Shown: piece after piece, positions 1 through 64,000 of the stretch
Layout of the letters: the number at the start of each line of letters is the position of its first letter
Numbering within the stretch: the stretch's first letter is position 1
NCBI GenBank assembly: GCA_021432635.1
Contig: MU270029.1
Location: 62,001 to 126,000, forward strand
DNA length: 64,000 bases
Source of the DNA: Thozetella sp. PMI_491
Lineage: Eukaryota > Ascomycota > Sordariomycetes > Chaetosphaeriales > Chaetosphaeriaceae
Direction: 5' to 3'
Program-made: the position numbers and the translations under genes
The notes under the pieces: generated by a model
The model's input: only the letters and a program-made list of their open reading frames with translations
Databases searched by the model: none
Told to the model about the DNA's origin: nothing

Positions 1-188
1 TGGCCCAAAGAGGATGTATGGCATACAAGACAGCATGTGTAAAAAAGAACAGCGGAATTGGCCAGTGCCAAGATATTTAAATCTCTAGCCAGGGGTGTCA
101 GAACCAAGAACATTCCCAGAACGAGCATTACCAACATCAAATTATTCTACAAGTCCCCGCCCAAGTTATCCCCAATTGACACGCAGCA

Positions 189-1427
189 ATGCCGGCCCAG
201 GCGCTACCAAAAGTCCAGCTACACGGAAACAGCTACAACATTCCCAGCCGCTCAACGGTTGTCATCTGTGTCGACGGGTTCGACCCGAGCTATCTTGACC
301 AAGGCATCGCAGACGGCATCTTGCCTACCCTGGCCGGTTTCGTCCAGAATGGGTTCCACACCACCGCCAATGTCGCCATGCCGACCTTCACAAACCCTAA
401 CAATGTATCCATCATCACGGGCGTGCCCACTTCAGTCCACGGCATTGCCGGCAACTATTTCCTCGACCGTAAAACGGGCAAGGAGACCATGATCGTCGAT
501 GACTCGCTTCTGCGTGGGTCCACGATTCTCGCTGAAATGGCGAGCCAAGGAGTGCGTGTGGCTGCCATTACCGCGAAGGACAAGCTGCGTCGGCTTCTCG
601 ACCACGGTCTGGCCGGCACGAAAAGCATTTGCTACTCGGCCGAATACGCTAGCGATGAGACCCTGCAGTGGCTGGGCCGAGACGCCAGACCTAGCCAGTA
701 CTCTGGGGATTTGTCCCTATTCGTTCTGGACGCCGGCATCAAGCTCTTACAGGAAGACAAGGCCGATCTATTCTACCTAACTCTTTCGGATTTTATTCAG
801 CATAAGCACGCTCCGGGATCGCCTGCTGCGAATGAGTTTATGACAGCCGTAGATACCCGGGTGAAGGCTCTTGTTGACCTCGGAGCTCTCGTGGCGCTGA
901 CTGGAGACCATGGCATGAGTGACAAGTGCAACGACGACGGCACACCAAACGTCCTGTTCCTACAGGACGAGCTGGAGAAGCGCTTTGGCGAGGGCTGCGC
1001 CAGAGTCATCTGCCCGATTACCGATCCGTTCGTGAAGCACCATGGCGCGCTTGGGTCGTTTGTTCGCGTCCACGTCGCCGATGCGCATCAGAGCGACATT
1101 CCTGAGATGATCAAGCACTGCAGCTCGTTTCCACAAGTCCAGGTGGCACATCCCAAGGAGGAGGCAGCGACCCTGTTCGAGATGCCGGTCGACCGGGAGG
1201 GTGACTTTGTCGCTGTGGCAACGCCAAATGCGGTCTTGGGGAGCAAGGTGGCGGAGCATGATCTAGGGAATCTTGCTGGCCACCGGTTACGCTCGCACGG
1301 CGGGTTGTCCGAGCAGCAAGTGCCGCTCCTGATGTCGGGTCCGTTGCTTGAGGAGAGCGAGACTCTTCTGTCTAAGAAGTGGAGGAACTTTAATATCTTC
1401 GACCTAATTCTCAACTACGGCCAGTAA
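189..1427 (+). CDS. phnA: Phosphonoacetate hydrolase (alkaline phosphatase superfamily)
   Basis: Single-exon gene of 412 aa. Phosphonoacetate hydrolase cleaves the C-P bond of phosphonoacetate to acetate and phosphate, using two metal ions. The metal/nucleophile residues of the family are all visible in order: Asp29 in CVDGFD, Thr68 in PTFTNPNN (the nucleophile position), Asp201 and His205 in SDFIQHKH, Asp240-His241 in GDHGMSDK, and His370 in RSHGG. Length fits the bacterial PhnA enzymes. There is no signal peptide, so it is probably cytosolic. It converges on a Zn2Cys6 regulator, and a phosphate-permease-type carrier lies beyond that, which suggests a phosphonate/phosphate acquisition group. 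The start is the first ATG of the only long open frame. A nucleotide pyrophosphatase/phosphodiesterase relative is the main alternative, but the PTFTNPNN and terminal SHGG patterns favour phosphonoacetate hydrolase. Confidence 0.88.
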   Translation: MPAQALPKVQLHGNSYNIPSRSTVVICVDGFDPSYLDQGIADGILPTLAGFVQNGFHTTANVAMPTFTNPNNVSIITGVPTSVHGIAGNYFLDRKTGKETMIVDDSLLRGSTILAEMASQGVRVAAITAKDKLRRLLDHGLAGTKSICYSAEYASDETLQWLGRDARPSQYSGDLSLFVLDAGIKLLQEDKADLFYLTLSDFIQHKHAPGSPAANEFMTAVDTRVKALVDLGALVALTGDHGMSDKCNDDGTPNVLFLQDELEKRFGEGCARVICPITDPFVKHHGALGSFVRVHVADAHQSDIPEMIKHCSSFPQVQVAHPKEEAATLFEMPVDREGDFVAVATPNAVLGSKVAEHDLGNLAGHRLRSHGGLSEQQVPLLMSGPLLEESETLLSKKWRNFNIFDLILNYGQ

Positions 1428-1610
1428 GGCCACTTCTATGCCAAATATCTGCGACTTGGGAGTCTTTAGTTGACTAGGTAGCATATACTAAAATACATTT
1501 AAGGCATGGAGATCTAGGCCATCAACCATGGCGTTTAATCAAGGCTCGAATAAATGTACTTGATAATTTCCTATGTACACAAACGCCTTTTTTGTGCCCC
1601 TGCGAGCAGA

Positions 1611-3672
1611 TCAACTTTCAGTCGGTCGGTCCATGAAAGAATTAAAATCGAAGCTCATGTCTCCGCTCACGAGGAAATCATACTCGTCCATGATGTTGGG
1701 GTCGAATGCAGGATCTAGCGACCAGTTAAACTCTGCTCCGTTCCACACGTCAGAGTCTGGCAAGGCCTGTTGGACGCCCTGTCGAGGAGAAGCCACGTTC
1801 GTGGACGATGGTCCATCATCGGCCGCAAGTCCGGAGCGTAGCAGGAGACCGTCGATTCCCTTTGTAATGCTGACGAGAAGATGGCGTGGATGCATGGTTG
1901 CCGTGACTTTCTTCAAGGCTTGGACGAGGGTATGCATTAACCTCTGGATCTCCTTTACGTCTAGCTGTACTGAAGTTGAAAGTTTCGTTGACACTTTGAG
2001 CAGAAAGACCGCGGCGAAAGCGACCATGATGTGGAAGTAGGTAGGGAGGCCATCTAGATAGGACTGGATCTCCGTGTCGGAGCTAACCGCGCGCAGGATT
2101 GAGACGGCAGACAGTACCGCAAAATTTGCAATCTCGTCCATTTCCCACGCCGTGTCTTCTGTCGCCAGCCTCCCGGCTCTGTCCCCTAACGTGCCCCCGC
2201 GAAACACATGGGAGCAGAGGTAGAGCTTGGCAAAGTGATACTGCAGACCAACCCCTTTGCGAGGATAATTTCCGACGTGAGCATTCGGTATGAAGCGGTC
2301 GCCCCACTCGGCTCGGAGGCTATCCAAGGAAATGATGAACCGCCGAAGTTGTGGGATCTGGGAGTCGCTAAACGGCCGCTCGACGTCGGCGCCGAAGGTA
2401 TCGTAGACGTTGGAGCAGAAGCTCCACCGCAAGACCTGACTTACCAGCCGCGCGTCGTCTTCTGTCGCATGCTCGCAGTCCAAGAGCTTTCGAACATCCC
2501 GTATCACCTCGCACTCTCTCGTCATGGGCGGTCGGCCATATGCAACTGAGAAGTGGTGATCACAGGCATACACCGAGAGGTATAGGCGCGTGCGCAAGTA
2601 TTGCTGGCGATCCCCCTGAAGAGCTTTGAAGAAGCTCTTGTGCAGCTGCAGTTCGGTGGCTATTCGCACTGCCGCGCCTACCAGCGGCCAAGACAAGTCA
2701 CTGAGCCAGAATGCGCCGATGCAGAGGGCCCGGACGTCGTCGACAGTGCTGTCCCTGGAAAATATTTTCGCGCCACTCAGCGAGACGAATTCCTTGTAGC
2801 ACAGGTCAAAGTCCTGAGAGTTGAGATGCAGAGCACCAACCGCGCATACTGCGGCGGTTAAGAGGGGTGATGATGCCCGTATGCGCTCTAGAGAGGCATT
2901 GTCGGGCTCCGCAAGGATGCGATACACGAAGTGGTCTAGTCGGTTTTTGTAGGTATCGAAGTACGTCTGCGCACTCTCGGCGCTGATGATGCCTGCTGCG
3001 ACGAGGTCTTTACGGGCAGCGGCACCGGGAGCGGCCGTAGGCTTTGGACGGGAGAGGTGGTGTCCTGGGAAGGCCCCGGGGCTGGAATCTAGGTCCATGA
3101 CGATTTCTGCCGGAGGCTCGCCCGGTTCCGTGTCAAGCGTGGCCTCAGCTGCTGACGGTGATGTCTCAGCTTCAGGTGTCAAGTCCAGGTCAAGTTTCTC
3201 GAGGACGTCTGGAGGCAGTGCTTTGGCGATCTTCCCGAGGGCCGATTGCAGACTCTTCATTTTCTGTTCCATCGAATACTTCCATCTTCATGTGATCACA
3301 AATCAGCCTGGACCATGCCAAATCTCAGAGTCTCGTGATAACTTACGAGGTGTCGCTTTCCAGCAGCATTTGCAGGCTCCGGTTGACCGTACATGACAAA
3401 CCCCTCTTCTTGCAGCGCACGCATGGCGGCTGTGAGTCTCGCATATGGCATTTGATCTGCAAAGGGTCAGCTGGGTTCGGAGGTTGGGTTATTGGCACTG
3501 GGGGCTGCGAGGGCACCTTTTGCTTGCGGCAAGCTACACAGGCTGTGATTTTGCGACTTATATCGGGCGGCCGGGGATCACCAAACGAATCCCGAAGGGC
3601 GCGAACCGGAGATACTGGACGTTCCGTAGCAGCCATGTCGGGCGTCTCAGCCGCAAGCCTTTCGCCAGCCAA
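1611..3672 (-). CDS. Zn(II)2Cys6 fungal-specific transcription factor (TF1)
   Basis: Nuclear regulator built from three exons: 3672-3517, 3456-3347 and 3285-1611 (introns of 60 and 61 bp). Joining the first two exons restores a classical binuclear zinc cluster (CVACRKQK-IKC, then PPCVRCKKRGLSC) with six cysteines. A short linker and a probable coiled coil starting at MEQKMKSLQSAL follow. The rest is a fungal_trans-like middle region containing the usual FWLSDLSWPLVGAAVRIA-type block. The model gives 646 aa from the ATG at 3672, or 634 aa from the in-frame ATG at 3636. It sits between the phosphonoacetate hydrolase (convergent) and the phosphate-type carrier (same strand), so it may be their local regulator; that is inference. 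A CACGTGGG box lies upstream at 3854-3861. Confidence 0.85.
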
Positions 3673-4412
3673 ATGATCTTCCCGTGCCGATGTCTAAATT
3701 CGATGTAGCAGTACTTGGGTCCCGTGCTGTGGATATCCAATGAGGGAAACGGGGGAGCGTATCGCCGCGTGTTGGTCAACAATGGTGTATGCACAGACTA
3801 CCCCAGTCCCAACCTAGTGGCCCTGTGGTAGTGGCTCGGCCGGGGTTGGCAATCACGTGGGACAGCAATTGGGCGGTAGGCGAGAAGCACCCCTCAAGCC
3901 CCTCCACCACTCCAGCCAGGATGGGCCAGGGAGCATTCATGTCCAACCTCAATTAGCGGGAGGGATGTGGGTCGTCTGTATTCCGTAGTTGCGAACATAT
4001 CAAGGCTCCCCCACTTTCACCAATGACCTTCAGATCAGCTCTATCCCTGCTTTTACAATACAAACCCAGTGCTCAATGATTTCAATGCTTCTGGTGTCTG
4101 GAGATTCCTCAGAGTCAAGGACACCACAAACTTCGCAAGGTAGAGAGTATGGAATAGAGGTAGGGCTTGAATTCATGTATCAACCCACCGCTCGAGAGCC
4201 AAGTTGCTCGTTGTGTGTAGATGCCCGGGCAAGGTGATTCAACCATGACGGATTCATGTTGGCAAGAAAGAATCCGGAAACGTACACTGACTGGCTGATC
4301 ATTCTCATCTAATCCGCACGCAGCAGAAGAGTTATCTATGCTACTAATATGATTCATCCCCATAAAGACTACACACCAACGTCGCCCCACTCTCCTAAAG
4401 CTAAGAATGATG
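3673..4412. other. Intergenic: TF1 upstream region and carrier 3' end
   Basis: This stretch of 740 bp holds the promoter side of TF1 (minus strand) and the 3' flank of the carrier gene. I see no credible coding exon. The only recognisable element is a CACGTGGG octamer at 3854-3861. Confidence 0.6.
3854..3861 (+). promoter_or_regulatory. PHO4/NUC-1-like E-box (CACGTGGG)
   Basis: CACGTGGG is the high-affinity type of site for the phosphate-starvation bHLH factor (Pho4 in yeast, NUC-1 in Neurospora). It lies 218 bp upstream of the ATG at 3636 of TF1. The octamer also occurs elsewhere in the window (12947, 31472, 39364, introns and 3' flanks), so a chance occurrence is possible. Confidence 0.35.
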
Positions 4413-6112
4413 CTAACACTCCTTAAGAGTAGCAGTCTGAGGGAGTATCTCAGGAGATGAATCCACAGACACAGTCTTGACTGTCTTCTCGTACAAAGCT
4501 CCATTTTCGATCTCTTCCAGTGTTCGGCCCTTGGTCTCAGGGATCCAGACGGTCAGCAGGGCGCAGATAGCCAAGATGCCGGAAAATAGCCCTAGCATGC
4601 CTTTCAGACCAATTGCCTGAGATGCCGTACCAAAAGCAAATGCCGTGAGCACAGCTCCCGCTTTCCCCGATGCCGCCGCAATGCCATGTGCTGTACCACG
4701 GACACGTGTCGGGAACACCTCAACAGGGATCAGGAAGGTCGTCGAAGCAGGCCCGGCGTTCAGGAAGAACTGAGAGAGCGTGAACAGTGTCACAAGGCCA
4801 CCAGTAGAAGTATGGTCGGTCGCACCAGCCCATGCTGCATACAACAAGGCCACGATGAGGCAGCCCAGAAATTGCTGCCGCGTGCGACCAATGAGGTCGG
4901 GGAGGAAGATGCCGAAGTAGTAGCCGGGAACGTAGCCACAGGCGTACACAATGATATTTCCGACCGCAGTGTTGTGGAGCGTCTCCCAAACGGTAGGGCC
5001 TTTGCCATAGCCGATCTGCGAGAGGATAATGCTCTGGTTCAAGTTGACACCATAAAATGCAATATCACTGTCCACGGCGGAGTGTTAGTAAATTCTCAAA
5101 GTGGACGTTTATGTAGCTACTCGGGCCATGTCTCAAGCAGGAGCTCAAATGCTCCCGATATTCGATGGAAGTGGCACTAAAGAACACGGGGGGACGTACA
5201 AAAGAAACCAAATGGCCGACACGGCGAACAGCGTGCGGGCGTGTTTCCAGTACGAGAAATACTCCCGAAAATCACGGAATTGGTCCGACAATCCGCGCTT
5301 GGACGGCTGAGCTGAGCCGTCCTCTGTCGTGCCAGCAACATACTTGTCGTAAGGTGTCGTCTCCGGCATGCGCAGTCGAGCATACAGCGTCAATGCGCAT
5401 GGTATAAGTCCAATACCGAGGAGCAGCCTCCATACCCACTGCAGGTAGAAAACGTTGCTGTCGATCGCGGACCGAAAGCAGGCTAGGAGGACTAGGTACG
5501 TAATGCCAGAAGCAATGGCACCAACGCCGCCGGATGCAAAAACCGTAAGCACTAGGCGAGCGCGCGAACCGCCTGTATCTTGCTCCGCGGATAGAGAGCA
5601 AGTCAGAGGATAATCTATGGGTGGTATTGTTTAGCACGCAATTCTTGTGTTACGCGGTGCCACGAAGACGTACCTCCGCCGATTCCAAGGCCGGTCACGA
5701 CTCGGAATACTGCCACCCAGGCCGTGATTCCTTCGTGTGACATGTGAGAAGGCGCCGTTATGACCAAGAGGGTCCCCAGCATTGTGAGCATCAGCTCCCT
5801 TCCGTAAACATTATGACGGCCAAAGGCATCGCTAAAAATGCCAAAGAGGACCTGGCCGACAATCATGCCAACGGACAGACAGCCCTTCATGACATCCTGC
5901 TGGATGGCTGGAACAGTATTTCCTTCATCCTGAAAGTACAGGTACCCGAGAATCGGGACGACTTGTTACCGGAGTTAGCGTATAAGACCGATGCATTGGC
6001 TTAAAGACGTTCACATACCTAAACCGATAGGGACGTTTAGGAAACCATCGGCAAACTGGCCCACGCCAGCGATGGCGAGGAACTTGAGCTTTGCGGACCA
6101 ACCCGGGGCCAT
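4413..6112 (-). CDS. MFS phosphate:H+ symporter-type permease
   Basis: Four exons (6112-6019, 5961-5674, 5614-5200, 5067-4413) join to 483 aa. The spliced product carries hallmarks of the PHO84/phosphate permease branch of the MFS: GQFADGF in helix 1, FGIFSDAFGRHNVYGREL after helix 2-3, GLGIGGDYPL created exactly across an exon junction, WFLLDIAFYGVNLNQS created across another junction, and PETKGRTLEEIE near the C-terminus. About twelve membrane segments are expected, in the plasma membrane. It could carry phosphate, a glycerophosphodiester or a phosphonate; sequence alone does not decide. Its position next to a phosphonoacetate hydrolase and a Zn2Cys6 factor makes import of phosphonate or the released phosphate plausible. 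It is slightly short for the family (often 520-580 aa), mainly in the termini and central loop. Confidence 0.85.
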
Positions 6113-6694
6113 TTTATTACACAGTTAGGAGCAGCAACAGCTGAGACTGATCGTTGATTGTCGCCGTCGACGGGACTTGTCTTCTCATCCTTGGTCAACC
6201 AACAACTTCACAGCGAACGACTTGCAAAGGCATATTAGCAATTTATACGCTATCTAGGATGACCTGAACTAGAAACGGCCCCACGCGTTGCGGCAGCTTG
6301 GAGCCATGGCCCGGGCCCTTTGCTTTTGGCACGTGGGGACCCTCTGGCCTCCTCATTAGACAGACGGGGTCTTATCGAAGAGACTGGAGTCTGGATATGT
6401 CGACGGGAGTCGTCCGAGAACGCCGCAATTGTGGCCTGCGTCCCTGTCGATAATAAGTCCCCACCTAGGTCAATCGGGACGAAGACCGACACTCGAATTT
6501 CTTTTTCTTTTTTCACGATCGGCGTTGACCCGAGACCTTCTTTCCCATCGTCGCGAGGCCACCCATTTGACCGACGCTCCAGCTAAGCGGTGGGTCACTA
6601 CTACCTTAGACTCCCCACAAAGCTACCTCTACGTGCGCGTCGTTTGGATCTGGCGGCGTCCCTTCCAGGTACCTCATTCCCGGCATTGCTCACT
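6113..6694. other. Divergent promoter region, carrier / carboxylesterase
   Basis: Shared upstream region of the phosphate-type permease (minus) and the carboxylesterase (plus). Apart from the CACGTGGGG run at 6330-6338 I see no coding exon or repeat. Confidence 0.55.
6330..6337 (+). promoter_or_regulatory. PHO4/NUC-1-like E-box (CACGTGGG)
   Basis: CACGTGGG, 218 bp upstream of the carrier ATG at 6112. The type and spacing match the box upstream of TF1. The family of phosphate permeases is classically under Pho4/NUC-1 control, so this is a reasonable candidate site, unproven here. Confidence 0.4.
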
Positions 6695-8399
6695 ATGGCG
6701 AAAACAAGCGAACCGTACTTGTGCGACCTCCAATGTCTTGGGTACATCGAGGGCTCGACAATTAGAAGCCAAGCTTCTGGGGAGGTTCTATGCCACTACT
6801 TTGGCGGACTGCCTTATGCACTGCCGCCCACAGGCCAACACCGCTGGAGGAAACCGAGACCACTTCCGCCTGGGTATAGTTATGGGACGAGACTCGCCCC
6901 AGGGAGTTTCCGAGAGTCGGCAAAACTTTGTCCCCAGTACCCGCCCCGTCTAGAATCAGAGCAGCCTCCCCTGCAACTCCAGAGTGAGGACTGTCTTCAG
7001 ACCAATATCTGGATGCCGAAGGGCGAGGCACCAGAAAGTGGTTGGCCGGTGTACTTTTACCTTCGTATGAATCAGAAACATCACCAGCATCTACCGGATC
7101 CTTCAGAAGCTAACAATCCCTCCAGATGGCGGGTCTCTCCAATGGGGCACCCCGAACGAGTTGGATTATGCCGATATGCTCAGCCAAACCGAGTTTAAAG
7201 CCATTATCGTATCTCCGGCATACAGGTTGAACGTCTTCGGTTTCCTAGCATCTCAAGAATTACTCCAGGAGGCCGAGTCTGCTGGCGACCCACAGGCGAA
7301 CTTTGGCTTCTGGGACCAGCGCCTTGCCCTGGAATGGACTCGGGAGAACATTGGCTATTTCAAAGGAAATCCTTCCAACATCACTGTAGCAGGGTACTCG
7401 GCAGGGTCTCACTCTGTCTTCTACCAGCTCTCCTACGATCTTGGCCTCCCTTCCGACAAGGCAATCATCAAGCGCGCCGTGATGCACTCCAACTCGCCAG
7501 GTGTGCAGCCTAAATTTGTCGCCGAGTCACAGCTGCAGTTTGACGAGCTTCTATCGAACCTTGGAATTCCTTTGGATCTCCCGTCTGCCGAGAAGCTCCG
7601 CCGGCTCCGAGAAACCCCAGCACAAGACCTCGTCGCCGCCAACATGCGGATGAATATCCACGAGATTCGTTCCGTAAGCGACGGCACCTTCGTTCGCAAG
7701 ACACTGTTCCGCGAGATCGAGGATGGCACATACGCGAGGGTCATGAAGGGTCGCGGCATTCAGCTGTGGATCGGAGAGTGTAGCGAGGAGCACTTCCTCT
7801 ATAGAACATTACGCCCTCCCAAGGGCGATTCATTTGCAGCGCTGCAAATGCGGGCATTGGGTGAATACCCAGAGGCAGTTGCTAACGCCTTAATCCGATT
7901 GTATTGCAGAGATGGAGCGCTGCCGGCGGGGTGCAAGGACTGGAGCTCGGACGCTTTCGGGCACATCTGGGCCGATGTCCAAGTCCATGCCCTTGAGCGC
8001 GGCTTCATCGCATGCCTGGCTCGAACTGGCGCCGCCTCTCTAGTCCACCGGTATCGTATCGAGTGGCGTGCAAAGGAGACAGATGCAAAGGCACCGCGGG
8101 AGTGGGGAGTGACGCACGGGACCGACAACTCTATATGGGTATGGGGGGAAGGCAGAGGGCTAGAACCAGAGGAGAAGGCCATAGCTCAAACGGCTTATTT
8201 TGACCTTTACGCCAAATTCGTGGCCGGAGAGGATATTTCCGAACAGTGGGGCGCTAGATCACCCTCAGAAGTCAGGAGGCTCAAGGCAGACGGGACTGTT
8301 GATGTTTGGAAGGATGAGTTGTGGGATAGGGGCTTGGAAGTCTGGGATGCATTGATGAAGGCAGGGCGTTCGCAAGAGGACGATGCCTGGGATAACTAG
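6695..8399 (+). CDS. Type-B carboxylesterase (alpha/beta hydrolase)
   Basis: Two exons, 6695-7064 and 7126-8399, with a 61-bp intron (branch GCTAAC) give 547 aa. Splicing creates the oxyanion-hole motif FYLHGGS exactly at the junction, which confirms the model. The nucleophile elbow is AGYSAGS near residue 214, the acid lies in the IGECSEEH stretch and the base is probably the His of VTHGTDN. The family hydrolyses carboxylic esters with broad range (carboxylesterase/cholinesterase/para-nitrobenzyl esterase type). No signal peptide is visible at the chosen ATG (MAKTSEPYL), suggesting an intracellular enzyme; an upstream in-frame ATG-like start at 6590 gives an unconvincing leader. It is divergent from the phosphate-type carrier. 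Whether it belongs to the phosphonate island or to the catabolic cluster downstream is open. Confidence 0.85.
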
Positions 8400-8943
8400 T
8401 TCTTAGAGAATAATTTCGGTAATTCGAATTATCTGAATGATCATGTGCAGCTATCTAGTTAATTAGGCATCTATCAGCTACGTAGCCTCTCGGCTCCTAA
8501 GCAGTGTAGCGTGTCTGCAGGCCTTGCTATTCTATTTCCTCTTTTGGCCTCACATCACTAAGAGGCTACCAATAGCAGAAACGAGCGAGGCACTTGGTAA
8601 CGCGGTACCTGCGTAGATAGCCCTCTCGCGCCAGATAGGGTCGGATGGGGAATGGGGTCCCAATCGCTACAGGGCGACTAACCATTCGCGCGGGGAAGAG
8701 TCCCAATCAAAAGAAATTCCGCAAGCCGCTTAACAAGCATAAATCCACTGGCGTTGAGCACCAGGCCAGCTACGAGCAGCTAGCCTACCGCACAACTTAC
8801 CTTTGTCTAGGTAACTAGCTAGTTTCACTCTACGCTGTTTATTAACTCGCGCACTTACCTCGGACAAAGCTCTGCTGGTCCACTCAAGAATATTCGTGCC
8901 AATTACTAGGCATTTACAGTTCTCAAGCATCTACCTATCTAAA
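8400..8943. other. Intergenic region
   Basis: 3' flank of the carboxylesterase and 5' flank of the NmrA-like gene (544 bp). No coding exon, tRNA or repeat recognised. Confidence 0.5.
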
Positions 8944-10006
8944 ATGGTCGTTGTAGCGGTAGCTGGAGGAACGGGGGACATGGGCCGGCTTATCGTCGCC
9001 GCCCTTCTCCAGCGAAACCAGCACGAGGTCTATGTGCTGTCTCGAAGAGTAAGCAATATCTTATTTGTACTCAAACTTGCGGTCGTAACAGTACATATGG
9101 TATTCATCCTCCTTACACGGGCTGGGCGCATAGATCCCTCAAGACACGGCGCCTCGCATCTCACCCCTTTCCTCAAAAGAGTACACGCCTGTCGTCCAGA
9201 CCAACTACTCCTCCGAGGAGGAGTTGAAGCAATTACTTGTCGAGCGAAAGGTGCATACCGTTATTTGCACCTTCGCCATCGACTTTGAGAATGCGAGCAG
9301 CGCACAGCTGAGGCTGATCCGCGCTGCCAACGCCGCCACCTGTGTCCAGCGCTTCATTCCGTCCGAGTTCAACGTCGACTATGACCAAGGAGACGATGTC
9401 CTGCCATACCCAGAGAAACGCTTCCATACAGTCGCACGGCGGGAGCTGGAAAAGACCCGCCTCGAGTTCACCTATATCTACCCGGGCATGTTCATGGACT
9501 ACTACGGAATGCCACACATCGAGACGCACCTTCGGCAGCTGCCATCCATGGTCCAGGGCAACACGGCGTACATCATTGGCAACGGAAACACGAATATCGC
9601 CATGTCGTACACCAAAGACGTAGCCCGTTATACCGCCCTGGCGCTCGAGCTACCGAAATGGCCAAGGGTGCTCAGCATTGTGGCTTCCACTGTGACCATG
9701 AACCGACTTGTGGAGCTAATTGAGCGCAGCACCGGCCGTAAGTTGGAGGTTGTCCATCAGTCCATCGCAGAGGCCAAGAAGAACCCATCCATGGGGCTCG
9801 AGGCCAGTGATCCAGTAGTCCAGCAGTTCCCGGGCGGCGTAGAACAGCTCGGAGCTCTTATGGTGGACCTCTCAGCTTCGATGGAGTTTGGTGCCTACGA
9901 CTTCTCTAAGATCGAAAGTCTGGATATGGTTGCTGAGTTCGAGGGAAAGACGGAGGCGCCTATGCGGATCGAGGAGTTGCTGGAAATGGCCTGGAGCGGC
10001 CACTGA
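8944..10006 (+). CDS. NmrA-like NAD(P)-binding protein (isoflavone-reductase-like)
   Basis: Two exons, 8944-9048 and 9182-10006 (133-bp intron), 309 aa. The N-terminal Rossmann motif is GGTGDMG (residues 8-14). A typical RFIPSEFNVDY block follows, and then YTKDVARYTALAL in the second half, as in atypical short-chain reductases of the NmrA/isoflavone reductase family. Members act either as NAD(P)H-dependent reductases or as redox-sensing regulators. The catalytic lysine expected in true isoflavone reductases is not obvious to me. It converges on a Zn2Cys6 gene with only 38 bp between the stop codons. Substrate unknown. Confidence 0.85.
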
Positions 10007-10044
10007 GCGTTGGTATCCACGCAATAGATGTGAGATATAAGAAT

Positions 10045-11696
10045 CTACACAAGTATTTGCGTTTGGCCAATGTTCTGCATGATGTCCTGCCATCGTTCCG
10101 GCACCGCCTGTCCATGACTGACGAGGTCCCGGTGGTTCCACACCTCTTCGAGGATGCGCTCTCCACTCTTGGAGTTGTACATGCCCAGGAGATGCATGCC
10201 CTCCCACCGCGATCGAATGTAATCTCGCTGATCCTCGACGTCCAGCTCCGCACCGATGACTACCAAGCACCATCCGAGGTTCGCACCTGGGCCGATGGCA
10301 TCAGGCACAAAGGTGAGGAGCGAGAGGGCCTTCTGCAACGATTCCTGCATCTGATCCGTCAGAGGCTCCTCGGGGCCGTGTACAATGCGGTAAACGAAGA
10401 TGTGTGAGGCGTGCCGAAAGATCTCGGCCGTGGCTACCATGCGTTGACGTAGATTTTCCTTATCCAAGTCAACGGTGGCCGCGTACGGATGGCGAGTGCT
10501 CCGGCACAAGATTCCTACCGCCGGGTCGGACTCCGGCGACATCGCCGTCGCTCGGATTTTCTCCTGCAGCGCATCGGCCCGCCTACGAACTTCTTCGGTG
10601 GCCGGGTGTCCGTTTCTCGATTCTGCACATAGTTCGGCCGCAGCCCACTACCAATGATATTAGCTCATTACTGCAGCACTTGGATTCATCGACGCCGCAC
10701 CATCAATTTAGGTAGCTTTGCCGAGCAACCAAAGAAGGCATCGATCGAGTTATCATGGCCTTCCATCCAAGACTCAAGCTCCGCCATCGCTGGCGAGCCC
10801 TCATTCAGTGCACACTGTGTATCAAGCATGCACACCCATGTCTTGAGGAACGGGTCGAGGTCAGAACAGTCTCCGCGGGAATGGACCCAGCCTCGGATGG
10901 CATCATAGTGTGCCCTCCAGCGAATCGACCCAGAAAAGACCTCAAATGACACAAGGCAGAGCATTGCCGCCAGCGTAACGGGGCTGCTGACGAGCTCGGG
11001 GCGGCTCAGCCGGTCGCTAAGTCCCTTGATAGCGGCTCGTAGGTATTTGCGCGAGACAGTCTCGGTCGTATTCTGCCACCGTCCGTGATGCGATGCCGCT
11101 ACAGCCAGCATGGCGTTCATCAGCGCCGGCTCCTCCATAGCCATGGGGAGCATTGACCGGTATCCATTGCCGTCGTAGTCGATGGCGAGAGCGAGCCTCG
11201 CAACGTTGCCTATGCCTTATCGTCAGTTCTGAGGCACCACGGACGTGAGCCAAGAAGCGCCGCTGCAGGGAGTAGGCACCTAGGTAATGTTGCATGAAGA
11301 AGCTCTCCTCTGGCGGCAGCGCGAGAGAAGACATCGACAGGCTTAGCCGCGGATCCGCGCGCGGTCGTGGGCTCGTCTCCTTGCCGGTGCTGGGCCGTCG
11401 TCGGGGACGAGGCGGGAGGCTCGCGGGCCACTCAAGTCGGACCCCATATCCGCCGCAGCGGACGCTTCTCTCGTCGCATGTTTTGCAATCTACGATAAAG
11501 CCCGACGGCCAGTTCAGTAATCCGCCCATATCTCACGCGACGAATGTTGCAACGACTTACGGGGCAGGGCTCCATCGCATTGGCGATTCCGCCGGAGGCA
11601 GGTCCAACACGCGCCCTCCGTGTTGACCTTCTCGGCATTCGGGAGTGTCTTATCCATATGCTTCTCGCGCCCGCCCCGGGCACTTGCGACCATCAA
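10045..11696 (-). CDS. Zn(II)2Cys6 transcription factor (TF2)
   Basis: Four exons: 11696-11561, 11489-11280, 11209-10701 and 10647-10045. From the in-frame ATG at 11657 the product is 472 aa; longer starts at 11696 and 11693 are possible. The zinc cluster is split by the first intron and reads CWTCLRRNRQCDGALP then HCKTCDERSVRCGGYGVRLEWP when joined; the GYGVRLxWP tail is typical of the ACR-2-like regulator family. The second intron restores FMQHYLG-NVARLAL, and the middle region (AMLAVAASHHGRW, LCLVSFEVFSG) is the fungal-specific transcription factor domain 2 type. Nuclear DNA-binding role inferred from the family. It lies tandem with and downstream of TF3 and may help control the catabolic genes on its right. 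Confidence 0.85.
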
Positions 11697-12112
11697 GGAG
11701 CCTACAGTTGAACAACGGAGCCAAGCTGAGGTGCACCGAGGTGGAGGTGGTCGCGAGGAAGAAAGTGCGGGGAATGGAGTTGCAAGTCAGGTGAACCCCA
11801 GATCCAAGGGACCTGTAGGGGTAGTTCAGACCGTGGCGGCGGCCGGGGTCCTCGCACAAACCCCCCGCTATGTGCAAAGATTGCACTAGGCGGCTAGCGC
11901 TAGACTGTACTCATTGTGTAAGTCCTTATCATGTAATGCAAACTAGGTCCCCCCTCCCCCCCTCACACGCCGTCGGCACCTCGAGAGAGATAAGCTGATA
12001 ATGACACGCCATGCCATGGAACGATACGCATATCACGGTAACCTGAGTCAGAATCGATGCTCTGACCTTGAATACGTCCTTTGCTGCAAAATGCTAGCAG
12101 AACGCTCTAAGC
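11697..12112. other. Intergenic region between TF2 and TF3
   Basis: Upstream region of TF2 and 3' flank of TF3 (416 bp). It contains a C-rich run near 11950. No exon recognised. Confidence 0.5.
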
Positions 12113-14773
12113 TTATGTATTATACATGTGGTGGTCATGGCCGAATGTGCGAGAGAGGGTGTCTACCCAGTCCGAGCCCCCGGCCTGAAGCTGATCCATC
12201 ATGCTTGCCCAAACTGAGACATCTATATGTTCACCGAGCCCGCCGAGATCAAAGGTCTGCTCAAAGGCAAGCGATGGAGTCGCCACTTCTTGCCTACGCA
12301 ATGAGGCGCCTGTGTCGGCCCTCTGCGTCGCTAGGGTGGACGATTCCAATCTTCCATCTAATATGGTTGAGAAGACTGCTCCTGGGTACAGGAAGCTATC
12401 TTCCAACGGAATGGAGCTGCCCATGGCTAAACTAGGCTGGCTAGACAATCCAACACCTTTGGGCTCATGCGGCATGATGGCCTGCTCGGGCGTGAGATCC
12501 TGTTGGGGTAAACCCTGGGGAACGCTAGACGGCCTCCGCTCCTGAGCAGGAGGCCTCTCGTCTTCAAATGATATCTCATCTGCGAGATGGCCTGCGTATA
12601 TCTGCATCCAGCTGCCTGACTTGGGGGAAGTAGTACTGTCCCCCACGTTGGTACTACTATTTCCTCCGATTGAGAGCGCATTGGCTCCTGTCCCCGAGGC
12701 ATCAGATCGGATAACCGTTGGCCTTGGCTCCAATTCTTGGAGGGTTACAAATGGTGGCTCCTCCAGATCGTCGAAACGATTGAAGTAGCCTTTAAACGCC
12801 TCTGGTGTCGCCGCAGAGACCTGCCTCGATGTTGATTTCACATCATGGGCACGGAAGACCGTGTCGATCTGCAAGAGCGTTCAGATCTTGTAAATCGGAG
12901 CAACTAATGCCTCGCAGGCAGAGTTGATGCTTGGAGAGCGACTCACCCACGTGCGCGCAGGACTAAAGAAGTTTCGGAGAAGTCCCAATACTGTGAAGGA
13001 CAGTTTAAGATTCTCAACAACAGTTTGGTCGTAGGGCTCGATACTCCGGTGAAGCTGGTTGATCAGCACGAACGCGCTTTGCATGCATGCAAAGCCAATC
13101 CATCGAGAATACTGCAGATTTTTGTGTTCAGCCCTCACTCCCTTGAGGGTACGGCAAAGCGGTCCTCTTACCGTGAAGAAACCGCCACGTGAAAGTAGCC
13201 CGCGGCATTGAGTGCAGATAGCCGCAGCACTGGCTTCGCAGGTACGAATTCTCTCTTCAAGGAATAAAGAGGGTGCGAATGGAAAGTTGACCGTTGTCAC
13301 GGGGGAACCTTCTTGGTCCCCTCTTGCGCGGACTGGGATGGGTAAAAAGGTCCGGTTTAGCATGATGACACAAACGTGCCATAGAAGGCCGACGAGTGTG
13401 TCCTCGTCGGCCTCCTCGGTGCCTTGCCTTACCAATGCATGTATAGACTGATCGATAGCTTGAGAAGAGGGTCTTTTCAGCTGCCAGAGTATTATCTTGT
13501 CCAGTTGTATTTGAAGAAGCCGAAAGGGAGATTCCGGCCTCCATGGCGTATTTTCGGGTCCCATCAGGTCGCTCCAGCATAGGTTTTGAATCCGGAGAAG
13601 CAGCAGCAGCAAATCGGGAATACAAGACGTCTGGCTCAACGGCTTATTTAGGTCAACATCGGATATACGGGTCCTATTGATTGAAGGTGTTTGCTGCAGA
13701 CTTGGATGGCCGATGCTATGGCAAAGTTCTGTGAGCAAGAGATATCGTTCCGCCCCGTCGAGAGCCATCACCTCACTAGAAAGGAGGTCTCTTCTTGTCC
13801 TGGCCAGCTGCAGTAGGCCCTTCGTCAAGGCTGCGCTCACAAAATCAGCAGGGGGCTCGGGGGATAGCATGAAGGTGGTACGACAAACCAATGTCCATCC
13901 ACGCGCGATTTCCGCGCCCTTGGTTCGCTTCATCCTCGATGAGGAAACAGTACGTCAGTATCCGGTCGGAATCGACTATCGTCTCAGCTGAAGCCTGCAG
14001 CCCGGCGCGAGCACCTCGCTCCAGCTGCAGTGCGAGGCCGCCTGCGGCCGCTTGCCTAGCCATTCGATGAACTGAGTAACGCAGATGGCACGCGCACACC
14101 GCCAGAACCAGCGCCTTCGAACAGGTGCCATCTTGCAGCTGTGCTAAAAACTCCGACGGCGGCAAAAGTGACCGCAGCTGTGCGCTACTGTGGTGCCAGT
14201 ACAGCTCGATGAGATGGCAGATGACGTTCACCTCGGTGATGATACCCTGCTCGCTCGCCAGTAGCTTCTCTACGTACGGCCGCCAGGTGGATAGTGGTGG
14301 TATCTCCCCGGCTTGCTGGCTGTCTTCGTCGTCCGACTCCGAATCGACAGTGATGCCGGAGGTCGAAGGTGCGGCGTCGGACGGTTCAACAACTATAGTA
14401 TCAGCGGACTCTGCGGCCGAGGGTCTCCGCGGTGCAGGGAAAAGGGGTCGAATGACGGGCTCGGCCGGCTGTCTTGGCCGAGGGCCTCGGCGGGCGCGGT
14501 TCTTCTCATCAAATGTGCAGGTGCGCTGGTTTGCTGCGCAGTACGTGCACGGGAGCGAGCCGCTACATTTCGCCTGAAAGGAACGACTTAGTTAGCAATA
14601 AAAACCTCAGATTGGCGACAGTGAGTGAGGCTTACCCTCCGCTGTCGACACAGGTCGCATGCCACTGTGACCTTTCTCCTGTGTGGGCCGTACACACCGG
14701 GTTGGACCCGCGCCGGAGCCGCAGGGTGTGGCGGCTGGGCCTGCACCACCCCTGTGCCGCCAGTAGAAGCCAT
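12113..14773 (-). CDS. Zn(II)2Cys6 transcription factor (TF3)
   Basis: Four exons: 14773-14636, 14573-13889, 13830-12947 and 12868-12113, giving 820 aa. Exon 1 ends in CDLCRQRR and exon 2 starts AKCSGSLPCTYC, so the first intron (62 bp) interrupts the binuclear zinc cluster at the classic position; the cluster ends in RTCTFDEKNR. An acidic linker (DSESDDED) follows. The middle region is the fungal_trans domain, whose frame is restored by a 58-bp intron (RAWMDIALTKGLLQLAR). The C-terminal about 250 residues are low in similarity signal and Ser/Pro-rich, as in activation regions. The gene is divergent from the flavin amine oxidase and shares its 453-bp promoter, which makes it the best candidate for the pathway regulator; that is inference. 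Confidence 0.85.
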
Positions 14774-15226
14774 GGTTCGATTAGAATTTACGTACTGAGC
14801 GTACGGGGCATGACTAGGAGCCCCGGGCAGGTCATCTCAGGGTCCCCGACTCCAGGAGACAACGGGCTGATGACCCTCGGCCTCGTACTTTGATCGGTCC
14901 GCGGGAGACGATTTGGCTGCGATGATTGGTTCTATTTTTCCGGAGGTCCACGGCCAAGTTCTCTCTCCCCGCTTGTCTCCAACTTTATCGATCTAACCCA
15001 GACAGGGTATTACATCGGGGGAGGGGTGAACGTAGCGATGTAAGCTCAGCTACTACCAGCTACCAAAGCTCCCCTACCTTAACTGTCCTACCTAGGAAAA
15101 GTACCGTCAAAGTACAATATATGTTCACCTTGAACTTCTATTTGATCGTGCAAGAACTAGTTCACACCAACGTGAACCTCGCCCCCTCTCCTCTTTCTTA
15201 CGCACCAATAGCCTGTTGCTTTCACG
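14774..15226. promoter_or_regulatory. Divergent promoter TF3 / amine oxidase
   Basis: 453 bp shared by the minus-strand regulator TF3 and the plus-strand amine oxidase. No coding exon. CGG/CCG triplets, including TTTCCGGAGG around 14938-14947, could serve Zn2Cys6 factors, but I cannot assign a site. Confidence 0.45.
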
Positions 15227-16984
15227 ATGGTTTACAGTAGAGACGGATTCACTTGGACACCGTCTGCCGGTCTACGTGAGGGACTTCCCACAATTGGAGT
15301 TATCGACCCTCCAACGTACGTGGCCCCCCTTGCCGGGGACCAGCCTTACGATGTGGTTGTCATTGGAGCAGGATATGCTGGTCTCGTGGCCACGCGGGAC
15401 TTGACTACCCAAGGTGTGTGTAGTGTGGCTATGTGATGCTAGCTGTAAAGTACTCGATAGAACCGGAAGCGTTGACAGCATTTCGGCAGGCAAGCGAGTT
15501 CTCCTACTCGAAGGGCGCGATCGCTTGGGCGGCCGGACCTGGCACGCCACTATCAACGGCTTCAACTATGAGATGGGCGGCACTTGGATACACTGGCACA
15601 TGCCTCACGTCTACCGTGAGGTCTCATTGTACGGATTGCACAATGAATGGCTTGTGACGCAGAACCCGGGTGGGAAGGAGGACTACTTCACGCTTACCGC
15701 TGGGGACAAGCAGTGGAACCTCACCCATGAAGAAGAGGTCAGTACAAGAACTACTCGAGCGTGGCCGGCATATACTGACAGCGACCTAGGAAGCCATTAT
15801 TGGCAAAGTTTGGGAAAAGTTCTGCGACCTGGACGGGAACAAGCTCAGCCAGACATGGAAGTACGCGTTCGGCACTAGTCAATCGCCGAAGCTGATGGCC
15901 GAATGGGACAAAATGAGCTGCCGTGATCGTCTCGAGCAGATTCGAGACGAGCTCAGCCCCAAAGAGATTGCTGTATTGGAGGCATTCCTCTACCAAATGG
16001 GCGGATCGTCTCTTGAGCGCATGGGGTTGCTTAATGCACTTCATTGGTGGATTCTCGGCTCGCACAAGCCCACCGGCCTCAACGACATCGCCCTACACAC
16101 GCGTCTGCGTTGCGGGAACAGCGAGCTGCACCGGCGGATCTTTGAGCATGCCAAGTCGACGGGAAACCTCTCTTACAGCTTTGATTCTGCAGTGACCCAG
16201 ATTCAGGATGATGGCATGGTGACGATCACCACGCGGGACGGGGCAACCTGGAAAGCAAAGTCGGTTATCTGCACCGTTCCCCTGAATGTGCTCTCCTCTA
16301 TCCAATTCAACCCGCCCCTGTCCCCGGGAAAGCAGGCTGCAGCCGCCGAGGGGCAGGTGAACCTGTGCAACAAGGTGCATATTGATCTCAATGGACCAGA
16401 CTACCTCTCTTGGACCTCCTTTTCCTCCCCTGGGAAGGGTCTGATCTGCGCCATCGGCGACAGGCTCACGCCAGCCGACAATTCCCACCTAGTTGCATTC
16501 GGGCCGGACCCGGCGATATCTAATGGCATTGCCCTCAAGGATATTGACGCGGTCAAAGAGGGCTTCCTTGGTCTTCTACCCAAGGCCAAGAGGGATGAGG
16601 TCATCCTGAACCGAATTGTAAGCCCGATCAAGCAAAACTCCCAAGATGTCCTGTCGCTAACGCGAAGCGCTTTATCAGGTGTCCCACGACTGGAACAATG
16701 ATGAGTTCGCCAAGGGGACGTGGTGCTATCTGCCTCCGAACTTCCTGACGAGCTACCTCGAGGAGCTGCAAAAGCCTCACGGAAACGTCTTCTTCGCCAG
16801 CGGCGACTGGTCCGATGGCTGGCGGGGTTGGATCGATGGCGCATGCCAGGCTGGCATGCAGGCTGCGCACCAAGTCATTCAACTTCAGAACCAGACTCTA
16901 AAATCGAGTCCTGTCACAAATGGTATGACGAATGGCCATGTTAAGGGAGTGGAGCAGGTCAAAATCAATGGCATTACGGCTTAG
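15227..16984 (+). CDS. Flavin-containing amine oxidase (MAO-N-like)
   Basis: Four exons (15227-15413, 15490-15737, 15790-16617, 16679-16984) give 522 aa. Family role: FAD-dependent oxidative deamination of a primary amine to an imine/aldehyde, H2O2 and ammonia. Visible features are the dinucleotide motif VIGAGYAGL near residues 45-53, the FAD-binding GRDRLGGRTW with GGTWIHW after it, and the C-terminal FASGDWSDGWRGWIDGA that lines the flavin. As in Aspergillus MAO-N, no obvious covalent-flavin cysteine motif (SGGCY) is present. No SKL-type peroxisomal terminus is seen (it ends in NGITA). It is divergent from TF3 and convergent with a Rid/YjgF gene, whose family often handles imine/enamine products of amine-oxidising enzymes. 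The substrate is probably an arylalkyl amine, given the downstream aromatic enzymes. Confidence 0.88.
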
Positions 16985-17185
16985 AGAATCTCTACGCAGG
17001 CGAGACGAGCCCAGTTATACTTTGAGGTCTTGCACGTACATTAGGTAGCTAGAGACAGGTTGAGTTCCTTGAAAACAGATTTTAAATTTTCGTCACCCTA
17101 TATTAGGAAGACTCTACATGTATTCTCCATTGGCATCAAATCTACTTATCCGTATGCTCCAGTACGTCAAATTTCCTTCGAATTA

Positions 17186-17693
17186 TCAGTTTGGTAAAAA
17201 TGCTTCCACCGTGATTTCGATGTGCAGTCCCGGGAAAGCCAGACCCTTGACCTCGACGCCGGTCCATGTTGGCTTCGTGTTTTTGAGATACTTCCTCGCC
17301 GTTGGAATAACCACATCTGCTGCCTTCACGCCGTCATTCACCTCAAAGGTCTTAATCTGGATATGACAAGGCAGATATTAGTAACTACAAGACGTACCGG
17401 GAGAACCACGTTACACTTGCCTTGTATACGTACTCCCAGGCATCTTCACCAAGTCCGCAGGCTTTCAGAGCGCGTTCAACATGGTCGAATGCCTCGACCA
17501 CTTCCTCCTCTAGACTTGTTGGGATCGTCCCGTCCAATCTGATGCCAAGTTGGCCGCCTACCACGACAGTCTTTGCATTTGGGGGCACGATAACAGCATG
17601 TGAGATGCCGAACATTTCTGCAGGTTGTTCACCACCCGGCCAATTAACAAACCGGAAACCGTGCTGCTCGAGCTTCGACTTGGGTGCGGCCAT
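17186..17693 (-). CDS. Rid/YjgF/UK114-family protein
   Basis: Two exons, 17693-17421 and 17356-17186, give 147 aa. The intron has a GC donor (AAG/GCAAGT) and a normal CCAG acceptor. This is the only joining that keeps the frame and yields a continuous YjgF domain (VVVGGQLGIRL, VEAFDHVERALKACG, WEYVYK-IKTFEV, GVEVKGLAFPGLHIEITVEAFLPN). Rid proteins are trimeric; the RidA subgroup hydrolyses reactive enamines/imines. The position of the RidA catalytic arginine (PARxxVEV) here reads PTWTGVEV, with Trp at about residue 122, so canonical deaminase activity is doubtful and another Rid subgroup is likely. It converges with the amine oxidase gene (201 bp between stops). Confidence 0.82.
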
Positions 17694-18133
17694 GGTAGTG
17701 AGAGCGAGACGTGGGGTTTAGTGACTATCCTGTGGCAGAGAAGATGTCCAAAAGAGTTCGACTGCTCTGCTTTAATGTAGCATAATTCAAGAATTTTCAC
17801 ACATTAGGTAGGTACTGGGCGAGACCCCGGATTGACCCGTAGAGTCGATCCGCTAAGGCATTTGCGGAAAAATCTCCTAAAGGCTGTCAAAGCCCCTCCG
17901 TATCAGACCTAAGACTATAGTCTAGCTGGAACATTATCCTTCAGGGGAGAGTGCCTGTGCACAAGACAGCTTCGATTTGGGTATAGAGAGTATATTCATT
18001 AGCAAATATTCTCCAATTCCACTCATTTAACACTAGATAGGTCTCTCACTCAAAGATGTCTTGGTATGAGAATTGCGTAACAAGCTAGACGGAAGACGGT
18101 TTGCTATCTCTCAGGGATATTTTAGTCGCTTGA
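17694..18133. other. Intergenic region
   Basis: Promoter side of the Rid gene and 3' flank of the first P450 gene (440 bp, AT-rich). No exon recognised. Confidence 0.5.
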
Positions 18134-19704
18134 TTACTCCTTCTTCCTCTTAATGACCACATCAAGTCCTTCTTGCATTGTAAACCAGAAATTCTCGAAG
18201 CGATAGCCTTTTCCTCCATCCTTCAACTCCATATCAAATTCCAGAAGCAGCGTGGGGATCAACTTGGTCGTCTCCATCAGGCTAATCCATCGGCCACTGC
18301 ACGTATGGGCGCCATGGCCGAACGTCAGGAAGGCGCGGTTCATGGCCTTCAGCTGGTCTTCTCCAGTTTGAGATGGCAGCCATCTCTCTGGCCAGAACCG
18401 CTCCGGGCTGGGGAAGACCTCTGGGTCGCGGTGAACAATCCAGGGGTTGAGTCCGACCTCAGCACCCGCCGGAAGCTTGTGGCCACAGATAACAGCGCCG
18501 CCCGGTGGAACGATGCGCCCTAGGATCATGCCGACAGAAGGGTGCAGCCGCATACCCTCCTTGATGACCGCCTTGAGGTACTCAATATTGTTCGCCTCCG
18601 TATATCCGACCGGTACCTTCAAGCCCGCGTCTTTAATCTCTTTCAGAAGCTTTTGCTTTACATCTGGATGTCGTAGAAGGTAGTAAATGACGCCGCGCAT
18701 GGCTGTAGCCGTGGTGTCGCTCCCGGCTGTGGAGTTTCCCCACGCATGTGTCATAATCTCGCGGTCGTCTAGAGATTTCGGGTTGGACTTCTGGTTGAAG
18801 ATGAGGCGCTGCAGAAAGGTCATATATGCTGGTTCTTCCGACATACTCCGCGCCTTGTCCAGCTCGGCATTTACCACGTTGATCGTATCAGCTGAGCCCA
18901 ATGGTTGGTCGCTTCCGAAGAGCAAGGTCGCGAAGAACTGATGACGTAGAAGGTACCTGTGTGTCCACGATATCTGGCCAAACTGGACCAGAGTCAGCAA
19001 GCGCCCCCAGGTATAGTTTACAAGCCCCGGTTACTTACGACTGCCATGTACCAGCTCGCAATTTTCATCATCTTGTGTATCCCAAGCACATCGCCATTGG
19101 ACATGTAGTCAAAATCGCGACCAAATGTCAGCGCACAAACAGCGTCCATGGTATAGTTGGCAATTTCCGCCCCCAGATCGACCGATCCCTTCTTGTCAGC
19201 GGCCTCTCCCAGTCTCCGAAGGAGACGCTCTGTCACTGGTTCGATCCACGGTTCCATCTGCACAAGCCCGTTCATAGAATACGCATTGGCGGCATTCCGT
19301 TTCATCCGAGTATGAAGCTCGCGGTCATTCAAAATAAATGGATCCGGGATGAGGCCCTGCTCATCGTATGCTTCCGACAACTCGTAGAAGCCGGATTTCT
19401 GAAATTTGGTGCCGATACCGTAGAGCTGATTGACTTCCGCCTGGTCCGAGACGGAGAAGATGGTAGGGGCCAGTCGTACGATCTTGCCATACTTTCTGTG
19501 CAGGACGATGTCATCTTCGTGACATCTGCCGCGCCATACAGAGAGGACTCTTGGGATGGGCGAGACGCTGTTGAGAAAGGGGCCGGGGACGCGATTCAGT
19601 CCTTGGCGGAAGCGCTGGAATAACAGATACGCAAAGAATGTCGCAGGCAGCGCGAGGAGCCAGTATTCGCGCAGGAGCCCGAGGACTGTCGCAGATTGGG
19701 CCAT
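18134..19704 (-). CDS. Cytochrome P450 monooxygenase (P450-1)
   Basis: Two exons, 19704-19039 and 18982-18134 (56-bp intron), give 504 aa. The N-terminal membrane anchor spans about residues 13-28, followed by the Pro-rich hinge RVPGPF. The I-helix motif AGSDTT lies near residue 302, the K-helix ExxR is EGMR near 361, and the haem-binding loop is FGHGAHTCSGR with Cys near 449. Overall it resembles the pisatin-demethylase-like fungal P450s (NYTMDAVCALTFG, RDPEVFPSPERFWPERW). Reaction: O2/NADPH-dependent hydroxylation or dealkylation of a small aromatic/lipophilic compound at the ER. It sits between the Rid gene and a cupin gene. The haem loop is not that of the CYP504 phenylacetate hydroxylases I know, so the substrate cannot be read off. 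Confidence 0.87.
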
Positions 19705-20390
19705 GGTTGCAAGCCGCTGCAGAGAGGAGACGGCAAGAATGGCATGAAGTTTGGCAACAGCTAACCGTGCGATGGGACCAATCCCATGTATTTAATCGTT
19801 GATTAGCACCTACGCCCTCAGATATGCTCGGACAGAGATAAGACGGTTGACCCCGCTCCTCGCATAAATGAAAGGCGCTGATACTTGGCCTAGCCCATGG
19901 CTTTCCCCGCAGACACTAGGAATAATGTTTACGTATCACAAGGGAGCAGCCCTAGCCAGATACAGGATAATCTATCCGAGTTTGAGGAAAGGTGCCAGTC
20001 CTCTCGTTTTCCTGCGACAGCCCCGCTGCTCTGTTTCGTCTTCTCCATTCTCCACTCTCATGGTTAGTCCTGTCACCAATCGGAGATGTTTCCTTACCAA
20101 GTGCGTCGCCACATAGAGAGCACATTACGGGGGTTGTCGTACCCCGTAGAGATAGCCTACAGAAGCCAGAAATCCGGGCCTCGTAAGCGCACCGTGAAGG
20201 CAATCCAGGTTCATCCACAAACAAGACACGCCGAGTACATCTACAGCATCACTGTTAAATCAGCAATTCAATATCAAAAGTGCAATTTGCTTAGCTAGTC
20301 GATACTGGCTGTAAAAAGCTATCTGCATACATTTGCTATCTGTGATACCTAGTCTCCTCAGAGATTGCGCGGGTTGCTTTGATCTCTGCC
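19705..20390. other. Intergenic region upstream of P450-1
   Basis: 686 bp containing the P450-1 promoter and the 3' flank of the cupin gene. Several short open frames exist, but none has recognisable similarity or splicing logic. Confidence 0.5.
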
Positions 20391-20879
20391 TTACATCTTG
20401 TGCCTACCACCGACTTTGTATGCTACAGCAAACCTAGGGGTAGAGAAGGTGATAGAGGTGCCCCGGTGGATGAAGAACGTGTCACCCGGCAGAAGAGTGG
20501 CCTTGTTTCCGTTGTTGTCATCAATATGCAGCTCGCCTACTTGCCGTTAGCATGCGCCGTTATTTAGGGCTGTACGAAGATCTATGCCCCTGGGAAGCTG
20601 CGAAAGTACCTACCCTTTAACACGACACCCGTCTCGTCATATTCATAAAAGGGAGCTGGCTCAGGAGCATCAGAGTATTCGAGTAAGAACATCGAGCCAG
20701 TCACCGGGTTAGGAGCATCCTTGGAAGCGGTCGAGAAGACGTCAGCTTCACGACAGTGTCAGTAGGTGTCTTGTCTTTCGGTGGAGAGCAGGTACAGCAC
20801 TGAAGTAAACGCAAGCAGGTGCTCCCTCGAGCTTTGGGACGCGGTGGAAGCTCCCTTCTGTCTTGTAGTCGAAGCCCAT
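20391..20879 (-). CDS. Small cupin protein (EutQ/ethanolamine-utilisation-like)
   Basis: Gene assembled by hand from exons too short to stand out: about 20879-20801, 20745-20614 and 20536-20391, giving 118 aa. The first intron uses a weak donor (GTGCTG), so its exact edge is uncertain; the second (77 bp, with GCTAAC branch) is clear. The product is a single cupin barrel: MFLLEYSDAPEP, YEYDETGVVLKGELHIDD, LLPGDTFFIHRGTSITF, PRFAVAYKVGG. Fungal relatives are annotated as ethanolamine utilisation protein EutQ-like or RmlC-like cupins; the true reaction is unknown. The usual two-His/Glu cupin metal set is poorly represented. It lies between P450-1 (same strand) and the MFS carrier (divergent), suggesting an accessory role in the catabolic cluster. 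Confidence 0.7.
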
Positions 20880-21321
20880 TATGAAGTTAGAGCGCAATTC
20901 TTTGCAGGTGAACAGATACCAGTTGGATAAATTTGTACCGTGAGCATTACCACCACGCTAGGACTGGAGAGTTAGCTATATAAAACATGGGGAGACTAAT
21001 ACTCGACCACACCCTTTTCGCGTGTTTGCTGCATCTGCGGGGGGCTCAACCGCGATATCGGGTGTCCCACTTGGGTAGCAGTCAGCCAATAGCGAAATCA
21101 TCCTTCTGCGTGGCGCTTAAACCCAGCAGTGGGTTTACTTTAGCAATTGTCGCCAGCTCCAAGGCCAAGGCCGCGGGACTAGTGTAAACACTTCTTGGCC
21201 AGAGCTCCTTCGTCCCCTATGTACCTACGAACTCAACAACACCGGTCTTCTCGGATACCATCTAGCTCAATAGCCTCCCCTCTGGCACAGTGGTCCTCCC
21301 TACACGGGCACTTGCATCGGT
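20880..21321. promoter_or_regulatory. Divergent promoter cupin / MFS carrier
   Basis: 442 bp between divergent genes, with an in-frame open stretch extending upstream of the cupin ATG without a further ATG. No defined element recognised. Confidence 0.4.
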
Positions 21322-22691
21322 ATGAGTCAACCGAAATACGACAGCATCTCAAACCCGAACGAAGATGCGGCTAGAGATCATGTCACAGAACCGGAAGATT
21401 TGGAATACCCAGACGGGGGCAGTAAAGCATGGCTCGTGACTTTTGGCTGCTTCTGTGCCTTTTTTGCTGGGCTCTCGCTGATGAACTCAGTCGGGGTGTA
21501 TCAATCATGGTTGTCACAGAACCAACTCAAGGATGAGAGCCCCGCGCGAATTGGATGGATGTTTGGCTGCTACAATTTTTTTAGTTTCTTCCTAGGAGTT
21601 CCTCTCGGGCCAGTATTCGATGCAAAGGGGCCCCGAATCATGACCGCTTGCGGCGCGGTGTTGCTGCTCGCGACCTACTTGCTGCTTTCTGCATGCGATG
21701 CATACTGGCACTTCTTTCTCTGCTTAGGGCTGCTCGGAAGTCTATCTACATGCCTTCTGTTTACTGCGGCAATAGGGACTATTCAGCACTGGTTCCTGAA
21801 GCGCCGCGGCCTCGCGACTGGTCTGGCGATTTCGGGTGGCAGCGTAGGAGGCATTATCTTCCCCTTGGTGCTAGGGCCGATGTTCTCCAAGATTGGCTTC
21901 GCGTGGTCGATGCGTGCTTCGGCCTTAATCATGCTGCCGTTTGTCGCTGTTGCGCTGACATTCGTCGAAGGTCGTGCTTCTGTACGTCAAAAACTGTCTG
22001 AAGACATGCCTTACAAACGATTTCTCCCAAACCCAAAGATTCTCCTAGATCCCCGCCTCGCCGTTCTAACCGTTGGCGCCTTCTTCATCGAGATCGGACT
22101 ATTTATCCCGATGACTTATGTTGTCTCCTTTTCCCTGGACAGCGGCTTGACACGAGAAACGGCCTTCCGGATGGCAACACTCATGAACGTCGGCTCTTTG
22201 CTGGGGCGTTGGCTTCCCGGGTATACGGGTGATAGGTTTGGGCGCTTCAACGCCCAGATCGGTGCCTTAGCACTGTGTCTAGTCACTGTGATGGGCATTT
22301 GGAGACCCGCGGGGCAGAATCCAGCCGCCCTGACCGCGTTTGTCATACTGTTCGGCCTTGGAAGCGGGAGTGGCATCAGCTTGGTGCCTGTCTGCATAGC
22401 GCAGCTGTGCGAAACCCAAAATTACGGCAAGACATTTACGGCAGTTTACAGCCTTGCTAGCATTGGGTGGGTCTCGTCGCATGGGACTTCTCTTCCGAGT
22501 GGGATGGCTGCTAACCAGGGAACTTTAGGTCGCTAATTGGAGTTCCAATGGGAGGCCAAATCTTACAAGCGTCTCAAGGGGATTATGCGAATCTGATCTT
22601 GCTTGCGGGGCTGTCGTATACGGTTGCCCTCTGCTGCTTCGTCTCAGTGCGGGTCATGAGTGTGGGGTTTCGGTTGACCAAGAGGTTCTAG
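21322..22691 (+). CDS. MFS monocarboxylate-transporter-like permease
   Basis: Two exons, 21322-22466 and 22529-22691 (62-bp intron), 435 aa. The fungal MCT (MCH-like) signature PDGGSKAWLVTFG precedes helix 1. About twelve hydrophobic helices follow, with FGCYNFFSFFLGVPLGP, LKRRGLATGLAISGGSVGG after helix 4 and NVGSLLGRWLPGY near helix 8. The second exon supplies the last helices (LIGVPMGGQIL onward). Plasma-membrane carriers of this family move monocarboxylates, aromatic acids or riboflavin-like solutes; in this setting an aromatic acid is a fair guess. No truncation is evident after splicing. Confidence 0.85.
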
Positions 22692-23389
22692 CTCATTATC
22701 TGGTTATCTCGATAGATATTGTAATAGATATTGTAGGTAGAACTCGAATCAACTGAATCGTGAAGATACAAGATGTATCCTGGTCCGGTACCACAAGTTG
22801 TCCCCTTGTCACTCAGATACCAGTATAGGATGTCTCGCTGATGGTATTCTGTTGCCAGTGTTAGAGCCAGAGCAGCTCTTCTCCAATTCGTAATGGTGCG
22901 GAGTAGGTCGTTGGAGGTGTGGACATGCTGGATTCTCCTACGAATCAGCTAATTTTCCTGCGATGCAAGGGCGTGCGGGGTTCGGATAGAACAAGCCAAT
23001 CACGAATTAATCAGTCTCCTAGATAGGCAAGGCCCGCACTAGACAAGCCTCCTCCCAGCCCCAGGGCTGCTAGGGAGTAGCTATTCAACTATCGGGGCGA
23101 GCTCTCTTCCGCACCGCTCCTGCAGGCCCCCGCGACCCTGCCGTGCTCTGCCAAGTGCCTGTTCAGCCTAGTAAACTGCCTTATCACAGTTGAACCATCG
23201 CGTAGCCAATTTCCAGACGAATTATGTAGTGCTGTGTCCGAATTTGCTTCATAGCCCAAGTCCTTCCAAAGAGATCAATGCCCTCATAGAGCGGCGCCCG
23301 TTCCACGCCTCCAAGTTTCAGTGTTTGGTTCCAACCCCACGGACAGTTTTCTGAATATTCATTTTCGCATAGTCACGTAGCCAGCAACC
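22692..23389. other. Intergenic: promoter of FAD monooxygenase 1
   Basis: 698 bp between tandem plus-strand genes. It contains TTCGGAT near 22980 and TCCGAA near 23238, partial matches to the TTCCGA element of the later promoters. No exon recognised. Confidence 0.45.
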
Positions 23390-24804
23390 ATGTCCAGCAA
23401 CGGCCTAGAAGTTCTCATTGTTGGTGCCGGCTTCGGCGGCTTGACGGCTGCCATCGAGTGCCGAAACCGCGGAATGCATGTCACCGTCGTGGAGACATAT
23501 GCCACTAGCGCAGCCTACGGTGACATTATCGACTTCTTCCCCAACGGTGGACGAATAATCGAGGCCTGGGACGGCGGCCGCGTCGGCCGTGATCTCATCA
23601 AAATTTGCATCAACCAAGGCGACCAGTTCGAATATTACAAAGCCGACGGCAAACTAGTGTGGCAAGAGGATTGGATCCTCGAGCCGCACCACTTCTACCG
23701 ACAGTATGCCGGCCACCGCGGCCAGATGCACGCCGTCATCATGGAGTACGCCCAGGAAATCGGTATCGAGTTCAAGCTGGGCGAGAAAGTCGTCCAGTAC
23801 GAGGACGGAGACAAACCGGCCGTAGTGTTGGAGAGTGGGACGCGGTATACGGCCGACGTTGTCCTCGCTGCCGATGGACCGAAGTCCATTGCCCGCCAGC
23901 AAGTGCTGGGCCTTCCGGATACCAAGGTGAACAGCGGCTATGCCATCTTCCGGGCGTATTACACCCTTACGGAAGAGCACATGAAGTCTCCTCTGCTCAA
24001 GGAATTTTGTGATCCTACCAGAGACCATACCAAGCTATGGGTGGCCAAAGATCTGCACATGATCATTTACACCTGGAACCACGGGAAGGACTTGGGCTGG
24101 GTTCTGACCCACAAGGTGTGCCCGCACCCCATTTTGCTTTGCATTGGTGTCTAATGTCTTCCCAGGATACCGCAGATATCGGCGAGTCTTGGTCGTTCCC
24201 AGGCAAGATCTCGGACGTATTGGATTGCCTCAAGGAGGGTGAATTTGAGGAGAAACTGCTAGAGGTGGTAAGGGTGACCCCTCCAGAGAACCTGGTCGAC
24301 TATAAGCTGGTTTGGCGCGACCCCCTCAATACGTGGCTTAGCCCATCCGGTCGCATCGCCCTGATCGGCGATGCTGCTCATTGCCATCTTCCCACGTCTG
24401 CTCAAGGTGGCTCACAGGCCATGGAAGACGGAGTTGCGGTGGCCATTGCACTCCACCGCGCCAAAGGAGATGTCCCTCTCGCTCTGCGCGTGTTCGAGAG
24501 GATTCGTTTCAATCGCTCGCATGTGACGCACATGGCCTCCATCTCGACGCGAGACGGATACCACAACGTCGACTGGGACGGAGACGAGATTCGCAATAAC
24601 CCGGAGATTGTCAACCTTCCGCGGCCGGCATGGGTCATTGAGCACGACGCGGCGGCCAACGCAGAAGAGCATTTCGAGCGTCTCGCGGACGACGTTAGGG
24701 CCGGACGCCAAGGTTCGATAGAAGAGCTTTCGGTGCCGGCTGGCGGAGACTATGAACTATCTAGTCGTGTCGTGGCTAAGAAAAAGCCTATCCCAATTCG
24801 ATAG
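23390..24804 (+). CDS. FAD-dependent aromatic monooxygenase 1 (salicylate-hydroxylase-like)
   Basis: Two exons, 23390-24115 and 24166-24804 (50-bp intron), 454 aa. Class A flavoprotein monooxygenase, which hydroxylates aromatic rings with NAD(P)H and O2. The FAD fingerprint GAGFGGLTAAIE is at residues 12-23, the NAD(P)H/FAD DG motif is AADGPKS near 165, and the second FAD motif GDAAHCHLPTSAQGG lies near 330. It ends in PIPIR without a peroxisomal signal. The gene is a clear paralogue of 33865-35318 (shared KVNSGYAIFRA, LVDYKLVWRDPL, RVFERIRFNRSHV and LPAGG-type blocks). The two paralogues have introns at different positions. Ring substrate unknown; hydroxylated benzoate or phenylacetate types are plausible. 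Confidence 0.87.
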
Positions 24805-25946
24805 AAGATAGGGACATAATGCACAATCCCATAGAAACCCGATAAATACATTACGAAGTAGTTGGCAGTGGCTGCTCTTTCATCTGGTAAAAAGGTTCCT
24901 ATACAAGATGCCCTGCCAAGAATTACGCGATCCATCATTCAGAGAATATCGAAGGGGGTAACTATCGTTATTATCCCGCTTCCTTGTTATTGCACAGGAA
25001 CTAAAACTTGATGCATGTAGGCTGCTTACTAATTGGCTGTCAAAGGTTGAGGGTTGGACGACACACTTGTAGCCATGAGAAAGCAGGCCTGTGGCCAGGG
25101 TTCCATGCTACTACAATCCGATAAATCCCGGGTTGCATTGGCCGGTGTCTAGGGTTGTCGAGATTCGCTCTTCTCATTACGATATGTATCACGTCTTGCG
25201 ATTGAATAGGAACCAACTTGATATGTGGCCCACTCGTATTACTTGCGGCACGGCGCATTAACTCACGGGTAAATGGTGTCCTCAATTACAAAGAGGGTAT
25301 GAAGCAGAAACCCAGGAACACTCCCGCAGGAGTTAGCTGACACTTTCAGTAAATTGGAATGGTAAAACGAGTCGCATAAAATGATTCACATCATTAAACA
25401 CAGAGCGAAGAAAGTTAAAATAAGCTGTAGTCTGTCCAAATAGGGAAGACGGGGAAAAGCGTGAAGCAGAGCTGGTGCGATCAACACACACAACACCTCA
25501 CACACCACCACCGTTGCCTAGTGGCCACAGCGTAGAATTAATACACCAGCCATCGAACCAGCGTTGAGTAGAGCCACTGAAGCATGGTAAGCCTAGTGGT
25601 ACCTGAGAAATGCCGAATACAGAAGAAGGTGAAATCACGGCTCCGATCGGAGCGTAAAGAAGCACGTACAGTGGGGTAGAACCCCGCGATGAGATCAAAG
25701 AGTGTGTTTTACGGTAGTTGGTTGGTCTTGTCTAGGAAAACGAAAACAATCTACTTACTGTTGTAGATGATAGTCCTAGTGATGATAGTCCCCCACTTCC
25801 AAAGAAAGAAAGCCATCCTCCTGGCCATTTGTACGCATGACAAGAGGGTATGAATCTAATCTAGTGCCCCCCTTCCGCTGATCAGCTCAGGGGCAAACAA
25901 AAACAAAACTAACATCCCGGCCTCAACACAAAAAATCTAAAGAGCG
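24805..25946. other. Long intergenic region
   Basis: 1.14 kb between convergent genes. I see only short frames without family resemblance, AT-rich stretches and no repeat of note. Confidence 0.5.
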
Positions 25947-27308
25947 TTAGTACGATATCGCTCTTTCCCTTGGGCTTCTGCCGCCAATCTTTTTCAAACC
26001 TGCAAGAAACCTCGTCCAGATATTAGCTTCTCTGGACCCACAGAAAGTAAAAAGAGGACACCCCAGAACCGAAATGTTCTCTTGCGTCATCGCATCATAG
26101 ATGCATCCTCCAAACCCGATAGCCCAAGATGCCATGCCAGCTTGGGTAAAGTATGCTGCCCCTGCCAATGCAGCTGGCGCGAGGGGAGGGAAGAGCGTGG
26201 CCGTAGCAGCACAACCCGCGGCACCCACCCAGCCCAGTACGAAGCCAGCGGCGCCATACTCGGTACACCCATAAGTGTTCTTATCCAACTTTCCGATGCA
26301 GTGTAGGTCCAAACCGCGCGGCTCACCGGGAATGTCAAACCATACAAGATCGACACCCCGATGGCGCTGCCCTGTGATGACAAGAGGGAACAGGGAGCTG
26401 TGAAAGGCGACAGGGTGGCTTGTCACAATTGGCGAATATGCTGGGATTAGAAGATGAAACACGGCTTCACGTCCGTGTGATGTATTTCGGATAAGAACAG
26501 CCCGGTCGCTGCTCATGCGGTTGCAGAGGACTCCCAGGTCGATGTTGTAGCCTCCGAAGTTGCGGCCGAGTGGCTTTTTCCTCTGCGTTTTCTCGAAGGC
26601 CGGATACCAGTCCGTATCTGGGTGCCATACATAGAAATAGTGCCGTCGCGTATCGGCGCCTCGCTTCTTCGCAAGAGCCACCTCCCTCATTTCGTTGTCC
26701 ACGAAGCGGTGTATATGCGATCCAAAGCCACCGTTAGCCTCCCATCCCTGTATCCTAGCAAGGTTTGAGATGGCTAACTCGGCTTGGATTCCTTTGAGGG
26801 ATGAACCAACTCGATCAATTGCGTCTTTGACTGCCAAGAGAGCTAGTGGGATTGCGACAAGAGCTGTGGACTGAAATGCGGTAGTGAACGCTGAGGATGA
26901 ATTGAACGAATTGTGGATGACGTGGATTTCTTTAGACTCGATAATGTTTAGAAACTCGGGGATGGCGTTTTTGAGAGCTTTGAATGCTTCTTGCTGCTGT
27001 GCGTGGGCTCCTCGTGCAGCACTGTCGGTATAGAGCTGTGAACCAGTCTGAAGTACGTCTCCAGCACATGTCCAGAGGAAATTGATTCCCTTATTGCCAT
27101 ACTTCCTAATGAGTCGGCTGGCCTCTTCTCGAGTGAGACTTGAGATTATGTTCTGCGCCACCATTCTGCTGCCCGTCTTGTAGGGAAGGGTGAGTAGCTC
27201 TGAGGTGCTGCTATTGGAGTTGTACTTTGTGAGCTGCTGGTCTGGGGCGGATTTAGAGAGATGCACGTAGGTTAAGAGATCAAAAGCATGAATATATACG
27301 GAAGGCAT
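25947..27308 (-). CDS. Uncharacterised 453-aa protein
   Basis: I do not recognise this protein. It is a single open frame of 453 aa; a second in-frame ATG at 27164 (MVAQNIISSLTREEA) would give 405 aa and removes a Ser/Thr-rich leader. Visible features are a central alpha-helical part with one hydrophobic stretch (STALVAIPLALLAVKDAID) and a Trp/His/Tyr-rich core (RRHYFYVWHPDTDWYPAFEK). A Gly/Ala-rich C-terminal segment (AAGFVLGWVGAAGCAATATL, then APAALAGAAYF) could insert in or associate with membranes. It has no transposase, cupin or oxidoreductase motif. It lies inside the catabolic gene run between FAD monooxygenase 1 and the first APC permease, but membership in the pathway is unproven. 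The long intact frame supports a real gene. Confidence 0.6.
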   Translation of the reverse strand: MPSVYIHAFDLLTYVHLSKSAPDQQLTKYNSNSSTSELLTLPYKTGSRMVAQNIISSLTREEASRLIRKYGNKGINFLWTCAGDVLQTGSQLYTDSAARGAHAQQQEAFKALKNAIPEFLNIIESKEIHVIHNSFNSSSAFTTAFQSTALVAIPLALLAVKDAIDRVGSSLKGIQAELAISNLARIQGWEANGGFGSHIHRFVDNEMREVALAKKRGADTRRHYFYVWHPDTDWYPAFEKTQRKKPLGRNFGGYNIDLGVLCNRMSSDRAVLIRNTSHGREAVFHLLIPAYSPIVTSHPVAFHSSLFPLVITGQRHRGVDLVWFDIPGEPRGLDLHCIGKLDKNTYGCTEYGAAGFVLGWVGAAGCAATATLFPPLAPAALAGAAYFTQAGMASWAIGFGGCIYDAMTQENISVLGCPLFTFCGSREANIWTRFLAGLKKIGGRSPRERAISY

Positions 27309-27956
27309 ATTATATCAATTGAAATATGGCATAGACAGGCGGACTTCTGAGCCTGAGACCCTCAAGACACAGCCTCCTGTTGGCCCGCACAAAGCGCAAT
27401 CAGGTGGTGGCTGAACAACAGGAAGTGGGCCGACGACGGCCAACATGCAGGGCCCCTACGGCTACGGCCACCCACCACTCTAGATACCATAAGGCTAACT
27501 TGAGGGCATCTTCATCAGGCTGATGCTCGCTGCTTTCCTTGCGCAGGCTCCCTCAGCGCCAAGAGATGCTTGGTGCGATGATTGTGCTTCTGGACGAGTG
27601 GATTGACTCACCAACAAGATCAAGACCCCTAGAGAGCAGCGTGGTTATTCCTCTGCCCTCTAGCAGATGTAATGGGTAAAATTTTGATACACACGGGCTT
27701 AACCTATACGCGCGCGCTTGGTCTAACAAACCGCCTCAGCCAATCATAGACAGCTTGGCATAACTAGTCGGTAACCCTAACCCAAATCCTCGCATATCAA
27801 AGCACTTAGATACCTACTACTCAGAAAAGCAGACCCCCGGCTCTCAAATGGAGATCCTAATTTACGATTCAAGCCAAGTTTATTTCGATGAACATGGTGA
27901 AGAGTTTTCCAGCAGGAAGCGCGGTCACCAGTACAAGCAATTTGGGTAGAATACCA
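27309..27956. other. Intergenic region upstream of the orphan gene
   Basis: Promoter side of the 453-aa gene and 3' flank of permease 1. Nothing recognised apart from the 16-bp tandem repeat that starts at its right edge. Confidence 0.5.
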
Positions 27957-28045
27957 ACCATCCTCACTCTGATCCATCCTCACTCTGATCCATCCTCACT
28001 CTGATCCATCCTCACTTAGATCCATCCTCACTTAGATCCATCCTC
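27957..28045. repeat. 16-bp tandem repeat over the permease-1 stop codon
   Basis: About 5.5 head-to-tail copies of a 16-bp unit, TCCATCCTCACTCTGA or TCCATCCTCACTTAGA (the two variants occupy the left and right parts). Read on the minus strand, the rightmost copies encode the last codons (EDGSK) and the TGA stop at 28030-28028 of the APC permease. The array therefore begins inside the coding end and runs into the 3' UTR. The unit is not a multiple of three, so copy-number change would alter the downstream frame but not the first stop. Confidence 0.9.
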
Positions 28046-30095
28046 TGCTTCCGTAGATAGCTGTTCCGTTCGGAAATCATCTGGTGGGCCAGTGTATGTC
28101 CTCGATCCATAGGCTACCCAAAGAATAATCGAGAACACGAACACTCCGCCGACGATCGCCGATGCATAGTTCCTACCAATCCATTAGCTAGACTCGCATG
28201 GCCCTGGAAGGAGGAGTCACACATACATGTTAGGTGCTGTGACGGGATAATACACGGGAAACGACATGAACATAATCATGAAGCAGCCGAATATAAATGC
28301 CACGATGTTGATAGGCAGGGCGAACTTTCCAAGGCTGAACGGCCCCTTGACGTGCCGCTGGTACCAGAGCGAATAGCAGAGGTTAAGCCCGATAGGGATG
28401 ACGTAGGACAATTGGAATGCCACCAAAACACCGGCCATAATACCGTAGAATGCTGTCGTATTCCAGATGTAGATCATGTACACGACGATTGAGGGCGGGA
28501 CAAGGACGAGATTGGCTAGGATGGGGACGTTCAACTTCGGGTGGAGATGGCTCATGGCGCCAGGAAGGCCACCGTCCCTGGCCAGGGACCAGAGCGCTCG
28601 CGAGGCAGCGCCCCAGAGATCGAATCCGGCAGCGAACGCGACAGAGGTGGATATCGCATTGAGAAATACGCCAGCGCCCACATTCCCAGTGCTGTTGATC
28701 AGAACTTGGGTGAAGGGACTCATGAGACCGATGGGCGACTCCAGGACGGAGGCAGCGTCGCCAATGCAAAAGAGAACGGCGATGATAAAGGGAAACGTGG
28801 TTATTGCACTCCCTAACGCTTGGAGAAGCACTAGATTAACCAAGCAAGTTAGCTAATTGCAACAGCGGAATCCTCTGCACTGGTCACGTACTTGCTCGGG
28901 GTACCATGATATCCGCCCTCTCGATTTCCTCACTGTAGTGGCTAGCAGTGTCGAGGGAGAAATACGCATACAAGGCCGACAGAAGACTGACGGACCACGA
29001 CACAAAATTACTGTCCCATCCTGTGGAATTCTCGAAGTCGGCGAAGACGTATGCGGCGTCGTGCTTTTCCTGAGTCGTGCCCGCCAAGACCCCGATGGTG
29101 ATAAAGTAGCCGACCACGTGTATAACCAAGACTAGAGGTAGAGCATTAAGAGTTAGCATCAGAGTAGAGGGTTGCTGTCGTTGCCTAATACGCACTTGCT
29201 CCGTTCATCCAATGCAACGAGTCGACGAAGAAGATGTTGACGATGATCCACATAATCATGATGAGGATGTTAATCTACCGCCGAGTCAGATGAAAATAAA
29301 AAATAAAAAGAAATCATATGAAGCATGAGCCCCTTACTAGGAAAGCATGCCAAGTCAGCGCGTTATACTCAGGGTGGGTGACCATGGCGTAGGATTGGAC
29401 CTGGACGGCGACTCCCATGCCACACGAGAGGGCGCCGAGCCACAGGCCGGCCAGGGAAAACCATGCGGTACACCAGCTCTAGGTTGAAATATTAGTTAGA
29501 CTGGTGAAGTAAAAGTCGGGTGTCGAAAAAAGGTGGTGGTCTTACAAGAAAGCGAGAATAACGAGGTGGGGATAGGTATGCCGCCCAAACATACTGCCCA
29601 CCTGCCGATGGCCACATACTGAGGACTGTTAGCCAACTAACCGCCAAAACAAGCACCGGCTCTAGAAAGAGCATAATACCTAACAAACTCTGCCAATGCG
29701 CATGCCATGCATGAAATCCCCACAGACACAAAGACCCATCCCCAGACGAGACCAACAGAGCCTCCGCCCAGAAGACCTTGGGCAATTGACGCTGTCCATC
29801 CCTCCCACTGGAGTGAAATTCAGCAACTGGGTCTCTGGGATCCGCGTGTGCCACTCGAAGGAGGGTCTCTTACCGCGCCGGAAGTGCAAATAGCAATACC
29901 AACGGCCGTCCAGAAGTTGAATCTCTTCTTGATGGTAGGCTCGACCACGCCGATGGCCGTTGATGTTTGAGGTGCGAGGTCGACGCCGGCCTCTTCCGAC
30001 TTCTTCGCCATACTGATCGCGTTGGGAATCACAGGAGTTCCTATGGAGGAGGATGTGTCGCAGAAGGAGGGAGGGAGAGACTCAAAGCCAACCAT
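28028..30095 (-). CDS. APC-superfamily amino acid/amine permease 1
   Basis: Eight exons (30095-29874, 29807-29680, 29618-29546, 29478-29338, 29274-29196, 29131-28892, 28830-28227, 28172-28028) give 543 aa; an in-frame ATG at 30011 is an alternative start. The protein is a fungal GABA/choline/amino-acid permease type: KKRFNFWTAVGIAICTSGA before helix 1, EFVSMWPSAGGQYVWAA rebuilt over an intron, DTASHYSEEIERADIMVPRA, SRALWSLARDGGLPG and twelve expected membrane helices. Plasma-membrane import of an amino acid, GABA, choline or another amine is the expected role. A 16-bp tandem repeat overlaps its last codons. A second APC permease follows directly on the same strand upstream. Confidence 0.87.
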
Positions 30096-30924
30096 TTATG
30101 AGATGGAGGCACCGCGAATCAGCATCGGTCTTGATCTCTGCTTCGGGGGTGGCTGTAGCTCAGGAATCTGTCTTATCGAGCTGCCCCGGAATATTACATA
30201 GACTAGGCCCGATATCAGAGGCATGGGTGATAATGATGCAGGGCAGTGTGTGGCATCCGGCTTATCGACATGATGCAGGGGGCGAGTTATCACTAACTCG
30301 GCAATGTGAACGCCTGGAGCCCCCGTCAGTGGCACCTGACACAGAGATAACGCACTGAGAGTACCTGCCTGTCGCCTCGGGCTAGGTACTTAATAGCGGG
30401 CCTTTTTAGCGCTGCTTGGCGCAGCATACATACCTATTGCATAGGCGGGGCGCGCATCGTGCGGGGTAATTGACAGCTAATCCTGATCTGAGACGCCCCC
30501 TTTTTGGCCGTGTCATGTCCCTCACGTGGCGGCCTGCCCCTGCCAATGTTAGCGGTCGGAGAAACGAACTCTTTACCTAATATCCTAGCTGTAATGTATT
30601 ACGCCAGCCTCCTGAAGGGACCAGCTAAAAGCAGCCGTTGGCTTGCTGAGGGATTCTGGGGCCAATCCGGAGAGGTTCCGGACATGGTCCCTCCAGAGCG
30701 GAGCTAGCCCCTCCCCTTGGAAGGAGATTCCTCCTTCAAGGGTCAATATGGGACTGAAGATGGTGCTGTCCGTCCAGTCACACCAGGACGGTTATACATC
30801 TAAGGAATTAATAAAGAATAGTTTGCAGTTAAGTTAACTATTTCAGAACTTGAAAACCATCTCGATGAGCTCGACTTTTTTAACAACATCATCCTCAGCC
30901 ACCCTTATTTATTGGGCCACATCA
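30096..30924. other. Intergenic: promoter of permease 1
   Basis: 829 bp between tandem minus-strand permease genes. It contains TTCCGGAC near 30677 and a CACGTG near 30522. No exon recognised. Confidence 0.45.
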
Positions 30925-32819
30925 TCAGTGACGATGGTTGGAGGCGCTTCCATCTAATTCCTCCGTAATAGCAACGTAATTCGTTCTTCCATAAGTGAAC
31001 CAGGCAATAGTAGCGACGACCATCCCTCCGCAGACTACCACCGAAGCGTAGTTCATATTCAAGTCCGTAACAGGTTGGTATGTTGGAAAACACATCATGA
31101 TGATCATGCATAGCGACCCTAGGACAAACGTGGGTTAGCTAAGGTTATTATACCACGGTTTCGCGACAGCTTCCAACGAGCTTGGCCGGCTCTGGCAAGC
31201 AACCGTCTAAATCCTTCGTGGGAGGAGGCGGGTTAGGGAGAGAAAAGACTGAAGAACTCCTTACATGCTAATGCCGCAACCGCCACATATCGGTGATAAC
31301 GCCCAAGAGTAAACGCGCCCTTCGGTAGGTGGCAGTGGCTGAACCCCCAGATGACATTTAGGAGGATGGGGGAGGCGTAGGATATCAGCAGAGCAACCGT
31401 GCATGCGCTGGATAGACCGTAGAATGCTGTGGCGTTTCCCACATAGATAAGACTGAAGGCAGAAACTAGAACCCACGTGAGTACAAGCGCCCATATGGGC
31501 GTCTTAGTCCGATCCGAGACGTGGGCGATGGCCCGTGGCAAGCCGCCATCCCGAGCGAAAGACCAGATGATCCTCGAAGTGGCCGTCATGACACTCGAGC
31601 CAACAGCACAGAAGCTCATGACAGGCAGGAACATGGTTAGACCGATGGTAGCTGCTTGGTTGCCACCAGAGATGTTGTAGAAAAGCTGTGCCATGAAACT
31701 GATGGTTCCTACCGGGCCAGCTAGCACTCCAGCAATGTCTGTGATGCAAAACGCAACAGCAACGACCCACGGGAATGTTGCTATCGCAGAGACCGTAACG
31801 TTGATCAGTACTGCCACGAAATATTAATTAGCAATACTATACTGAGAGGCCCTGGAACAAAATAACAGGTACTTACAGGCTCTGGGCAAATCACGCGAGA
31901 CATTGGTCATCTCCTCGGCCATATGAATCGGGCTGTCCCAGCTCACGAACCCAATTGCCGATGTTAATAAGCCTATGAGCCAGCTAATCTGCGATCCTCC
32001 TCGTTAGTCTAGCCTTAACAAACGTGCATGTCGACTTACCCCCGGGCTATCCCATCCGCTGAGGTTCGTGAAGTCGGTAAATACGTATGCCGCGGTATTC
32101 TTCTCCGGAACATGGGTAAGGAGGTAGATGGATGTAGCAAAATACCCGACGACGTGGCAGAACATGGCAACGAATTGAAGCTGGTGGAGGTATTTGACTT
32201 CGAAGATGGCGAATATGGTGAAGAGAGACGTCAGGCCGATCACTATCTGTTTCGCACATTCTTGTGTTAGTAACTAACTTCATGTATCGAGACTCGACGG
32301 GAGGGTGTGTACCAATGCTGTGTGCCATCTCTCGTAAACATAGTCTGGGCTGAACAGGATGGCCCATGCCTGTATCTGCATGGCTGAGGAAAAGGTACCG
32401 GCCAGCGCGCAGAGAACCCAGCCAAGCATCGTCATCCAGCCAGCATAAAAGGACAGAATTCGCCTCAGCCTGGGTGGCGATAGCTCCGCGACGTAGTGGT
32501 ACTGGCCGCCCGCTGTGGGGATCATGCTTGCATATTCAGCAACGCACAGCACGATCAGCAACGCTCCAAGCGCGCTGGCGACAAAACCCCATACCAAGCT
32601 TGAGCTGCCACCGGATGTTAGAGCCTGGGCCATGGTGGAGGAGAGAGCCTCCCAGGTGACACTCGTGCAGAAAGACATGAATGCCATGGACCAGATGTTG
32701 AAGTTGCGCTGCAGCTTCGAGGGCACGATGCCCAAGTTCTCCAACCGGGCGTCATCGTCGTTTGCGCCGGATGGCTTCTCCAGCGCGATGGTTCTCTCGT
32801 GATCGATCGACATTGTCAC
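30925..32819 (-). CDS. APC-superfamily amino acid/amine permease 2
   Basis: Five exons (32819-32313, 32246-32040, 31988-31877, 31810-31265, 31118-30925) give 521 aa, intact across all joins. Same overall family as permease 1: LQRNFNIWSMAFMSFCTSVT before helix 1, EYASMIPTAGGQYHYVAEL, SWDSPIHMAEEM, SRIIWSFARDGGLPRA and FPTYQPVTDLNMNYAS. The two permeases differ in most exon borders and in sequence, so they are not a recent tandem duplicate. It is expected in the plasma membrane with about twelve helices. It shares a 1-kb divergent promoter with FAD monooxygenase 2 that carries several TTCCGA elements, tying transport to the ring-hydroxylating step. Confidence 0.87.
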
Positions 32820-33864
32820 ATCGAGGTCGAAGCTTGAGCTTCAAGATGGACAGGCTTGGCCGTCGAAGATTTCCAGCAGATATATCAAATCTCTACGGCT
32901 GCTGACGTATTCAATCCCGTTATTGGTGTACGCGTTACCACGCCCGATCCTGCCCTTCCAACACCGAGGTAACCCGCTATCGTGGAGATTGGGGTATGCC
33001 AGGGGTTGGCCATGCTCGCCCGGAGAGAATCTCAGGCTAGGTAGCATTTAGTGATCGATATGTGGGGGTCGTTTAGCTTCGCGTTAGCGGAATAACTCTT
33101 GACTGGCATGCGTTCTAATTGGCCTACAGGGGTGCACTGAGGGGAAGGACGGCCGACTATAAAGGCTCGGAACCATTCCGAGATAATGAGGTCCAGACAT
33201 TTTGCCCATCTCAGTTCCCGATAACAATGTTTAGCAGGATGGGCCAGTTCTCACGATAATGAATCAGTATGGATTCGCTAGGAAGTTTACTGCAACCATT
33301 TCCTGGGGAGGATGCTCTTGTCATGGAGACTGCTTCATCCTCCGTTCGTGACTCGTACAGCCTAGAGCCGGCCATTCCGATGCGCAAGTGAGAACTTCGG
33401 AAATCTTAAAGTTTTCGAAGCTCATTCCGATAGCCCGGCACAGAATGTTATCCAACAGATACCTGTTGTTTCTCAACGCTGAACGGATTCAAGGGGAAAG
33501 TGATCGTGAGGAAGTTTTGGATAAGCAGCGAGCACTAGGTGCTTAGCCCAGGGGCTTACACTCAGATAGCGTCTATAGCGTCTCCGGATTATCATCTGAT
33601 TTGACTGGGAGGGCGTCTCCTCCCCCGCCCCTATCGTTCCGTGCAGCTTGTCACGCTAGAGCACCCGCCAAGGCTACATTGAGCCGTTGTAGCTTTCAAC
33701 TTTGAGCTTTTAGATACCACTCTGGCAGTCCAAAAGAGACAGTGTCCTTGCTCTGAACCTGGCAGGCAGTGGCAGGATAAGACAATCTCGCCTAGCTATA
33801 ACCCAGCCGTCTGAGTCTTCCCAGCTTGCACTAGCTTCTCCACATTTCGTCCTAGCCATCCGCC
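32820..33864. promoter_or_regulatory. Divergent promoter permease 2 / FAD monooxygenase 2 with TTCCGA elements
   Basis: 1,045 bp without coding exon. It carries five TTCCGA/TCGGAA hexamers: two in the perfect palindrome at 33166-33182, then 33375-33380, 33397-33402 and 33425-33430. Uniform chance would give about 0.5 per kb. These have the CGG/CCG core expected for Zn2Cys6 factors. Confidence 0.55.
33166..33182. promoter_or_regulatory. 17-bp perfect palindrome CTCGGAACCATTCCGAG
   Basis: Inverted repeat with 7-bp arms (CTCGGAA / TTCCGAG) and a CCA spacer, so CGG and CCG triplets are separated by 7 bp. This is a plausible dimer site for a Zn2Cys6 regulator. It sits 347 bp from the permease-2 ATG and 683 bp from the monooxygenase ATG. 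Confidence 0.55.
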
Positions 33865-35318
33865 ATGGGCTCCTCAGAACCCCTCCGGGTCGTCATTGTA
33901 GGCGCAGGCTTCTGCGGCCTGACGGCAGCCATCGAATGCAAGCTTCGGGGCATGCACCCCATCCTTGTCGAAGCCTACCCCGGCGCTAGCTCCCACGGGG
34001 ACCTTCTCGACTTTGTCCGCAATGCCGGCCGCGTCTTCGAGTCCTGGGCAGGTGGCAAGGTTGGCAGGCGGCTAACTGAGGTGGGCGTCAACGCCGCCAA
34101 GGTGCTAGGCTTCTACAATGCGGACAACCAGCTTCTCCGCGAGGAGGACTGGCCGCAGGGAACCGACTTCCAGCATGTCTACGCCGGCCACCGTGGCGAG
34201 ATGCACGAGATCGTATACGAGTACGCGAAAGAGATCGGAGTTGAGATGCAGTTCAGCAAGCGGGTCGAGCAATACCTCGACACCGACCAGGAGCGAGGAG
34301 TCGTCGTCCAGGGTGGCGAGAAGATCCTCGGCGATGTGGTCCTGGCGTGCGATGGGCCTCGGTCGATTGCGCGTGAGCAGCTGTTGAATCTGGCAGAGTC
34401 CAAGGTCAATAGCGGCTATGCGATATTCCGTGCGCACTTCAACTTTGACGACGAGCTGCGCCAGCGGCCCGGCATCCAGGAGATGATACGTAAAGGAGAA
34501 GACAGCGTCCGCTGCTGGGTCGGACGCGACATGCACGGCTTTATCTACACGTGGAAGAATTCCCAGTAAGTACGGTTCTTTGCGGCATGCATCTACCATG
34601 AGACTAATAGAATGGCCGCAGAGATTGTGCCTGGGTATTAACACACAAAGATGAGACGGACATCGCCGAGTCCTGGTCTGAGAGCGCCAAGAGGGAAGAT
34701 GTCCTCAAGCATCTGGAGAAGTCAAGGTTCCCCGACATCTGGCGGGAGTTCGTCATGGTTACCCCCGAGGATCGCCTCATTGACTACAAACTCGTCTGGA
34801 GAGACCCGCTTGCCACGTGGCTGTCGTCGAGCAAGAAATGCGCTGTGATGGGGGATGCTGCCCATTGCCACTTGCCCACCTCTGCGCAGGGCGCCTGCCA
34901 GGCCGTCGAGGATGCCGTCGCAGTCGCCATGTGCCTGCAGAAATCGCAAGGGGATGTTCCTCTGGCGCTTCAAGTATTTGAGCGCATCCGCTTCAACCGG
35001 TCCCACGTTATCCATCAAGCCTCCATCTCGACTCGCAACATCTATCACAAGTACGACTGGACGCCCGAGTTTGTCGATAAGCACCCTGAGTCTCTGGTTC
35101 TGCCGCTGTTTCCTTGGATTACGGATTACAACGTGTTCGAGGAGGTGGAGAAGCACTACGACCATCTTGCCACAGATGTGAAGAGCGGCAAGCAAGGGAC
35201 GCTGGAGGAGCTCGCATTGCCAGCCGGAGGCAGTTATGATTCGATGGAAGTTGCAGAGAGTGAGCCACAGCCTCTCACTGAGCCGGTAGCGCTAGTTCCT
35301 GTTCCTGTCATGGTATAG
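33865..35318 (+). CDS. FAD-dependent aromatic monooxygenase 2 (salicylate-hydroxylase-like)
   Basis: Two exons, 33865-34565 and 34622-35318 (56-bp intron, phase 2), 465 aa. Class A flavoprotein monooxygenase like its paralogue at 23390-24804: GAGFCGLTAAIECK (FAD fingerprint, residues 13-26), ACDGPRS (DG motif) and GDAAHCHLPTSAQGA (second FAD motif). The C-terminal tail is longer and Pro/Val-rich (ending VPVPVMV). The intron falls before the DCAWVLTHK block, whereas in the paralogue it falls after WVLTHK. It is divergent from APC permease 2. Likely role: ring hydroxylation of an aromatic acid on the way to a cleavable diol; the exact substrate is unknown. Confidence 0.87.
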
Positions 35319-35544
35319 AGGAAGACGAGTGCTCAGCATCTTGTCGTTAGTAAAATGATATTCGTTACAAGCATCGGCCTTATCTGCTCCGTCGTCAACA
35401 CATTGAACTAGTACATCATAGCTATGCATGCTGCCATTGGTTACAGAATATCAGGTGGTAAATACTTGTGGTGGCTTCTCGTTGAACAAAGGCAGAAGCA
35501 ACGGCGGAACACGGCTGTGATAGAGATGGCATGTTGCATAATTT

Positions 35545-37211
35545 CTAGTGTGTTCTGCAAGATATATACACATCCATCCCTTCTTGTCTTACAAACCATG
35601 AGTTTCGAATCTTCCAGTGTGTATCCGGGACAACAAAGCTTAGCTAGAGAACGATAGTGTGTTAGTCGGGCCTGACAGTAAGCAGTTGTAGCAGGGAAGG
35701 TACCTTGTATCTCCAAAAGAGACTGGGGAGCAATTTGTAGATCTCCAACAGGCTGATGTTCTTCCCAATGCAAGTCCTGTGGCCTTTTCCGAAAGTGAAC
35801 GTCGCTCCGTTCATTACCTTTAATCGGGTTTGGTAATCTTCATCGCTCTCGCCCTGGGTCTGCAGCCATCTTTCCGGTCGGAACCGGTCCACATCGGTTC
35901 CAAAGCTTACTCGGTCTCGATGCATAACCCAAGGAGACGCTCCTACGATTGTTCCTGCCGGCAGCATAGTCCCGTCGGACAGCCGAAGGCCCTCTGTCGG
36001 GACTAGTCTCTCCAGGATAAGTCCTACGGCAGGATGCAGCCGCAGAGCCTCCTGGACAACAGCTTGGAAGTATGGCAGTTGCTGGCATTCGCGCCAAGTA
36101 GCTGGCTCACTGAGTCTGCCTGCCGCATGTGCCTCATCCAACTCTTCGAGGATCTTGTCATACACATTCGGATGCTTGAGGGTATAGTACAGGATAGCTC
36201 GGAGGGAGATGGCGGTAGTGTCGGACCCAGCAAACATGTTCGTGATCATGTAAGACAGGACCTGTGCATCATCCACCGTGTCTGGGTGGGTCTCCTTGGC
36301 TCGGAGGAAACGGTCAACGAAGTCGAGCGTATACGAAACGGGCTGCTTCTCGCTGGAGCTGATCTTCTCTTGCTCTGATAGCCGCTCGTTTAGCTTCTGC
36401 CTAGCAAAGCGAGCCACCGGACCTGTAGGGCGAGCAATCCGCGCCCATATTGGGTTCTTCTTCAGCCAATAGTCCAGCCATGGCATCTGCCCTATCGATG
36501 CGTTATAGTCCATGGCTTGGTTGAGCTGCTCGATGATACCGTCAACATCACGGCCATCTTTGAGAAATCCGAACGATGAGCTGCAGGTCAACTCGCCAAT
36601 GACGTCGAACGCGTAGTATTGCAGCCACTCAAACATCGGGCATGGAACGTGATGGTTGGCAAAGCGGACATCTAGCTGGTGGAATAGACTGCGGATTGTG
36701 CGATCCACAAGAGGCTCATACTCTACCAACGTAGTCATAGAGTAAGCATTTGCCACGGGACGCTTGATGCGGGCGTGCCATGCCTCATTGAGCGTGGTGA
36801 AGAGCGTTTCCGTAGCTTTCCCATTCGCCATCTGCTGCTGGACAGCATAAAATTCGCTCTACACCCACGGTCCCACGTTAACAGGAGCGTATAGCTAGAC
36901 ATATTAGACGCCAAGCAAACCTTTGCAAATCCACGCTTGACTCCGTAGACCCTGTTCACGTCATCCATGTTTTTAATGCTAACGACGCGCGGGCCTAGGC
37001 GCACATTATCGCCGTATTTCTCGTGGAGCAAGATCAAGCTCTCGTGGTTGTAGCCGCCGGAAACGTTGAAGAAACGGTATAAATCGGTAAACTTGGCTGC
37101 GAACGGCCCGGGGATGTTTCTTGCTCCGGCAGCACGGAGGTTACCCACGACATGAAATACTGCGAGGGCCGCAGCCGCTCCAAGAAGAAGATACACCGTC
37201 TCCAAAGCCAT
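35545..37211 (-). CDS. Cytochrome P450 monooxygenase (P450-2)
   Basis: Three exons (37211-36921, 36858-35704, 35643-35545) give 514 aa. The last 99-bp exon is easily missed; it supplies the typical P450 ending (HWKIRNSWFVRQEGMDVYI). Features are a hydrophobic anchor in residues 5-25, the hinge NIPGPFAAKFTD, the I-helix motif AGSDTT near 306, the K-helix EALR near 368, and the haem loop FGKGHRTCIGK with Cys near 458. It belongs to the same broad pisatin-demethylase-like set as P450-1 but is clearly different in sequence. It shares a 455-bp promoter, rich in TTCCGA elements, with the divergent aldehyde dehydrogenase, suggesting that both act in one pathway. Confidence 0.88.
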
Positions 37212-37666
37212 ATGGGCGCTGGGCAGTGTCGACTTGAGATAATTGGCGAGACAGGTTTCTCGCTTGATACTCCGTGTTTGAGACTACTCTTTTACTTTTA
37301 CTCATTTGAGCAAAAATGATTACAAACGGAACCGGAACATGGCAGACCTACACAGGCTTCCGAACCCCCCTCGGAAGACATTCCGGAGCTGGGCACCCGC
37401 AAGGCTTAGTCACCACATTCCGAACAGGAATATAACCCCATTGGTCCTCCAACAGCCGTAAGAGTAAGCTTTATCCGGGAGAGAATGCTACGATTTGCTT
37501 CGAGCTAGGCGAGGTACCTTTCTCGCAGCATTCTGGAATTTGGCCTCTTCTTGCAGTTACAAAATCTACCCTTTGACAGGCTCGCTTCTGACGCATACAA
37601 GCCCACCACCCACCTATAGCCTACCTAATTATAGTCCGACAGATACTCCGTACCTAGTCCCAAAAC
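37212..37666. promoter_or_regulatory. Divergent promoter P450-2 / aldehyde dehydrogenase with TTCCGA elements
   Basis: 455 bp with three TTCCGA/TCGGAA hexamers: 37358-37363, 37371-37376 and 37418-37423, plus a TTCCGGAG at 37381. The first two form an inverted pair (CTTCCG, nine bases, CGGAAG). The same hexamer recurs in the permease-2/monooxygenase-2 promoter. Confidence 0.55.
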
Positions 37667-39356
37667 ATGGCGCAGGTTGAGCTGAAGGGCATTGGAGGGA
37701 AGCCTGTTTCCGGTATGTATAGGCCTCCAGAGAAGCTTACAGGGGCACCCGTCAATCGCACATTGAAAGCTCGAGGCCAACGAAAGCACGCTAGTAAATA
37801 CCGGTCTCTTCATCGGCAACGAGTTCGTCCCAGCGATCGGCGGAGAAACATTGCCTACCGAGAACCCGGCCAGCGGGGAACTCCTCGCCCACGTTTCGGC
37901 GGCGCAGTCCAGGGACGTCGATGCCGCCGTTGCGTCATCTCAAGCCGCATTTGAGGGGGAGTGGAGTAAGACGTTGCCCGCACAGAGGGGAGAGCTGCTC
38001 CGAAAGCTCTCCGAACTCATCGAGAGAGACGCCGACGAGCTAGCCAGCCTCGAGGCACTTGATGTCGGTATCCTGTTCGGCGAATCGAAAGGCTTGCATA
38101 TCGCGCAGGCCATCGAGACACTCCGCCACTTCAGCGGCTGGGCAGACAAAATCACAGGGCAGCTGCTGAACATTCCGCAAGGCTATGCGTATACTCGCCG
38201 GCAGCCCCTTGGCGTTTGCGGTGCCATTGTGCCCTGGAACTCACCGCTGTGGGTTGCCTTCTCTGCATTGTGCATCGGAGTGCGTGTGGGCTAAACTGTG
38301 TAGCATGATAACCATCTGGAAGCTCGCTCCAGCCATCGCGGCAGGCAACACCTTGATCATCAAGACCCCAGAGGCCACTCCTCTGTATGGACAGAAGCTG
38401 GCTAGCCTAGTAAAGGAAGCTGGGTTCCCTCCCGGAGTCATCAATATCCTCTGCGGGTTGGGACCGGTCGCCGGGCAGGCACTAGCGGAGCACCCGAAGG
38501 TGAAGAAGATATCTTTCACAGGAAGCGCGCTGGTCGGTCGGAAAGTTTTGCGCGCCGCCGCAGATACGAACTTCAAGAAAGTGACACTGGAACTGGGAGG
38601 CAAAGGTCCTTCCATCGTTTTCCCCGATGCCGACATCAACAACGCTCTGTTCTGGACGACTCTCGGAATCACAGCCAACAATGGACAAGTCTGCGTGGCG
38701 GGATCCCGCATCTACGTCCACTCGAGTATATACGACTCCTTCCTGCTGGCATTTGCCGAGAAGCTCGTGCAAAGCAGTGTGGGCGATCCCCTACAGCCAG
38801 AGACGACCAAGGGTCCGGTCGTGAACGCGACGCAGAAGAAGAAGATCCTTGGCTACATCGAGCAAGCCAAGGCATCAGGCATCCGACTGCTGGCTGGCGG
38901 CGAACCCATCGCGGGCAATGGTCATTTCGTTCCGAGTACAGCGTTTGCAGACGTCCCGGACGATGCCGCCATCATGCAGGAGGAAATCTTTGGCCCAGTT
39001 GCTGTGAGTTAGTCCCAACCCATGAGAAGAACGTGTGCCAGCTAACATGTGCTACTCCTGCAAAGTCCATTACCAAGTTCGACAAAGAGAGCGAGGTCAT
39101 TACCAAGGCCAACGCGTCTGAGTACGGCCTCAGCGCGGCCGTGTTCACGAACGACGTGAGCCGCGCTGAGAGAGTTTCATCCAGACTAGAGACTGGCCAG
39201 GTCACAGTAAACTGCTGGGGATTGCTTCACGCAAACACACCGTTTGGAGGCGTCAAGCAGTCCGGATTCGGTCGAGACCTTGGTGAAGAGTCGCTGGATG
39301 GATGGCTGACTACCAAGACCGTCAAGTACAATATCTTGCCTTCGGGAGAAGAGTAG
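37667..39356 (+). CDS. NAD(P)-dependent aldehyde dehydrogenase
   Basis: Four exons (37667-37712, 37795-38248, 38304-39003, 39066-39356) give 496 aa, the normal family length. The spliced product reads VPWNSPL-MITIWKLAPAIAAGN across intron 2. It contains the catalytic glutamate in LELGGKGP near residue 262 and the catalytic cysteine in NNGQVCVAGSR near 296 (the position of ALDH Cys302), with EEIFGPV and FGGVKQSGFGRD later on. No targeting signal is seen (it ends LPSGEE). The reaction is oxidation of an aldehyde to the carboxylic acid with NAD(P)+. Downstream of an amine oxidase this would convert an arylacetaldehyde to an arylacetic acid; that link is inference. It is divergent from P450-2. 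Confidence 0.9.
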
Positions 39357-39525
39357 GACGGTTCACGTGGGATCTGATATTATAGTTGCAGCCCTAGTTG
39401 CCCAAAATTCAGGCATATCATGGCCCCAATCACGAGCAGCAAAGTCCAACAATACAAGTGAAAAGCGATGCAATTTAGGTAGAAATCTTTAGGCTCCGAC
39501 ACCCACGATCTATCCTAACCACGTC

Positions 39526-40923
39526 TTAAACCTTGTCGTTATCGACTATAACCGCTTGTGGGTGCTTGAAGCGTCGCCTCAACGGCATCCAAGACTCGGC
39601 ATTGTACTTTGGCTGAACTTTGCGACATTCCTCCAACGCCCATTCCGTAACTCCGATCATCAGTGGGCTCTCGAACATGAAGGCCATGCTTCCTTCCCCA
39701 ACCTTGATAGGTTTTAGGTCCGCGGCGCTTGCCTTGGCATGGGTCTCGGCGTCCGGTCCGTGGGCGCTCATCACATTATGAAGGCTGGCTCCCGCGGCTT
39801 GGAATCCCCCTCCGGTTTTAGCATCGTACTCCCCCATGATGAGGCCCATGAATTCCGACATGGTGTTTCGGTGGTACCAAGGAGGGCGGAATGTGTCTTC
39901 CTGCACCAGCCAGCGAGGCGGGAAGATGACGAAATCGGCTTGGGGGTTGACCAGGACGGTGTAAATGCTGGGATCGGGATGATCGAAGCTGATACTGCCG
40001 ATCGCATTGAAGCGACCCAAGTCGTACTTGTATGGATAGTAGTTGCCATGCCATCCAACTACGTCAAACGGAGTGTGGTCTTGCTTGGCGCTGAACATAT
40101 TATTGTTGTATTTGCAAAAGACCGTCCAGCCCTGCGGCTGCACGTCGAGATCTTCGAAGGATGCTACCGGAGCCTGAAAGTCTCGTGAATTTGCCAGGCC
40201 ATTGGACCCAATAGGGCCGAGCTCGGGGAGCTTAAAGTGACCGTCATATATCTCCAGGATGTAGCCTCGGGCCGCTCCTTCGGGAAGCTCAACGCGGTAT
40301 TTGATGCCTCTAGGGAGGACAACAATCTCGTTCGGACGCCCAAGTATTCTGCCCAGCTCGGTCTGAATATCAAGGACACCGTGCTGGATAACGATGAGAA
40401 AATCGCCGTCGGAAGAGTAGAAAGCATCGCGAGAAGACATGGACGTGCCCGCGGCGAAAATGTAAATCCCTAGGCCGGATTTCACAGAAGGGGTTCCCAC
40501 ACCACCGAGCTGCTTCAAGGAATGGACCCAATCAGCCTTTTCGTTCAGGTCGAACGGATCCCACCGAAGCTGTAGAGGAACATGGTGGATGCGCTCCACT
40601 GTCTCGTGGCTTTGGTGAGCTTCAAACGGTAGATGCGCGGCGGAAGGCAGGATTCTGTACACCCAGGTCTGGAAGTTGTCGCTGCGAAGGGCAGTAAAGG
40701 CCGTGCCAGAGAGCTTTTCCGCATAGAGTCCGTGAGCAGGATTCTGTGGTGAGTTTGCGCCAATGGGTAAGGTACCGGAAAGCGCCTCGCTCCTATGCGA
40801 GTATACACGCGATTAGTTGGTTCAATGCTTCATACTTAGGCACGGGGCAACTAACTCGTGGTAGCATTGAAATCCATTCAGATACTCGTATTTCTCCGGC
40901 GCGGAGAAGTGGGTGACAGGCAT
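39526..40923 (-). CDS. hmgA: Homogentisate 1,2-dioxygenase
   Basis: Two exons, 40923-40856 and 40792-39526 (63-bp intron), 444 aa, the usual length. It opens the ring of homogentisate to maleylacetoacetate using Fe(II) and O2. Family blocks are KYEYLNGF at the start, [26 protein letters not shown] (with the active-site His) and [18 protein letters not shown], which contains the Fe ligands His (about 330) and Glu (about 336). The third ligand His sits in [10 protein letters not shown] (about 366). Canonical enzymes read PPYYHRNCMSEF and TPHGPD, so the loop has Tyr-to-Trp and Cys-to-Thr changes while all ligands are kept. It is divergent from fumarylacetoacetase, sharing a 633-bp promoter. The absence of 4-hydroxyphenylpyruvate dioxygenase nearby suggests a paralogue dedicated to this cluster. 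Confidence 0.93.
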
Positions 40924-41556
40924 GATGGCGATGTTTGACTGGTAGGGAGCTACGTAGATAAGGTATGATGGGTATTTAATGTACTAGAAGCAGGCTAGGG
41001 ACCATTTGCAGCAATGAGACTAGGTAAAACAGATATGGATATTGTACTTCTTTACGGCCAGGCATACATACGTGGTGGTGTTCAGTCTGCCCCAGATCTA
41101 TACTCTCCTTGCTCTAGTGTGAGAACTTGGTAGTGGCTATGATCAGACCACCCTCTCTAGCCTACTTCCTTTCTCTACTATGACCATTACATCCAGCCAA
41201 TTTTTCCGAATACCAATGACGCTTGAAACTAGAGCTTCCAGAGATGTGGGTTATGGATACCTTGGCTTGGCCCAGCAAGAGGAGCCCCGTTCTGCGGGAA
41301 AATTGCCAATTGGGCAGATCGAAGCTAGCTGCTCCACGCAGCGTCCAAGTCTGTAGGACCAAAGAATACTCGTAATACATGAACAATTACAATATAGATG
41401 CTCGTGAATAGCAGTATTATTGTCCATCTATCCCATGCTACCCCAAAATTGTGTCACCATAATTACGGCGTTAGGATTCTGCCTCCAAAGCTTAGTTTGT
41501 CAACCACCACCACGCAACTTACTCTATACATAACAGGCGCCGTAGAGATCATAACA
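40924..41556. promoter_or_regulatory. Divergent promoter hmgA / fahA
   Basis: 633 bp between divergent homogentisate dioxygenase and fumarylacetoacetase genes. One TTCCGAA heptamer at 41204-41210 matches the element repeated in the neighbouring catabolic promoters. An open frame runs upstream of the fahA ATG from 41398, but its product has no family resemblance. Confidence 0.5.
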
Positions 41557-42855
41557 ATGAGCAGTAGACCCTGGCTCAATGTTGCAGCTTCCTCGCCATT
41601 TTCTTTAGCCAATATTCCATTCGGCATCATTTCGACTGTCGCCCAACCGAGGCCGCGTCCTGCGACCATCATCGGCGACCATGTTCTTGACCTCCAGGTC
41701 TTTTCGGAGAAGAATGGCTTCTCCGGCTTAGATGCCATCCAGCCTCACATAGGGGTGTTCTCTCAGCCTTCTCTCAATGCTTTCGCCGCCCTCGGCCGGG
41801 CGGTGCACTCGGCCGTCCGGCTCTACCTGCAAGATATTTTCTCTCAGGGGACTCGGAACCCCCAGCTTCTCCGGGACAACGATGCGCTGAGGCAAGAGGC
41901 AATCGTGCCGGTTAAGGAGGCCAGACTACACCTCCCAATGGAGATAGGGGATTACACAGATTTCTTCGCCGGCATCAATCATGCTTTCACAGTCGGATCT
42001 CTTTTCCGCGGCCCTCAGAACGCCCTGCAGCCCAACTACAAGCACCTTCCGGTTGCTTACCACGGGCGAGCCTCCTCCGTCGTGGTATCTGGCACTGAGA
42101 TCCGACGTCCGTGGGGTCAGATATTGGCCAACCCGGCAGCGGAACCGAAAGTGCCAACTTTTACCCCGTGCCGGCGATTAGATATTGAGCTAGAACTCGG
42201 CGCCTTTGTTTGCAAAGCGAACCCACTAGGCCAGCCAATCCGTGTCGACGAGGCCGAGCAGAGCATATTTGGCTACGTTCTAGTCAACGACTGGTCGGCT
42301 CGTGATATACAGGTCTGGGAATACGTGCCTCTTGGGCCATTCAATGCCAAGAACTTTGCTACCACCATCAGCCCATGGGTAGTGCTTCCTGACGCCCTGG
42401 CACCGTTTGCCACGGATGGGATTCGGAACGACGTCGAGCTCCTGCCGTACCTAAAAGAGAGCCGGGAGAAGAATCAGTACGATATCAAGCTGCGAGTTGA
42501 GCTGACCACTAGTAAGGGGGATACCACCGTGATTTCAGAGACGAGCGGGAAGTATCTCGTCTGGTCTTTCGCCCAGATGCTGGCGCATCATACCATTTCA
42601 GGATGCAACATGCGCCCTGGAGATCTGCTTGGAAGTGGTACGATCAGCGGGACGGACGACAGATCCCGTGGCAGCTTGTTAGAGCAAAATGGGGGCGGTA
42701 AGAATCCTATCAAGCTAGCAGGCGGAGAGGAAAGGATATTCCTGCAGGACGGCGATGTAGTTACAATTTACGGCATCTGTGGCTCAGAGGACCAAGGATA
42801 TGTTGGGTTTGGAGAATGCTCGGGCAAGATACTGGAAGCGGTCAAGTTCACATAG
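41557..42855 (+). CDS. fahA: Fumarylacetoacetase
   Basis: Single exon from the ATG at 41557 (MSSRPWLNVA), 432 aa; an earlier in-frame ATG at 41398 would add 53 unrelated residues. It hydrolyses fumarylacetoacetate to fumarate and acetoacetate, the last step of homogentisate breakdown. Visible signature blocks are GDYTDFFAGINHA with the metal Asp135 and catalytic His, LPVAYHGRASSVVVSG, RRLDIELELGAF (metal Glu pair), VNDWSARDIQVWEYVPLGPF and GTISGTDD. Most fumarylacetoacetases have Tyr after DF in the first block (YTDFY); here it is Phe137. The equivalent Tyr contacts the substrate carboxylate in the mammalian enzyme, so substrate preference may differ. It is divergent from hmgA. A maleylacetoacetate isomerase gene, often adjacent in fungi, is missing from this window. 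Confidence 0.93.
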   Translation: MSSRPWLNVAASSPFSLANIPFGIISTVAQPRPRPATIIGDHVLDLQVFSEKNGFSGLDAIQPHIGVFSQPSLNAFAALGRAVHSAVRLYLQDIFSQGTRNPQLLRDNDALRQEAIVPVKEARLHLPMEIGDYTDFFAGINHAFTVGSLFRGPQNALQPNYKHLPVAYHGRASSVVVSGTEIRRPWGQILANPAAEPKVPTFTPCRRLDIELELGAFVCKANPLGQPIRVDEAEQSIFGYVLVNDWSARDIQVWEYVPLGPFNAKNFATTISPWVVLPDALAPFATDGIRNDVELLPYLKESREKNQYDIKLRVELTTSKGDTTVISETSGKYLVWSFAQMLAHHTISGCNMRPGDLLGSGTISGTDDRSRGSLLEQNGGGKNPIKLAGGEERIFLQDGDVVTIYGICGSEDQGYVGFGECSGKILEAVKFT

Positions 42856-43999
42856 CGGTATTCAGTTTACGGCTAGATTACGCGACGAAGGTAGGTTTTC
42901 ATGCTATTGCCGCACTTCCAAGTATAATAGATTCCTTCAGAAACCTGGATCTTTCAGTGTTGACTTGGTTAGCACTATACAATCCTTCTAAGCCGTCCTT
43001 TCAGGCCGTCTGGAAACAGATACATGCCGAAGTGGAACATTGAGCACAATTATTCTACAGACCTGCGGTTCTAACGCAGAAGAGTCTTAGTTCGGCAGGG
43101 GGTGTTGACGCAACCACCCAAGCAAAACTATTTCCAACATGCCAAAGTCAGCGACGAAGACTGAAGTGAAAGCCCGGACCATTAAAAGTATGTCCGGGTG
43201 CGTGCGCCAATAATTCTAAAGAAAAGCAGCCCAGCTCTTTAGTGCCTGGTTGGAATAGTCGGGTCATCCCGCGAAACCTGAGAAATAAACAATCGGCAGT
43301 CTCGGCCACAGGCCTTCCACTATAGCCAAAGTAGAGAAAGACCTCCAAGTTTTACAGAGGGGCTGAGAACTAGAAGTTGACCGGTCGACTGACCGGTCGA
43401 CTGTGGGGCTAACCCGAAAGCCGTTGCCGAAGCGGGCCGAAAGCCGCGGCCGGAAGCCGGCTAACACGCCATGTTTTCAGGGCGGTAGGATCTTGGGGAC
43501 AACGCTTACAACTGGCTAACGTGTTCAATAACAATACCTAGCGCAATCGATATTTCTAGCGAACCAGCGAGCCGGGATGAAGGGTGTGGATCGTATAGAT
43601 CGTCTAGGCCAGCGGGGATGGCAGATGGGACCGGTAGCAACTGGGACAAATGCCTTGCATTCCTTCGCCTAAAGCACTAGTCAGGGCGCCGCACCCCCGG
43701 GATATCCGCCCTATTGTACGGGGCGCCGGTCGGGAGTCGGCAATCACGAACGGCAAGTGGAACGGGGCGTAACTCCACTCTCCGTGCCCCTTTTATGTGA
43801 CACGCTGCCCCAGCCATTCGAGACGATCTGCCTGTTTCGCACGCAGACAAACGTAGATACATTAGCCAAGGTTCCTGCGACACGTTGGGACCCGGTAGGA
43901 GGCTCCACGCAACTCTAAAATATCCCCAAGCCCGGGCTCAATTCTAGAGACTGAAGGCGGCCCGAAGGTCTTTGTCGCTAGCAAGGATACTGGGTTAAA
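42856..43999. other. Long intergenic region between fahA and the CoA ligase
   Basis: 1.14 kb without a recognisable gene. I looked specifically for a glutathione-transferase-like maleylacetoacetate isomerase and found none on either strand. A 12-bp tandem duplication lies at 43378-43403. Confidence 0.55.
43378..43403. repeat. 12-bp tandem duplication (TGACCGGTCGAC)
   Basis: Two exact adjacent copies of TGACCGGTCGAC followed by a partial third (TG). The unit holds two small palindromes (ACCGGT and GTCGAC). It could be a paired CGG-type binding site upstream of the CoA ligase, or simply slippage. Confidence 0.6.
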
Positions 44000-46006
44000 A
44001 TGGTCTTCACGCCGCCTTTTTGGGTGCCTCAGTTGCCCTTCTGTAAGATCACAGACTCTCGCCAATGGACACGTCCAGCTAGCTAAACGGTATGCAGTGC
44101 CGCCCGACTCTATATCCATTGCCGAGTTCTTGAATGATGAGCGGTATGGTCGCCAGCCTTTCAAGACGTCCAGGAATACCTTCACATGTGGAGTAACCGG
44201 GAGGACATATTCGCCCGCGCAGCTCCGAGAGCGAGTTGATTCTATCGCAAGATCGTTCTCCCGCCGCTTCCAATGGGCGCCCAACGAAGGCACCCCTTGG
44301 GAGAAGGTTTTGGCCATCTTTTCCCTCAACGCGGTAGGCTTCCCACGATTTCTCCATGGTGAAAGTCAAGAGTACTTACGCTCTCGCTCAGGTCGACTAC
44401 GTCCCCGTTGCTCATGCGGTGCATCGCTTGTCAGGCATTGTCACGCCCGCAAATGCCGTGTTCTCGGCTGAGGAGCTGGAGGTGCAGCTCAGGTCTTCTG
44501 GTGCCACCGCCCTAGTTACATGCCGGCCATTGCTAGAAACGGCTCTCAAAGCTGCGAGGGCTGTCCGCATTCCCGATGACAGAATATTCGTCATGGAGGT
44601 GGCCGGCGATTCAGCACCCGTGCCTTTTGCTTCCATTGAGGCACTAGCCTCCGAGGGGGAAAGCCTAGCTGCACTAGAGCCTCTGCAGTGGTCGAAAGGT
44701 CAGGGTGCGAGACAACCCGCCTTTCTCTGCTATTCGAGTGGAACGTCCGGATTGCCCGTACGTCACCTACTCTGATCCTTTCTGCTTGGTGCATGCGCTA
44801 ACATTTGCATAGAAAGGAGTTATGATCTCACACCATAATGTGATCGCCAACATGATGCAGTTAACGGCAATGGAGAGCATCGGGAGGAGGAAGTTTGGCG
44901 TGCAGACACAAGTTGAGCTCGGCTTGCTGCCATTCAGCCATATCTACGGATTGGTGTTCATCACCCACATGGCCTCCTACCGAGGGGACGAAGTCATTGT
45001 GCTCCCAAAATTCGAGTTTAAATCTTTTCTTCGAGCCATCCAAAGGTTCAGGATTGAGCAACTCCTGCTTGTAAGAGACCCAGCGATCTGATGACCGCTC
45101 ATCAACTGACCATCATGCAGGTACCGCCAATTATCATCCAGTTGACCCGCCAGAAAGAAGAACTTGCGAAGTACGATCTCAGCAGTGTGCGATGTGTCTA
45201 CACAGCTGCCGCTCCGTTGGGGAAAGAAACCGCCGATGAACTTCTAGCCATTTTCCCTAAGTGGAATCTCACACAGGGATACGGACTCACCGAAACCAGC
45301 CCCGTGGTCTCTTCGACAGGCGAGAACGACATGTTCTTCGGCTCGGCGGGCTCTCTCCTCCCTGGCACAATAGCGAAGGTAATCGGTCTCGACGGTAAAG
45401 AGGTGACCGAGCATGACAAGCCTGGCGAGCTCCTCGTCCAGTCGCCAGCCGTCACGCTAGGTTACCTAAACAATGAGAAAGCGACAGCAGAGACGTTCAT
45501 CTTTGACAATGATGGTCGGTGGATTCGCACCGGAGACGAAGTGTGCATCAGGAAAGCGCCCTCTGGGCATGAACATTTGGTCATCCTCGACAGGATCAAG
45601 GAGCTGATCAAGGTCAAAGTGAGTAATGCCAAACAATATAGTTGCGTATATCTATTTTATTGACGTATCTCAGGGACACCAAGTTGCTCCCGCCGAACTG
45701 GAAGCTCATCTTCTTTCACATCCCGCCGTGCACGACTGTGCAGTCATTCAGGTACCTGATAGCCACTCAGGGGAGCTGCCTAAGGCGTACGTAGTAAAGT
45801 CATCCTCGGCTCAGACGAAGAGCGACGATGAAGTGGCTGAGTCCATCCACAAGCACGTCAAAGACCACAAGGCCCATTATAAGTGGTTGAAGGGCGGTAT
45901 CGAGTTCATCGATATCATCCCCAAGAGCCCGTCCGGAAAGATTCTTCGCAGGGTATTGCGCGACAAGGAGAAGGAGACTCGGAGGCTGGCCAAGTCGAAA
46001 CTCTAA
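44000..46006 (+). CDS. 4-coumarate-CoA-ligase-like acyl-CoA synthetase, peroxisomal
   Basis: Six exons (44000-44042, 44098-44333, 44392-44757, 44813-45070, 45121-45618, 45674-46006) give 577 aa. The tiny first exon restores the family start TPPFWVPQLPF. ANL-superfamily motifs are the P-loop YSSGTSGLPKG (rebuilt across an intron), the A5 motif GYGLTETSP, the GRWIRTGDEV region and the C-terminal PKSPSGKILRR with its lysine. The protein ends in SKL, a canonical peroxisomal PTS1. It activates an aromatic or fatty acid as the AMP ester and then the CoA thioester. In this context it may start peroxisomal side-chain shortening of a phenylpropanoid or arylalkanoic acid before ring cleavage. The substrate is not readable from sequence. 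Confidence 0.9.
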
Positions 46007-46371
46007 GCCTTCCACTTTAGCATTTGTAAGCGCGGCCGGAGTTGATCGGGCTCCATTCCCAATATCCTTGGGCGAGATTAGCATTCCGTAGAGCAGGCTG
46101 CAAGCATTTGAACGATGTCGCATGTCGGCATCTAGCACATGTTAAATTAATTGTAGCAGGCTTTCTAGATTTGTGGATATTTTACAGAATATATAGATTC
46201 GATACGTATCTCGCCTCAGAGCCAAAACAAGGTTGATAACCGGTGGCGAATGACCCCGTTGTCCCATTTCTTACTTTGGGTATATTTCCATGTCCAAGAT
46301 AGTTACATAACCGCTGTGAATGAAATATCTTACGTATACGAGTACGAGTAGGTAGTCCCTTTAAGAAGCCT
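46007..46371. other. Intergenic region
   Basis: 3' flanks of the convergent CoA ligase and membrane protein genes (365 bp). Nothing recognised. Confidence 0.5.
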
Positions 46372-47001
46372 TTATGCCATGCTTAAGCCTTCCTCTGGGG
46401 CCCAGGATGCAATCCAAGCCGTCAACACAATCAAGACCCACCAAACCAGCTCGATGGATGATAGTGTCGTCCGTGAATACAGGAGGAAGACATAGGTGAG
46501 CAAGATGATGACATGGCAGGGTGCTGCGACGGCTAGGAAGATATCGAAGTACCAACGACCCTGTTATGCCATTAGTATACTCGGTTATGACCGGGCTTGG
46601 GTCCCCGTCGGCGGAAGAAGAGATTCGATGGAAAGAGCACCCACAACTGAAATACCTAGTACTCTTCTCAATCCCTGGGATTTGCCGATTTGGGCGAGAC
46701 AGTATCCCATAAAGAAAAACCCAAGTATGGTGAGGAGGGGTTGGACCACAGTCATCAAAATGTCGGGTTTCGTCACATATTTCACCAGAAGGAAAAGATC
46801 GAGTGCAAGTCGAGACAGTAGGACGATCCACATACAGAGTCGTCGATACCACGCCGGCTTGTCGGGAGCAGCACCTAACGAAAAGGCCTCCCAGCTAAAC
46901 TGCCACCAATATGTCATGTTAGGGCAGTTCCGATCCTTATAGCTGCCCCCCTGCGCAGGGGGCCCAGTCGAGTAGTCAGAAACGGTAACGATACGGGACA
47001 T
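46372..47001 (-). CDS. Small integral membrane protein, uncharacterised
   Basis: Two exons, 47001-46645 and 46560-46372 (84-bp intron), give 181 aa. I do not recognise a named family. Seen in the product are a polar N-terminus with NMTYWWQFSWEAFSLG, followed by four to five hydrophobic segments (MWIVLLSRLALDLFLLV, LLTILGFFFMGYCL, WYFDIFLAVAAP, HVIILLTYVFLLYS and LVWWVLIVLTAWIA). It is probably in the plasma or an internal membrane. An upstream in-frame extension to 47229 lacks similarity and looks like 5' leader. The start at 47001 (MSRIVTVSDYS) was chosen because hydrophilic, family-like sequence begins there. It marks the change from the accessory cluster to the conserved part of the window. 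Confidence 0.7.
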
Positions 47002-47787
47002 CTTGATGGTAGGCAGGCACGGGTTAGAAGAGTTGAGAGGGAGTATGAAGGAGGATGGTTTTACGAAAGAAGCGAAACGCAATATACAGGTGGGTTGGTG
47101 GGAATTAAAGAGAGCCCGGCAGAGGGGGGAGGGAACGAATGGTGTCACAAGTCGGCTCTTCTCTTGGCGCCGAACAAAGTAGGTAGTTGGTAGTTGTTTG
47201 TTAATAGAACATGGATCTCTGTGGCGCAAAACAAATCCTTTGGCTAATTAGGCATCATCTATCCAGAAGTTCCTTGTAGCACCAGCGGCAAGGAATTTTC
47301 CGTAACTATAGACACGTAGACGGAACAACGGCTTCCTACCAATGCAAAGGAATCTATGAATTCATAGTACTTGAGCACAAGGTTCATAGGCTAGAACCAT
47401 AACAAGCTGTCTGGTTGAGCCAAATTCTTGGAGAGCTCCCCAGTATCGTCACGCCAAGGCTGAGACTGCCAGGGTCGGGCTGAAGTGGGGTGCTGCTGAG
47501 CCGCAGGCAGGCAGAGAGGGCAGTGCTGCACTTTCAAGGATAGCCCACAAGAGGCATACTCAACCTGGTAGCACGGATTTACAACAGGGGCACAGCATAG
47601 CTAATTTCCAGTTCTCGTGTTTCAGTGTCCGTACTGCTAGAGAGGTATGTCTTGCCTACCTTGACTGCATAGGTAACAAACCTGATGTTTGGCAGCTCAA
47701 GCGATGGCGAGCGAAAGGAATTGACAGCCACACTCTTACTCACCACGAACCTCTCACAGATTCTACATTCTACAGCTGGGGCAATTC
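47002..47787. other. Divergent intergenic region
   Basis: 786 bp upstream of both the membrane protein and the F-box-like gene. No exon or repeat recognised. Confidence 0.5.
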
Positions 47788-49480
47788 GTGATGGTGAACA
47801 GACGGTTTCTATTCCGAGAGCGCTTGCTGCGCCAACAAACCCTAGGCACCTCTGCCGACAATGAGCTTATGATTTCTTCTCGGCGTCCTTGGGCGGACGG
47901 CTCACCAAGGCTGTCGATGCCCAGAAAAGCGCTCGTCCTCGAGCTCCCGGACGAACTGCTTCTCGAAGCACTACAGCTAGCTAGCGTCCCAATCGCAGTA
48001 TGGCCATACACTTATTGGACCGGTCTTGGCGATGCAGTCTCTCTCACCCTCGCCTGCCGGCGGTTCAATCGTCTAGTTACGCCTCTACTCTACTCGCGTC
48101 TTGAGTTCAATGCGAGCAGAAGTAGATACGGAAACTTATCCCTAAGAGCCGTACGCTGCTTGCACCGGAGCTTAAAAGAGAACCCGGCACTTCGTTCATT
48201 TTGTCGCAGCTTGTCTTTGCGGATTCCCGATATCTCGCCCGAACTATCCGTGATGGACCTAGCGGTGGACTTCTCTACTTGGCTGACTGGTACGACGGAA
48301 TTGTCAGTCCATGGAGGGTTCGAACGCGGCTCGGAGACCTGGCCCATTATTCGTACCGCCATCCAGCATATGCGAAATCTCAACGAGGTTTCCTTGTCTA
48401 GGGAATCCTTTGGACTCTTCTTGGCAGCCGTCTACGATAATCTTGACACCCTACGGCATCTAAAAACTTTAAGCCTTAATGGGATGTCACCCGGCGGCTC
48501 AGCTCTGGATAGCCTGCGAGTATGTGGCGGGTTTACTATATCTAGCATCCCGTAAATCTCACAACCCCATTTTCTCTTTGTCTAATAAACATTCGAGCTC
48601 TGGTTTGAGGCTAATATATATTAAATGCTAATACTCTGCCTAGCAAAAGAGGGGGCTGTCGCCAATTACTGTACTTATTATCACAGACTTTATGGAGTCC
48701 CCGTCTTGCCTACGTCGACTAGTAGAATGGCCTGCCAAGCTCGAAGAGTTTGTGTTTGAGCATCTTTACTATAACGAATTCAGTGGATGGAACATGCAAC
48801 TCATGGTTTCCATTCTATCTCCCCACAAGTCCACTTTGAAAGCCATCCGTCTCGGGGGCCTAAGCCAAAGCGGCCTCGCGGGGTTAGATTTCACCGACTT
48901 TGGAAGCCTGGAAGAGCTATCTCTATCTTATTGGGCTACTGGCTGTCAACCCAACCACGTGGCCAATATTCTGGCTCCTCACCTTCGCAGATTCCGCTGG
49001 TCATTCACGATCGAGGACCAACATAACGAGTCTTGGGAAGACTTTGGCAAGCCGCAAGAAGACTGGCTGCGGAGGCTCGCAGCAGCTGCTACCACCGGAA
49101 ATGTGCCCTTGGACGAAATCCAGATCCAGTATTGGCCCGATCGGCTGTATACGTGGGATGCCAAAAGATACCAGGGAATGCAGTACCCCTGGGACCGGAT
49201 GGATGCCCTCGCAAAAGAGTTCCAGCCTTCGGGGATTACGTTACAGTACAACACTCCTCCCATGACGAAAGAGGAATTCCTTCAAACTCTCAAGAACGCC
49301 AACGAGACTCCTGAGTGGGACGAGGATAGCAACGCAGCCGGGTCCCAAGAGGAAAATGGCATATTGGATGAAGGGGCAGCTGAGTCGGATGGCTCTGGCC
49401 GCAATAGTGAGCCTGGGTCCACGCAAATTGGGCTAAGCCGGCAATCCAACAAGATTCTGAACTACTTTTCTCCTGTATAA
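47788..49480 (+). CDS. F-box-like protein with leucine-rich region
   Basis: Two exons, 47788-48519 and 48644-49480 (124-bp intron), give 522 aa. The N-terminal LELPDELLLEALQLAS followed by SLTLACRRFNRLVTPLLYSRL is a typical fungal F-box-like start (about residues 53-110). Irregular leucine-rich segments follow (LRHLKTLSLNGMSPGG, LKAIRLGGLSQSGLAGL, FGSLEELSLSYWA), and then an acidic, Gln/Ser-rich C-terminus (WDEDSNAAGSQEENG). F-box proteins recruit substrates to SCF ubiquitin ligases; the target here is unknown. Starts at 47788 and 47791 are both possible. Splicing to the acceptor at 48643 keeps the frame and adds ITVLIITDF. Confidence 0.75.
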
Positions 49481-49814
49481 CTTACGGAAGTTGTAGTTTA
49501 CGTCACGGACGCCCAGTGCAAACAGGTGCTAGGCTGGTTTACTGAATATAGCTAGCTCCTGCTTCTTCACCTCGACTCACCTTGATTGACAGGGGGTTTA
49601 ATTGAAGAACGCGAAATTTTGGCCCGTGCCCGGTCCAATCTGGCCTAGCGCCACTTTACGCGCTTCGCGCTTTGCTTTCCACGACGCGTCCCGCGCCCAC
49701 AGCCCACTTTCCCACTTCCCCCCTTTAGACTGTTCGCAAACCCTTCATGCGACCGAGACTCGTGAAGACCGACCACAAATTCCATCGTCGACTCGCTGCA
49801 GCACCACCGCCAAG
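49481..49814. promoter_or_regulatory. MCM3 promoter region
   Basis: 334 bp between the F-box-like gene and MCM3. It carries ACGCGC at 49658-49663, TTCGCGC at 49664-49670 and a perfect MCB box ACGCGT at 49684-49689, then a CT-rich stretch before the ATG. Confidence 0.6.
49684..49689. promoter_or_regulatory. MCB box (ACGCGT)
   Basis: Perfect MluI cell-cycle box 131 bp upstream of the MCM3 ATG. MBF binds ACGCGT and drives G1/S genes, including MCM genes, in yeasts; the two GCGC-rich relatives just upstream strengthen the call. Confidence 0.55.
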
Positions 49815-52649
<2,835 letters not shown>

Positions 52650-53092
52650 TGTGATTACGAATGCTTGTTTTGGATGAAGTCATACATGGGGCCAGTGGTG
52701 ATGGCGATGGAATGGCGTTCGGCCGGAGGTCATGTAATACACCCCCCGTGGCGTTGATCCATGAGGAGAGATGTCACAAAGTCAGACGTGATGCAGTTAC
52801 GGATTAGCCAGTTATGTCGGTCAGGCGAAGCATAATGGAATTGAGCCTTGATAAACCATCCCAGGAGACGAGACTGCTCTGCCACCCTTGTGTGCCTGCC
52901 GGGCTAAAACAAACCATCTCTTGTAGTGACGCCAACCCCAATCTATTTATCAGCGCCGATTCCGTTCAGAGTTGTTTCCTGCCCTGTATCACCGCCAAGC
53001 CGAACAAGCCGAAGAACAAAGCAGCATCCCGGGAGACAGCCCTTGACTGCAGCTTGCCGCCTTATCTGTATTATGATCCTCTCCAGGCCGGG
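52650..53092. other. Intergenic region between convergent genes
   Basis: 443 bp of 3' flank of MCM3 and of the PfkB-like gene. No exon recognised. Confidence 0.5.
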
Positions 53093-54539
53093 CTAAAGCC
53101 TTCCTTGGAGCTCCCGTAGTCGGTCATCGACCCGCGCGCCATTCCACGTCTCTTCACCGTTCTCGTCAGTCCCTATAACTGGTATGCCAACTTGCTCGAT
53201 GGCAAAGCTGGCCGCAACGCTACCCCATAGGCACGCCTCCTCCATCGACTTTCCCCTCACCAGGGCGACGCCCAGGGCGCCAAGGAATGTGTTACCGCCG
53301 CCTGTAGGGTCGACGACCTTGCTCTTCCCCTCCTCGTCCGTGAAATACGGAGGGAGCCACTTCTCCATGCCGGGATCGACCTCGATCTCCTCCTCAGCCA
53401 CAGCTCCGTCATCGTCCTGCATGAGGCCGGCAAACAGAGCCTCCATGTCGGTATCCGGCTGCAGGCCGCCGTGCATGCCGACGAGCTTCTTCCGCTTCTT
53501 GCTAGGTCCGCCGGCGCGCCGCTTCCGGCCGCCATTCCGCGCAATGTAGCAGCCCTTCTCGCCAGCTCGGACCACCAAGGTGTAGCTCTGGAGCGGCATG
53601 CTCCCCAACAACTGCTCGCAACTCTGCTCCACTGCGGCCATGTCGATCTCGCCCGTCTCCGGGTCTAGGCCGTCGGACCCCATGAAACCCGCCAGCTCGG
53701 CGTGGTTCGGACTGCAGACGTCGACCAGCGGCAAGCAGTTGGTGCAGTTGAGCAGCTCGTTCGGCACGCAGCGGTCGGGCACCGGCTCCCAGATGATGAT
53801 GGGCCGCACGTAGTTGTCGCGCGAGGCGGCCTCGGCCTTGCGCTTCTCGAGCAGGGTTGTGACCAGCTCGCGGCACCGCAGAGGGCTGCAGACCAGGTGC
53901 ACAGAGCGCGACTGCAGCAGGGGACCCGTCAGGTCGTCGGCGACGAGGCGCTTCTTCTCGGTCGTATACCGGAAGGCGCGGCGCTCCGACTTGTCGACGT
54001 AGCCGTTCCACCCCCGCGTCGTGAGGCGGTCGGGCGTCGACCGGAAGAGCACCGAGGTCTGCCAGCTGTCGATGAGGGCGGTCATGCTCTCCGGGAAGTC
54101 GGAGCCCTGGTCGACGATCCAGCCGACCGACTTGGACACGGGCGGCGGCGAGAAGAGGCGCGCGCCGAGGGCGCTAAAGGTGCCGGCGCCGCCGATAATG
54201 TCCTTGACAGGCGGTGTAGGGGGAAGGTATTCGATTTCATCTTGGGGCGCTGTTAGTGGGGGTTCGTGAAGGCGCCGTTGAAAAAAGCCATGAGGGGGAT
54301 CTCGGCCGAGCTCGCCAAATCATTACGGCAACCGATCGATTAAGTATATACGCGAGCCATCGCTCTCCATGGATCCCAGGGGCACGCGAGGCACAAAGAC
54401 GGCCGGCGTGGTTCCGCTGCAAGGGTGCGAAGCTCTAGGCAAGAATGATACCCAACTCACCGATGATGAACATGCCCAACGTGACAAAGTCGATGCCTTG
54501 GGAGTCCTGCGACCCGGGGCGCGATTCTTCAGTCTCCAT
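53093..54539 (-). CDS. PfkB-family protein, Mak32-like
   Basis: Two exons, 54539-54461 and 54240-53093 (220-bp intron), 408 aa. The PfkB (ribokinase-like) fold is seen from FVTLGMFIID at the start, GGAGTFSALGARLF (substrate side), the central DVCSPNHAELAGF and the C-terminal signature VVDPTGGGNTFLGALGVAL. In active sugar kinases this signature is DTxGAGD with a catalytic Asp; here the last position is Asn (codon 53291-53293), as I recall for the Mak32 group, so kinase activity is doubtful. A basic insert (GGRKRRAGGPSKKRKK) resembles a nuclear signal. An acidic stretch (EEEIEVDPGMEKW) separates it from the signature. Yeast MAK32 is needed for maintenance of the L-A/M1 virus-like RNA system; the role in filamentous fungi is unclear. 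Confidence 0.82.
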
Positions 54540-56022
54540 GGCTCCCGGTGCACTGGGAGGGCCGGCAAGTGTGCAGTCTCCTCCTCTCTACGAGAACCAA
54601 GGTTGGATGTGGGTTCATATGTGCCTGATTTTTTGAGGGGAGGGTAGTGTCACGCAGGGCCGGTATCCGACATCCCTAGTGCAGTGGACAGGGAACCCTA
54701 GCAGCCAGCGAGAGCCGCAGCGGCATGGACACCCTCAATACCCGCGAGACGGAATCGAGGGGAGAACGCAGGGGTGGGAGATGAACTCCCTAGTGAACCC
54801 GAGCTGGGCTCTGGAAGTAGAAAATAAGATGTTTAGGTCGAAAAAAGAAGAAAAAAGAAAGCTAGCCACATATGAAGCGGAAAGGGGGAGGGAGGGGGGA
54901 AGAGGTGTGTGTGCGGGCTAGTCAGCCTACAAAGATGAAAGAGATAAGGAGGGCGAGACAAGAGGCGCGAATGACGCTGCCAACGGGATGCCGCTCGCTT
55001 CTCAAGCCACTGGCTGGTCGTTCATTGGGCATGAAACATCAGACGAGGCTGGTGCTTCTTCCAGGGTGCGAGCACGTTTCTGCGAGAGCAACGAACGACG
55101 GCGCGTGGAAGCATTGTTCAAACGCTTTCAAATGCGCCACAGCTGCCGTTTTGGGTCGGATGCATTCTGTGTGCGGGCCTCACCGACTTCTGCAACGTCT
55201 GCAAGGGGCCGACAAGAGCCCGGCCCAGGCCGCACAGATGTAAACCGGGGAAGCGATCACGGCTGTGCTATTTTCTCAGGGTAATAGAGCAGAGGCCTAG
55301 CAGCGAGCTGGACGAATTTTGGAGCATATGCTGCGCGCTGGGCAATACCGCGGCGCTGGCTCTGCGGTGGGACGCCCGTGACTTGGGCGCTGATGCGTGT
55401 GATATGCCCCGAATCGGGCGACTATTCTGTAGCGGAAAGCGCATGCCGTAGAGCCTTTACGAGGTAAAGGACCGGCAGGCCGCCGCCGTGGGACTGGACT
55501 GGCTTGGACTGGATTGGATGGCTGACCCACAGGCGCCCCACCGCCAGAGCTCTCCCCGGGAAGCTGTCCTCGGGTCCGGGCGCAAAGAAGCACGTCAGGG
55601 GTTCTGTATCGTCGCCTAGGGTGATCTCCAGGCTGTCAGAAATCTTGCGATCGTTTTATGCTCCTGCCTGCCTAATTGCCAACCGTCCCACCATCTCGAC
55701 TGCCTGTCTCGAATTCGTCTGCCTTCGCTCGGCCTCCCTCCACCTGCTCTTTTTGCTTTCTTTGCTTTCTACCTAGAAGAAAGCCCCGAGCCTTACTTGC
55801 CCAAGCTCTGCTGCCTGAGGTTGAGGTGGCTTATTGGCTCACGCCGAACAAGCTGATCCTTTCACCAACCTGAGGTGGAAGGCACAACGACACGGCAGCA
55901 AACCACATACCTGCCTTATTTAACACGACCTCGCACGGCATTGTACTCCGTCCTCCGACACCTTCCTCCGGCCCTTACTACACCCGGGACCGACCCGAGC
56001 CCGATCGCTCGCAGCTGCCATC
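54540..56022. other. Long divergent upstream region (PfkB-like / cap)
   Basis: 1.48 kb without a supported gene. It contains a purine-rich tract around 54838-54905 (runs of GAAAAAAG and GGGAGGGAGGGGGGA) and pyrimidine-rich sequence around 55660-55990 that fits a long 5' leader of the cyclase-associated protein gene. Several 80-120-codon frames exist, but their composition looks random. Confidence 0.5.
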
Positions 56023-57923
56023 ATGGCGACCAACAACATGCACAACCTCACCACGCTAATCAAGCGGTGCGTAACCACAGTATCCGGGGTCCAGGGCCAC
56101 TATCTCGGTTCACGCCGGCGTGGCTCTCGCCCGCCATGCTCCGTGCTAACCTGCTGCGCAGGCTCGAGGCGGCCACCGCCCGCCTGGAGGACATCGCTAC
56201 GTCTACCGTCGAGCTCCCGCAGGCCGTCCCTGCCCTTCAACAGACCCTTGCGTCGCCTCATTCCGGCGCCTCCTCTGCCTCGACCCCGGCTGCCGTTCCT
56301 CCACCTGCCCCCGCGGCGCCGAAACTCCCGCCCGAGCCGCTGCCCGAGTCGATCGAGGAGTTTGATGCTTTCATCGCCGGATCCGTCCAGAAGTTTGCCA
56401 AGATCAGCTCCGCGATAGGAGGCTTGATCGCCGAGCAGGTAAGCTGAATTGACGGAGAGGAGATGCAGATGGGGATGAGTGCCGGGGAAGGGACAGCCAA
56501 TTGACCAGCCGCAGGCTCAGAAAGTGCTCCAAGGATTCAACGAGCAGCGCAACTTCCTGCTCATCACGACCAAGGCCAAAAAGCCCGATCTGACGGGGTC
56601 CGAGATGTCGGTGTACCAGGACCTTTTGAAGCCCATCAACGAGGCCCTGATGGCTGTGGGGAATATTAAGGAGTCGAATAGGGGTTCTCCGTTCTTCACC
56701 CAGATCAGCGCCGTCTCGGAGGGCATCATGGTGCTGGCCTGGGTGACGGTGGAGAATAGGCCATACAAGCATGTCGAGGACAGCCTCGGCTCCGTCCAAT
56801 TCTTTGGAAACCGGGTGCTCAAGGAGAACAAGGAGAAGTAAGCCTATCCGCGATTGCCGGAGGGTTTGCTGGGAACTTGCTAACATGGAGACCACCAGGG
56901 ACCCTCAGCAGGTCGAATGGATACAGTCCTACTACCAGATCTTCCGCGACCTAACCGAATACGTCAAGCAGCACTTCCCCCAAGGCATCCCGTGGAACCC
57001 CAAGGGCCAGCCGGCGCAAGAAGTAGCCAAGGCGATCAAGGCCGGCGGCGCCGCTGCTCCCCCGCCACCCGCACCATCTGGTGCAGGCGCGCCCCCGCCG
57101 CCGCCTCCGCCTCCCGGCCCTCCGCCGGTCCTCCAGATCAAGGAGGTGAAGCCGGATTCAGGGAGCAGCGGCGGCCTCGGCGCCGTCTTCTCGGAGCTGA
57201 ACAAGGGCGATGCGGTGACGAAGGGGCTGCGGAAGGTGGACAAGTCCGAGATGACGCACAAAAACCCGTCTTTGCGCGCTAGCTCGACCGTGCCCGACAA
57301 GGACAGCTCAGCACGCGGCAAGAGCCCGGCGCCCGGCAAGAAGCCGAAGCCCGAGAGTATGCGGGTCAAGAAGCCGTCCAGGAAGGAGCTCGAGGGCAAC
57401 AAGTGGACGATCGTAAGTTGTAGCCCGGTCGTCGGACTGCCGCTGGAGAACGCCGCTGACCAAGACGCTCGATCTATAGGAGAACTTTGAGAAGGAGCCG
57501 CAGCCGATCGAGATCGAGGCCTCCTTGTCGCACTCGATCCTCATCAGCAAGTGCTCCAATGCCGTCATCATTATTAAGGGCAAGGCCAACGCCGTGACGA
57601 TCGAGAATACGACGCGGGTTTCGCTTGTCGTCGATTCCCTGGTCTCGTCGGTCGACGTGGTTAAGTCGCAGAACTTTGCCCTGCAGGTCATGGGCTCGAT
57701 CCCCACCGTACTCATGGACCAAATCGATGGCGCCACCATCTACTTCAGCAAGGAAAGCATCAGCACGCGCGTCTTTCACAGCAAGTCCGCCAACATCAAC
57801 ATCAATGTTCCCGACGGCGAAGACGGCGATTATAAGGAGGTGCCCCTGCCCTCCCAGATGTGCTCTTACTATGATGCGGATAAGAACGAGCTGGTGGATG
57901 AGATCGTCTCACACGCTGGCTAA
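56023..57923 (+). CDS. cap1: Adenylyl cyclase-associated protein (CAP/Srv2)
   Basis: Five exons (56023-56066, 56162-56438, 56515-56837, 56899-57412, 57480-57923) give 533 aa. CAP binds adenylyl cyclase through its N-terminal coiled coil and recycles actin-cofilin complexes through its central and C-terminal domains. Seen in order are the N-terminal helix LIKRLEAATARLEDI, the helical folded domain (EEFDAFIAGSVQKFAKIS through WVTVENRPYKHVED), a proline-rich stretch near 263-290 (runs of up to eight Pro), a WH2-like region (LGAVFSELNKGDAVTKGLRKV) and the C-terminal beta-helix CARP domain (KCSNAVIIIKGKANAVTIENT). The VPLPSQMCSYYD block lies at the end. It is cytosolic/cortical. All joins restore the known family order. 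Confidence 0.94.
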
Positions 57924-58443
57924 GGAAGGTTGCCCAGGACAGGAGACGTAGGCAGAGGCTCTGCAGGACGATAGACGGCCACCGGTCTTATTTGGATTCG
58001 TCTGTAGGAATAGGAGGCGGGGGCTTGCTGTGTTGGTTGCCGTGTTGCCATGAGTACGGAGGGAGCCGAGCAATTGGACTAGCATACTTGATTTGTATAC
58101 CTAGCCTCGCAGTATCGTCACTGGGCTAATGCACCCTTTGCTTACCCGCTACGTGAGGAACATGGTCAGTGATGCTTGAGCCATTCGGCTAGAACAAGGC
58201 TGTGTACCTCGTGTTAACCTTCCTGTGTAGTGACTAGTTAGACAGCGGAAAGCCACACTTTGTTAACATGTAAGTCCAGCCCAGAACTGGTTAGATAGTG
58301 CATAACGGAAGGTGGAGTCGAATGTTAACAGGCAGCTCATATATAACACAGTGTGTGGTATCTTTGCAACTCTCGTTGTTTTCCTCCAGCAAGCCGCGAA
58401 CGGCCGTCCCTAGAACTTTAGAACTTGGAGCTCCCTCGCCTCG
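57924..58443. other. Intergenic region between convergent genes
   Basis: 520 bp of 3' flank of cap1 and of the ankyrin/HeLo-like gene. Nothing recognised. Confidence 0.5.
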
Positions 58444-61027
58444 TCAATCGTCCTCGTCAACGATACGACGTCGTGGGTGGTAAGGCCTCAACGATTCCGG
58501 TACGGCTAGTCTATCTAGATGGATATTTGCACAGCCCAGAGGGCAATCATCGGTTCTAGTATGCTCCATATCTACCCAGTCCCAACGATCATCTCTTTCT
58601 TGGCACCTGGCGGTGGTGGCGAGGAAACTGTAATGATACCAGCTCCTGGACTCTTGAACTGATGTACTCTCCGAGAACACACCCTTGCCACAGCTTCTCG
58701 GGCAAGTATTCGCTGAGTCGTCCTTGTCGCCAAGTCGAATGCAGTTAAATGTCCATCTGGAGCGCAAGGGGCATAAGCTAAAAATCGGCGCCCAAGGTCG
58801 TAGAGGGAAATCCCATCTATCGTAGGCGTTTGGTCTCCGGCATAAAGAGGGTGGCTGGCTTTGTGATCTGGCCGTAGAAAGGGGTCTACGGGAGCGGTCG
58901 TACTGCATCAACATCAGGACGCCGGTGTCATCTTGGGTTCGGACCATGAGCTCGCAGAATGGCTCCTTCTCCTTCTCCTCGGCTAGCAATTTTAGTATAT
59001 CTTCGTCTCTCGATGCGCAGCACTTTTCCTCGATAAGTTTCCAAGGGCCTTCTACAGCTTCCGTTTTTGTTGGAGGCCACACAATCAGGCAGGGGAGACG
59101 AGGGTCCCTTGGGAACGACCCCGGTGGCGATTGACGTTCGTACAGACCATAAACTTCAATTTTGCGAAGTTTTAGGCCCCAATCCAAAGGTGAAGGGCCG
59201 TAGATCAGGCCACACAACTGATAACTACTGTAATGGTGCCTGGGGAGTAGCCGGCTGCGGAAGGTAGACCAGATCTTGCTCTCGCGTGCGCCGTATTCGC
59301 AGAGATCGAGGCCAGCCCGCTGCACCATGCGTATCCAGAATTGGAAACGGTGTAAATGGCTCGGATGCGCGCCTATTCCCCAGTTCGTGGATGAGACGGA
59401 GAGCGAATACATCAAGGGTGTGGCACTAATTTGGCCGTCTTTGCCATCGCATATTCCGTAAATATCGGCGCCGTTCTGGATGAGCTTAACACCTAAATTA
59501 AATAATTCTTCTTGAACTTGATAGTTGTCATCGGAAGAGTCATATAGTTGGAGAGCACGTGCAATATAGTGAAGAGCCGAGAAGCCGGTGCTAGTCCTCG
59601 CGAGTGCAAGCCTTGAGTCCGATGGCAGCAAACCGACACACATGAGAAACCCAGATGGCTCGATGTATCGCATCTCAGAAACCAGTGATAATCGTTCATC
59701 CAAAACCCAGGACTCATATCCCGTAATGTGATCCAGAAGATGCATGCTCAAAAGATCCGCTGATCGACATTGAGCCAGCCAACGAGGAATGTGGTTGCTG
59801 TTGTCGAGAGTGACATCCCAACCAGGGTCGTTCATAAACAATCGATAGTACTCATTATAGTTTCTTTCCAAAGATGGCCCCAAATGGGAGAGGGCTTCAC
59901 TCAATACCGATCCATTCCAGGTTGTTTGACCAAGTAGGTATCGGCACACTTCCAATCGGCGATGCAGCGCAGCATACTATGACAATCAGCTGTCTGTTCC
60001 GTGAGGCCTATTCGAAAGAACTTACCGCAAGCAAGGTCCAAGTTGGTCCACCATTGGATCGAAAAACATCCAACGGGCTTGCTTCCCCACGGTCCATGAG
60101 CCTCTGGATCCCTGCAAGATTGCCGGTTTCGCAGTAGTAAACAACAGGAGAGGCTTGTGGGATGGAATTATATGTACGTAAATACACGTTCCAGCTGGAT
60201 TGGGTGTTGGTGATGGCAATATCCCAGACCCGACGAGAGAGCCATGTTGGAAGCCGCAAGCAAGCCCGAGTATACACGGGTTTACCCCTTTGTTTGCTCT
60301 GCTTGAGTGGGAGCGTATCGCCCCGACCTCGGACATGCCGAGGCCCATTATTTCCTACGTCATTACTAGGGTTGCCGGCCTCTATGGGCGAATACTTGCC
60401 GCCAGTGGCTATCTGTGTCTGTGGGGTGAGTGAGATGACGGCACAAGACTTGTCCTGCAACGCGGGAGCTAGGGCCAGGGCCGTCAGTTGTTGGGAGAGC
60501 CTCGTGCTGTCTGTCGAAACCTGAGCGTGAAGATCTTGTATCAGAGCAACTTGCTGCGAGAGCGTCCCTAGGTGTGCCGAGTCTCTCTGCCTCTGCTCTT
60601 GGTCGAGGAACATCATATAAGCCAGCTGCAGTGCGCTCTTGGCCTTCTCCAGATCGTCAAGGAGCTCCTTCATATCGCGCTCTCGAAAGACGGCATACAT
60701 CCTGCCAGCTAGCCTAGAGTGCTTCTCTAGGTGTCGTTCCATCTTGTCGACGAGCTCCAGTATCTCGGCGGTACTCTGCTGGCACTCGAGGAGACAGCGA
60801 GCAAGCAGCACCCCGCCGCTGCCAGTCTGCTGCCGGCGCTGTTCGAGTTCTCGCAGGGCCAGAGCCATGGTCTCGATGCCGAAAGCGAGTTTGGAGACGG
60901 TTCGCGGTGCGTCTCTGGCCGCATGGTAGATTCCCCGCAGCTTTAGAGCGCTCTCGCCGAGCTGGATGGCAAGCGAGAGCAAGCCTGCTCCGCTAGCGGC
61001 CAGACCGAGCAGTTCAAGTCCTGACAT
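58444..61027 (-). CDS. HeLo-like N-domain protein with ankyrin-type repeats
   Basis: Two exons, 61027-60026 and 59976-58444 (49-bp intron), give 844 aa. The N-terminus (MSGLELLGLAASGAGLLSLA, then LGESALKLRGIYHAARDAP and a long helical stretch to about residue 200) resembles the fungal N-terminal domain of STAND/NLR proteins, of the HeLo-like type, which is membrane-seeking and linked to incompatibility or cell death. No NACHT or NB-ARC P-loop follows. Instead, after a charged linker come ankyrin-like units (VVYYCETGNLAGIQRLMDRG, SPLDVFRSNGGPTW-TLLAYAALHRRLEVCRYLL, the last rebuilt over the intron). The C-terminal 400 residues are Trp/Arg-rich and unassigned. It may be a degenerate or adaptor relative of NLR genes. 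Assignment of the N-domain is from pattern only. Confidence 0.7.
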
Positions 61028-61704
61028 CGCGACGCACTGCGAACGATTGGTAATTTTTTGCCGTTGAGTCAGTCGGGCGTACCGATTGAGGTGATGTTGG
61101 GAGATAGAAGGCCTCCGGTACGTAAGGCTGCGGGTTGGCACGGCATGCAACAGGTAGCACCGCCACTCGAAGCAGCAAGGCATATTCTGCATGCAACCAC
61201 CAATCGAAAGATTCCGTCGAAAGACGCAAGACCCAGCAGCACCAAGACATGGGTGGCCAGCCCTTCGCTGGCTTTTGTTTTTCGAACCCGGCGCAACTCT
61301 CGTTTACCTAGAGGGAAAATCTTCGTTAGTATCAACCTCTACCAACAATAAGGAGGCAACAGTAGAGAGCTAGTTGAATGGCAACCTACCCTAAGCTCTC
61401 CCAGATTATCCAGCATAGGTGCCCGTCTGCTTTAGCCCAGAGGCTCTGCCAAATGTCACCGCAGCACAGGCAGTATATACAAATAATGAGTATATTATAC
61501 AAGCAAAAGCTATCGAGGTCTAGCTGCGTCTATAGGAAAAGCAACATGGAAGTTGTCTTCAATGTTCTAAACGTCCAGGACCACGGTCGGCCTAGGTCGC
61601 CACAGGTCAAGTTTGCAGAGCCGCTTTCTTGTTTTTATGCCTATCAAATCCGGCCCACCCGACTCCGTAGCAATGCTGCTCCTCCCGCGCGGCGAAAGTC
61701 GCAT
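61028..61704. other. Intergenic region
   Basis: 677 bp: upstream side of the HeLo-like gene and 3' flank of carnitine acetyltransferase. No exon recognised. Confidence 0.5.
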
Positions 61705-63872
61705 TTACAGCTTGGCCTTGGGCGCCTCCAGCGTCGGCAGCAGGAGGTCGCGCATCTCGCCCGCGGCCTCGTTGAGGTAGAAGCTCATCCGGTTGCTTCC
61801 GAGCCCCTTGGAAACGATGTTAAAGTTGAGGCTATAGCTCACGTTAGCATCTACGTCTTTCTCGGCTTGGGTTGGGATAGGAAAAGACAATAATAACGCA
61901 CCTGTTTTCGTTGATCATGTACGCAATACCGAACCCGCCATCAATGACCTGGCTCCAGCCGTAGCCATTGAAGTACTCAGAGCTCAGCTGCGACGTGCTG
62001 AGGTACCACGAGCTGCTGTAGCCGTAGGCCGGGTCCTTGTAGATCTCGGGAAGCTCCTGGCCGGGCTCGAGCAGCCTCTTGAGCCCGAACAGGTGCCGGT
62101 CGACTCCCTTGCCGTCGCTCGCGGCCGAGATGTACTCGAGGTGGCTGTCGATGGACTTGCGGAACAGCTCGATGCGGGTCTTGCTGTCGACAGCGTCGTC
62201 CGCCATGGCATTGCACCAGGCTACGCTCGCTTCCGACACGGACCGGCAAGTCTCGGTGCGGCCCTGCTGGAAGCGCCGCGTGGCGGCCGACTCGTACGTG
62301 GGGCGGTTCTTGCCGTACATCTTGTGGTAAGCCAGCTGAATTATCATCTGCACGTACGCGTCGGGCGAGCAGCGGAGCTTCTTGATAAGACCCTTTCCGT
62401 AGCCTTGGTACGCCTGGATCGCGAGCTCGTGCTTGCCGATAACGTCGGCAAAGTCCTTAACGGCACGATCAACCTCGGCCTGCACCTCCTTGGTGACGGT
62501 GAAGGTTACGGGCGTCGGCTCCGGCAGGCTCGAGCGCACGGTGGGGTTCGAGAAGTCGAGCTTGTTGTTGAAGATGACCTCGTTGACGTAGTCGTTGAGG
62601 CGGTGCGTCGGCGTGCCGTCCATCATGCTGTGCTCGCCCATGAAGCCCGACGTGCCGTTGTCATTGACAATGAATTGCAGCGGCTTGTCATACCACCGGT
62701 TCTGTCCGTCGCCGTGCCAGTAGGCGTGGGCGCGCTCCTCCAACGTCACCGGGGCAGCATCGTCGAGGCACACGACGAAAGACGCCGACTCGATCGCCTC
62801 AAGGGCCGCCGCGTTGCCCGGGGCGGCGTTGAGGAGAACGGCGCGGGCATCCGTCCAGACGTCGCGGTTCTCGGATGTGAGGGCACCGACGGCCGGGGCG
62901 CGCTGGGCGAGCTCATAGATGCGGCGGAACTGGGCCTCGAGCTCCGAGGTGTTGAGCTCCTTGCCGTCGACCTCGTGCACCAGCTTCCAGAACTGATTCT
63001 TGCGGATGACCAGGATGTGCTTGTTCTTCTGCTCCGCAGGGTCGAACTTGATGGGGTGGTCGGCCGGCTTGGCGGCGACGCGGGAGGCGTTGAACATCCA
63101 CTTGTAGCTGTCCATGCAGATGGGCAGCTTCTTCATGAACTCGGGCTCAAGCGTGCCCTGGTCGACCTGCTGCTTGAAAGACAAGGCGGCAGTGCTGATG
63201 GCCGCCGCGCGCTTGGCCGGGTCACGGCGCCGGCGGTCGTCGCGGTGGCTGTAGAAGTAGCTAACATAGGGGACCACCGGGTCGCGGTAGCTCAGGTATG
63301 CCGCGTCGTTCCACCACTCGTAGATCCAGTTCTTGTGCTTGGGGTCCTCGCGCCGGGCGATCAGCTTCTCCTGCAGCTTGCGCCCGGGCCCGCTAGGGGC
63401 GATAAAGGCCTCCACAGCCTTAGTGCTAGCAGCGAGCTCGGAGGATGTAAGGAGCGGCTTCAGCGACTTGAGGTATCGGCCGGCCGTCTCCTCGAGGGTC
63501 GGGACGGGAAGGCGCGGGAGAGACTCCTGGAAGCGGAGCATGGGGCCCTTGGACTTGTCCTCGACGTAGCCTATGGGAGAGGCAGGCGGCCGTCAGCGTC
63601 TGCGCGAGGGGACGGGGTTTCACGAACGTCGGTGCGGGATGTAGCATACCTTGAGGGAGGGAGCTGTTGCTCCGTCTAGAAGCCGGCGCCATTGCTATTC
63701 TCTGTGTCTGCGCGGGCAGTCTCGGTGTTAGCCGCGAGCTCCCGCGACGAGTGATGGGCAGCAGGAAGACGGGAGACGAGAGCGAGGGAGGGGGGTGTGT
63801 ACGAACCAGAGGGGTCTTGGAGGTGCGGAGAGAATTCCTGAGTGCAGGAGACCGAGCCGCTGCTGCCAACAT
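61705..63872 (-). CDS. Carnitine O-acetyltransferase, dual-targeted
   Basis: Three exons (63872-63650, 63570-61902, 61831-61705) give 672 aa from the first ATG, or 612 aa from the in-frame ATG at 63692. It transfers acetyl groups between CoA and carnitine, shuttling acetyl units between peroxisome, cytosol and mitochondrion. Family features are LPRLPVPTLEETAGRYL, WWNDAAYLSYRDPVVPYVSY, the catalytic His in GEHSMMDGTPTHRL (near residue 385 of the long form), and the carnitine/CoA-site SxS (SQLSSEYF) with DGGFGIAYMINEN. The first 75 residues of the long form contain many Arg and no Asp/Glu, as in a mitochondrial presequence. The protein ends in AKL, a PTS1. Alternative starts would therefore give mitochondrial and peroxisomal forms, as known for yeast CAT2 and Aspergillus AcuJ. 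Confidence 0.93.
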
Positions 63873-64000
63873 CCCAACAGACTAACGACTGGCGCGAATA
63901 TTTAGGGGAGAGGTGCGGGTTGGAGGGAGGGAAGAGAGGCGGTCGGTAGGCCTCGGGTGGGTGGTTAGGGGTCTTAATCGAGGATCACAAGCTAAAACCC
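63873..64000. other. Upstream flank of carnitine acetyltransferase
   Basis: Window edge; promoter-side sequence only. No feature recognised. Confidence 0.4.

Follow-up and report, generated by a model that had tools for sequence, protein, structure and literature searches.

Gene content of the block

The window analysed here is a stretch of 64,000 nucleotides of Thozetella sp. PMI_491 contig MU270029.1, which is labelled C15 in our genome-wide comparisons. Spliced gene models together with Pfam scans place 17 genes between positions 8,980 and 46,006 (Table 1), and on its right side the block is followed by a gene model that contains MCM3. The initial annotation had described about eighteen genes starting at 8,944; the block stands, with 17 genes and a first model that begins at 8,980. 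An earlier gene-finder setting was dropped, as its models were over-spliced. Of 124 ORFs of ≥120 aa listed for the window, the Pfam scan covered 40, along with three hand-spliced proteins, and together with the spliced models it bears out the gene families named previously. These are an NmrA-like protein, two Zn2Cys6 factors, a flavin amine oxidase, a Rid/L-PSP protein, two P450s, two FAD_binding_3 monooxygenases (FMOs), an MFS carrier, a DUF6579 protein, two APC permeases, an aldehyde dehydrogenase and an AMP-binding ligase, as well as HgmA and FahA, each with its N and C domains.

Table 1. Features of the block, in window positions.
Feature	Position	Strand	Evidence and remarks
NmrA-like NAD(P)-binding protein	8980..10006	+	PF05368 E 3.8e-16; left edge
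Zn2Cys6 transcription factor with Fungal_trans_2 domain	10045..11657	-	PF11951 E 9e-21
Second Zn2Cys6 transcription factor	12113..14773	-	Ends approximate; missed by gene finder, read from frames
MAO-N-like flavin amine oxidase	15227..16984	+	Spliced model
Rid/L-PSP family protein	17186..17693	-	PF01042 37.4 bits; imine/enamine deaminase candidate
P450 a	18134..19704	-	PF00067 E 1.2e-51 on C-terminal exon
MFS carrier	21322..22691	+	PF07690 E 2.3e-33
Class A FAD monooxygenase FMO1	23390..24804	+	PF01494
DUF6579 protein	25909..27308	-	PF20219 E 3.9e-16
APC1 amino-acid/amine permease	28028..29990	-	N-terminus (~30 kb) approximate; model stops 29418
APC2 amino-acid/amine permease	31233..32813	-	PF13520 E 1.2e-20
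Class A FAD monooxygenase FMO2	33865..35318	+	PF01494
P450 b	35662..37211	-	PF00067 E 6.9e-57
Aldehyde dehydrogenase	37667..39356	+	PF00171 E 6.6e-86
HmgA homogentisate 1,2-dioxygenase (predicted)	39526..40923	-	PF20510 + PF04209
Divergent hmgA/fahA promoter region	40924..41556		
FahA fumarylacetoacetate hydrolase	41557..42855	+	PF01557 + PF09298
4CL-like CoA ligase	43900..46006	+	Start approximate (~43.9 kb; model start 44356); PF00501

At the left edge, membership of the NmrA-like protein in the block is uncertain; at another locus, C29, an NmrA-like gene is likewise found beside P450, FMO and APC genes. The hand-spliced N-terminal parts of the first and second Zn2Cys6 factors match PF00172 (Zn_clus) with 31 and 31.5 bits, respectively. 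Among solved structures the amine oxidase is closest to MAO-N (2vvl; 411 bits, E 5e-122, residues 4-489 of 522), and its gene lies about 22.5 kb from hmgA. The aldehyde dehydrogenase gives 502 bits to 7kqv, and the CoA ligase gives 244 and 235 bits to the 4-coumarate-CoA ligases 3tsy and 3a9u, its model ending in SKL, a predicted peroxisomal signal. In APC1 the PF13520 match (E 4.1e-12) falls on a single exon and the upstream frames were read by eye; this permease shares 38% with APC2 and 43% with the APC permease of locus C31. The carrier that was initially called MCT-type is an MFS carrier (Pfam MFS_1 and Sugar_tr), and its monocarboxylate label, taken from a motif, is putative. The DUF6579 gene interrupts the block, between its two halves. 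Its protein, which is possibly outside the pathway, has two matches genome-wide, and its AlphaFold model (no alignment, unspliced frame) had a pLDDT of 35 and was not usable.

FMO1 and FMO2 are similar to MAK1/vanillate 1-hydroxylase-like class A enzymes over most of their length. The closest solved structure to FMO1 is 7cp6 (MAK1-like; 249 bits), with 129 bits to vanillate 1-hydroxylase (8x38) and 119 bits to 4-hydroxybenzoate decarboxylase (8gsm); FMO2 gives 204 bits to 7cp6 and 91 bits to 8x38, and shares 65% with the FMO of C31 and 51% with FMO1. MAK1 is a phytoalexin-detoxifying enzyme. Going by their names, the vanillate and 4-hydroxybenzoate enzymes presumably attack the ring where the side chain is attached. 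FMO1 also matches the FAD monooxygenase 6pvf and 7kpq (CtdE), which we take to be tailoring enzymes of fungal alkaloid pathways.

The two P450s share 35% with each other and 22-25% with the P450 of C27; compared with the P450s that neighbour the hmgA-fahA pairs of C27 and C45, they are only about 22-31% identical, over partial length. A haem motif that we assume to be CYP504-like is present in the C27 and C45 P450s and in neither window P450, and from their sequences the latter do not look CYP504-like. Of 103 matches, the three relatives of P450 a with the highest bit scores, besides itself, are those at C29 and C76 and P450 b; all three have an FMO from the cluster's family no more than 10 kb away.

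The ring-cleavage genes and their paralogues

HmgA gives 455 bits to the human enzyme 1ey2 and retains H292, H335, E341, Y350, K353, H365 and H371. We take H335, E341 and H371 to be the Fe ligands, Y350 and K353 to be contacts of the homogentisate carboxylate, and H292, Y350, K353 and H365 to be homogentisate-binding. There are nine HmgA-like loci in the genome; the four presumed binding residues are all retained in the window, C27, C26 and C45, and not all retained in the other five (C20, C107, C92, C113 and C49). The window HmgA alone is without seven loop residues after TVL, which are present in the other eight paralogues and in two reference enzymes. We predict that it is a homogentisate 1,2-dioxygenase, with the loop deletion leaving doubt on its activity. 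It is 68% identical to the C27 HmgA, its sister in the tree with a bootstrap of only 65.

FahA gives 416 bits to fumarylacetoacetase 9sqs and retains 14 of the 15 positions which we assume to be catalytic; the exception, Y128F, is common to the FahA proteins of the window, C27 and C45. These same three of the nine HmgA loci have the divergent hmgA-fahA arrangement, and a fahA gene within 3 kb of hmgA is found at three of nine loci versus 0.007 expected, the distance limit here, as in all tests of co-localisation, having been set after the matches were known. No 8-mer is common to the three hmgA-fahA promoters. In a scan of promoter CGG dyads (100 dyads tested, 200 shuffles), CGG-N20-CGG occurred 13 times versus 3.85 and CGG-N4-CGG 11 times versus 3.43, a signal too weak for use as a regulatory motif; no motif in the block promoters was outstanding by the dyad scan and 8-mer comparison.

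Other genes of the homogentisate route lie outside the block. The single genome match of hppD is at C4:1216314. For maiA there is none on C15 and there are 20 matches in the genome, two of them over the cut-off (C50 and C16). Since these matches lie elsewhere, the block is not self-sufficient.

Recurrence of modules within the genome

Our search for parts of the gene set that recur as modules in the genome was partly positive. The HmgA loci hold 102 gene models, of which 24 are in the window; 31 of the 78 others were Pfam-scanned, together with six models at C29 and C31, and the remaining HmgA-locus models were only compared with the window proteins by BLAST. The P values are Poisson, with midpoints entered by hand. 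In the analysis that gave the counts for fahA near hmgA and at 30 kb, the APC list was a lower bound (20 of 152 candidates scored); the later tests used 46 pooled APC loci.

At C27, hmgA-fahA is surrounded by a copper amine oxidase, a P450, an FMO and two APC permeases; its upstream enzymes and those of the window are not orthologues. The genome-wide lists, themselves lower bounds, show no amine oxidase or APC near the C45 pair. The link between hmgA-fahA and an amine oxidase is found outside the window in one of two pairs (P 0.063). An amine oxidase lies within 30 kb at three of the nine HmgA loci (P 0.0036). The third is C49, where WD40, kinase and other genes lie near these two; as no cluster is visible there, this count is given no weight.

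Amine oxidases within 10 kb of APC permeases number four of 40 genes versus 0.51 expected, and two of the four share a locus; they do not include the pair in the window, which is ~12 kb apart. Of eight FMO1-family loci, hand-chosen from 70 matches, four have an APC gene within 6 kb (outside the window 2/6, P 9e-4). Outside the window, two loci, C29 and C76, combine the cluster's FMO and P450 families, and two have FMO with APC, with an APC-FMO pair at C31. No HmgA, FahA or amine oxidase appears on the C29, C76 and C31 contigs in the genome-wide lists.

These P450-FMO and APC-FMO loci favour the explanation that the block consists of at least two independent neighbouring sets with no common substrate: a left and middle set of P450, FMO and permease genes for the detoxification of plant compounds, and a right set of aldehyde dehydrogenase, hmgA, fahA and ligase. 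The DUF6579 gene that separates the halves, and the MAK1-like structure as the closest solved relative of FMO1, point in the same direction. Yet FMO2 and P450 b directly adjoin the aldehyde dehydrogenase and hmgA, and C27 unites amine oxidase, APC, P450 and FMO genes with hmgA-fahA. We regard the two-set explanation as a real, though minor, possibility.

A possible amine route and known systems

The reading that we prefer, for which we see the chances as evenly balanced, is that the 17-gene block is a composite catabolic cluster, predicted to lead from an imported aromatic amine to homogentisate-type ring cleavage. The APC permeases would import an amine of the phenylethylamine or tyramine type, which the MAO-N-like oxidase, aided by the Rid protein, would convert to the aldehyde, and the aldehyde dehydrogenase would give the arylacetate. 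Homogentisate may then be reached through hydroxylation of the ring, or removal of O-/N-alkyl groups, by the FMOs and P450s. For tyramine, the most natural step would be that an FMO attacks the carbon carrying the side chain, para to the OH, and the side chain migrates, as in 4-hydroxyphenylacetate 1-hydroxylase chemistry. HmgA would open the homogentisate ring, and an isomerase encoded elsewhere in the genome together with FahA would yield fumarate and acetoacetate. We infer the order of steps, the substrate, the way homogentisate would be made and the roles of each FMO and P450 and of the CoA ligase.

The gene families, the HmgA and FahA residues and the module recurrence can be read directly from the DNA. 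Homogentisate-type cleavage as the end of a catabolic route, as initially proposed, is supported because of these residues, the MAO-N-like oxidase and the partial recurrence at C27, and catabolism also because no biosynthetic backbone gene was seen: the claim that PKS, NRPS and terpene cyclase genes are missing holds in Pfam for the 40 of 124 window ORFs scanned. It is also favoured by the amine oxidases and FMO1-family genes found near APC genes and by the presumed ring position at which the named FMO relatives act. The proposal that all genes form one pathway is weakened by the maiA and hppD matches elsewhere, the P450s that do not look CYP504-like and the DUF6579 interruption. The HmgA loop deletion, the distance from amine oxidase to hmgA, the single amine-oxidase link outside the window, the non-orthologous enzymes of C27, the C45 pair and the promoters without an outstanding motif also speak against the preferred reading. 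More tentatively, and rather improbably, the block may hold a CYP504-free amine route in which a MAK1/VhyA-type FMO hydroxylates 4-hydroxyphenylacetate at C1 and the side chain migrates, with hmgA-fahA as a plug-in joined to a flavin amine oxidase front end at C15 and to a copper one at C27.

Another hypothesis is a guaiacyl route, in which vanillylamine or a ferulate amide gives vanillate, an FMO gives methoxyhydroquinone and the HmgA homologue acts MhdA-like. The ligase and aldehyde dehydrogenase suit ferulate, and vanillate 1-hydroxylase 8x38 is matched by FMO1 and FMO2 (129 and 91 bits), but HmgA retains K353 and Y350, the presumed carboxylate contacts. In Aspergillus niger the FAD enzyme VhyA and MhdA, annotated as a homogentisate dioxygenase, process vanillate, yet in the accessible text the steps that follow cleavage fall to a reductase and the esterase OmeA, and FahA is not mentioned (PMC8336404). 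Overall this route is unlikely. Least probable, and very doubtful, is a biosynthetic or pigment cluster with hmgA and fahA paralogues recruited for product tailoring: FMO1 matches the presumed alkaloid-tailoring 6pvf and 7kpq (CtdE), and there are two P450s and an NmrA-like protein, but no PKS, NRPS or terpene cyclase is present in the 40 scanned ORFs, and HmgA and FahA, which retain their catalytic residues, serve to destroy the ring.

The preferred amine reading can be compared with several systems, as described in the accessible parts of the papers cited. The fungal tyrosine degradation cluster is hppD-hmgX-hmgA-fahA-maiA-hmgR, with some types lacking maiA; it shares adjoining hmgA and fahA and Zn2Cys6-type regulators with the window block, which lacks hppD and maiA and has upstream an amine oxidase, Rid protein, aldehyde dehydrogenase, FMOs, P450s and permeases (PMC3914699). 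In Aspergillus, phenylacetate and hydroxyphenylacetate (fusel acid) hydroxylases feed homogentisate, a similar hydroxylation of arylacetates; phacA and phacB are named there as P450 genes, whereas the window has FMOs, other P450s and an amine oxidase front end (PMC7842363). The A. niger vanillate route, vdhA-vhyA-mhdA-omeA with omeA neighbouring mhdA, likewise combines an aldehyde dehydrogenase, an FAD hydroxylase and an HmgA-like dioxygenase; amine oxidase, APC and FahA, all in the window, are unmentioned in the accessible text (PMC8336404). A bacterial precedent for a flavin hydroxylase gene beside cleavage genes is mhaAB of Burkholderia LB400, which makes homogentisate and lies beside hmg genes, although it is a two-component enzyme for 3-hydroxyphenylacetate (PMC3053370). 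The black yeasts R. mackenziei (PMC5844311) and E. lecanii-corni (PMC8709033) have several HmgA copies, with consecutive or near-consecutive locus numbers of HmgA-FahA or CYP504-HmgA, compared with nine copies here.

No amine-to-homogentisate fungal cluster was found among the papers listed by searches of one open-access library, nor in the accessible texts on C. immunda on toluene (PMC5595782), where homogentisate dioxygenase was without significant regulation, on A. niger (review, PMC12388069) and on A. oryzae (PMC6105210). A 2026 paper on a fungal aromatics database names eight central intermediates in its accessible part, and no word of its text begins with amine, tyramine or phenylacet (PMC13094099).

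The nine HmgA-like genes exceed both the one to four per genome of one survey (PMC8336404) and the six copies of E. lecanii-corni (PMC8709033), as far as the accessible parts of these papers tell. The peripheral steps that lead from aromatic amines to homogentisate seem to have been little described at the gene level in fungi, and if our reading is true the block offers a concrete enzyme set for testing. If the CYP504-free route is true, tyramine-type amines would enter homogentisate directly.

Gene content of the block

The window belongs to a 72.3 Mb genome of 157 contigs, which its introns, Zn2Cys6 factors and gene families suggest is that of a filamentous fungus. Gene models were obtained with a small trained gene finder, and families were assigned by Pfam on 40 window ORFs and three spliced proteins. 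The families of the initial annotation were recovered, but the block contains 17 genes rather than about eighteen and starts at 8,980 rather than 8944. In order, it encodes an NmrA-like protein, two Zn2Cys6 factors, a MAO-N-like amine oxidase, a Rid protein, P450 a, an MFS carrier, the FAD monooxygenase FMO1, a DUF6579 protein, the permeases APC1 and APC2, a second monooxygenase (FMO2), P450 b, an aldehyde dehydrogenase, HmgA, FahA and a CoA ligase ending in SKL. The left neighbours, which were not counted as members, are a carboxylesterase, a sugar-type transporter, a transcription factor and a phosphodiesterase (Pfam). The carboxylesterase gene could belong to the block if the imported form is an amide or ester. 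To the right, after a 2.7 kb gap, the next model bears MCM3 and is probably two genes or a mis-join.

The nearest solved structure to the amine oxidase is MAO-N (411 bits), and its best-scoring genome relative, on C43, is 35% identical. The CoA ligase is 4CL-like, and the aldehyde dehydrogenase is a typical member of the ALDH family. Both FMOs group with the MAK1-like monooxygenase 7cp6, with decarboxylative vanillate 1-hydroxylase and 4-hydroxybenzoate decarboxylase as more distant relatives.

Features of the window and of related loci (C, contig)
Feature	Coordinates	Observation
Window	C15:62001-126000
Carboxylesterase	7176-8399	single exon in model; immediately left of block
Block	8,980-46,006
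DUF6579	25909-27308	sole other genome match on C10
MCM3 model	48692-52649	~0.8 kb unmatched exon fused to MCM3
HmgA-like	C20:217912-221545	iron ligands kept; P450 adjoins
HmgA-like	C107:158614-162425	iron ligands kept; P450 adjoins
HmgA-like	C113:118661-123100	iron ligands kept; P450 adjoins
HmgA-like	C92:161464-165456	iron ligands kept; FMO-like gene adjoins
HmgA-like	C49:453973-455400	also W330; neighbours WD40, Mtf2, kinase; amine oxidase ~15 kb off
hmgA-fahA	C27:138906-161676	two APC permeases, copper amine oxidase, P450, SDR, FMO
hmgA-fahA	C45:378704-381927	HmgA H269E, FahA Y244A; P450 and hydrolase near
APC, MAO-type	C43:185978-189877	no HmgA; permease 59% identical to one of C27
APC, MAO-types	C2:1337241-1343849	no HmgA; from search coordinates only

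Ring-cleavage enzymes

The window HmgA scores 455 bits against the human enzyme and 410 bits against a second homogentisate dioxygenase, 3zds. It retains H292, H335, E341, Y350, K353, H365 and H371 (human numbering), as do its paralogues on C27, C26 and C45. H335, E341 and H371 are kept in all nine HmgA-like proteins of the genome. Those of C20, C107, C92 and C113 have Q292, S353 and E365 and, judged by their residues, seem to form a dioxygenase subfamily of their own that acts on a different substrate; that of C49 has E292, Q350 and N365. A caveat is that between TVL and DFVIFPP the window HmgA lacks seven residues that are present in the other ten aligned sequences, and a splicing artefact was ruled out because the region is one open exon.

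The window FahA scores 416 bits against the fumarylacetoacetase 9sqs. It keeps 14 of 15 checked positions, which we take to be the relevant ones (D126, H133, R142, Y159, E199, E201, D233, R237, Q240, Y244, K253, T257, T350 and E364), the sole change being Y128F. This change is common to the three hmgA-paired copies and is absent from the maiA-paired copy of C50, which points to a single lineage for the paired copies (87% support in a tree of only four fungal sequences and one reference). The C45 HmgA and FahA are possibly drifting or specialised.

The canonical tyrosine genes sit outside the block. Two of 20 genome matches to maiA are above the cut-off, on C50 (fahA adjacent) and C16, none of the 20 is on C15, and the one hppD match is on C4; the block therefore depends on an isomerase in trans.

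Recurrence within the genome

A divergent fahA lies within 3 kb of hmgA at three of the nine HmgA loci (expected 0.007). C27 is a second amine-type locus; its HmgA and FahA are 68% and 62.5% identical to those of the window, and its upstream enzymes are not orthologous. At C45, amine oxidase and APC genes are absent from the genome-wide lists, which are lower bounds. The hmgA-fahA-adjacent P450s of C27 and C45 share 42% identity, with haem motifs that we take to be CYP504-like, and the window P450s are ~22-31% identical to them in alignments that cover between one third and three quarters of the length.

Co-localisation was assessed by Poisson P values, with distance limits set after the hits were seen. 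The hmgA-fahA pairs are near an amine oxidase in two of three cases (outside the window one of two, P 0.063) and near an APC gene likewise in two of three (one of two, P 0.036). FMO-family genes are near an APC gene at four of eight loci chosen from 70 matches (outside, two of six, P 9e-4), and P450 a and its best three relatives of 103 matches are all near the FMO family (outside, two of two, P 5.5e-6). Four of 40 amine oxidases lie within 10 kb of an APC gene, two of them at C2; the window pair, ~12 kb apart, is not counted.

FMO2 resembles FMO1 less closely than it does the C31 FMO, and P450 b is likewise less similar to P450 a than the C29 P450 is. A recent tandem duplication therefore seems an unlikely origin for the two P450/FMO/APC sets of the window.

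One cluster or two adjacent sets

Published comparisons include tyrosine-degradation clusters (PMC3914699), black-yeast CYP504/HmgA/FahA loci (PMC5844311, PMC8709033), A. niger VhyA/MhdA (PMC8336404), A. terreus fusel acids (PMC7842363), bacterial mhaAB-hmg (PMC3053370) and a 2026 database paper on fungal aromatics (PMC13094099). The available portions of these papers describe no amine-oxidase/FMO/hmgA/fahA cluster, and the matches listed by an open-access literature search included no fungal amine-to-homogentisate cluster.

In the strongest alternative, which we consider rather improbable, a detoxification set of P450, FMO and permease genes would simply adjoin a homogentisate set. The DUF6579 gene in mid-block fits such a division, as do similar sets without HmgA. 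On C29, genes for an APC, an FMO with 53% identity to FMO1 and a P450 with 42% identity to P450 a are grouped with an NmrA-like gene. On C31, an FMO that is 65% identical to FMO2 accompanies an APC that is 43% identical to APC1. On C76, ~7.5 kb separates an FMO relative from a relative of P450 a (50-58% and 39-49% by exon, respectively). The C27 locus, however, speaks against it.

The simplest account, to which we give an even chance, is a composite catabolic cluster. The gene families, the HmgA and FahA residues and the recurrence of modules within the genome partly support the catabolic cluster first proposed, but not as a self-contained set, with maiA and hppD elsewhere. We infer the order of steps, the substrate and the regiochemistry: in such a cluster, the imported substrate would have its amine and then the resulting aldehyde oxidised, after which the ring would be hydroxylated and, finally, opened by homogentisate-type cleavage.
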